DNA of 64,000 bases from Meghimatium bilineatum (lineage: Eukaryota > Mollusca > Gastropoda > Stylommatophora > Philomycidae), in assembly GCA_034231615.1 (NCBI GenBank), contig CM067302.1, positions 13,992,990 through 14,056,989 of the forward strand, written 5' to 3'. Both the position numbers and the translations under genes were made by a program. The notes beneath the pieces were generated by a model. That model searched no databases. It saw nothing but the letters and a program-made list of their open reading frames with translations, and was not told the origin of the DNA. Below, piece by piece: positions 1 to 64,000 of this stretch (the stretch's first letter is position 1; the number at the start of each line of letters is the position of its first letter).

Positions 1-26
1 TTTTCAACACATCTCATAAATGTATC

Positions 27-36
27 TACCGGTAGT
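27..36. repeat. Representative perfect 10-base palindrome ctaccggtag
   Basis: ctaccggtag equals its own reverse complement. It occurs once in each of the fifteen domain A anchor monomers. In other monomers the same position reads ctactagtag (also a perfect palindrome, common in domain B, e.g. about 29,797), ctaccagtag (one step from both) or ctgccagtag. Confidence 0.85.
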
Positions 37-223
37 TTCTTATTAGAAATATTTTTTTTATTTTCTTTTTCAATCTTTTCAACACATATCATAAATGTAT
101 CTACCGATAAATGATCACTAGAAATATATCTTTTTATTTTCTTTGTCAAACTTTTCAACACATTTCATAAATGTATATAGTTTATCATTAGAAATATTTT
201 TGTTTATTTTCTTGTTCAAACTT

Positions 224-243
224 TTCAACACATTTCATAAATG
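224..243. repeat. Representative hairpin-like dyad within the monomer core
   Basis: In the core ttcaacacatttcataaatg the six-base arms acattt and aaatgt flank a cat loop where the following base is t. In this particular monomer the next bases read gaat, so one following position differs. The same dyad is present in nearly every catttcataaatgt monomer and is weakened by one mismatch in catctcataaatgt monomers. Many tandem copies of short dyads could favour cruciform structure or a dimeric binding protein; that function is inference. Confidence 0.6.
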
Positions 244-889
244 AATATAGTTTATCATTAGAAATATATATTTTTAATTTTCTTGTTCAAACTTTTCAAC
301 ACATTTCATAAATGTATATAGTTTATCACTGGAAATATATTTTTAAATTTTCTTTTCCAAACATTTCACCACATTTCATAAATGTATCTAGTTTATCATT
401 AGAAATATATTTTTTTGTTTTTGAAAATTTTCAACACATTTCATAAATGTATCTACCAGTAGTTTATTATTAGAAATATATTTTTTGATTTTGTTTTTCA
501 AACTTTTCAATACATCTCATAAATGTATATACCAGTAGTTTATTATTAGAAATATATTTTTTCATTTTCTTGTTCAAACTTTTCAACATATTTCATAAAT
601 GTATCTAGTTTATCATTAGAAATATATTTTTTGATTTTGTTACTTTTCAACACATTTCATAAATGTATCTAGTTTATCACTAAAAATATATTTTTTGATT
701 TTCTTTTCCAAACTTTTCAACATATTTCATAAATGTATCTAGTTTATCACTAGAAATATATTTTTTGATTTTCTTTTCCAAACTTTTCAACACATTTCAT
801 AAATGTATCTAGTTGATCAATAGAAATTTATTTTTTGATTTTCTTTTTCAAACTTTTCAACACATTTCATAAATGTATCTAGTTTATCA

Positions 890-1084
890 TTAGAAATATT
901 TTTTTTTATTTTCTTTTTCAAACTTTTCAACACATCTCATAAATGTATCTACCGGTAGTTTCTTATTAGAAATATTTTTTTTTCTTTCTTTTTCAATCTT
1001 TTCAACACATATCATAAATGTATCTACCGATAAATGATCACTAGAAATATATCTTTTTATTTTCTTTGTCAAACTTTTCAACAC
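890..1084 (-). other. Repeat-derived 64-codon open frame, representative of ten identical translations
   Basis: Read on the - strand, two 75-base monomers and part of a third stay in frame and give a Lys/Glu-rich peptide with the repeated pattern DTFM-CVEK. The same translation recurs at 4,524, 6,437, 7,301, 9,215, 11,124, 13,854, 15,827 and 22,091. Versions differing by one or a few residues or by a shifted end lie at 1,682, 2,597, 20,250 and 23,209. The start ATG is simply the tail of a neighbouring monomer, and the stop is the next out-of-frame monomer. No start context, signal sequence or domain was recognised. Identity among copies is explained by array homogenisation. I regard it as non-coding. 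Confidence 0.6.
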
Positions 1085-1740
1085 ATTTCATAAATGTATA
1101 TAGTTTATCATTAGAAATATTTTTGTTTATTTTCTTTTTCAATCTTTTCAACACATATCATAAATGTATCTACCGATAAATGATCACTAGAAATATATCT
1201 TTTTATTTTCTTTGTCAAACTTTTCAACACATTTCATAAATGTATATAGTTTATCATTAGAAATATTTTTGTTTATTTTCTTGTTCAAACTTTTCAACAC
1301 ATTTCATAAGTGTATATAGTTTATTAATAGAAATTTATTTTTTGATTTTACTTTTTGAAATTTTTCAACACATTTCATAAATGTATATAGTTTATCATTA
1401 GAAATATTTTTTTTTTATTTTCTTGTTCAAACTTATCAACATATTTCATAAATGTATCTAGTTTATCACTGGAAATATATTTTTTGATTTTCTTTTTCAA
1501 ACTTTTCAACACATCACATAAATGTATCTGCCAGTAGATTATCACTAAAAATATATCTTTTCATTTTCTTTTTCAAACTTTTCAACACATTTCATAAATG
1601 TATATAGTTTATCACTAGAAATATATTTTTTGATTTTCTTTTCCAAACTTTTCAACACATTTCATTAGTGTATATAGTTCATCAATAGAAATATATTTTT
1701 TGATTTTCTTTTTCAAACTTTTCAACACATTTCATAAATG

Positions 1741-3459
1741 TATCTACCGGTAGTTTCTTATTAGAAATATTTTTTTTATTTTCATTTTCAATCTTTTCAA
1801 CACATATCATAAATGTATCTACAGATAAATGATCACTAGAAATATATCTTTTTATTTTCTTTGTCAAACTTTTCAACACATTTCATAAATGTATATAGTT
1901 TATCATTAGAAATATTTTTGTTTATTTTCTTGTTCAAACTTTTCAACACATTTCATAAATGAATATAGTTTATCATTAGAAATATATATTTTTAATTTTC
2001 TTGTTCAAACTTTTCAACACATTTCATAAATGTATATAGTTTATCACTGGAAATATATTTTTAAATTTTCTTTTCCAAACTTTTCACCACATTTCATAAA
2101 TGTATCTAGTTTATCATTAGAAATATATTTTTTTGTTTTTGAAAATTTTCAACACATTTCATAAATGTATCTACCAGTAGTTTATTATTAGAAATATATT
2201 TTTTGATTTTCTTTTTCAAACTTTTCAATACATCTCATAAATGTATATACCAGTAGTTTATTATTAGAAATATATTTTTTCATTTTCTTGTTCAAACTTT
2301 TCAACATATTTCATAAATGTATCTAGTTTATCATTAGAAATATATTTTTTGATTTTGTTACTTTTCAACACATTTCATAAATGTATCTAGTTTATCACTA
2401 GAAATATATTTTTTGATTTTCTTTTCCAAACTTTTCAACATATTTCATAAATGTATCTAGTTTATCACTAGAAATATATTTTTTGATTTTCTTTTCCAAA
2501 CTTTTCAACACATTTCATAAATGTATCTAGTTGATCAATAGAAATTTATTTTTTGATTTTCTTTTTCAAACTTTTCAACACATTTCATAAATGTATCTAG
2601 TTTATCATTAGAAATATTTTTTTTTTATTTTCTTTTTCAAACTTTTCAACACATCTCATAAATGTATCTACCGGTAGTTTCTTATTAGAAATATTTTTTT
2701 TTCTTTCTTTTTCAATCTTTTCAACACATATCATAAATGTATCTACCGATAAATGATCACTAGAAATATATCTTTTTATTTTCTTTGTCAAACTTTTCAA
2801 CACATTTCATAAATGTATATAGTTTATCATTAGAAATATTTTTGTTTATTTTCTTTTTCAATCTTTTCAACACATATCATAAATGTATCTACCGATAAAT
2901 GATCACTAGAAATATATCTTTTTATTTTCTTTGTCAAACTTTTCAACACATTTCATAAATGTATATAGTTTATCATTAGAAATATTTTTGTTTATTTTCT
3001 TGTTCAAACTTTTCAACACATTTCATAAGTGTATATAGTTTATTAATAGAAATTTATTTTTTGATTTTACTTTTTGAAATTTTTCAACACATTTCATAAA
3101 TGTATATAGTTTATCATTAGAAATATTTTTTTTTTATTTTCTTGTTCAAACTTATCAACATATTTCATAAATGTATCTAGTTTATCACTAGAAATATATT
3201 TTTTGATTTTCTTTTTCAAACTTTTCAACACATCACATAAATGTATCTGCCAGTAGATTATCACTAAAAATATATCTTTTCATTTTCTTTTTCAAACTTT
3301 TCAACACATTTCATAAATGTATATAGTTTATCACTAGAAATATATTTTTTGATTTTCTTTTCCAAACTTTTCAACACATTTCATTAGTGTATATAGTTCA
3401 TCAATAGAAATATATTTTTTGATTTTCATTTTCAAACTTTTCAACACATTTCATAAATG
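1741..3459 (+). repeat. Domain A edge unit, second 1.72 kb copy
   Basis: This is the second copy of the 1,719 base edge period. It parallels the first until about 3,455. There the first copy enters a ccggtag monomer, while this one continues with ctagtttatcattag and passes into the 1.91 kb unit type. It carries the edge-specific cataaatgaatatag (1960) and ttttcaccacattt (about 2085) variants. Confidence 0.83.
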
Positions 3460-4585
3460 TATCTAGTTTATCATTAGAAATATATTTTTTTATTTTCTTT
3501 TCCAAACTTTTACACACAGTTCATAAATGTATCTAGTTTATCATTAGAAATATATTTTTTTGTTTTTGAAACTTTTCAACACATTTCATAAATGTATCTA
3601 CCAGTAGTTTATTATTAGAAATATATTTTTTGATTTTCTTTTTCAAACTTTTCAATACATCTCATAAATGTATCTACCAGTAGATTATCACTAGAAATAT
3701 ATCTTTTCATTTTCTTTTTCAAACTTTTCAACACATTTCATAAATGTATATAGTTTATCATTAAGGATATTTTTTTTTATTTTCTTGTTCAAACTTTTCA
3801 ACATATTTAATAAATGTATATAGTTTATCACTAGAAATATATTTTTTTATTTTCTTGTTCAAACTTTTCAACACATTTCATAAATGTATCTAGTTTATCA
3901 TTAGAAATATATTTTTCGATTTTGAAACTTTTCAACACATTTCATAAATGTATCTATCTACCAGTAGTTTATTATTAGAAATATATTTTTTCATTTTCTT
4001 GTTCAAACTTTTCAACATATTTCATAAATGTATCTAGTTTATCATTAGAAATATATTTTTTGATTTTGTTACTTTTCAACACATTTCATAAATGTATCTA
4101 GTTTATCACTAGAAATATATTTTTTGATTTTCTTTTCCAAACTTTTCAACATATTTCATAAATGTATCTAGTTTATCACTAGAAATATATTTTTTGATTT
4201 TCTTTTCCAAACTTTTCAACACATTTCATAAATGTATCTAGTTTATCATTAGAAATATATTTTTTGATTTTGAAACTTTTCAACACATTTCATAAATGTA
4301 TATAGTTTATCATTAGAAATATTTGTATTTTATTTTCTTGTTCAAACTTTTCAACATATTTAATAAATGTATATAGTTTATCACTAGAAATATATTTTTT
4401 GATTTTCTTTTCCAAACTTTTCAACACATTTCATAAATGTATGTAGTTGATCAATAGAAATTTATTTTTTGATTTTCTTTTTCAAACTTTTCAACACATT
4501 TCATAAATGTATCTAGTTTATCATTAGAAATATTTTTTTTTATTTTCTTTTTCAAACTTTTCAACACATCTCATAAATGTATCTA
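2671..4585 (+). repeat. Domain A higher-order unit, 1,915 bases
   Basis: This is an anchor-to-anchor unit. It begins in the ACCGGT monomer and passes through two ccgataaatgatcactag monomers. It then carries cataagtg, ctgccagtag, cagttcataaatg and ctatctaccag monomers, and ends with a tagttgatcaatag monomer just before the next anchor. It is the first of the regular 1.91 kb series, although its left part is shared with the edge unit. A private change gtatgtagttgatc lies near 4,440. Confidence 0.82.
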
Positions 4586-6498
4586 CCGGTAGTTTCTTAT
4601 TAGAAATATTTTTTTTTCTTTCTTTTTCAATCTTTTCAACACATATCATAAATGTATCTACCGATAAATGATCACTAGAAATATATCTTTTTATTTTCTT
4701 TGTCAAACTTTTCAACACATTTCATAAATGTATATAGTTTATCATTAGAAATATTTTTGTTTATTTTCTTTTTCAATCTTTTCAACACATATCATAAATG
4801 TATCTACCGATAAATGATCACTAGAAATATATCTTTTTATTTTCTTTGTCAAACTTTTCAACACATTTCATAAATGTATATAGTTTATCATTAGAAATAT
4901 TTTTGTTTATTTTCTTGTTCAAACTTTTCAACACATTTCATAAGTGTATATAGTTTATTAATAGAAATTTATTTTTTGATTTTACTTTTTGAAATTTTTC
5001 AACACATTTCATAAATGTATATAGTTTATCATTAGAAATATTTTTTTTTTATTTTCCTTCCAAACTTTTCAACATATTTCATAAATGTATCTAGTTTATC
5101 ACTAGAAATATATTTTTTGATTTTCTTTTTCAAACTTTTCAACACATCACATAAATGTATCTGCCAGTAGATTATCACTAAAAATATATCTTTTCATTTT
5201 CTTTTTCAAACTTTTCAACACATTTCATAAATGTATATAGTTTATCACTAGAAATATATTTTTTGATTTTCTTTTCCAAACTTTTCAACACATTTCATTA
5301 GTGTATATAGTTGATCAATAGAAATATATTTTTTGATTTTCTTTTTCAAACTTTTCAACACATTTCATAAATGTATCTAGTTTATCATTAGAAATATATT
5401 TTTTTATTTTCTTTTCCAAACTTTTCAACACAGTTCATAAATGTATCTAGTTTATCATTAGAAATATATTTTTTTGTTTTTGAAACTTTTCAACACATTT
5501 CATAAATGTATCTACCAGTAGTTTATTATTAGAAATATATTTTTTGATTTTCTTTTTCAAACTTTTCAATACATCTCATAAATGTATCTACCAGTAGATT
5601 ATCACTAGAAATATATCTTTTCATTTTCTTTTTCAAACTTTTCAACACATTTCATAAATGTATATAGTTTATCATTAAGGATATTTTTTTTTATTTTCTT
5701 GTTCAAACTTTTCAACATATTTAATAAATGTATATAGTTTATCACTAGAAATATATTTTTTTATTTTCTTGTTCAAACTTTTCAACACATTTCATAAATG
5801 TATCTAGTTTATCATTAGAAATATATTTTTCGATTTTGAAACTTTTCAACACATTTCATAAATGTATCTATCTACCAGTAGTTTATTATTAGAAATATAT
5901 TTTTTCATTTTCTTGTTCAAACTTTTCAACATATTTCATAAATGTATCTAGTTTATCATTAGAAATATATTTTTTGATTTTGTTACTTTTCAACACATTT
6001 CATAAATGTATCTAGTTTATCACTAGAAATATATTTTTTGATTTTCTTTTACAAACTTTTCAACATATTTCATAAATGTATCTAGTTTATCACTAGAAAT
6101 ATAATTTTTGATTTTCTTTTCCAAATTTTCAACACATTTCATAAATGTATCTAGTTTATCATTAGAAATATATTTTTTGATTTTGAAACTTTTCAACACA
6201 TTTCATAAATGTATATAGTTTATCATTAGAAATATTTGTATTTTATTTTCTTGTTCAAACTTTTCAACATATTTAATAAATGTATATAGTTTATCACTAG
6301 AAATATATTTTTTGATTTTCTTTTCCAAACTTTTCAACACATTTCATAAATGTATCTAGTTGATCAATAGAAATTTATTTTTTGATTTTCTTTTTCAAAC
6401 TTTTCAACACATTTCATAAATGTATCTAGTTTATCATTAGAAATATTTTTTTTTATTTTCTTTTTCAAACTTTTCAACACATCTCATAAATGTATCTA
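4586..6498 (+). repeat. Domain A higher-order unit, 1,913 bases
   Basis: This is a full-length regular unit with the same monomer order as the one before. Minor private changes include cttttacaaac near 6,050, a T to A change giving gaaatataattttt near 6,100, and a shortened ccaaattttc near 6,121. From this unit onward bttttccttccaaac-type shortened T/C tracts replace the ttgttcaaactt version seen at the left edge. Confidence 0.82.
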
Positions 6499-7362
6499 CC
6501 GGTAGTTTCTTATTAGAAATATTTTTTTTTCTTTCTTTTTCAATCTTTTCAACACATATCATAAATGTATCTACCGATAAATGATCACTAGAAATATATC
6601 TTTTTATTTTCTTTGTCAAACTTTTCAACACATTTCATAAATGTATATAGTTTATCATTAGAAATATTTTTGTTTATTTTCTTTTTCAATCTTTTCAACA
6701 CATATCATAAATGTATCTACCGATAAATGATCACTAGAAATATATCTTTTTATTTTCTTTGTCAAACTTTTCAACACATTTCATAAATGTATATAGTTTA
6801 TCATTAGAAATATTTTTGTTTATTTTCTTGTTCAAACTTTTCAACACATTTCATAAGTGTATATAGTTTATTAATAGAAATTTATTTTTTGATTTTACTT
6901 TTTGAAATTTTTCAACACATTTCATAAATGTATATAGTTTATCATTAGAAATATTTTTTTTTTATTTTCCTTCCAAACTTTTCAACATATTTCATAAATG
7001 TATCTAGTTTATCACTAGAAATATATTTTTTGATTTTCTTTTTCAAACTTTTCAACACATCACATAAATGTATCTGCCAGTAGATTATCACTAAAAATAT
7101 ATCTTTTCATTTTCTTTTTCAAACTTTTCAACACATTTCATAAATGTATATAGTTTATCACTAGAAATATATTTTTTGATTTTCTTTTCCAAACTTTTCA
7201 ACACATTTCATAAATGTATCTAGTTGATCAATAGAAATTTATTTTTTGATTTTCTTTTTCAAACTTTTCAACACATTTCATAAATGTATCTAGTTTATCA
7301 TTAGAAATATTTTTTTTTATTTTCTTTTTCAAACTTTTCAACACATCTCATAAATGTATCTA
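6499..7362 (+). repeat. Domain A higher-order unit, truncated to 864 bases
   Basis: The left part matches the regular unit for about 700 bases. At about 7,150 to 7,215 the sequence jumps to the cataaatgtatctagttgatcaatagaaattt monomer that normally ends the unit, skipping about 1,050 bases. The following unit is again full length, so this is an internal deletion or unequal exchange between related monomers about 1 kb apart. Confidence 0.85.
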
Positions 7363-9276
7363 CCGGTAGTTTCTTATTAGAAATATTTTTTTTTCTTTCT
7401 TTTTCAATCTTTTCAACACATATCATAAATGTATCTACCGATAAATGATCACTAGAAATATATCTTTTTATTTTCTTTGTCAAACTTTTCAACACATTTC
7501 ATAAATGTATATAGTTTATCATTAGAAATATTTTTGTTTATTTTCTTTTTCAATCTTTTCAACACATATCATAAATGTATCTACCGATAAATGATCACTA
7601 GAAATATATCTTTTTATTTTCTTTGTCAAACTTTTCAACACATTTCATAAATGTATATAGTTTATCATTAGAAATATTTTTGTTTATTTTCTTGTTCAAA
7701 CTTTTCAACACATTTTATAAGTGTATATAGTTTATTAATAGAAATTTATTTTTTGATTTTACTTTTTGAAATTTTTCAACACATTTCATAAATGTATATA
7801 GTTTATCATTAGAAATATTTTTTTTTTATTTTCCTTCCAAACTTTTCAACATATTTCATAAATGTATCTAGTTTATCACTAGAAATATATTTTTTGATTT
7901 TCTTTTTCAAACTTTTCAACACATCACATAAATGTATCTGCCAGTAGATTATCACTAAAAATATATCTTTTCATTTTCTTTTTCAAACTTTTCAACACAT
8001 TTCATAAATGTATATAGTTTATCACTAGAAATATATTTTTTGATTTTCTTTTCCAAACTTTTCAACACATTTCATTAGTGTATATAGTTGATCAATAGAA
8101 ATATATTTTTTGATTTTCTTTTTCAAACTTTTCAACACATTTCATAAATGTATCTAGTTTATCATTAGAAATATATTTTTTTATTTTCTTTTCCAAACTT
8201 TTCAACACAGTTCATAAATGTATCTAGTTTATCATTAGAAATATATTTTTTTGTTTTTGAAACTTTTCAACACATTTCATAAATGTATCTACCAGTAGTT
8301 TATTATTAGAAATATATTTTTTGATTTTCTTTTTCAAACTTTTCAATACATCTCATAAATGTATCTACCAGTAGATTATCACTAGAAATATATCTTTTCA
8401 TTTTCTTTTTCAAACTTTTCAACACATTTCATAAATGTATATAGTTTATCATTAAGGATATTTTTTTTTATTTTCTTGTTCAAACTTTTCAACATATTTA
8501 ATAAATGTATATAGTTTATCACTAGAAATATATTTTTTTATTTTCTTGTTCAAACTTTTCAACACATTTCATAAATGTATCTAGTTTATCATTAGAAATA
8601 TATTTTTCGATTTTGAAACTTTTCAACACATTTCATAAATGTATCTATCTACCAGTAGTTTATTATTAGAAATATATTTTTTCATTTTCTTGTTCAAACT
8701 TTTCAACATATTTCATAAATGTATCTAGTTTATCATTAGAAATATATTTTTTGATTTTGTTACTTTTCAACACATTTCATAAATGTATCTAGTTTATCAC
8801 TAGAAATATATTTTTTGATTTTCTTTTCCAAACTTTTCAACATATTTCATAAATGTATCTAGTTTATCACTAGAAATATATTTTTTGATTTTCTTTTCCA
8901 AACTTTTCAACACATTTCATAAATGTATCTAGTTTATCATTAGAAATATATTTTTTGATTTTGAAACTTTTCAACACATTTCATAAATGTATATAGTTTA
9001 TCATTAGAAATATTTGTATTTTATTTTCTTGTTCAAACTTTTCAACATATTTAATAAATGTATATAGTTTATCACTAGAAATATATTTTTTGATTTTCTT
9101 TTCCAAACTTTTCAACACATTTCATAAATGTATCTAGTTGATCAATAGAAATTTATTTTTTGATTTTCTTTTTCAAACTTTTCAACACATTTCATAAATG
9201 TATCTAGTTTATCATTAGAAATATTTTTTTTTATTTTCTTTTTCAAACTTTTCAACACATCTCATAAATGTATCTA
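7363..9276 (+). repeat. Domain A higher-order unit, 1,914 bases
   Basis: This is a full-length regular unit that keeps the complete monomer order of the 4,586 unit. One private change is cattttataagtg near 7,711, where the other units read catttcataagtg. Confidence 0.82.
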
Positions 9277-11185
9277 CCGGTAGTTTCTTATTAGAAATAT
9301 TTTTTTTTCTTTCTTTTTCAATCTTTTCAACACATATCATAAATGTATCTACCGATAAATGATCACTAGAAATATATCTTTTTATTTTCTTTGTCAAACT
9401 TTTCAACACATTTCATAAATGTATATAGTTTATCATTAGAAATATTTTTGTTTATTTTCTTTTTCAATCTTTTCAACACATATCATAAATGTATCTACCG
9501 ATAAATGATCACTAGAAATATATCTTTTTATTTTCTTTGTCAAACTTTTCAACACATTTCATAAATGTATATAGTTTATCATTAGAAATATTTTTGTTTA
9601 TTTTCTTGTTCAAACTTTTCAACACATTTCATAAGTGTATATAGTTTATTAATAGAAATTTATTTTTTGATTTTACTTTTTGAAATTTTTCAACACATTT
9701 CATAAATGTATATAGTTTATCATTAGAAATATTTTTTTTTTATTTTCCTTCCAAACTTTTCAACATATTTCATAAATGTATCTAGTTTATCACTAGAAAT
9801 ATATTTTTTGATTTTCTTTTTCAAACTTTTCAACACATCACATAAATGTATCTGCCAGTAGATTATCACTAAAAATATATCTTTTCATTTTCTTTTTCAA
9901 ACTTTTCAACACATTTCATAAATGTATATAGTTTATCACTAGAAATATATTTTTTGATTTTCTTTTCCAAACTTTTCAACACATTTCATTAGTGTATATA
10001 GTTGATCAATAGAAATATATTTTTTGATTTTCTTTTTCAAACTTTTCAACACATTTCATAAATGTATCTAGTTTATCATTAGAAATATATTTTTTTATTT
10101 TCTTTTCCAAACTTTTCAACACAGTTCATAAATGTATCTAGTTTATCATTAGAAATATATTTTTTTGTTTTTGAAACTTTTCAACACATTTCATAAATGT
10201 ATCTACCAGTAGTTTATTATTAGAAATATATTTTTTGATTTTCTTTTTCAAACTTTTCAATACATCTCATAAATGTATCTACCAGTAGATTATCACTAGA
10301 AATATATCTTTTCATTTTCTTTTTCAAACTTTTCAACACATTTCATAAATGTATATAGTTTATCATAAAGAATATTTTTTTTATTTTCTTGTTCAAACTT
10401 TTCAACATATTTAATAAATGTATATAGTTTATCACTAGAAATATATTTTTTTATTTTCTTTCCAAACTTTTCAACACATTTCATAAATGTATCTAGTTTA
10501 TCATTAGAAATATATTTTTTGATTTTCTTTTCCAAACTTTTCAACACATTTCATAAATGTATCTAGTTTATCATTAGAAATATATTTTTTGATTTTTAAA
10601 CTTTTCAACACATTTCATAAATGTATATAGTTTATCATTAGAAATATTTGTATTTTATTTTCTTGTTCAAACTTTTCAACATATTTAATAAATGTATATA
10701 GTTTATCATTAGAAATATATTTTTTGATTTTGTTACTTTTCAACACATTTCATAAATGTATCTAGTTTATCACTAGAAATATATTTTTTGATTTTCTTTT
10801 CCAAACTTTTCAACATATTTCATAAATGTATCTAGTTTATCACTAGAAATATATTTTTTGATTTTCTTTTCCAAACTTTTCAACACATTTCATAAATGTA
10901 TATAGTTTATCATTAGAAATATTTGTATTTTATTTTCTTGTTCAAACTTTTCAACATATTTAATAAATGTATATAGTTTATCACTAGAAATATATTTTTT
11001 GATTTTCTTTTCCAAACTTTTCAACACATTTCATAAATGTATCTAGTTGATCAATAGAAATTTATTTTTTGATTTTCTTTTTCAAACTTTTCAACACATT
11101 TCATAAATGTATCTAGTTTATCATTAGAAATATTTTTTTTTATTTTCTTTTTCAAACTTTTCAACACATCTCATAAATGTATCTA
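9277..11185 (+). repeat. Domain A higher-order unit, 1,909 bases
   Basis: This is a near full-length unit. Its right third is rearranged: from about 10,300 it carries cataaagaatatttttt in place of cattaaggatattt. It also has a 69-base monomer run in which three consecutive units stay in frame on the - strand (10,296 to 10,547), and a gatttttaaacttttc monomer at about 10,590. The length stays close to 1.91 kb because losses and gains balance. Confidence 0.8.
10296..10547 (-). other. Longest repeat-derived open frame, 83 codons, three in-frame 23-residue units
   Basis: On the - strand three successive 69-base monomers stay in frame. They give units that begin YISNDKLDTF, YISSDKLYTF and NILYDKLYTF, each followed by a K-VEKF segment and a Lys/Glu/Asn stretch. 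Near-identical frames lie at 12,205 to 12,450, 12,895 to 13,140 and 19,100 to 19,351, with a broken version at 21,305 to 21,505. Charged 23-residue periodicity would suit a helical protein repeat, but the frame opens and closes inside the satellite and has no separate 5' or 3' part. Most likely non-coding; a relic of a coding repeat is a remote alternative. Confidence 0.55.
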
Positions 11186-13915
11186 CCGGTAGTTTCTTAT
11201 TAGAAATATTTTTTTTTCTTTCTTTTTCAATCTTTTCAACACATATCATAAATGTATCTACCGATAAATGATCACTAGAAATATATCTTTTTATTTTCTT
11301 TGTCAAACTTTTCAACACATTTCATAAATGTATATAGTTTATCATTAGAAATATTTTTGTTTATTTTCTTTTTCAATCTTTTCAACACATATCATAAATG
11401 TATCTACCGATAAATGATCACTAGAAATATATCTTTTTATTTTCTTTGTCAAACTTTTCAACACATTTCATAAATGTATATAGTTTATCATTAGAAATAT
11501 TTTTGTTTATTTTCTTGTTCAAACTTTTCAACACATTTCATAAGTGTATATAGTTTATTAATAGAAATTTATTTTTTGATTTTACTTTTTGAAATTTTTC
11601 AACACATTTCATAAATGTATATAGTTTATCATTAGAAATATTTTTTTTTTATTTTCCTTCCAAACTTTTCAACATATTTCATAAATGTATCTAGTTTATC
11701 ACTAGAAATATATTTTTTGATTTTCTTTTTCAAACTTTTCAACACATCACATAAATGTATCTGCCAGTAGATTATCACTAAAAATATATCTTTTCATTTT
11801 CTTTTTCAAACTTTTCAACACATTTCATAAATGTATATAGTTTATCACTAGAAATATATTTTTTGATTTTCTTTTCCAAACTTTTCAACACATTTCATTA
11901 GTGTATATAGTTGATCAATAGAAATATATTTTTTGATTTTCTTTTTCAAACTTTTCAACACATTTCATAAATGTATCTAGTTTATCATTAGAAATATATT
12001 TTTTTATTTTCTTTTCCAAACTTTTCAACACAGTTCATAAATGTATCTAGTTTATCATTAGAAATATATTTTTTTGTTTTTGAAACTTTTCAACACATTT
12101 CATAAATGTATCTACCAGTAGTTTATTATTAGAAATATATTTTTTGATTTTCTTTTTCAAACTTTTCAATACATCTCATAAATGTATCTACCAGTAGATT
12201 ATCACTAGAAATATATCTTTTCATTTTCTTTTTCAAACTTTTCAACACATTTCATAAATGTATATAGTTTATCATTAAGAATATTTTTTTTATTTTCTTG
12301 TTCAAACTTTTCAACATATTTAATAAATGTATATAGTTTATCACTAGAAATATATTTTTTTATTTTCTTTCCAAACTTTTCAACACATTTCATAAATGTA
12401 TCTAGTTTATCATTAGAAATATATTTTTTGATTTTGAAACTTTTCAACACATTTCATAAATGTATCTAGTTTATCATTAGAAATATATTTTTTGATTTTG
12501 AAACTTTTCAACACATTTCATAAATGTATATAGTTTATCATTAGAAATATATTTTTCGATTTTGAAACTTTTCAACACATTTCATAAATGTATCTATCTA
12601 CCAGTAGTTTATTATTAGAAATATATTTTTTCATTTTCTTGTTCAAACTTTTCAACATATTTCATAAATGTATCTAGTTTATCATTAGAAATATATTTTT
12701 TGATTTTGTTACTTTTCAACACATTTCATAAATGTATCTAGTTTATCACTAGAAATATATTTTTTGATTTTCTTTTCCAAACTTTTCAACATATTTCATA
12801 AATGTATCTAGTTTATCACTAGAAATATATTTTTTGATTTTCTTTTCCAAACTTTTCAATACATCTCATAAATGTATCTACCAGTAGATTATCACTAGAA
12901 ATATATCTTTTCATTTTCTTTTTCAAACTTTTCAACACATTTCATAAATGTATATAGTTTATCATTAAGAATATTTTTTTTATTTTCTTGTTCAAACTTT
13001 TCAACATATTTAATAAATGTATATAGTTTATCACTAGAAATATATTTTTTTATTTTCTTTCCAAACTTTTCAACACATTTCATAAATGTATCTAGTTTAT
13101 CATTAGAAATATATTTTTTGATTTTGAAACTTTTCAACACATTTCATAAATGTATCTAGTTTATCATTAGAAATATATTTTTTGATTTTGAAACTTTTCA
13201 ACACATTTCATAAATGTATATAGTTTATCATTAGAAATATATTTTTCGATTTTGAAACTTTTCAACACATTTCATAAATGTATCTATCTACCAGTAGTTT
13301 ATTATTAGAAATATATTTTTTCATTTTCTTGTTCAAACTTTTCAACATATTTCATAAATGTATCTAGTTTATCATTAGAAATATATTTTTTGATTTTGTT
13401 ACTTTTCAACACATTTCATAAATGTATCTAGTTTATCACTAGAAATATATTTTTTGATTTTCTTTTCCAAACTTTTCAACATATTTCATAAATGTATCTA
13501 GTTTATCACTAGAAATATATTTTTTGATTTTCTTTTCCAAACTTTTCAACACATTTCATAAATGTATCTAGTTTATCATTAGAAATATATTTTTTGATTT
13601 TGAAACTTTTCAACACATTTCATAAATGTATATAGTTTATCATTAGAAATATTTGTATTTTATTTTCTTGTTCAAACTTTTCAACATATTTAATAAATGT
13701 ATATAGTTTATCACTAGAAATATATTTTTTGATTTTCTTTTCCAAACTTTTCAACACATTTCATAAATGTATCTAGTTGATCAATAGAAATTTATTTTTT
13801 GATTTTCTTTTTCAAACTTTTCAACACATTTCATAAATGTATCTAGTTTATCATTAGAAATATTTTTTTTTATTTTCTTTTTCAAACTTTTCAACACATC
13901 TCATAAATGTATCTA
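11186..13915 (+). repeat. Domain A higher-order unit expanded to 2,730 bases
   Basis: This is a regular unit enlarged by about 816 bases. Most of the gain is an exact-looking 690-base tandem duplication (12,161 to 12,850 and 12,851 to 13,540). The rest is one or two extra gattttgaaacttttc monomers near 12,430 to 12,520. The unit ends normally with gttgatcaatag before the next anchor. Confidence 0.85.
12161..13540 (+). repeat. 690-base tandem duplication inside a domain A unit
   Basis: The sequence from acttttcaatacatctc at 12,161 recurs at 12,851. The - strand 81-codon open frame in each half (12,205 to 12,450 and 12,895 to 13,140) translates identically, as expected for a very recent duplication of about ten monomers. 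Homology stops near 13,550, where cttttcaacacatttc replaces cttttcaatacatctc. Confidence 0.9.
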
Positions 13916-15888
13916 CCGGTAGTTTCTTATTAGAAATATTTTTTTTTCTTTCTTTTTCAATCTTTTCAACACATATCATAAATGTATCTACCGATAAATG
14001 ATCACTAGAAATATATCTTTTTATTTTCTTTGTCAAACTTTTCAACACATTTCATAAATGTATATAGTTTATCATTAGAAATATTTTTGTTTATTTTCTT
14101 TTTCAATCTTTTCAACACATATCATAAATGTATCTACCGATAAATGATCACTAGAAATATATCTTTTTATTTTCTTTGTCAAACTTTTCAACACATTTCA
14201 TAAATGTATATAGTTTATCATTAGAAATATTTTTGTTTATTTTCTTGTTCAAACTTTTCAACACATTTCATAAGTGTATATAGTTTATTAATAGAAATTT
14301 ATTTTTTGATTTTACTTTTTGAAATTTTTCAACACATTTCATAAATGTATATAGTTTATCATTAGAAATATTTTTTTTTTATTTTCCTTCCAAACTTTTC
14401 AACATATTTCATAAATGTATCTAGTTTATCACTAGAAATATATTTTTTGATTTTCTTTTTCAAACTTTTCAACACATCACATAAATGTATCTGCCAGTAG
14501 ATTATCACTAAAAATATATCTTTTCATTTTCTTTTTCAAACTTTTCAACACATTTCATAAATGTATATAGTTTATCACTAGAAATATATTTTTTGATTTT
14601 CTTTTCCAAACTTTTCAACACATTTCATTAGTGTATATAGTTGATCAATAGAAATATATTTTTTGATTTTCTTTTTCAAACTTTTCAACACATTTCATAA
14701 ATGTATCTAGTTTATCATTAGAAATATATTTTTTTATTTTCTTTTCCAAACTTTTCAACACAGTTCATAAATGTATCTAGTTTATCATTAGAAATATATT
14801 TTTTTGTTTTTGAAACTTTTCAACACATTTCATAAATGTATCTACCAGTAGTTTATTATTAGAAATATATTTTTTGATTTTCTTTTTCAAACTTTTCAAT
14901 ACATCTCATAAATGTATCTACCAGTAGATTATCACTAGAAATATATCTTTTCATTTTCTTTTTCAAACTTTTCAACACATTTCATAAATGTATATAGTTT
15001 ATCATAAAGAATATTTTTTTAATTTTCTTGTTCAAACTTTTCAACATATTTAATAAATGTATATAGTTTATCACTAGAAATATATTTTTTTATTTTCTTT
15101 CCAAACTTTTCAACACATTTCATAAATGTATCTAGTTTATCATTAGAAATATATTTTTTGATTTTCTTTTCCAAACTTTTCAACACATTTCATAAATGTA
15201 TCTAGTTTATCATTAGAAATATATTTTTTGATTTTTAAACTTTTCAACACATTTCATAAATGTATATAGTTTATCATTAGAAATATTTGTATTTTATTTT
15301 CTTGTTCAAACTTTTCAACATATTTAATAAATGTATATAGTTTATCATTAGAAATATATTTTTTGATTTTGTTACTTTTCAACACATTTCATAAATGTAT
15401 CTAGTTTATCACTAGAAATATATTTTTTGATTTTCTTTTCCAAACTTTTCAACATATTTCATAAATGTATCTAGTTTATCACTAGAAATATATTTTTTGA
15501 TTTTCTTTTCCAAACTTTTCAACACATTTCATAAATGTATCTAGTTTATCATTAGAAATATATTTTTTGATTTTGAAACTTTTCAACACATTTCATAAAT
15601 GTATATAGTTTATCATTAGAAATATTTGTATTTTATTTTCTTGTTCAAACTTTTCAACATATTTAATAAATGTATATAGTTTATCACTAGAAATATATTT
15701 TTTGATTTTCTTTTCCAAACTTTTCAACACATTTCATAAATGTATCTAGTTGATCAATAGAAATTTATTTTTTGATTTTCTTTTTCAAACTTTTCAACAC
15801 ATTTCATAAATGTATCTAGTTTATCATTAGAAATATTTTTTTTTATTTTCTTTTTCAAACTTTTCAACACATCTCATAAATGTATCTA
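13916..15888 (+). repeat. Domain A higher-order unit, 1,973 bases
   Basis: This is a regular unit of the 10.3 kb subtype, with cataaagaatattttttt at about 15,003 and gatttttaaacttttc at about 15,232. It is longer by roughly one monomer (about 60 bases) than the 1.91 kb type. Confidence 0.8.
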
Positions 15889-18080
15889 CCGGTAGTTTCT
15901 TATTAGAAATATTTTTTTTTCTTTCTTTTTCAATCTTTTCAACACATATCATAAATGTATCTACCGATAAATGATCACTAGAAATATATCTTTTTATTTT
16001 CTTTGTCAAACTTTTCAACACATTTCATAAATGTATATAGTTTATCATTAGAAATATTTTTGTTTATTTTCTTTTTCAATCTTTTCAACACATATCATAA
16101 ATGTATCTACCGATAAATGATCACTAGAAATATATCTTTTTATTTTCTTTGTCAAACTTTTCAACACATTTCATAAATGTATATAGTTTATCATTAGAAA
16201 TATTTTTGTTTATTTTCTTGTTCAAACTTTTCAACACATTTCATAAGTGTATATAGTTTATTAATAGAAATTTATTTTTTGATTTTACTTTTTGAAATTT
16301 TTCAACACATTTCATAAATGTATATAGTTTATCATTAGAAATATTTTTTTTTTATTTTCCTTCCAAACTTTTCAACATATTTCATAAATGTATCTAGTTT
16401 ATCACTAGAAATATATTTTTTGATTTTCTTTTTCAAACTTTTCAACACATCACATAAATGTATCTGCCAGTAGATTATCACTAAAAATATATCTTTTCAT
16501 TTTCTTTTTCAAACTTTTCAACACATTTCATAAATGTATATAGTTTATCACTAGAAATATATTTTTTGATTTTCTTTTCCAAACTTTTCAACACAGTTCA
16601 TAAATGTATCTAGTTTATCATTAGAAATATATTTTTTTGTTTTTGAAACTTTTCAACACATTTCATAAATGTATCTACCAGTAGTTTATTATTAGAAATA
16701 TATTTTTTGATTTTCTTTGTCAAACATTTCAACACATTTCATAAATGTATATAGTTTATCATTAGAAATATTTTTGTTTATTTTCTTTTTCAATCTTTTC
16801 AACACATATCATAAATGTATCTACCGATAAATGATCACTAGAAATATATCTTTTTATTTTCTTTGTCAAACTTTTCAACACATTTCATAAATGTATATAG
16901 TTTATCATTAGAAATATTTTTGTTTATTTTCTTGTTCAAACTTTTCAACACATTTCATAAGTGTATATAGTTTATTAATAGAAATTTATTTTTTGATTTT
17001 ACTTTTTGAAATTTTTCAACACATTTCATAAATGTATATAGTTTATCATTAGAAATATTTTTTTTTTATTTTCCTTCCAAACTTTTCAACATATTTCATA
17101 AATGTATCTAGTTTATCACTAGAAATATATTTTTTGATTTTCTTTTTCAAACTTTTCAACACATCACATAAATGTATCTGCCAGTAGATTATCACTAAAA
17201 ATATATCTTTTCATTTTCTTTTTCAAACTTTTCAACACATTTCATAAATGTATATAGTTTATCACTAGAAATATATTTTTTGATTTTCTTTTCCAAACTT
17301 TTCAACACATTTCATTAGTGTATATAGTTGATCAATAGAAATATATTTTTTGATTTTCTTTTTCAAACTTTTCAACACATTTCATAAATGTATCTAGTTT
17401 ATCATTAGAAATATATTTTTTGATTTTTAAACTTTTCAACACATTTCATAAATGTATATAGTTTATCATTAGAAATATTTGTATTTTATTTTCTTGTTCA
17501 AACTTTTCAACATATTTAATAAATGTATATAGTTTATCATTAGAAATATATTTTTTGATTTTGTTACTTTTCAACACATTTCATAAATGTATCTAGTTTA
17601 TCACTAGAAATATATTTTTTGATTTTCTTTTCCAAACTTTTCAACATATTTCATAAATGTATCTAGTTTATCACTAGAAATATATTTTTTGATTTTCTTT
17701 TCCAAACTTTTCAACACATTTCATAAATGTATCTAGTTTATCATTAGAAATATATTTTTTGATTTTGAAACTTTTCAACACATTTCATAAATGTATATAG
17801 TTTATCATTAGAAATATTTGTATTTTATTTTCTTGTTCAAACTTTTCAACATATTTAATAAATGTATATAGTTTATCACTAGAAATATATTTTTTGATTT
17901 TCTTTTCCAAACTTTTCAACACATTTCATAAATGTATCTAGTTGATCAATAGAAATTTATTTTTTGATTTTCTTTTTCAAACTTTTCAACACATTTCATA
18001 AATGTATCTAGTTTATCATTAGAAATATTTTTTTTAATTTTCTTTTTCAAACTTTTCAACACATCTCATAAATGTATCTA
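15889..18080 (+). repeat. Domain A higher-order unit with internal 714-base re-entry, 2,192 bases
   Basis: The left part is normal to about 16,715. A ccagtagtttattattag monomer then joins a ttctttgtcaaacatttc tract at about 16,722, and the unit restarts in the phase seen near 16,020. The cataagtg marker occurs at about 16,243 and again 714 bases later at about 16,957. A second shortcut near 17,410 omits the cagttcataaatg to ccagtag section before the gatttttaaac monomer. Confidence 0.82.
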
Positions 18081-20323
18081 CCGGTAGTTTCTTTTTAGAA
18101 ATATTTTTTTTTCTTTCTTTTTCAATCTTTTCAACACATATCATAAATGTATCTACCGATAAATGATCACTAGAAATATATCTTTTTATTTTCTTTGTCA
18201 AACTTTTCAACACATTTCATAAATGTATATAGTTTATCATTAGAAATATTTTTGTTTATTTTCTTTTTCAATCTTTTCAACACATATCATAAATGTATCT
18301 ACCGATAAATGATCACTAGAAATATATCTTTTTATTTTCTTTGTCAAACTTTTCAACACATTTCATAAATGTATATAGTTTATCATTAGAAATATTTTTG
18401 TTTATTTTCTTGTTCAAACTTTTCAACACATTTCATAAGTGTATATAGTTTATTAATAGAAATTTATTTTTTGATTTTACTTTTTGAAATTTTTCAACAC
18501 ATTTCATAAATGTATATAGTTTATCATTAGAAATATTTTTTTTTTATTTTCCTTCCAAACTTTTCAACATATTTCATAAATGTATCTAGTTTATCACTAG
18601 AAATATATTTTTTGATTTTCTTTTTCAAACTTTTCAACACATCACATAAATGTATCTGCCAGTAGATTATCACTAAAAATATATCTTTTCATTTTCTTTT
18701 TCAAACTTTTCAACACATTTCATAAATGTATATAGTTTATCACTAGAAATATATTTTTTGATTTTCTTTTCCAAACTTTTCAACACATTTCATTAGTGTA
18801 TATAGTTGATCAATAGAAATATATTTTTTGATTTTCTTTTTCAAACTTTTCAACACATTTCATAAATGTATCTAGTTTATCATTAGAAATATATTTTTTT
18901 ATTTTCTTTTCCAAACTTTTCAACACAGTTCATAAATGTATCTAGTTTATCATTAGAAATATATTTTTTTGTTTTTGAAACTTTTCAACACATTTCATAA
19001 ATGTATCTACCAGTAGTTTATTATTAGAAATATATTTTTTGATTTTCTTTTTCAAACTTTTCAATACATCTCATAAATGTATCTACCAGTAGATTATCAC
19101 TAGAAATATATCTTTTCATTTTCTTTTTCAAACTTTTCAACACATTTCATAAATGTATATAGTTTATCATTAAGAATATTTTTTTTATTTTCTTGTTCAA
19201 ACTTTTCAACATATTTAATAAATGTATATAGTTTATCACTAGAAATATATTTTTTTATTTTCTTTCCAAACTTTTCAACACATTTCATAAATGTATCTAG
19301 TTTATCATTAGAAATATATTTTTTGATTTTCTTTTCCAAACTTTTCAACACATTTCATAAATGTATCTAGTTTATCATTAGAAATATATTTTTTGATTTT
19401 GAAACTTTTCAACACATTTCATAAATGTATATAGTTTATCATTAGAAATATTTGTATTTTATTTTCTTGATCAAACTTTTCAACATATTTAATAAATGTA
19501 TATAGTTTATCATTAGAAATATATTTTTTGATTTTGTTACTTTTCAACACATTTCATAAATGTATCTAGTTTATCACTAGAAATATATTTTTTGATTTTC
19601 TTTTCCAAACTTTTCAGCACATTTCATAAATGTATCTAGTTTATCATTAGAAATATATTTTTTGATTTTGAAACTTTTCAACACATTTCATAAATGTATA
19701 TAGTTTATCATTAGAAATATTTGTATTTTATTTTCTTGTTCAAACTTTTCAACATATTTAATAAATGTATATAGTTTATCATTAGAAATATATTTTTTGA
19801 TTTTGTTACTTTTCAACACATTTCATAAATGTATCTAGTTTATCACTAGAAATATATTTTTTGATTTTCTTTTCCAAACTTTTCAACATATTTCATAAAT
19901 GTATCTAGTTTATCACTAGAAATATATTTTTTGATTTTCTTTTCCAAACTTTTCAGCACATTTCATAAATGTATCTAGTTTATCATTAGAAATATATTTT
20001 TTGATTTTGAAACTTTTCAACACATTTCATAAATGTATATAGTTTATCATTAGAAATATTTGTATTTTATTTTCTTGTTCAAACTTTTCAACATATTTAA
20101 TAAATGTATATAGTTTATCACTAGAAATATATTTTTTGATTTTCTTTTCCAAACTATTCAACACATTTCATTAGTGTATATAGTTGATCAATAGAAATTT
20201 ATTTTTTTATTTTCTTTTTCAAACTTTTCAACACATTTTATAAATGTATCTAGTTTATCATTAGAAATATATTTTTTTTATTTTCTTTTTCAAACTTTTC
20301 AACAAATCTCATAAATGTATCTA
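18081..20323 (+). repeat. Domain A higher-order unit expanded by short block repeats, 2,243 bases
   Basis: The left 1.3 kb is regular. From about 19,380 to 20,110 a block containing gaaatatttgtattttattttc is repeated at about 19,450, 19,720 and 20,060, offsets of about 270 and 339. The 69-base difference between those offsets equals one monomer. A private A to G change giving cttttcagcacattt is shared at about 19,615 and 19,955. Confidence 0.82.
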
Positions 20324-22152
20324 CCGGTAGTTTCTTATTAGAAATATTTTTTTTATTTTCTTTTTCAATCTTTTCAACACATATCATAAATGTATCTACC
20401 GATAAATGATCACTAGAAATATATCTTTTTATTTTCTTTGTCAAACTTTTCAACACATTTCATAAATGTATATAGTTTATCATTAGAAATATTTTTGTTT
20501 ATTTTCTTGTTCAAACTTTTCAACACATTTCATAAATGAATATAGTTTATCATTAGAAATATATATTTTTAATTTTCTTGTTCAAACTTTTCAACACATT
20601 TCATAAATGTATATAGTTTATCATTAGAAATATTTTTGTTTATTTTCTTGTTCAAACTTTTCAACACATTTCATAAGTGTATATAGTTTATTAATAGAAA
20701 TTTATTTTTTTGATTTTACTTTTTGAAATTTTTCAACACATTTCATAAATGTATATAGTTTATCATTAGAAATATTTTTTTTTTATTTTCTTGTTCAAAC
20801 TTATCAACATATTTCATAAATGTATCTAGTTTATCACTAGAAATATATTTTTTGATTTTCTTTTTCAAACTTTTCAACACATCACATAAATGTATCTGCC
20901 AGTAGATTATCACTAAAAATATATCTTTTCATTTTCTTTTTCAAACTTTTCAACACATTTCATAAATGTATATAGTTTATCACTAGAAATATATTTTTTG
21001 ATTTTCTTTTCCAAACTTTTCAACACATTTCATTAGTGTATATAGTTCATCAATAGAAATATATTTTTTGATTTTCTTTTTCAAACTTTTCAACACATTT
21101 CATAAATGTATCTAGTTTATCATTAGAAATATATTTTTTTATTTTCTTTTCCAAACTTTTCAACACAGTTCATAAATGTATCTAGTTTATCATTAGAAAT
21201 ATATTTTTTTGTTTTTGAAACTTTTCAACACATTTCATAAATGTATATAGTTTATCATTAAGGATATTTTTTTTTATTTTCTTGTTCAAACTTTTCAACA
21301 CATTTCATAAATGGATATAGTTTATCATTAGAAACATTTTTTTTTTATTTTCTTGTTCAAACTTTTCAACATATTTAATAAATGTATATAGTTTATCACT
21401 AGAAATATATTTTTTTATTATCTTTCCAAACTTTTCAACACATTTCATAAATGTATCTAGTTTATCATTAGAAATATATTTTTCGATTTTGAAACTTTTC
21501 AACACATTTCATAAATGTATCTATCTACCAGTAGTTTATTATTAGAAATATATTTTTTCATTTTCTTGTTCAAACTTTTCAACATATTTCATAAATGTAT
21601 CTAGTTTATCATTAGAAATATATTTTTTGATTTTGTTACTGTTCAACAAATTTCATAAATGTATCTAGTTTATCACTAGAAATATATTTTTTGATTTTCT
21701 TTTCCAAACTTTTCAACATATTTCATAAATGTATCTAGTTTATCACTAGAAATATATTTTTTGATTTTCTTTTCCAAACTTTTCAACACATTTCATAAAT
21801 GTATCTAGTTTATCATTAGAAATATATTTTTTGATTTTGAAACTTTTCAACACATTTCATAAATGTATATAGTTTATAATTAGAAATATTTGTATTTTAT
21901 TTTCTTGTTCAAACTTTTCAACATATTTAATAAATGTATATAGTTTATCACTAGAAATATATTTTTTGATTTTCTTTTCCAAACTTTTCAACACATTTCA
22001 TAAATGTATCTAGTTGATCAATAGAAATTTATTTTTTGATTTTCTTTTTCAAACTTTTCAACACATTTCATAAATGTATCTAGTTTATCATTAGAAATAT
22101 TTTTTTTTATTTTCTTTTTCAAACTTTTCAACACATCTCATAAATGTATCTA
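20324..22152 (+). repeat. Domain A right-edge higher-order unit, 1,829 bases
   Basis: This unit resembles the left-edge copies rather than the core. It again holds cataaatgaatatag (20,537), the ttgttcaaacttatcaac monomer (about 20,800) and gttcatcaatag (about 21,047). It also has private changes such as gaaacattttttttt near 21,332 and gttactgttcaacaaattt near 21,634. Confidence 0.8.
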
Positions 22153-23282
22153 CCGGTAGTTTCTTATTAGAAATATTTTTTTTTCTTTCTTTTTCAATCT
22201 TTTCAACACATATCATAAATGTATCTACCGATAAATGATCACTAGAAATATATCTTTTTATTTTCTTTGTCAAACTTTTCAACACATTTCATAATTGTAT
22301 ATAGTTTATCATTAGAAATATTTTTGTTTATTTTCTTTTTCAATCTTTTCAACACATATCATAAATGTATCTACCGATAAATGATCACTAGAAATATATC
22401 TTTTTATTTTCTTTGTCAAACTTTTCAACACATTTCATAATTGTATATAGTTTATCATTAGAAATATTTTTGTTTATTTTCTTGTTCAAACTTTTCAACA
22501 TATTTAATAAATGTATATAGTTTATCACTAGAAATATATTTTTTTATTTTCTTTCCAAACTTTTCAACACATTTCATAAATGTATCTAGTTTATCATTAG
22601 AAATATATTTTTCGATTTTGAAACTTTTCAACACATTTCATAAATGTATCTATCTACCAGTAGTTTATTATTAGAAATATATTTTTTCATTTTCTTGTTC
22701 AAACTTTTCAACATATTTCATAAATGTATCTAGTTTATCATTAGAAATATATTTTTTGATTTTGTTACTTTTCAACACATTTCATAAATGTATCTAGTTT
22801 ATCACTAGAAATATATTTTTTGATTTTCTTTTCCAAACCTTTCAACATATTTCATAAATGTATCTAGTTTATCACTAGAAATATATTTTTTGATTTTCTT
22901 TTCCAAACTTTTCAACACATTTCATAAATGTATCTAGTTTATCATTAGAAATATATTTTTTGATTTTGAAACTTTTCAACACATTTCATAAATGTATATA
23001 GTTTATCATTAGAAATATTTGTATTTTATTTTCTTGTTCAAACTTTTCAACATATTTAATAAATGTATATAGTTTATCACTAGAAATATATTTTTTGATT
23101 TTCTTTTCCAAACTATTCAACACATTTCATTAGTGTATATAGTTGATCAATAGAAATTTATTTTTTTATTTTCTTTTTCAAACTTTTCAACACATTTTAT
23201 AAATGTATCTAGTTTATCATTAGAAATATATTTTTTTTATTTTCTTTTTCAAACTTTTCAACACATCTCATAAATGTATCTA
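22153..23282 (+). repeat. Domain A right-edge unit, shortened to 1,130 bases
   Basis: This short anchor-to-anchor unit jumps from the ccgataaatgatcactag section to the ttaataaatgtatatag and ctatctaccag section near 22,500, omitting the middle of a regular unit. A private cataattgtatatag change occurs twice, at about 22,291 and 22,438. It therefore probably arose before a local duplication of about 147 bases, or was spread by conversion. Confidence 0.78.
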
Positions 23283-23940
23283 CCGGTAGTTTCTTATTAG
23301 AAATATTTTTTTTATTTTCTTTTTCAATCTTTTCAACACATATCATAAATGTATCTACCGATAAATGATCACTAGAAATATATCTTTTTATTTTCTTTGT
23401 CAAACTTTTCAACACATTTCATAAATGTATATAGTTTATCATTAGAAATATTTTTGTTTATTTTCTTGTTCAAACTTTTCAACACATTTCATAAATGAAT
23501 ATAGTTTATCATTAGAAATATATATTTTTAATTTTCTTGTTCAAACTTTTCAACATATTTAATAAATGTATATAGTTTATCACTAGAAATATATTTTTAA
23601 ATTTTCTTTTCCAAACTTTTCACCACATTTCATAAATGTATCTAGTTTATCATTAGAAATATATTTTTTTGTTTTTGAAAATTTTCAACACATTTCATAA
23701 ATGTATCTACCAGTAGTTTATTATTAGAAATATATTTTTTGATTTTCTTTTTCAAACTTTTCAACACATTTCATAAATGTATATAGTTTATCACTAGAAA
23801 TATATTTTTTGATTTTCTTTTCCAAGCTTTTCAACACATTTCATAAATGTATCTAGTTTATCATTAGAAATATATTTTTTGATTTTTTTTTCAAACTTTT
23901 CAATACATCTCATAAATGTATATAGTTTATCATTAGAAAT
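23283..23940 (+). repeat. Transition zone from domain A to domain B
   Basis: The last ACCGGT monomer of domain A (23,283) is followed by edge-type monomers: cataaatgaatatag at 23,494 and ttttcaccacattt at about 23,617. At about 23,870 a gatttttttttcaaac tract appears, followed by the first attttgtttaaattttaaac monomer at about 23,942, a marker of domain B. The first caaactgttc monomer is at 24,091 and the first caaacgtttc at 24,151. The change is gradual over a few monomers and contains no unique sequence. Confidence 0.8.
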
Positions 23941-26900
23941 ATATTTTGTTTAAATTTTAAACTTTTCAACACATTTCATAAATGTATCTAGTTTATCATG
24001 AGAAATATATTTTTTATTTTCTTTTTCAAACTTTTCAACACATCTCATAAATGTATCTAGTTTATCATTAGAAATATATTATTTGATTTTCAAACTGTTC
24101 AACACATCTCATAAATGTATCTACCAGTAGAGTATTTTGATTTTATTTTTCAAACGTTTCAACACATCTCATAATAGTTTATTATTAGAAATATATTTTG
24201 ATTTTATTTTTCAAACGTTTCAACACATCTCATAATAGTTTATTATTCGAAATATATTTTTTGATTTTGATACTTCTCAACACATTTCATAAATGTATCT
24301 ACCAGTAGTTTATTATTAGAAATATATTTTGATTTTCTTTTCCAAACTTTTCAACACATTTCATAAGTGTATATAGTTGATGATTAGAAATTTATTTTTT
24401 GATTTTCTTTTTCAAACTTTTCAACACATTTCATAAGTGTATATAGTGTATCAATATAAATTTATTTCTTTGATTTTGAAACTTTTTAACATATTTCAGA
24501 AATGTATCTAGTTTATCATTAGAAATATATTATTTTGATTTTATTTTTCAAACGTTTCAACACATCTCATAATAGTTTATTATTAGAAATATATTTTGAT
24601 TTTATTTTTCAAACGTTTCAACACATCTCATAATAGTTTATTATTAGAAATATATTGTTTGATTTTGATTCTTTTCAACACATTTCATAAATGTATCTAC
24701 CAGTAGTTTATTATTAGAAATATATTTTTATTTTCTTTTCCAAACTTTTCAACACATTTAATAAATGTATCTAGTTTATCATTAGAAATATATATTTTTT
24801 TTTTCAAACTTTTCAACACATCTCATAAATGTATCTAGTTTATCATTAGAAATATATTTTTTTGATTTTCAAACTGTTCAACACATCTCATAAATGTATC
24901 TACCAGTAGAGTATTTTGATTTTATTTTTCAAACGTTTCAACACATCTCATAAATGTATATAGTTTATCACTAGAAATATATTTTTTCATTTTCTTTTCC
25001 AAACTTTTCAACACATTTCATAAATGTATCTAGTTTATCATTAGAAATATATTTTTTGATTTTTTTTCAAACTTTTCAATACATCTCATAAATGTATATA
25101 GTTTATCATTAGAAATATATTTTGTTTAAATTTTAAACTTTTCAACACATTTCATAAATGTATCTAGTTTATCATTAGAAATATATTTTTTATTTTCTTT
25201 TTCAAACTTTTCAACACATCTCATAAATGTATCTAGTTTATCATTAGAAATATATTTTTTTGATTTTCAAACTGTTCAACACATCTCATAAATGTATCTA
25301 CCAGTAGAGTATTTTGATTTTATTTTTCAAACGTTTCAACACATCTCATAATAGTTTATTATTAGAAATATATTTTGATTTTATTTTTCAAACGTTTCAA
25401 CACATCTCATAATAGTTTATTATTAGAAATATATTTTTTGATTTTGATACTTTTCAACACATTTCATAAATGTATCTACCAGTAGTTTATTATTAGAAAT
25501 ATATTTTTATTTTCTTTTCCAAACTTTTCAACACATTTCATAAATGTATCTAGTTTATCATTAGAAATATATTTTTTAAATTTTCAAACTGTTCAACACA
25601 TCTCATAAATGTATCTACCAGTAGAGTATTTTGATTTTATTTTTCAAACGTTTCAACACATCTCATAATAGTTTATTATTAGAAATATATTTTTTGATTT
25701 TGATACTTTTCAACATATTTCAGAAATGTATCTACCAGTAGTTTATTATTAGAAATATATTTTTTGATTTTCTTTTTCAAACTTTTCAACACATCTCATA
25801 AATGTATCTAGTTTATCATTAGAAATATATTTTTTTTATTTTCAAACTGTTCAACACATCTCATAAATGTATCTACCAGTAGAGTATTTTGATTTTATTT
25901 TTCAAACGTTTCAACACATCTCATAATAGTTTATTATTAGAAATATATTTTTTGATTTTGATACTTTTCAACACATTTCATAAATGTATCTACCAGTAGT
26001 TTATTATTAGAAATATATTTTGATTTTCTTTTCCAAACTTTTCAACACATTTCATAAGTGTATATAGTTGATGATTAGAAATTTATTTTTTGATTTTCTT
26101 TTTCAAACTTTTCAACACATTTCATAAGTGTATATAGTGTATCAATATAAATTTATTTCTTTGATTTTGAAACTTTTTAACATATTTCAGAAATGTATCT
26201 AGTTTATCATTAGAAATATATTATTTTGATTTTATTTTTCAAACGTTTCAACACATCTCATAATAGTTTATTATTAGAAATATATTTTGATTTTATTTTT
26301 CAAACGTTTCAACACATCTCATAATAGTTTATTATTAGAAATATATTTTTTGATTTTGATTCTTTTCAACACATTTCATAAATGTATCTACCAGTAGTTT
26401 ATTATTAGAAATATATTTTTATTTTCTTTTCCAAACTTTTCAACACATTTAATAAATGTATCTAGTTTATCATTAGAAATATATATATTTTATTTTTCAA
26501 ACTTTTCAACACATCTCATAAATGTATCTAGTTTATCATTAGAAATATATTTTTTTGATTTTCAAACTGTTCAACACATCTCATAAATGTATCTACCAGT
26601 AGAGTATTTTGATTTTATTTTTCAAACGTTTCAACACATCTCATAATAGTTTATTATTAGAAATATATTTTTTGATTTTGATACTTTTCAACACATCTCA
26701 TAAATTGTATCTACTAGTAGTTTATTATTAGAAATATATTTTTTTATTTTCTTTTTCAAACTTTTCAACACATCTCATAAATGTATCTGCCAGTAGATTA
26801 TCACTAAAAATATATCTTTTCATTTTCTTTTTCAAACTTTTCAACACATTTCATAAATGTATATAGTTTATCACTAGAAATATATTTTTTCATTTTCTTT

Positions 26901-29900
26901 TCCAAACTTTTCAACACATTTCATAAATGTATCTAGTTTATCATTAGAAATATATTTTTTGATTTTTTTTCAAACTTTTCAATACATCTTATAAATGTAT
27001 ATAGTTTATCATTAGAAATATATTTTGTTTAAATTTTAAACTTTTCAACACATTTCATAAATGTATCTAGTTTATCATTAGAAATATATTTTTTATTTTC
27101 TTTTTCAAACTTTTCAACACATCTCATAAATGTATCTAGTTTATCATTAGAAATATATTTTTTTGATTTTCAAACTGTTCAACACATCTCATAAATGTAT
27201 CTACCAGTAGAGTATTTTGATTTTATTTTTCAAACGTTTCAACACATCTCATAATAGTTTATTATTAGAAATATATTTTGATTTTATTTTTCAAACGTTT
27301 CAACACATCTCATAATAGTTTATTATTAGAAATATATTTTTTGATTTTGATACTTTTCAACACATTTCATAAATGTATCTACCAGTAGTTTATTATTAGA
27401 AATATATTTTTATTTTCTTTTCCAAACTTTTCAACACATTTCATAAATGTATCTAGTTTATCATTAGAAATATATTTTTTAAATTTTCAAACTGTTCAAC
27501 ACATCTCATAAATGTATCTACCAGTAGAGTATTTTGATTTTATTTTTCAAACGTTTCAACACATCTCATAATAGTTTATTATTAGAAATATATTTTTTGA
27601 TTTTGATACTTTTCAACATATTTCAGAAATGTATCTACCAGTAGTTTATTATTAGAAATATATTTTTTGATTTTCTTTTTCAAACTTTTCAACACATCTC
27701 ATAAATGTATCTAGTTTATCATTAGAAATATATTTTTTTTATTTTCAAACTGTTCAACACATCTCATAAATGTATCTACCAGTAGAGTATTTTGATTTTA
27801 TTTTTCAAACGTTTCAACACATCTCATAATAGTTTATTATTAGAAATATATTTTTTGATTTTGATACTTTTCAACACATCTCATAAATGTATCTACTAGT
27901 AGTTTATTATTAGAAATATATTTTTTTATTTTCTTTTTCAAACTTTTCAACACATCTCATAAATGTATCTGCCAGTAGATTATCACTAAAAATATATCTT
28001 TTCATTTTCTTTTTCAAACTTTTCAACACATTTCATAAATGTATATAGTTTATCACTAGAAATATATTTTTTCATTTTCTTTTCCAAACTTTTCAACACA
28101 TTTCATAAATGTATCTAGTTTATCATTAGAAATATATTTTTTGATTTTTTTTCAAACTTTTCAATACATCTCATAAATGTATATAGTTTATCATTAGAAA
28201 TATATTTTGTTTAAATTTTAAACTTTTCAACACATTTCATAAATGTATCTAGTTTATCATTAGAAATATATTTTTTATTTTCTTTTTCAAACTTTTCAAC
28301 ACATCTCATAAATGTATCTAGTTTATCATTAGAAATATATTTTTTTGATTTTCAAACTGTTCAACACATCTCATAAATGTATCTACCAGTAGAGTATTTT
28401 GATTTTATTTTTCAAACGTTTCAACACATCTCATAATAGTTTATTATTAGAAATATATTTTGATTTTATTTTTCAAACGTTTCAACACATCTCATAATAG
28501 TTTATTATTAGAAATATATTTTTTGATTTTGATACTTTTCAACACATTTCATAAATGTATCTACCAGTAGTTTATTATTAGAAATATATTTTTATTTTCT
28601 TTTCCAAACTTTTCAACACATTTCATAAATGTATCTAGTTTATCATTAGAAATATATTTTTAAAATTTTCAAACTGTTCAACACATCTCATAAATGTATC
28701 TACCAGTAGAGTATTTTGATTTTATTTTTCAAACGTTTCAACACATCTCATAATAGTTTATTATTAGAAATATATTTTTTGATTTTGATACTTTTCAACA
28801 TATTTCAGAAATGTATCTACCAGTAGTTTATTATTAGAAATATATTTTTTGATTTTCTTTTTCAAACTTTTCAACACATCTCATAAATGTATCTAGTTTA
28901 TCATTAGAAATATATTTTTTTTATTTTCAAACTGTTCAACACATCTCATAAATGTATCTACCAGTAGAGTATTTTGATTTTATTTTTCAAACGTTTCAAC
29001 ACATCTCATAATAGTTTATTATTAGAAATATATTTTTTGATTTTGATACTTTTCAACACATTTCATAAATGTATCTACCAGTAGTTTATTATTAGAAATA
29101 TATTTTGATTTTCTTTTCCAAACTTTTCAACACATTTCATAAGTGTATATAGTTGATGATTAGAAATTTATTTTTTGATTTTCTTTTTCAAACTTTTCAA
29201 CACATTTCATAAGTGTATATAGTGTATCAATATAAATTTATTTCTTTGATTTTGAAACTTTTTAACATATTTCAGAAATGTATCTAGTTTATCATTAGAA
29301 ATATATTATTTTGATTTTATTTTTCAAACGTTTCAACACATCTCATAATAGTTTATTATTAGAAATATATTTTGATTTTATTTTTCAAACGTTTCAACAC
29401 ATCTCATAATAGTTTATTATTAGAAATATATTTTTTGATTTTGATTCTTTTCAACACATTTCATAAATGTATCTACCAGTAGTTTATTATTAGAAATATA
29501 TTTTTATTTTCTTTTCCAAACTTTTCAACACATTTAATAAATGTATCTAGTTTATCATTAGAAATATATATATTTTTTTTTTCAAACTTTTCAACACATC
29601 TCATAAATGTATCTAGTTTATCATTAGAAATATATTTTTTTGATTTTCAAACTGTTCAACACATCTCATAAATGTATCTACCAGTAGAGTATTTTGATTT
29701 TATTTTTCAAACGTTTCAACACATCTCATAATAGTTTATTATTAGAAATATATTTTTTGATTTTGATACTTTTCAACACATCTCATAAATGTATCTACTA
29801 GTAGTTTATTATTAGAAATATATTTTTTTAATTTCTTTTTCAAACTTTTCAACACATCTCATAAATGTATCTGCCAGTAGATTATCACTAAAAATATATC

Positions 29901-32779
29901 TTTTCATTTTCTTTTTCAAACTTTTCAACACATTTCATAAATGTATCTAGTTTATCATTAGAAATATATTTTTTGATTTTTTTTCAAACTTTTCAATACA
30001 TCTCATAAATGTATATAGTTTATCATTAGAAATATATTTTGTTTAAATTTTAAACTTTTCAACACATTTCATAAATGTATCTAGTTTATCATTAGAAATA
30101 TATTTTTTATTTTCTTTTTCAAACTTTTCAACACATCTCATAAATGTATCTAGTTTATCATTAGAAATATATTTTTTTGATTTTCAAACTGTTCAACACA
30201 TCTCATAAATGTATCTACCAGTAGAGTATTTTGATTTTATTTTTCAAACGTTTCAACACATCTCATAATAGTTTATTATTAGAAATATATTTTGATTTTA
30301 TTTTTCAAACGTTTCAACACATCTCATAATAGTTTATTATTAGAAATATATTTTTTGATTTTGATACTTTTCAACACATTTCATAAATGTATCTACCAGT
30401 AGTTTATTATTAGAAATATATTTTTATTTTATTTTCCAAACTTTTCAACACATTTCATAAATGTATCTAGTTTATCATTAGAAATATATTTTTTAAATTT
30501 TCAAACTGTTCAACACATCTCATAAATGTATCTACCAGTAGAGTATTTTGATTTTATTTTTCAAACGTTTCAACACATCTCATAATAGTTTATTATTAGA
30601 AATATATTTTTTGATTTTGATACTTTTCAACATATTTCAGAAATGTATCTACCAGTAGTTTATTATTAGAAATATATTTTTTGATTTTCTTTTTCAAACT
30701 TTTCAACACATCTCATAAATGTATCTAGTTTATCATTAGAAATATATTTTTTTTATTTTCAAACTGTTCAACACATCTCATAAATGTATCTACCAGTAGA
30801 GTATTTTGATTTTATTTTTCAAACGTTTCAACACATCTCATAATAGTTTATTATTAGAAATATATTTTTTGATTTTGATACTTTTCAACACATCTCATAA
30901 ATGTATCTACTAGTAGTTTATTATTAGAAATATATTTTTTTATTTTCTTTTTCAAACTTTTCAACACATCTCATAAATGTATCTGCCAGTAGATTATCAC
31001 TAAAAATATATCTTTTCATTTTCTTTTTCAAACTTTTCAACACATTTCATAAATGTATCTAGTTTATCACTAGAAATGTATTTTGTTTAAATTTTCAACT
31101 TTTCAACACATTTCATAAATGTATCTAGTTTATCATTAGAAATATATTTTTTATTTTCTTTTTCAAACTTTTCAACACATCTCATAAATGTATCTAGTTT
31201 ATCATTAGAAATATATTTTTTTTATTTTCAAACTGTTCAACACATCTCATAAATGTATCTACCAGTAGAGTATTTTGATTTTATTTTTCAAACGTTTCAA
31301 CACATCTCATAATAGTTTATTATTAGAAATATATTTTTTGATTTTGATACTTTTCAACACATTTCATAAATGTATCTACTAGTAGTTTATTATTAGAAAT
31401 ATATTTTTTGATTTTCTTTTTCAAACTTTTCAACACATCTCATAAATGTATCTAGTTTATCATTAGAAATATATTTTTTTTATTTTCAAACTGTTCAACA
31501 CATCTCATAAATGTATCTACCAGTAGAGTATTTTGATTTTATTTTTCAAACGTTTCAACACATCTCATAATAGTTTATTATTAGAAATATATTTTTTGAT
31601 TTTGATACTTTTCAACACATTTCATAAATGTATCTACCAGTAGTTTATTATTAGAAATATATTTTGATTTTCTTTTCCAAACTTTTCAACACATTTCATA
31701 AGTGTATATAGTGTATCAATATAAATTTATTTCTTTGATTTTGAAACTTTTTAACATATTTCAGAAATGTATCTAGTTTATCATTAGAAATATATTATTT
31801 TGATTTTATTTTTCAAACGTTTCAACACATCTCATAATAGTTTATTATTAGAAATATATTTTGATTTTATTTTTCAAACGTTTCAACACATCTCATAATA
31901 GTTTATTATTAGAAATATATTTTTTGATTTTGATTCTTTTCAACACATTTCATAAATGTATCTACCAGTAGTTTATTATTAGAAATATATTTTTATTTTC
32001 TTTTCCAAACTTTTCAACACATTTAATAAATGTATCTAGTTTATCATTAGAAATATATATATTTTTTTTTTCAAACTTTTCAACACATCTCATAAATGTA
32101 TCTAGTTTATCATTAGAAATATATTTTTTTGATTTTCAAACTGTTCAACACATCTCATAAATGTATCTACCAGTAGAGTATTTTGATTTTATTTTTCAAA
32201 CGTTTCAACACATCTCATAATAGTTTATTATTAGAAATATATTTTTTGATTTTGATACTTTTCAACACATCTCATAAATGTATCTACTAGTAGTTTATTA
32301 TTAGAAATATATTTTTTTATTTTCTTTTTCAAACTTTTCAACACATCTCATAAATGTATCTGCCAGTAGATTATCACTAAAAATATATCTTTTCATTTTC
32401 TTTTTCAAACTTTTCAACACATTTCATAAATGTATATAGTTTATCACTAGAAATATATTTTTTCATTTTCTTTTCCAAACTTTTCAACACATTTCATAAA
32501 TGTATCTAGTTTATCATTAGAAATATATTTTTTGATTTTTTTTCAAACTTTTCAATACATCTCATAAATGTATATAGTTTATCATTAGAAATATATTTTG
32601 TTTAAATTTTAAACTTTTCAACACATTTCATAAATGTATCTAGTTTATCATTAGAAATATATTTTTTATTTTCTTTTTCAAACTTTTCAACACATCTCAT
32701 AAATGTATCTAGTTTATCATTAGAAATATATTTTTTTGATTTTCAAACTGTTCAACACATCTCATAAATGTATCTACCA

Positions 32780-32990
32780 GTAGAGTATTTTGATTTTATT
32801 TTTCAAACGTTTCAACACATCTCATAATAGTTTATTATTAGAAATATATTTTGATTTTATTTTTCAAACGTTTCAACACATCTCATAATAGTTTATTATT
32901 AGAAATATATTTTGATTTTATTTTTCAAACGTTTCAACACATCTCATAATAGTTTATTATTAGAAATATATTTTTTGATTTTGATACTTT
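32780..32990 (+). repeat. Cassette of one 60-mer and three 61-base monomers
   Basis: After a caaactgttc 60-mer, three successive caaacgtttc units repeat at exactly 61 bases (rows at 32,821 and 32,881 are the same text shifted by one base). Similar triplets occur near 37,565 to 37,735, 39,580 to 39,740 and 41,785 to 41,945. Most other cassettes have one or two 61-mers. The number of 61-mers is thus the local variable of this cassette. Confidence 0.88.
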
Positions 32991-33299
32991 TCAACACATT
33001 TCATAAATGTATCTACCAGTAGTTTATTATTAGAAATATATTTTGATTTTCTTTTCCAAACTTTTCAACACATTTCATAAGTGTATATAGTTGATGATTA
33101 GAAATTTATTTTTTGATTTTCTTTTTCAAACTTTTCAACACATTTCATAAGTGTATATAGTGTATCAATATAAATTTATTTCTTTGATTTTGAAACTTTT
33201 TAACATATTTCAGAAATGTATCTAGTTTATCATTAGAAATATATTATTTCGATTTTATTTTTCAAACGTTTCAACACATCTCATAATAGTTTATTATTA

Positions 33300-34950
33300 G
33301 AAATATATTTTGATTTTATTTTTCAAACGTTTCAACACATCTCATAAAAGTTTATTATTAGAAATATATTTTTTGATTTTGATTCTTTTCAACACATTTC
33401 ATAAATGTATCTACCAGTAGTTTATTATTAGAAATATATTTTTATTTTCTTTTCCAAACTTTTCAACACATTTAATAAATGTATCTAGTTTATCATTAGA
33501 AATATATATTTTTTTTTTCAAACTTTTCAACACATCTCATAAATGTATCTAGTTTATCATTAGAAATATATTTTTTTGATTTTCAAACTGTTCAACACAT
33601 CTCATAAATGTATCTACCAGTAGAGTATTTTGATTTTATTTTTCAAACGTTTCAACACATCTCATAAATGTATATAGTTTATCACTAGAAATATATTTTT
33701 TCATTTTCTTTTCCAAACTTTTCAACACATTTCATAAATGTATCTAGTTTATCATTAGAAATATATTTTTTGATTTTTTTTCAAACTTTTCAATACATCT
33801 CATAAATGTATATAGTTTATCATTAGAAATATATTTTGTTTAAATTTTAAACTTTTCAACACATTTCATAAATGTATCTAGTTTATCATTAGAAATATAT
33901 TTTTTATTTTCTTTTTCAAACTTTTCAACACATCTCATAAATGTATCTAGTTTATCATTAGAAATATATTTTTTTGATTTTCAAACTGTTCAACACATCT
34001 CATAAATGTATCTACCAGTAGAGTATTTTGATTTTATTTTTCAAACGTTTCAACACATCTCATAATAGTTTATTATTAGAAATATATTTTGATTTTATTT
34101 TTCAAACGTTTCAACACATCTCATAATAGTTTATTATTAGAAATATATTTTTTGATTTTGATACTTTTCAACACATTTCATAAATGTATCTACCAGTAGT
34201 TTATTATTAGAAATATATTTTTATTTTCTTTTCCAAACTTTTCAACACATTTAATAAATGTATCTAGTTTATCATTAGAAATATATATTTTTTTTTTCAA
34301 ACTTTTCAACACATCTCATAAATGTATCTAGTTTATCATTAGAAATATATTTTTTTGATTTTCAAACTGTTCAACACATCTCATAAATGTATCTACCAGT
34401 AGAGTATTTTGATTTTATTTTTCAAACGTTTCAACACATCTCATAAATGTATATAGTTTATCACTAGAAATATATTTTTTCATTTTCTTTTCCAAACTTT
34501 TCAACACATTTCATAAATGTATCTAGTTTATCATTAGAAATATATTTTTTGATTTTTTTTCAAACTTTTCAATACATCTCATAAATGTATATAGTTTATC
34601 ATTAGAAATATATTTTGTTTAAATTTTAAACTTTTCAACACATTTCATAAATGTATCTAGTTTATCATTAGAAATATATTTTTTATTTTCTTTTTCAAAC
34701 TTTTCAACACATCTCATAAATGTATCTAGTTTATCATTAGAAATATATTTTTTTGATTTTCAAACTGTTCAACACATCTCATAAATGTATCTACCAGTAG
34801 AGTATTTTGATTTTATTTTTCAAACGTTTCAACACATCTCATAATAGTTTATTATTAGAAATATATTTTGATTTTATTTTTCAAACGTTTCAACACATCT
34901 CATAATAGTTTATTATTAGAAATATATTTTTTGATTTTGATACTTTTCAA
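33300..34950 (+). repeat. 779-base tandem duplication in B1
   Basis: The text from about 33,301 recurs 779 bases later from about 34,080 with only isolated differences: gattcttttc at 33,381 against gatacttttc, and cataaaagttt against cataatagttt near 33,345. Both halves contain the unusual fusion in which a caaacgtttc unit runs directly into gtatatagtttatcactag (33,640 and 34,420). Homology ends near 34,950. Confidence 0.86.
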
Positions 34951-36339
34951 CATATTTCAGAAATGTATCTACCAGTAGTTTATTATTAGAAATATATTTT
35001 TTGATTTTCTTTTTCAAACTTTTCAACACATCTCATAAATGTATCTAGTTTATCATTAGAAATATATTTTTTTAATTTTCAAACTGTTCAACACATCTCA
35101 TAAATGTATCTACCAGTAGAGTATTTTGATTTTATTTTTCAAACGTTTCAACACATCTCATAATAGTTTATTATTAGAAATATATTTTGATTTTATTTTT
35201 CAAACGTTTCAACACATCTCATAATAGTTTATTATTAGAAATATATTTTTTGATTTTGATACTTTTCAACATATTTCAGAAATGTATCTACCAGTAGTTT
35301 ATTATTAGAAATATATTTTTTGATTTTCTTTTTCAAACTTTTCAACACATCTCATAAATGTATCTAGTTTATCATTAGAAATATATTTTTTTGATTTTCA
35401 AACTGTTCAACACATCTCATAAATGTATCTACCAGTAGAGTATTTTGATTTTATTTTTCAAACGTTTCAACACATCTCATAATAGTTTATTATTAGAAAT
35501 ATATTTTGATTTTATTTTTCAAACGTTTCAACACATCTCATAATAGTTTATTATTAGAAATATATTTTTTGATTTTGATACTTTTCAACACATTTCATAA
35601 ATGTATCTACCAGTAGTTTATTATTAGAAATATATTTTTATTTTCTTTTCCAAACTTTTCAACACATTTCATAAATGTATCTAGTTTATCATTAGAAATA
35701 TATTTTTTAAATTTTCAAACTGTTCAACACATCTCATAAATGTATCTACCAGTAGAGTATTTTGATTTTATTTTTCAAACGTTTCAACACATCTCATAAT
35801 AGTTTATTATTAGAAATATATTTTTTGATTTTGATACTTTTCAACATATTTCAGAAATGTATCTACCAGTAGTTTATTATTAGAAATATATTTTTTGATT
35901 TTCTTTTTCAAACTTTTCAACACATCTCATAAATGTATCTAGTTTATCATTAGAAATATATTTTTTTTATTTTCAAACTGTTCAACACATCTCATAAATG
36001 TATCTACCAGTAGAGTATTTTGATTTTATTTTTCAAACGTTTCAACACATCTCATAATAGTTTATTATTAGAAATATATTTTTTGATTTTGATACTTTTC
36101 AACACATCTCATAAATGTATCTACTAGTAGTTTATTATTAGAAATATATTTTTTGATTTTCTTTTTCAAACTTTTCAACACATCTCATAAATGTATCTGC
36201 CAGTAGATTATCACTAAAAATATATCTTTTCATTTTCTTTTTCAAACTTTTCAACACATTTCATAAATGTATCTAGTTTATCACTAGAAATGTATTTTGT
36301 TTAAATTTTCAACTTTTCAACACATTTCATAAATGTATC

Positions 36340-37500
36340 TAGTTTATCATTAGAAATATATTTTTTATTTTCTTTTTCAAACTTTTCAACACATCTCATA
36401 AATGTATCTAGTTTATCATTAGAAATATATTTTTTTTATTTTCAAACTGTTCAACACATCTCATAAATGTATCTACCAGTAGAGTATTTTGATTTTATTT
36501 TTCAAACGTTTCAACACATCTCATAATAGTTTATTATTAGAAATATATTTTTTGATTTTGATACTTTTCAACACATTTCATAAATGTATCTACTAGTAGT
36601 TTATTATTAGAAATATATTTTTTGATTTTCTTTTTCAAACTTTTCAACACATCTCATAAATGTATCTGCCAGTAGATTATCACTAAAAATATATCTTTTC
36701 ATTTTCTTTTTCAAACTTTTCAACACATTTCATAAATGTATCTAGTTTATCACTAGAAATGTATTTTGTTTAAATTTTCAACTTTTCAACACATTTCATA
36801 AATGTATCTAGTTTATCATTAGAAATATATTTTTTATTTTCTTTTTCAAACTTTTCAACACATCTCATAAATGTATCTAGTTTATCATTAGAAATATATT
36901 TTTTTTATTTTCAAACTGTTCAACACATCTCATAAATGTATCTACCAGTAGAGTATTTTGATTTTATTTTTCAAACGTTTCAACACATCTCATAATAGTT
37001 TATTATTAGAAATATATTTTGATTTTATTTTTCAAACGTTTCAACACATCTCATAATAGTTTATAATTAGAAATATATTTTTTGATTTTGATACTTTTCA
37101 ACACATTTCATAAATGTATCTACCAGTAGTTTATTATTAGAAATATATTTTTTGATTTTCTTTTTCAAACTTTTCAACACATCTCATAAATGTATCTGCC
37201 GGTAGATTATCACTAAAAATATATCTTTTCATTTTCTTTTTCAAACTTTTCAACACATTTCATAAATGTATATAGTTTATCACTAGAAATATATTTTTTG
37301 ATTTTCTTTTCCAAACTTTTCATAAATGTATCTAGTTTAACATTAGAAATATATTTTTTGATTTTTTTTTCAAACTTTTCAATACATCTCATAAATGTAT
37401 ATAGTTTATCATTAGAAATATATTGTGTTTAAATTTTAAACTTTTCAACACATTTCATAAATGTATCTAGTTTATCATTAGAAATATATTTTTTATTTTC
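36340..37500 (+). repeat. Long-range duplicate block, left copy (offset 4,157)
   Basis: This block holds ctgccagtag at 36,669, ctgccggtag at 37,199 (530 apart) and the 10-base-deleted cttttcataaatg at 37,316. The same three markers recur at 40,826, 41,356 and 41,473, all offset by 4,157. Both copies also share gtttaacattagaaat, a private T to A change seen only at these two places. Homology ends near 37,520, where this copy skips the caaactgttc unit. Confidence 0.85.
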
Positions 37501-38199
37501 TTTTTCAAACTTTTCAACACATCTCATAAATGTATCTACCAGTAGAGTATTTTGATTTTATTTTTCAAACGTTTCAACACATCTCATAATAGTTTATTAT
37601 TAGAAATATATTTTGATTTTATTTTTCAAACGTTTCAACACATCTCATAATAGTTTATTATTAGAAATATATTTTGATTTTATTTTTCAAACGTTTCAAC
37701 ACATCTCATAATAGTTTATTATTAGAAATATATTTTTTGATTTTGATACTTTTCAACACATTTCATAAATGTATCTACCAGTAGTTTATTATTAGAAATA
37801 TATTTTGATTTTCTTTTCCAAACTTTTCAACACATTTCATAAGTGTATATAGTTGATGATTAGAAATTTATTTTTTGATTTTCTTTTTCAAACTTTTCAA
37901 CACATTTCATAAGTGTATATAGTGTATCAATATAAATTTATTTCTTTGATTTTGAAACTTTTTAACATATTTCAGAAATGTATCTAGTTTATCATTAGAA
38001 ATATATTATTTCGATTTTATTTTTCAAACGTTTCAACACATCTCATAATAGTTTATTATTAGAAATATATTTTGATTTTATTTTTCAAACGTTTCAACAC
38101 ATCTCATAATAGTTTATTATTAGAAATATATTTTTTGATTTTGATTCTTTTCAACACATTTCATAAATGTATCTACCAGTAGTTTATTATTAGAAATAT

Positions 38200-41100
38200 A
38201 TTTTTATTTTATTTTTCAAACGTTTCAACACATCTCATAATAGTTTATTATTAGAAATATATTTTTTGATTTTGATACTTTTCAACACATTTCATAAATG
38301 TATCTACCAGTAGTTTATTATTAGAAATATATTTTTATTTTCTTTTCCAAACTTTTCAACACATTTCATAAATGTATCTAGTTTATCATTAGAAATATAT
38401 TTTTTTAATTTTCAAACTGTTCAACACATCTCATAAATGTATCTACCAGTAGATTTTTTTGATTTTATTTTTCAAACGTTTCAACACATCTCATAATAGT
38501 TTATTATTAGAAATATATTTTGATTTTATTTTTCAAACGTTTCAACACATCTCATAATAGTTTATTATTAGAAATATATTTTTTGATTTTGATACTTTTC
38601 AACATATTTCAGAAATGTATCTACCAGTAGTTTATTATTAGAAATATATTTTTTGATTTTCTTTTTCAAACTTTTCAACACATCTCATAAATGTATCTAG
38701 TTTATCATTAGAAATATATTTTTTTGATTTTCAAACTGTTCAACACATCTCATAAATGTATCTACCAGTAGAGTATTTTGATTTTATTTTTCAAACGTTT
38801 CAACACATCTCATAATAGTTTATTATTAGAAATATATTTTGATTTTATTTTTCAAACGTTTCAACACATCTCATAATAGTTTATTATTAGAAATATATTT
38901 TTTGATTTTGATACTTTTCAACACATTTCATAAATGTATCTACCAGTAGTTTATTATTAGAAATATATTTTTATTTTCTTTTCCAAACTTTTCAACACAT
39001 TTCATAAATGTATCTAGTTTATCATTAGAAATATATTTTTTAAATTTTCAAACTGTTCAACACATCTCATAAATGTATCTACCAGTAGAGTATTTTGATT
39101 TTATTTTTCAAACGTTTCAACACATCTCATAATAGTTTATTATTAGAAATATATTTTTTGATTTTGATACTTTTCAACACATTTCATAAATGTATCTACT
39201 AGTAGTTTATTATTAGAAATATATTTTTTGATTTTCTTTTTCAAACTTTTCAACACATCTCATAAATGTATCTGCCAGTAGATTATCACTAAAAATATAT
39301 CTTTTCATTTTCTTTTTCAAACTTTTCAACACATTTCATAAATGTATCTAGTTTATCACTAGAAATGTATTTTGTTTAAATTTTCAACTTTTCAACACAT
39401 TTCATAAATGTATCTAGTTTATCATTAGAAATATATTTTTTATTTTCTTTTTCAAACTTTTCAACACATCTCATAAATGTATCTAGTTTATCATTAGAAA
39501 TATATTTTTTTTATTTTCAAACTGTTCAACACATCTCATAAATGTATCTACCAGTAGAGTATTTTGATTTTATTTTTCAAACGTTTCAACACATCTCATA
39601 ATAGTTTATTATTAGAAATATATTTTGATTTTATTTTTCAAACGTTTCAACACATCTCATAATAGTTTATTATTAGAAATATATTTTGATTTTATTTTTC
39701 AAACGTTTCAACACATCTCATAATAGTTTATTATTAGAAATATATTTTTTGATTTTGATTCTTTTCAACACATTTCATAAATGTATCTACCAGTAGTTTA
39801 TTATTAGAAATATATTTTTATTTTCTTTTCCAAACTTTTCAACACATTTAATAAATGTATCTAGTTTATCATTAGAAATATATATTTTTTTTTTTTCAAA
39901 CTTTTCAACACATCTCATAAATGTATCTAGTTTATCATTAGAAATATATTTTTTTGATTTTCAAACTGTTCAACACATCTCATAAATGTATCTAACAGTA
40001 GAGTATTTTGATTTTATTTTTCAAACGTTTCAACACATCTCATAAATGTATATAGTTTATCACTAGAAATATATTTTTTCATTTTATTTTTCAAACGTTT
40101 CAACACATCTCATAATAGTTTATTATTAGAAATATATTTTGATTTTATTTTTCAAACGTTTCAACACATCTCATAATAGTTTATTATTAGAAATATATTT
40201 TTTGATTTTGATACTTTTCAACACATTTCATAAATGTATCTACCAGTAGTTTATTATTAGAAATATATTTTTATTTTCTTTTCCAAACTTTTCAACACAT
40301 TTCATAAATGTATCTAGTTTATCATTAGAAATATATTTTTTTTATTTTCAAACTGTTCAACACATCTCATAAATGTATCTACCAGTAGAGTATTTTGATT
40401 TTATTTTTCAAACGTTTCAACACATCTCATAATAGTTTATTATTAGAAATATATTTTTTGATTTTGATACTTTTCAACACATTTCATAAATGTATATAGT
40501 TTATCATTAGAAATATATTTTTTATTTTCTTTTTCAAACTTTTCAACACATCTCATAAATGTATCTAGTTTATCATTAGAAATATATTTTTTTTATTTTC
40601 AAACTGTTCAACACATCTCATAAATGTATCTACCAGTAGAGTATTTTGATTTTATTTTTCAAACGTTTCAACACATCTCATAATAGTTTATTATTAGAAA
40701 TATATTTTTTGATTTTGATACTTTTCAACACATTTCATAAATGTATCTACTAGTAGTTTATTATTAGAAATATATTTTTTGATTTTCTTTTTCAAACTTT
40801 TCAACACATCTCATAAATGTATCTGCCAGTAGATTATCACTAAAAATATATCTTTTCATTTTCTTTTTCAAACTTTTCAACACATTTCATAAATGTATCT
40901 AGTTTATCACTAGAAATGTATTTTGTTTAAATTTTCAACTTTTCAACACATTTCATAAATGTATCTAGTTTATCATTAGAAATATATTTTTTATTTTCTT
41001 TTTCAAACTTTTCAACACATCTCATAAATGTATCTAGTTTATCATTAGAAATATATTTTTTTTATTTTCAAACTGTTCAACACATCTCATAAATGTATCT

Positions 41101-44100
41101 ACCAGTAGAGTATTTTGATTTTATTTTTCAAACGTTTCAACACATCTCATAATAGTTTATTATTAGAAATATATTTTGATTTTATTTTTCAAACGTTTCA
41201 ACACATCTCATAATAGTTTATTATTAGAAATATATTTTTTGATTTTGATACTTTTCAACACATTTCATAAATGTATCTACCAGTAGTTTATTATTAGAAA
41301 TATATTTTTTGATTTTCTTTTTCAAACTTTTCAACACATCTCATAAATGTATCTGCCGGTAGATTATCACTAAAAATATATCTTTTCATTTTCTTTTTCA
41401 AACTTTTCAACACATTTCATAAATGTATATAGTTTATCACTAGAAATATATTTTTTGATTTTCTTTTCCAAACTTTTCATAAATGTATCTAGTTTAACAT
41501 TAGAAATATATTTTTTGATTTTTTTTTCAAACTTTTCAATACATCTCATAAATGTATATAGTTTATCATTAGAAATATATTTTGTTTAAATTTTAAACTT
41601 TTCAACACATTTCATAAATGTATCTAGTTTATCATTAGAAATATATTTTTTATTTTCTTTTTCAAACTTTTCAACACATCTCATAAATGTATCTAGTTTA
41701 TCATTAGAAATATATTTTTTTGATTTTCAAACTGTTCAACACATCTCATAAATGTATCTACCAGTAGAGTATTTTGATTTTATTTTTCAAACGTTTCAAC
41801 ACATCTCATAATAGTTTATTATTAGAAATATATTTTGATTTTATTTTTCAAACGTGTCAACACATCTCATAATAGTTTATTATTAGAAATATATTTTGAT
41901 TTTATTTTTCAAACGTTTCAACACATCTCATAATAGTTTATTATTAGAAATATATTTTTTGATTTTGATTCTTTTCAACACATTTCATAAATGTATCTAC
42001 CAGTAGTTTATTATTAGAAATATATTTTTATTTTCTTTTCCAAACTTTTCAACACATTTAATAAATGTATCTAGTTTATCATTAGAAATATATATTTTAT
42101 TTTTTTCAAACTTTTCAACACATCTCATAAATGTATCTAGTTTATCATTAGAAATATATTTTTTTGATTTTCAAACTGTTCAACACATCTCATAAATGTA
42201 TCTAACAGTAGAGTATTTTGATTTTATTTTTCAAACGTTTCAACACATCTCATAAATGTATATAGTTTATCACTAGAAATATATTTTTTCATTTTATTTT
42301 TCAAACTTTTCAACACATCTCATAAATGTATCTAGTTTATCATTAGAAATATATTTTTTTGATTTTCAAACTGTTCAACACATCTCATAAATGTATCTAC
42401 CAGTAGAGTATTTTGATTTTATTTTTCAAACGTTTCAACACATCTCATAATAGTTTATTATTAGAAATATATTTTGATTTTATTTTTCAAACTTTTCAAT
42501 ACATCTCATAAATGTATATAGTTTATCATTAGAAATATATTTTGTTTAAATTTTAAACTTTTCAACACATTTCATAAATGTATCTAGTTTATCATTAGAA
42601 ATATATTTTTTATTTTCTTTTTCAAACTTTTCAACACATCTCATAAATGTATCTAGTTTATCATTAGAAATATATTTTTTTGATTTTCAAACTGTTCAAC
42701 ACATCTCATAAATGTATCTACCAGTAGAGTATTTTGATTTTATTTTTCAAACGTTTCAACACATCTCATAATAGTTTATTATTAGAAATATATTTTGATT
42801 TTATTTTTCAAACGTTTCAACACATCTCATAATAGTTTATTATTAGAAATATATTTTTTGATTTTGATACTTTTCAACACATTTCATAAATGTATCTACC
42901 AGTAGTTTATTATTAGAAATATATTTTTATTTTCTTTTCCAAACTTTTCAACACATTTCATAAATGTATCTAGTTTATCATTAGAAATATATTTTTTTAA
43001 TTTTCAAACTGTTCAACACATCTCATAAATGTATCTACCAGTAGAGTATTTTGATTTTATTTTTCAAACGTTTCAACACATCTCATAATAGTTTATTATT
43101 AGAAATATATTTTGATTTTATTTTTCAAACGTTTCAACACATCTCATAATAGTTTATTATTAGAAATATATTTTTTGATTTTGATACTTTTCAACATATT
43201 TCAGAAATGTATCTACCAGTAGTTTATTATTAGAAATATATTTTTTGATTTTCTTTTTCAAACTTTTCAACACATCTCATAAATGTATCTAGTTTATCAT
43301 TAGAAATATATTTTTTGTATTTTCAAACTGTTCAACACATCTCATAAATGTATCTACCAGTAGAGTATTTTGATTTTATTTTTCAAACGTTTCAACACAT
43401 CTCATAATAGTTTATTATTAGAAATATATTTTTTGATTTTGATACTTTTCAACACATTTCATAAATGTATCTACCAGTAGTTTATTATTAGAAATATATT
43501 TTTTGATTTTCTTTTTCAAACTTTTCAACACATCTCATAAATGTATCTGCCAGTAGATTATCACTAAAAATATATCTTTTCATTTTCTTTTTCAAACTTT
43601 TCAACACATTTCATAAATGTATCTAGTTTATCACTAGAAATGTATTTTGTTTAAATTTTCAACTTTTCAACACATTTCATAAATGTATCTAGTTTATCAT
43701 TAGAAATATATTTTTTATTTTCTTTTTCAAACTTTTCAACACATCTCATAAATGTATCTAGTTTATCATTAGAAATATATTTTTTTGATTTTCAAACTGT
43801 TCAACACATCTCATAAATGTATCTACCAGTAGAGTATTTTGATTTTATTTTTCAAACGTTTCAACACATCTCATAATAGTTTATTATTAGAAATATATTT
43901 TGATTTTATTTTTCAAATGTTTCAACACATCTCATAATAGTTTATTATTAGAAATATATTTTTTGATTTTGATACTTTTCAACACATTTCATAAATGTAT
44001 CTACCAGTAGTTTATTATTAGAAATATATTTTTTGATTTTCTTTTTCAAACTTTTCAACACATCTCATAAATGTATCTGCCGGTAGATTATCACTAAAAA

Positions 44101-45421
44101 TATATCTTTTCATTTTCTTTTTCAAACTTTTCAACACATCTCATAAATGTATCTAGTTTATCATTAGAAATATATTTTTTTTATTTTCAAACTGTTCAAC
44201 ACATCTCATAAATGTATCTACCAGTAGAGTATTTTGATTTTATTTTTCAAACGTTTCAACACATCTCATAATAGTTTATTATTAGAAATATATTTTTTGA
44301 TTTTGATACTTTTCAACACATTTCATAAATGTATATAGTTTATCATTAGAAATATATTTTGTTTAAATTTTAAACTTTTCAACACATTTCATAAATGTAT
44401 CTAGTTTATCATTAGAAATATATTTTTTATTTTCTTTTTCAAACTTTTCAACACATCTCATAAATGTATCTAGTTTATCATTAGAAATATATTTTTTTGA
44501 TTTTCAAACTGTTCAACACATCTCATAAATGTATCTACCAGTAGAGTATTTTGATTTTATTTTTCAAACGTTTCAACACATCTCATAATAGTTTATTATT
44601 AGAAATATATTTTGATTTTATTTTTCAAACGTTTCAACACATCTCATAATAGTTTATTATTAGAAATATATTTTTTGATTTTGATACTTTTCAACATATT
44701 TCAGAAATGTATCTACCAGTAGTTTATTATTAGAAATATATTTTTTCTTTTCTTTTTCAAACTTTTCAACACATCTCATAAATGTATCTAGTTTATCATT
44801 AGAAATATATTTTTTTAATTTTCAAACTGTTCAACACATCTCATAAATGTATCTACCAGTAGAGTATTTTGATTTTATTTTTCAAACGTTTCAACACATC
44901 TCATAATAGTTTATTATTAGAAATATATTTTTTGATTTTGATACTTTTCAACATATTTCAGAAATGTATCTACCAGTAGTTTATTATTAGAAATATATTT
45001 TTATTTTCTTTTCCAAACTTTTCAACACATTTCATAAATATATCTAGTTTATCATTAGAAATATATTTTTTTAATTTTCAAACTGTTCAACACATCTCAT
45101 AAATGTATCTACCAGTAGAGTATTTTGATTTTATTTTTCAAACGTTTCAACACATCTCATAATAGTTTATTATTAGAAATATATTTTTTGATTTTGATAC
45201 TTTTCAACACATTTCATAAATGTATCTACCAGTAGTTTATTATTAGAAATATATTTTTTGATTTTCTTTTTCAAACTTTTCAACACATCTCATAAATGTA
45301 TCTGCCAGTACATTATCACTAAAAATATATCTTTTCATTTTCTTTTTCAAACTTTTCAACACATTTCATAAATGTATATAGTTTATCACTAGAAATATAT
45401 TTTTTGATTTTCTTTTCCAAA
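38200..45421 (+). repeat. Sub-domain B2
   Basis: This is a mixed region between the last gtgtatcaatataaatt monomer and the regular B3 units. It contains the right copy of the 4,157-offset block, a third ctgccagtag / ctgccggtag pair 530 apart (43,550 and 44,080), and ctaacagtag variants at about 39,990 and 42,210. It also has fused caaacgtttc-to-gtatatag monomers near 40,025 and 42,237. Singletons include caaacgtgtcaac near 41,852 and caaatgtttc near 43,914. Confidence 0.75.
40497..41660 (+). repeat. Long-range duplicate block, right copy (offset 4,157)
   Basis: This is the counterpart of 36,340 to 37,500, with markers at 40,826, 41,356 and 41,473 and the shared gtttaacattag change at about 41,490. 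One difference is tattttgtttaaa here against tattgtgtttaaa near 37,421 in the left copy. The block then continues with the caaactgttc cassette that the left copy lacks. Confidence 0.84.
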
Positions 45422-46142
45422 CTTTTCATAAATGTATCTAGTTTATCATTAGAAATATATTTTTTGATTTTTTTTTCAAACTTTTCAATACATCTCATAA
45501 ATGTATATAGTTTATCATTAGAAATATATTTTGTTTAAATTTTAAACTTTTCAACACATTTCATAAATGTATCTAGTTTATCATTAGAAATATATTTTTT
45601 ATTTTCTTTTTCAATCTTTTCAACACATCTCATAAATGTATCTAGTTTATCATTAGAAATATATTTTTTTGATTTTCAAACTGTTCAACACATCTCATAA
45701 ATGTATCTACCAGTAGAGTATTTTGATTTTATTTTTCAAACGTTTCAACACATCTCATAATAGTTTATTATTAGAAATATATTTTGATTTTATTTTTCAA
45801 ACGTTTCAACACATCTCATAATAGTTTATTATTAGAAATATATTTTTTGATTTTGATACTTTTCAACATATTTCAGAAATGTATCTACCAGTAGTTTATT
45901 ATTAGAAATATATTTTTTGATTTTCTTTTTCAAACTTTTCAACACATCTCATAAATGTATCTAGTTTATCATTAGAAATATATTTTTTTAATTTTCAAAC
46001 TGTTCAACACATCTCATAAATGTATCTACCAGTAGAGTATTTTGATTTTATTTTTCAAACGTTTCAACACATCTCATAATAGTTTATTATTAGAAATATA
46101 TTTTTTGATTTTGATACTTTTCAACACATTTCATAAATGTAT

Positions 46143-46337
46143 CTACCAGTAGTTTATTATTAGAAATATATTTTTATTTTCTTTTCCAAACTTTTCAACA
46201 CATTTCATAAATGTATATAGTTTATCACTAGAAATATATTTTTTGATTTTCTTTTCCAAACTTTTCATAAATGTATCTAGTTTATCATTAGAAATATATT
46301 TTTTGATTTTTTTTTCAAACTTTTCAATACATCTCAT
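46143..46337 (-). other. Only open frame of 60 codons or more in domain B, repeat-derived
   Basis: This 64-codon frame on the - strand crosses the 10-base deletion monomer at 46,261 and two full-length monomers. It gives units of the same KYISNDKLDTFMK type as domain A. It exists because the local monomer lengths happen to restore the frame. Nothing marks it as a gene. Confidence 0.55.
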
Positions 46338-47359
46338 AAATGTATATAGTTTATCATTAGAAATATATTTTGTTTAAATTTCAAACTGTTCAACACATCT
46401 CATAAATGTATCTACCAGTAGAGTATTTTGATTTTATTTTTCAAACGTTTCAACACATCTCATAATAGTTTATTATTAGAAATATATTTTATTTTATTTT
46501 TCAAACGTTTCAACACATCTCATAATAGTTTATTATTAGAAATATATTTTTTGATTTTGATACTTTTCAACACATTTCATAAATGTATCTACCAGTAGTT
46601 TATTATTAGAAATATATTTTTATTTTCTTTTCCAAACTTTTCAACACATTTCATAAATGTATCTAGTTTATCATTAGAAATATATTTTTTTAATTTTCAA
46701 ACTGTTCAACACATCTCATAAATGTATCTACCAGTAGAGTATTTTGATTTTATTTTTCAAACGTTTCAACACATCTCATAATAGTTTATTATTAGAAATA
46801 TATTTTGATTTTATTTTTCAAACGTTTCAACACATCTCATAATAGTTTATTATTAGAAATATATTTTTTGATTTTGATACTTTTCAACATATTTCAGAAA
46901 TGTATCTACCAGTAGTTTATTATTAGAAATATATTTTTTGATTTTCTTTTTCAAACTTTTCAACACATCTCATAAATGTATCTAGTTTATCATTAGAAAT
47001 ATATTTTTTTAATTTTCAAACTGTTCAACACATCTCATAAATGTATCTACCAGTAGAGTATTTTGATTTTATTTTTCAAACGTTTCAACACATCTCATAA
47101 TAGTTTATTATTAGAAATATATTTTTTGATTTTGATACTTTTCAACACATTTCATAAATGTATCTACTAGTAGTTTATTATTAGAAATATATTTTTTGAT
47201 TTTCTTTTTCAAACTTTTCAAAACATCTCATAAATGTATCTGCCAGTAGATTATCACTAAAAATATATCTTTTCATTTTCTTTTTCAAACTTTTCAACAC
47301 ATTTCATAAATGTATATAGTTTATCACTAGAAATATATTTTTTGATTTTCTTTTCCAAA
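46261..47359 (+). repeat. B3 higher-order unit, 1,099 bases
   Basis: This is the first full 1,099-base copy, anchored on cttttcataaatg. It contains a fusion in which gtttaaattt joins directly to caaactgttc (about 46,372), removing monomers that are present in the 1,490 form. Other order: 60-mer, two 61-mers, gatac monomer, ccagtag, 60-mer, two 61-mers, tttcagaaatg monomer, 60-mer, 61-mer, ctactagtag, ctgccagtag. Confidence 0.87.
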
Positions 47360-48458
47360 CTTTTCATAAATGTATCTAGTTTATCATTAGAAATATATTT
47401 TTTGATTTTTTTTTCAAACTTTTCAATACATCTCATAAATGTATATAGTTTATCATTAGAAATATATTTTGTTTAAATTTCAAACTGTTCAACACATCTC
47501 ATAAATGGATCTACCAGTAGAGTATTTTGATTTTATTTTTCAAACGTTTCAACACATCTCATAATAGTTTATTATTAGAAATATATTTTATTTTATTTTT
47601 CAAACGTTTCAACACATCTCATAATAGTTTATTATTAGAAATATATTTTTTGATTTTGATACTTTTCAACACATTTCATAAATGTATCTACCAGTAGTTT
47701 ATTATTAGAAATATATTTTTATTTTCTTTTCCAAACTTTTCAACACATTTCATAAATGTATCTAGTTTATCATTAGAAATATATTTTTTTAATTTTCAAA
47801 CTGTTCAACACATCTCATAAATGTATCTACCAGTAGAGTATTTTGATTTTATTTTTCAAACGTTTCAACACATCTCATAATAGTTTATTATTAGAAATAT
47901 ATTTTGATTTTATTTTTCAAACGTTTCAACACATCTCATAATAGTTTATTATTAGAAATATATTTTTTGATTTTGATACTTTTCAACATATTTCAGAAAT
48001 GTATCTACCAGTAGTTTATTATTAGAAATATATTTTTTGATTTTCTTTTTCAAACTTTTCAACACATCTCATAAATGTATCTAGTTTATCATTAGAAATA
48101 TATTTTTTTAATTTTCAAACTGTTCAACACATCTCATAAATGTATCTACCAGTAGAGTATTTTGATTTTATTTTTCAAACGTTTCAACACATCTCATAAT
48201 AGTTTATTATTAGAAATATATTTTTTGATTTTGATACTTTTCAACACATTTCATAAATGTATCTACTAGTAGTTTATTATTAGAAATATATTTTTTGATT
48301 TTCTTTTTCAAACTTTTCAAAACATCTCATAAATGTATCTGCCAGTAGATTATCACTAAAAATATATCTTTTCATTTTCTTTTTCAAACTTTTCAACACA
48401 TTTCATAAATGTATATAGTTTATCACTAGAAATATATTTTTTGATTTTCTTTTCCAAA
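47360..48458 (+). repeat. B3 higher-order unit, 1,099 bases
   Basis: This is the second copy. It differs from its neighbours by ataaatggatctacc at about 47,505 (T to G). It carries the same aaatttcaaactgttc fusion and the same cttttcaaaacatctc change (about 48,317) as its neighbours. Confidence 0.87.
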
Positions 48459-51400
48459 CTTTTCATAAATGTATCTAGTTTATCATTAGAAATATATTTT
48501 TTGATTTGTTTTTCAAACTTTTCAATACATCTCATAAATGTATATAGTTTATCATTAGAAATATATTTTGTTTAAATTTTAAACTTTTCAACACATTTCA
48601 TAAATGTATCTAGTTTATCATTAGAAATATATTTTTTATTTTCTTTTTCAAACTTTTCAACACATCTCATAAATGTATCTAGTTTATCATTAGAAATATA
48701 TTTTTTTGATTTTCAAACTGTTCAACACATCTCATAAATGTATCTACCAGTAGAGTATTTTGATTTTATTTTTCAAACGTTTCAACACATCTCATAATAG
48801 TTTATTATTAGAAATATATTTTGATTTTATTTTTCAAACGTTTCAACACATCTCATAATAGTTTATTATTAGAAATATATTTTTTGATTTTGATACTTTT
48901 CAACACATTTCATAAATGTATCTACCAGTAGTTTATTATTAGAAATATATTTTTATTTTATTTTCCAAACTTTTCAACACATCTCATAAATGTATCTAGT
49001 TTATCATTAGAAATATATTTTTTTAATTTTCAAACTGTTCAACACATCTCATAAATGTATCTACCAGTAGAGTATTTTGATTTTATTTTTCAAACGTTTC
49101 AACACATCTCATAATAGTTTATTATTAGAAATATATTTTGATTTTATTTTTCAAACGTTTCAACACATCTCATAATAGTTTATTATTAGAAATATATTTT
49201 TTGATTTTGATACTTTTCAACATATTTCAGAAATGTATCTACCAGTAGTTTATTATTAGAAATATATTTTTTGATTTTCTTTTTCAAACTTTTCAACACA
49301 TCTCATAAATGTATCTAGTTTATCATTAGAAATATATTTTTTTTATTTTCAAACTGTTCAACACATCTCATAAATGTATCTACCAGTAGAGTATTTTGAT
49401 TTTATTTTTCAAACGTTTCAACACATCTCATAATAGTTTATTATTAGAAATATATTTTTTGATTTTGATACTTTTCAACACATTTCATAAATGTATCTAC
49501 CAGTAGTTTATTATTAGAAATATATTTTTATTTTCTTTTCCAAACTTTTCAACACATTTCATAAATATATCTAGTTTATCATTAGAAATATATTTTTTTA
49601 ATTTTCAAACTGTTCAACACATCTCATAAATGTATCTACCAGTAGAGTATTTTGATTTTATTTTTCAAACGTTTCAACACATCTCATAATAGTTTATTAT
49701 TAGAAATATATTTTTTGATTTTGATACTTTTCAACACATTTCATAAATGTATCTACCAGTAGTTTATTATTAGAAATATATTTTTTGATTTTCTTTTTCA
49801 AACTTTTCAACACATCTCATAAATGTATCTGCCAGTAGATTATCACTAAAAATATATCTTTTCATTTTCTTTTTCAAACTTTTCAACACATTTCATAAAT
49901 GTATATAGTTTATCACTAGAAATATATTTTTTGATTTTCTTTTCCAAACTTTTCATAAATGTATCTAGTTTATCATTAGAAATATATTTTTTGATTTTTT
50001 TTTCAAACTTTTCAATACATCTCATAAATGTATATAGTTTATCATTAGAAATATATTTTGTTTAAATTTCAAACTGTTCAACACATCTCATAAATGTATC
50101 TACCAGTAGAGTATTTTGATTTTATTTTTCAAACGTTTCAACACATCTCATAATAGTTTATTATTAGAAATATATTTTATTTTATTTTTCAAACGTTTCA
50201 ACACATCTCATAATAGTTTATTATTAGAAATATATTTTTTGATTTTGATACTTTTCAACACATTTCATAAATGTATCTACCAGTAGTTTATTATTAGAAA
50301 TATATTTTTATTTTCTTTTCCAAACTTTTCAACACATTTCATAAATGTATCTAGTTTATCATTAGAAATATATTTTTTTAATTTTCAAACTGTTCAACAC
50401 ATCTCATAAATGTATCTACCAGTAGAGTATTTTGATTTTATTTTTCAAACGTTTCAACACATCTCATAATAGTTTATTATTAGAAATATATTTTGATTTT
50501 ATTTTTCAAACGTTTCAACACATCTCATAATAGTTTATTATTAGAAATATATTTTTTGATTTTGATACTTTTCAACATATTTCAGAAATGTATCTACCAG
50601 TAGTTTATTATTAGAAATATATTTTTTGATTTTCTTTTTCAAACTTTTCAACACATCTCATAAATGTATCTAGTTTATCATTAGAAATATATTTTTTTAA
50701 TTTTCAAACTGTTCAACACATCTCATAAATGTATCTACCAGTAGAGTATTTTGATTTTATTTTTCAAACGTTTCAACACATCTCATAATAGTTTATTATT
50801 AGAAATATATTTTTTGATTTTGATACTTTTCAACACATTTCATAAATGTATCTACTAGTAGTTTATTATTAGAAATATATTTTTTGATTTTCTTTTTCAA
50901 ACTTTTCAAAACATCTCATAAATGTATCTGCCAGTAGATTATCACTAAAAATATATCTTTTCATTTTCTTTTTCAAACTTTTCAACACATTTCATAAATG
51001 TATATAGTTTATCACTAGAAATATATTTTTTGATTTTCTTTTCCAAACTTTTCATAAATGTATCTAGTTTATCATTAGAAATATATTTTTTGATTTTTTT
51101 TTCAAACTTTTCAATACATCTCATAAATGTATATAGTTTATCATTAGAAATATATTTTGTTTAAATTTCAAACTGTTCAACACATCTCATAAATGTATCT
51201 ACCAGTAGAGTATTTTGATTTTATTTTTCAAACGTTTCAACACATCTCATAATAGTTTATTATTAGAAATATATTTTATTTTATTTTTCAAACGTTTCAA
51301 CACATCTCATAATAGTTTATTATTAGAAATATATTTTTTGATTTTGATACTTTTCAACACATTTCATAAATGTATCTACCAGTAGTTTATTATTAGAAAT

Positions 51401-52146
51401 ATATTTTTATTTTCTTTTCCAAACTTTTCAACACATTTCATAAATGTATCTAGTTTATCATTAGAAATATATTTTTTTAATTTTCAAACTGTTCAACACA
51501 TCTCATAAATGTATCTACCAGTAGAGTATTTTGATTTTATTTTTCAAACGTTTCAACACATCTCATAATAGTTTATTATTAGAAATATATTTTGATTTTA
51601 TTTTTCAAACGTTTCAACACATCTCATAATAGTTTATTATTAGAAATATATTTTTTGATTTTGATACTTTTCAACATATTTCAGAAATGTATCTACCAGT
51701 AGTTTATTATTAGAAATATATTTTTTGATTTTCTTTTTCAAACTTTTCAACACATCTCATAAATGTATCTAGTTTATCATTAGAAATATATTTTTTTAAT
51801 TTTCAAACTGTTCAACACATCTCATAAATGTATCTACCAGTAGAGTATTTTGATTTTATTTTTCAAACGTTTCAACACATCTCATAATAGTTTATTATTA
51901 GAAATATATTTTTTGATTTTGATACTTTTCAACACATTTCATAAATGTATCTACTAGTAGTTTATTATTAGAAATATATTTTTTGATTTTCTTTTTCAAA
52001 CTTTTCAAAACATCTCATAAATGTATCTGCCAGTAGATTATCACTAAAAATATATCTTTTCATTTTCTTTTTCAAACTTTTCAACACATTTCATAAATGT
52101 ATATAGTTTATCACTAGAAATATATTTTTTGATTTTCTTTTCCAAA
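48459..52146 (+). repeat. B3 super-unit of 3,688 bases (1,490 + 1,099 + 1,099)
   Basis: The first part (48,459 to 49,948) is a 1,490-base form that retains the full gtttaaattttaaac monomer and adds a section with cataaatatatctag (about 49,562). Two 1,099-base units follow (49,949 and 51,048). The private gatttgtttttc change at about 48,503 recurs at 52,191, exactly 3,688 later, so the super-unit was copied as a block. Confidence 0.87.
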
Positions 52147-53636
52147 CTTTTCATAAATGTATCTAGTTTATCATTAGAAATATATTTTTTGATTTGTTTT
52201 TCAAACTTTTCAATACATCTCATAAATGTATATAGTTTATCATTAGAAATATATTTTGTTTAAATTTTAAACTTTTCAACACATTTCATAAATGTATCTA
52301 GTTTATCATTAGAAATATATTTTTTATTTTCTTTTTCAAACTTTTCAACACATCTCATAAATGTATCTAGTTTATCATTAGAAATATATTTTTTTGATTT
52401 TCAAACTGTTCAACACATCTCATAAATGTATCTACCAGTAGAGTATTTTGATTTTATTTTTCAAACGTTTCAACACATCTCATAATAGTTTATTATTAGA
52501 AATATATTTTGATTTTATTTTTCAAACGTTTCAACACATCTCATAATAGTTTATTATTAGAAATATATTTTTTGATTTTGATACTTTTCAACACATTTCA
52601 TAAATGTATCTACCAGTAGTTTATTATTAGAAATATATTTTTATTTTATTTTCCAAACTTTTCAACACATCTCATAAATGTATCTAGTTTATCATTAGAA
52701 ATATATTTTTTTAATTTTCAAACTGTTCAACACATCTCATAAATGTATCTACCAGTAGAGTATTTTGATTTTATTTTTCAAACGTTTCAACACATCTCAT
52801 AATAGTTTATTATTAGAAATATATTTTGATTTTATTTTTCAAACGTTTCAACACATCTCATAATAGTTTATTATTAGAAATATATTTTTTGATTTTGATA
52901 CTTTTCAACATATTTCAGAAATGTATCTACCAGTAGTTTATTATTAGAAATATATTTTTTGATTTTCTTTTTCAAACTTTTCAACACATCTCATAAATGT
53001 ATCTAGTTTATCATTAGAAATATATTTTTTTTATTTTCAAACTGTTCAACACATCTCATAAATGTATCTACCAGTAGAGTATTTTGATTTTATTTTTCAA
53101 ACGTTTCAACACATCTCATAATAGTTTATTATTAGAAATATATTTTTTGATTTTGATACTTTTCAACACATTTCATAAATGTATCTACCAGTAGTTTATT
53201 ATTAGAAATATATTTTTATTTTCTTTTCCAAACTTTTCAACACATTTCATAAATATATCTAGTTTATCATTAGAAATATATTTTTTTAATTTTCAAACTG
53301 TTCAACACATCTCATAAATGTATCTACCAGTAGAGTATTTTGATTTTATTTTTCAAACGTTTCAACACATCTCATAATAGTTTATTATTAGAAATATATT
53401 TTTTGATTTTGATACTTTTCAACACATTTCATAAATGTATCTACCAGTAGTTTATTATTAGAAATATATTTTTTGATTTTCTTTTTCAAACTTTTCAACA
53501 CATCTCATAAATGTATCTGCCAGTAGATTATCACTAAAAATATATCTTTTCATTTTCTTTTTCAAACTTTTCAACACATTTCATAAATGTATATAGTTTA
53601 TCACTAGAAATATATTTTTTGATTTTCTTTTCCAAA
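52147..53636 (+). repeat. B3 unit, 1,490 bases, second copy
   Basis: This is the counterpart of 48,459 to 49,948 at offset 3,688, including the shared gatttgtttttc change. After it the series departs: the next anchor interval is 1,173 instead of 1,099, so the second super-unit is incomplete. Confidence 0.86.
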
Positions 53637-54809
53637 CTTTTCATAAATGTATCTAGTTTATCATTAGAAATATATTTTTTGATTTTTTTTTCAAACTTTT
53701 CAATACATCTCATAAATGTATATAGTTTATCATTAGAAATATATTTTGTTTAAATTTTAAACTTTTCAACACATTTCATAAATGTATCTAGTTTATCATT
53801 AGAAATATATTTTTTATTTTCTTTTTCAATCTTTTCAACACATCTCATAAATGTATCTAGTTTATCATTAGAAATATATTTTTTTGATTTTCAAACTGTT
53901 CAACACATCTCATAAATGTATCTACCAGTAGAGTATTTTGATTTTATTTTTCAAACGTTTCAACACATCTCATAATAGTTTATTATTAGAAATATATTTT
54001 GATTTTATTTTTCAAACGTTTCAACACATCTCATAATAGTTTATTATTAGAAATATATTTTTTGATTTTGATACTTTTCAACATATTTCAGAAATGTATC
54101 TACCAGTAGTTTATTATTAGAAATATATTTTTTGATTTTCTTTTTCAAACTTTTCAACACATCTCATAAATGTATCTAGTTTATCATTAGAAATATATTT
54201 TTTTTATTTTCAAACTGTTCAACACATCTCATAAATGTATCTACCAGTAGAGTATTTTGATTTTATTTTTCAAACGTTTCAACACATCTCATAATAGTTT
54301 ATTATTAGAAATATATTTTTTGATTTTGATACTTTTCAACACATTTCATAAATGTATCTACCAGTAGTTTATTATTAGAAATATATTTTTATTTTCTTTT
54401 CCAAACTTTTCAACACATTTCATAAATATATCTAGTTTATCATTAGAAATATATTTTTTTAATTTTCAAACTGTTCAACACATCTCATAAATGTATCTAC
54501 CAGTAGAGTATTTTGATTTTATTTTTCAAACGTTTCAACACATCTCATAATAGTTTATTATTAGAAATATATTTTTTGATTTTGATACTTTTCAACACAT
54601 TTCATAAATGTATCTACCAGTAGTTTATTATTAGAAATATATTTTTTGATTTTCTTTTTCAAACTTTTCAACACATCTCATAAATGTATCTGCCAGTAGA
54701 TTATCACTAAAAATATATCTTTTCATTTTCTTTTTCAAACTTTTCAACACATTTCATAAATGTATATAGTTTATCACTAGAAATATATTTTTTGATTTTC
54801 TTTTCCAAA
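53637..54809 (+). repeat. B3 unit, 1,173 bases
   Basis: This hybrid unit has no aaatttcaaactgttc fusion; it carries gtttaaattttaaac followed by a caatcttttcaac monomer at about 53,827. It ends with the cataaatatatctag section and a ctgccagtag monomer at 54,693. A similar caatcttttc change occurs near 45,613, 55,003, 57,023 and 61,299. Confidence 0.8.
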
Positions 54810-56340
54810 CTTTTCATAAATGTATCTAGTTTATCATTAGAAATATATTTTTTGATTTTTTTTTCAAACTTTTCAATACATCTCATAAATGTATATAGTT
54901 TATCATTAGAAATATATTTTGTTTAAATTTTAAACTTTTCAACACATTTCATAAATGTATCTAGTTTATCATTAGAAATATATTTTTTATTTTCTTTTTC
55001 AATCTTTTCAACACATCTCATAAATGTATCTAGTTTATCATTAGAAATATATTTTTTTGATTTTCAAACTGTTCAACACATCTCATAAATGTATCTACCA
55101 GTAGAGTATTTTGATTTTATTTTTCAAACGTTTCAACACATCTCATAATAGTTTATTATTAGAAATATATTTTGATTTTATTTTTCAAACGTTTCAACAC
55201 ATCTCATAATAGTTTATTATTAGAAATATATTTTTTGATTTTGATACTTTTCAACATATTTCAGAAATGTATCTACCAGTAGTTTATTATTAGAAATATA
55301 TTTTTTGATTTTCTTTTTCAAACTTTTCAACACATCTCATAAATGTATCTAGTTTATCATTAGAAATATATTTTTTTTATTTTCAAACTGTTCAACACAT
55401 CTCATAAATGTATCTACCAGTAGAGTATTTTGATTTTATTTTTCAAACGTTTCAACACATCTCATAATAGTTTATTATTAGAAATATATTTTTTGATTTT
55501 GATACTTTTCAACACATTTCATAAATGTATCTACTAGTAGTTTATTATTAGAAATATATTTTTTGATTTTCTTTTTCAAACTTTTCAACACATCTCATAA
55601 ATGTATCTGCCAGTAGATTATCACTAAAAATATATCTTTTCATTTTCTTTTTCAAACTTTTCAACACATTTCATAAATGTATCTAGTTTATCACTAGAAA
55701 TGTATTTTGTTTAAATTTTAAACTTTTCAACACATTTCATAAATGTATCTAGTTTATCATTAGAAATATATTTTTTATTTTCTTTTTTCAAACTTTTCAA
55801 CACATCTCATAAATGTATCTAGTTTATCATTAGAAATATATTTTTTTGATTTTCAAACTGTTCAACACATCTCATAAATGTATCTACCAGTAGAGTATTT
55901 TGATTTTATTTTTCAAACGTTTCAACACATCTCATAATAGTTTATTTTTAGAAATATATTTTGATTTTATTTTTCAAACGTTTCAACACATCTCATAATA
56001 GTTTATTATTAGAAATATATTTTTTGATTTTGATACTTTTCAACACATTTCATAAATGTATCTACCAGTAGTTTATTATTAGAAATATATTTTTATTTTA
56101 TTTTCCAAACTTTTCAACACATTTCATAAATATATCTAGTTTATCATTAGAAATATATTTTTTAAATTTTCAAACTGTTCAACACATCTCATAAATGTAT
56201 CTACCAGTAGAGTATTTTGATTTTATTTTTCAAACGTTTCAACACATCTCATAATAGTTTATTATTAGAAATATATTTTGATTTTATTTTTCAAACGTTT
56301 CAACACATCTCATAATAGTTTATTATTAGAAATATATTTT
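54693..56340 (+). repeat. Long-range duplicate block, left copy (offset 6,299)
   Basis: Markers ctgccagtag at 54,693 and 55,610, the anchor cttttcataaatg at 54,810, the extra T in cttttttcaaac near 55,783 and tttatttttagaaat near 55,942 all recur 6,299 bases later, at 60,992, 61,909, 61,109, about 62,082 and about 62,242. Homology stops at about 56,375 and 62,680: this copy continues with ctaccagtag, the other with ctactagtag. Confidence 0.86.
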
Positions 56341-58046
56341 TTTGATTTTGATACTTTTCAACACATTTCATAAATGTATCTACCAGTAGTTTATTATTAG
56401 AAATATATTTTTATTTTCTTTTCCAAACTTTTCAACACATTTCATAAATATATCTAGTTTATCATTAGAAATATATTTTTTTAATTTTCAAACTGTTCAA
56501 CACATCTCATAAATGTATCTACCAGTAGAGTATTTTGATTTTATTTTTCAAACGTTTCAACACATCTCATAATAGTTTATTATTAGAAATATATTTTTTG
56601 ATTTTGATACTTTTCAACACATTTCATAAATGTATCTACCAGTAGTTTATTATTAGAAATATATTTTTTGATTTTCTTTTTCAAACTTTTCAACACATCT
56701 CATAAATGTATCTGCCAGTAGATTATCACTAAAAATATATCTTTTCATTTTCTTTTTCAAACTTTTCAACACATTTCATAAATGTATATAGTTTATCACT
56801 AGAAATATATTTTTTGATTTTCTTTTCCAAACTTTTCATAAATGTATCTAGTTTATCATTAGAAATATATTTTTTGATTTTTTTTTCAAACTTTTCAATA
56901 CATCTCATAAATGTATATAGTTTATCATTAGAAATATATTTTGTTTAAATTTTAAACTTTTCAACACATTTCATAAATGTATCTAGTTTATCATTAGAAA
57001 TATATTTTTTATTTTCTTTTTCAATCTTTTCAACACATCTCATAAATGTATCTAGTTTATCATTAGAAATATATTTTTTTGATTTTCAAACTGTTCAACA
57101 CATCTCATAAATGTATCTACCAGTAGAGTATTTTGATTTTATTTTTCAAACGTTTCAACACATCTCATAATAGTTTATTATTAGAAATATATTTTGATTT
57201 TATTTTTCAAACGTTTCAACACATCTCATAATAGTTTATTATTAGAAATATATTTTTTGATTTTGATACTTTTCAACATATTTCAGAAATGTATCTACCA
57301 GTAGTTTATTATTAGAAATATATTTTTTGATTTTCTTTTTCAAACTTTTCAACACATCTCATAAATGTATCTAGTTTATCATTAGAAATATATTTTTTTT
57401 ATTTTCAAACTGTTCAACACATCTCATAAATGTATCTACCAGTAGAGTATTTTGATTTTATTTTTCAAACGTTTCAACACATCTCATAATAGTTTATTAT
57501 TAGAAATATATTTTTTGATTTTGATACTTTTCAACACATTTCATAAATGTATCTACTAGTAGTTTATTATTAGAAATATATTTTTTGATTTTCTTTTTCA
57601 AACTTTTCAACACATCTCATAAATGTATCTGCCAGTAGATTATCACTAAAAATATATCTTTTCATTTTCTTTTTCAAACTTTTCAACACATTTCATAAAT
57701 GTATCTAGTTTATCACTAGAAATGTATTTTGTTTAAATTTTAAACTTTTCAACACATTTCATAAATGTATCTAGTTTATCATTAGAAATATATTTTTTAT
57801 TTTCTTTTTTCAAACTTTTCAACACATCTCATAAATGTATCTAGTTTATCATTAGAAATATATTTTTTTGATTTTCAAACTGTTCAACACATCTCATAAA
57901 TGTATCTACCAGTAGAGTATTTTGATTTTATTTTTCAAACGTTTCAACACATCTCATAATAGTTTATTATTAGAAATATATTTTGATTTTATTTTTCAAA
58001 CGTTTCAACACATCTCATAATAGTTTATTATTAGAAATATATTTTT

Positions 58047-59406
58047 TTGATTTTGATACTTTTCAACACATTTCATAAATGTATCTACTAGTAGTTTATT
58101 ATTAGAAATATATTTTTTGATTTTCTTTTTCAAACTTTTCAACACATCTCATAAATGTATCTGCAAGTAGATTATCACTAAAAATATATCTTTTCATTTT
58201 CTTTTTCAAACTTTTCAACACATTTCATAAATGTATCTAGTTTATCACTAGAAATGTATTTTGTTTAAATTTTAAACTTTTCAACACATTTCATAAATGT
58301 ATCTAGTTTATCATTAGAAATATATTTTTTTAATTTTCAAACTGTTCAACACATCTCATAAATGTATCTACCAGTAGAGTATTTTGATTTTATTTTTCAA
58401 ACGTTTCAACACATCTCATAATAGTTTATTATTAGAAATATATTTTTTGATTTTGATACTTTTCAACACATTTCATAAATGTATCTACTAGTAGTTTATT
58501 ATTAGAAATATATTTTTTGATTTTCTTTTTCAAACTTTTCAACACATTTCATAAATGTATCTGCCAGTAGATTATCACTAAAAATATATCTTTTCATTTT
58601 CTTTTTCAAACTTTTCAACACATTTCATAAATGTATCTAGTTTATCACTAGAAATGTATTTTGTTTAAATTTTAAACTTTTCAACACATTTCATAAATGT
58701 ATCTAGTTTATCATTAGAAATATATTTTTTATTTTCTTTTTCAAACTTTTCAACACATCTCATAAATGTATCTAGTTTATCATTAGAAATATATTTTTTT
58801 TATTTTCAAACTGTTCAACACATCTCATAAATGTAGCTACCAGTAGAGTATTTTGATTTTATTTTTCAAACGTTTCAACACATCTCATAATAGTTTATTA
58901 TTAGAAATATATTTTGATTTTATTTTTCAAACGTTTCAACACATCTCATAATAGTTTATTATTAGAAATATATTTTTTGATTTTGATACTTTTCAACACA
59001 TTTCATAAATGTATCTACCAGTAGTTTATTATTAGAAATATATTTTTATTTTATTTTCCAAACTTTTCAACACATTTCATAAATATATCTAGTTTATCAT
59101 TAGAAATATATTTTTTTAATTTTCAAACTGTTCAACACATCTCATAAATGTATCTACCAGTAGAGTATTTTGATTTTATTTTTCAAACGTTTCAACACAT
59201 CTCATAATAGTTTATTATTAGAAATATATTTTGATTTTATTTTTCAAACGTTTCAACACATCTCATAATAGTTTATTATTAGAAATATATTTTTTGATTT
59301 TGATACTTTTCAACACATTTCATAAATGTATCTACTAGTAGTTTATTATTAGAAATATATTTTTTGATTTTCTTTTTCAAACTTTTCAACACATCTCATA
59401 AATGTA
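58047..59406 (+). repeat. Long-range duplicate block, left copy (offset 4,594)
   Basis: Markers ctgcaagtag at 58,164, ctgccagtag at 58,564 and the private atgtagctacc at 58,831 recur at 62,758, 63,158 and 63,425, all 4,594 apart. Differences are few: one base in a T/C tract near 62,799 (tttttaaaac), catttcataatag near 63,793 against catctcataatag, and tatttttatttt near 63,831 against tattttgatttt. Confidence 0.86.
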
Positions 59407-61000
59407 TCTGCAAGTAGATTATCACTAAAAATATATCTTTTCATTTTCTTTTTCAAACTTTTCAACACATTTCATAAATGTATCTAGTTTATCACTAGAA
59501 ATGTATTTTGTTTAAATTTTAAACTTTTCAACACATTTCATAAATGTATCTAGTTTATCATTAGAAATATATTTTTTAAATTTTCAAACTGTTCAACACA
59601 TCTCATAAATGTATCTACCAGTAGAGTATTTTGATTTTATTTTTCAAACGTTTCAACACATCTCATAATAGTTTATTATTAGAAATATATTTTTTGATTT
59701 TGATACTTTTCAACACATTTCATAAATGTATCTACCAGTAGTTTATTATTAGAAATATATTTTTTGATTTTCTTTTTCAAACTTTTCAACACATCTCATA
59801 AATGTATCTGCCAGTAGATTATCACTAAAAATATATCTTTTCATTTTCTTTTTCAAACTTTTCAACACATTTCATAAATGTATATAGTTTATCATTAGAA
59901 ATATATTTTTTATTTTCTTTTTCAAACTTTTCAACACATCTCATAAATGTATCTAGTTTATCATTAGAAATATATTTTTTTGATTTTCAAACTGTTCAAC
60001 ACATCTCATAAATGTATCTACCAGTAGAGTATTTTGATTTTATTTTTCAAACGTTTCAACACATCTCATAATAGTTTATTTTTAGAAATATATTTTGATT
60101 TTATTTTTCAAACGTTTCAACACATCTCATAATAGTTTATTATTAGAAATATATTTTTTGATTTTGATACTTTTCAACACATTTCATAAATGTATCTACC
60201 AGTAGTTTATTATTAGAAATATATTTTTATTTTATTTTCCAAACTTTTCAACACATTTCATAAATATATCTAGTTTATCATTAGAAATATATTTTTTTAA
60301 TTTTCAAACTGTTCAACACATCTCATAAATGTATCTACCAGTAGAGTATTTTGATTTTATTTTTCAAACGTTTCAACACATCTCATAATAGTTTATTATT
60401 AGAAATATATTTTGATTTTATTTTTCAAACGTTTCAACACATCTCATAATAGTTTATTATTAGAAATATATTTTTTGATTTTGATACTTTTCAACACATT
60501 TCATAAATGTATCTACTAGTAGTTTATTATTAGAAATATATTTTTTGATTTTCTTTTTCAAACTTTTCAACACATCTCATAAATGTATCTGCAAGTAGAT
60601 TATCACTAAAAATATATCTTTTCATTTTCTTTTTCAAACTTTTCAACACATTTCATAAATGTATCTAGTTTATCACTAGAAATGTATTTTGTTTAAATTT
60701 TAAACTTTTCAACACATTTCATAAATGTATCTAGTTTATCATTAGAAATATATTTTTTAAATTTTCAAACTGTTCAACACATCTCATAAATGTATCTACC
60801 AGTAGAGTATTTTGATTTTATTTTTCAAACGTTTCAACACATCTCATAATAGTTTATTATTAGAAATATATTTTTTGATTTTGATACTTTTCAACACATT
60901 TCATAAATGTATCTACCAGTAGTTTATTATTAGAAATATATTTTTTGATTTTCTTTTTCAAACTTTTCAACACATCTCATAAATGTATCTGCCAGTAGAT
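58164..61000 (+). repeat. Series of 400-base ctgcaagtag / ctgccagtag pairs
   Basis: The ctgcaagtag variant at 58,164, 59,411 and 60,592 (and again at 62,758) is each time followed exactly 400 bases later by a ctgccagtag monomer. The second and third pairs lie 1,181 apart. The C to A change marks a lineage restricted to the last 6 kb of the window, evidence of its recent spread. Confidence 0.83.
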
Positions 61001-62640
61001 TATCACTAAAAATATATCTTTTCATTTTCTTTTTCAAACTTTTCAACACATTTCATAAATGTATATAGTTTATCACTAGAAATATATTTTTTGATTTTCT
61101 TTTCCAAACTTTTCATAAATGTATCTAGTTTATCATTAGAAATATATTTTTTGATTTTTTTTTCAAACTTTTCAATACATCTCATAAATGTATATAGTTT
61201 ATCATTAGAAATATATTTTGTTTAAATTTTAAACTTTTCAACACATTTCATAAATGTATCTAGTTTATCATTAGAAATATATTTTTTATTTTCTTTTTCA
61301 ATCTTTTCAACACATCTCATAAATGTATCTAGTTTATCATTAGAAATATATTTTTTTGATTTTCAAACTGTTCAACACATCTCATAAATGTATCTACCAG
61401 TAGAGTATTTTGATTTTATTTTTCAAACGTTTCAACACATCTCATAATAGTTTATTATTAGAAATATATTTTGATTTTATTTTTCAAACGTTTCAACACA
61501 TCTCATAATAGTTTATTATTAGAAATATATTTTTTGATTTTGATACTTTTCAACATATTTCAGAAATGTATCTACCAGTAGTTTATTATTAGAAATATAT
61601 TTTTTGATTTTCTTTTTCAAACTTTTCAACACATCTCATAAATGTATCTAGTTTATCATTAGAAATATATTTTTTTTATTTTCAAACTGTTCAACACATC
61701 TCATAAATGTATCTACCAGTAGAGTATTTTGATTTTATTTTTCAAACGTTTCAACACATCTCATAATAGTTTATTATTAGAAATATATTTTTTGATTTTG
61801 ATACTTTTCAACACATTTCATAAATGTATCTACTAGTAGTTTATTATTAGAAATATATTTTTTGATTTTCTTTTTCAAACTTTTCAACACATCTCATAAA
61901 TGTATCTGCCAGTAGATTATCACTAAAAATATATCTTTTCATTTTCTTTTTCAAACTTTTCAACACATTTCATAAATGTATCTAGTTTATCACTAGAAAT
62001 GTATTTTGTTTAAATTTTAAACTTTTCAACACATTTCATAAATGTATCTAGTTTATCATTAGAAATATATTTTTTATTTTCTTTTTTCAAACTTTTCAAC
62101 ACATCTCATAAATGTATCTAGTTTATCATTAGAAATATATTTTTTTGATTTTCAAACTGTTCAACACATCTCATAAATGTATCTACCAGTAGAGTATTTT
62201 GATTTTATTTTTCAAACGTTTCAACACATCTCATAATAGTTTATTTTTAGAAATATATTTTGATTTTATTTTTCAAACGTTTCAACACATCTCATAATAG
62301 TTTATTATTAGAAATATATTTTTTGATTTTGATACTTTTCAACACATTTCATAAATGTATCTACCAGTAGTTTATTATTAGAAATATATTTTTATTTTAT
62401 TTTCCAAACTTTTCAACACATTTCATAAATATATCTAGTTTATCATTAGAAATATATTTTTTAAATTTTCAAACTGTTCAACACATCTCATAAATGTATC
62501 TACCAGTAGAGTATTTTGATTTTATTTTTCAAACGTTTCAACACATCTCATAATAGTTTATTATTAGAAATATATTTTGATTTTATTTTTCAAACGTTTC
62601 AACACATCTCATAATAGTTTATTATTAGAAATATATTTTT
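60992..62640 (+). repeat. Long-range duplicate block, right copy (offset 6,299)
   Basis: This is the counterpart of 54,693 to 56,340, with all private markers conserved. At its right end it switches without a visible seam into the block that matches 58,047 onward (offset 4,594). It is therefore the left half of a recombinant mosaic. Confidence 0.86.
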
Positions 62641-64000
62641 TTGATTTTGATACTTTTCAACACATTTCATAAATGTATCTACTAGTAGTTTATTATTAGA
62701 AATATATTTTTTGATTTTCTTTTTCAAACTTTTCAACACATCTCATAAATGTATCTGCAAGTAGATTATCACTAAAAATATATCTTTTCATTTTCTTTTT
62801 AAAACTTTTCAACACATTTCATAAATGTATCTAGTTTATCACTAGAAATGTATTTTGTTTAAATTTTAAACTTTTCAACACATTTCATAAATGTATCTAG
62901 TTTATCATTAGAAATATATTTTTTTAATTTTCAAACTGTTCAACACATCTCATAAATGTATCTACCAGTAGAGTATTTTGATTTTATTTTTCAAACGTTT
63001 CAACACATCTCATAATAGTTTATTATTAGAAATATATTTTTTGATTTTGATACTTTTCAACACATTTCATAAATGTATCTACTAGTAGTTTATTATTAGA
63101 AATATATTTTTTGATTTTCTTTTTCAAACTTTTCAACACATTTCATAAATGTATCTGCCAGTAGATTATCACTAAAAATATATCTTTTCATTTTCTTTTT
63201 CAAACTTTTCAACACATTTCATAAATGTATCTAGTTTATCACTAGAAATGTATTTTGTTTAAATTTTAAACTTTTCAACACATTTCATAAATGTATCTAG
63301 TTTATCATTAGAAATATATTTTTTATTTTCTTTTTCAAACTTTTCAACACATCTCATAAATGTATCTAGTTTATCATTAGAAATATATTTTTTTTATTTT
63401 CAAACTGTTCAACACATCTCATAAATGTAGCTACCAGTAGAGTATTTTGATTTTATTTTTCAAACGTTTCAACACATCTCATAATAGTTTATTATTAGAA
63501 ATATATTTTGATTTTATTTTTCAAACGTTTCAACACATCTCATAATAGTTTATTATTAGAAATATATTTTTTGATTTTGATACTTTTCAACACATTTCAT
63601 AAATGTATCTACCAGTAGTTTATTATTAGAAATATATTTTTATTTTATTTTCCAAACTTTTCAACACATTTCATAAATATATCTAGTTTATCATTAGAAA
63701 TATATTTTTTTAATTTTCAAACTGTTCAACACATCTCATAAATGTATCTACCAGTAGAGTATTTTGATTTTATTTTTCAAACGTTTCAACACATTTCATA
63801 ATAGTTTATTATTAGAAATATATTTTTATTTTATTTTTCAAACGTTTCAACACATCTCATAATAGTTTATTATTAGAAATATATTTTTTGATTTTGATAC
63901 TTTTCAACACATTTCATAAATGTATCTACTAGTAGTTTATTATTAGAAATATATTTTTTGATTTTCTTTTTCAAACTTTTCAACACATCTCATAAATGTA
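62641..64000 (+). repeat. Long-range duplicate block, right copy (offset 4,594), cut by window end
   Basis: This is the counterpart of 58,047 to 59,406. It runs to the last base of the window, inside a cataaatgta core, so both the duplicate and the array continue beyond. Confidence 0.86.

Follow-up and report, generated by a model that had tools for sequence, protein, structure and literature searches.

An ordered satellite array in the middle of slug chromosome 5 as candidate centromere DNA

We found that a stretch of 64,000 nucleotides from chromosome 5 (C5) of Meghimatium bilineatum (C5:13992990-14056989; hereafter the window) occupies the middle of an array of about 188 kb formed by one AT-rich satellite family. 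The C5 block is built in the manner of centromere satellites, and we describe its structure, age gradient, partial locus specificity and abundance. Our preferred explanation, which we hold with moderate confidence, is that the array is centromeric or immediately pericentromeric DNA of chromosome 5, with unequal exchange or conversion inside it keeping the copies similar. We regard it as candidate centromere DNA, with a role at the centromere that is plausible and unproven.

The window is a single satellite array

TRF reported the whole window as one tandem array with a period of about 70. Cutting at the monomer heads (953 anchors) gave 952 complete monomers across the window, each spacing being 57–80 bp, which leaves no room for a unique segment or a transposon. 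This agrees with the original prediction that the 64 kb are without unique sequence.

Positions 1–64000, + strand: part of the satellite array, identified by TRF, monomer spacing, composition and flanking pieces.

The monomers run in a single orientation without inversion, also as predicted: an 11-mer of the monomer, with up to two mismatches, had 814 forward and 7 reverse matches, and a search for inverted repeats of at least 40 bp (20-bp exact seed) found none within the window. The satellite is about 80% A+T, with a G+C content of 19–20% at every 2-kb step of the window. A 25-base core occurs in 462 exact copies within the window, far beyond chance, and its letters in backwards order have no occurrence in the whole genome. 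The 64-kb window contains no open reading frame of 100 or more amino acids and no Rfam family at the gathering threshold, and searches with window positions 1–4000 and with the 25-base core returned no phage, plasmid or viral-contig matches. The window thus has the properties of satellite DNA, namely a long head-to-tail array, non-coding monomers and high genome abundance. The CENP-B box consensus had no match in the 64 kb at up to one mismatch. Hairpin stability in five monomers gave z-scores from −1.74 to +0.69, which do not support a centromere model based on hairpins or dyads.

Monomer variants form two higher-order-repeat domains

Although the prediction of a single monomer family was correct, the array is not uniform. 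Among the 952 monomers there are only 154 distinct sequences, and clustering by edit distance groups these into 30 types. The order of these types is strongly constrained, with a conditional entropy of 1.17 bits compared with 3.70 bits (s.d. 0.02) in 200 shuffles. A short form, TATCTAG or TATATAG, is present in 478 of the 952 monomers, and 249 have a longer form, CTACC(A/G)GTAG or CTGCC(A/G)GTAG, at the same place in the monomer; the remaining 225 fit neither motif. The types are arranged in two ordered domains.

Positions 1–23681, + strand: left higher-order-repeat domain, with 13 types absent from the right domain.
Positions 23682–24095, + strand: domain junction, with monomer types common to both domains.
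Positions 24096–64000, + strand: right higher-order-repeat domain, with 11 types absent from the left domain.

The last left-only type starts at 23617 and the first right-only type at 24096; the right-only types include deletion variants of 57, 60 and 61 bp. In the left domain, 80-mers recur mostly at 1.7–1.9, 2.7–2.8 and 0.7–0.9 kb, and those of the right domain recur at about 1.1–1.2 kb among other spacings. As in higher-order repeats, variants recur in order and multi-monomer copies are nearly identical: for 16 of the 26 1-kb window blocks that we sampled, the sampled C5 array holds another copy at 99.7–100% identity, and the other 10 have a best copy there of only 93.3–98.6%. The type order contains no clean repetition of a single unit, blocks of monomers having been lost and doubled between copies. 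With a 700-bp query from the left domain, all 121 of 121 matches fell at C5:13.919–14.017 Mb (best 40 of 3439 candidates). A 600-bp query from the start of the right domain matched C5 best and, among the best candidates scored, nine other contigs at about 76–85%.

The chromosome 5 block has a homogenised core

Extension confirmed that both window edges lie inside repeats. Flanking pieces place the whole array at about 13,902,220–14,089,794, so that it extends beyond the window by about 90.8 kb on the left and 32.8 kb on the right, counting the inserts. The block is located mid-chromosome, at about 55% of the 25.65-Mb length, and non-satellite DNA adjoins it at both ends. All but about 48 kb of this span was read as sequence, and search matches fell in each remaining part; in the sampled pieces the monomers all have one orientation, and there is no N. 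Among the best candidates of five DNA searches, this was the only block on chromosome 5, a count that is a lower bound.

To describe homogenisation we used the twin share, which is the fraction of monomers with an identical twin inside the same piece, each piece being at most 10 kb long. This share was 0.71–0.95 in the six 10-kb pieces covering window bases 1–60000, compared with 0.44 (13.900 Mb) and 0.29 (14.085 Mb) in the pieces at the array ends, which hold fewer monomers. These values accord with the large homogenised satellite locus that had been predicted. Left of the window the share was 0.51 at 13.930 Mb and 0.74–0.89 from 13.950 to 13.993 Mb, and right of it 0.90 at 14.057 Mb and 0.70 at 14.070 Mb. 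Because of the lower monomer number in the end pieces, we also compared random sets of 35 monomers. Their twin share was 0.18 at 13.900 Mb, 0.23 at 13.930 Mb, 0.38–0.52 from 13.950 to 13.993 Mb, 0.39–0.70 in the window, 0.64 at 14.057 Mb, 0.39 at 14.070 Mb and 0.27 at 14.085 Mb. The lowest window value, 0.39, belongs to the piece with the domain junction and is the same as that of the 14.07-Mb piece. Blocks of 1 kb at the array ends are mostly 86–97% identical to their best copy, with one at 13,907,500 reaching 99.6%. The age gradient, in which the core is more alike and the ends are more diverged, is not clean. A core that is more alike than the ends is predicted by turnover from a homogenising centre.

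Beyond the right end of the array, 100 N at C5:14.150–14.160 Mb, about 60–70 kb away, are probably a scaffold gap. A minisatellite with a unit of about 41–42 bp lies at C5:14,300,563–14,302,493, and another short tandem repeat, with a unit of about 32 bp, was seen by eye at C5:14.400–14.401 Mb. We considered the minisatellite as a rival centromere repeat and rejected it: one of its 25-mers has 47 exact copies in the genome, all of them there, compared with 102,541 for the satellite family.

The array carries two pogo-type elements towards its right end

The absence of a transposon insert, another part of the original prediction, holds within the window; farther right, the same array contains a pair of pogo-type elements.

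C5:14,070,848–14,073,925: pogo-type element 1, within the satellite and close to the right array end.
C5:14,086,509–14,088,615: pogo-type element 2, within the satellite and close to the right array end.

By eye, CCGTTAAATTC and its inverse form the boundaries of both elements, which have TA on either side. Element 1 has an open transposase frame of 440 amino acids with DDE_1, HTH_Tnp_Tc5 and BrkDBD domains, and a PDB search with this transposase gave no match. The ends of element 2 are 95–97% alike to those of element 1 over 960 and 509 bp, and its middle is different. CENP-B is thought to derive from the pogo superfamily. An origin of the satellite from pogo-element ends was rejected, the 11-bp terminal motif being absent from the window.

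The family occupies many chromosome interiors

The assembly has 32 contigs, of which 25 are of chromosome size and seven are small. Scaling the exact genome copies of the 25-base core (102,541) by the density in the window gave a family total of about 14.2 Mb of array, or 0.88% of the genome in this 1.6-Gb assembly. To locate the arrays, we combined five DNA searches (best 39 or 40 candidates each) with two pattern listings (the first 100 of 102,541 and the first 100 of 272 places), and merged places within about 1 Mb by hand into one locus. This best-match sample contains at least 41 loci on 22 of the 25 chromosomes. As lower bounds, there are five loci on C2 (spread over about 50 Mb), four on C3, three on C20, two on each of ten others and one on each of nine (C4, C5, C6, C7, C11, C14, C17, C19 and C23); no place on C13, C22 or C24 was among the matches listed. 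A first impression of one locus per chromosome was overturned by the two to five loci on 13 of the 22 chromosomes. Centromeric satellites of monocentric species usually form a single main block on each chromosome, although this is not strictly defining, and the family departs from this pattern. The predicted 'centromere core or heterochromatin block' is a possible reading of this satellite locus, whose family does not form one block per chromosome in this assembly.

The 41 sampled loci tend towards chromosome middles, with a mean folded position of 0.67 compared with 0.5 expected (KS p 0.0003), a test that is only indicative for a best-match sample. None lies within 2 Mb of a chromosome end (2.7 expected) and one lies within 5 Mb (6.8 expected); measured along the chromosome, the loci are spread between 0.11 and 0.94 of its length. 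The matches are listed apparently in contig order, starting at C1:42.75 Mb, so exact copies seem to be missing from the initial 42.7 Mb of C1. Of 113 monomers taken from 11 other places, the C5 sample contains only 4 in exact form. There are also 184 70-mers common to C5 and other chromosomes, so locus specificity is incomplete.

Several other sequences were observed around these loci. An identical 70-bp flank had raised the idea of a duplicated block on C2 (54.0 Mb) and C18 (5.888 Mb), which we rejected when 551 bp more proved to be a dispersed element. Its copies at C18:5.888 Mb and C2:53.992 Mb are 94% alike over 463 bp, and the element stops exactly at the satellite on C18 only, not on C2. 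The AT-rich flank of the C1 array (C1:42.747 Mb) holds a fragment that scores 23.0 bits for Ank_4 against a Pfam cut-off of 22.7; the integrase-like look of a C1 flank fragment found no Pfam support. On C2, about 0.7 Mb from the chromosome end, a COX1-like fragment (C2:121,989,805–121,990,428) has five TGA codons and is open throughout under the invertebrate mitochondrial code. This fragment, which we take to be gastropod-like in look, is probably mitochondrial DNA in the nucleus, and ND2- and ND4-like stretches were seen by eye upstream of it.

Discussion

The centromere reading of the C5 array is favoured by the finding of a single block on this chromosome, its mid-chromosome position, its young core and older edges, and its high abundance. 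Unequal exchange or conversion inside the array would keep copying multi-monomer blocks and would leave older copies at the array ends, as in centromeric satellites elsewhere, and the array would bear centromeric or heterochromatic chromatin. On other chromosomes, the additional blocks would then be pericentromeric or interstitial relatives, some possibly being contigs misplaced by Hi-C scaffolding. Multiple blocks per chromosome, the lack of a CENP-B box within one mismatch, the ordinary hairpin stability, the imperfect age gradient, the incomplete locus specificity and the orientation changes on C25 count against the centromere reading, and the 13 chromosomes with two to five loci weaken the equation of one array with one centromere.

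The extra blocks may be either real interstitial heterochromatin or misplaced contigs. It is possible, although we are doubtful, that the whole family is an interstitial heterochromatin satellite with many chromosome-interior blocks, from tens of kb up to about 190 kb in size, and that centromeres lie elsewhere or at only some of the blocks. The multiplicity of loci fits this account, as do blocks set within other DNA: the block edges at C9:31.40 Mb and C18:5.888 Mb pass into other DNA without any N (1.3–1.5 kb read), and the C2:54.0-Mb block, of at most about 58 kb, has non-satellite DNA on both sides in point samples. Yet interstitial heterochromatin sits poorly with the bias of the loci to chromosome middles, their rarity near ends and the nine chromosomes on which a single block was seen (lower bounds). 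The gap-free edges at C9 and C18 argue, in turn, against one true array per chromosome with the extra loci being satellite-bearing contigs misplaced by scaffolding, which we consider improbable. According to the part of the genome paper available to us, the assembly was made from HiFi reads averaging 18.6 kb, with 3D-DNA run at -r 0, and has 2,526 contigs with a contig N50 of 1.36 Mb (PMC10770140), so satellite contigs may be misplaced. On C25, neighbouring satellite stretches change orientation, as misplacement could explain. The number of loci rises weakly with contig number, but this correlation is not significant (Spearman 0.32, p 0.12; with length, 0.20, p 0.35), and C10 and C12, with 38 and 42 contigs, have two loci each as well.

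Several spaced blocks per chromosome could also be kinetochore units of polycentric or holocentric chromosomes, a reading to which we give very little weight. Holocentric chromosomes have been suggested for the slug Laevicaulis alte, in the text accessible to us on the basis of entropy and Hi-C patterns (PMC13336835). However, the stylommatophoran Trochoidea caroni has two-armed chromosomes, metacentric to subtelocentric, in the portion of the report that we consulted (PMC12427301), and the number of satellite blocks in M. bilineatum differs from chromosome to chromosome, with perhaps just one on nine of them. We find it just as hard to credit that the spaced, separately homogenised blocks are multiple kinetochore units or competing centromeres, of which chromosome 5 would have kept just one.

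The monomer provides a ready FISH probe and a CENP-A mapping target, and it could test the recent holocentric claim for L. alte (PMC13336835). The M. bilineatum genome paper lists seven unanchored scaffolds besides the pseudo-chromosomes, and 'centromer' is absent from its main text as available to us (PMC10770140). In a paper on Deroceras laeve, as far as we had access to it, unplaced scaffolds are supposed to contain centromeric repeats. A literature search with the 25-base core sequence found nothing, and we found no centromere satellite described for a land slug or snail (Stylommatophora) in a search with subscription journals mostly outside its scope. Within this literature, the satellite is of a known kind and apparently undescribed.

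Primate alpha satellite consists of AT-rich tandem monomers of 171 bp, arranged in ordered higher-order repeats and megabase blocks. The slug array resembles it in its AT-rich monomers, ordered variants, homogenised core with older ends, transposons at the end and locus-specific units. It differs in its monomer of 57–80 bp rather than 171 bp, a block of about 188 kb rather than megabases, the lack of a CENP-B box at up to one mismatch and the several blocks on many chromosomes. Repeat-based holocentromeres, such as the Tyba arrays of Rhynchospora, likewise have a single satellite family that forms several separate blocks along each chromosome, whereas the slug blocks are far fewer, larger and uneven between chromosomes. 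PcH-Sat of the limpet Patella caerulea is also a gastropod satellite DNA; in the part of the description available to us it has a proposed SINE origin, which sets it apart by description from the slug monomer, for which we found no origin (PMC11121367). The satellites of Crassostrea gigas, as described in the accessible part of that study, are similarly molluscan and occur at many places in the genome (PMC8268682), whereas in the slug a single family of about 14 Mb forms long arrays in chromosome interiors.
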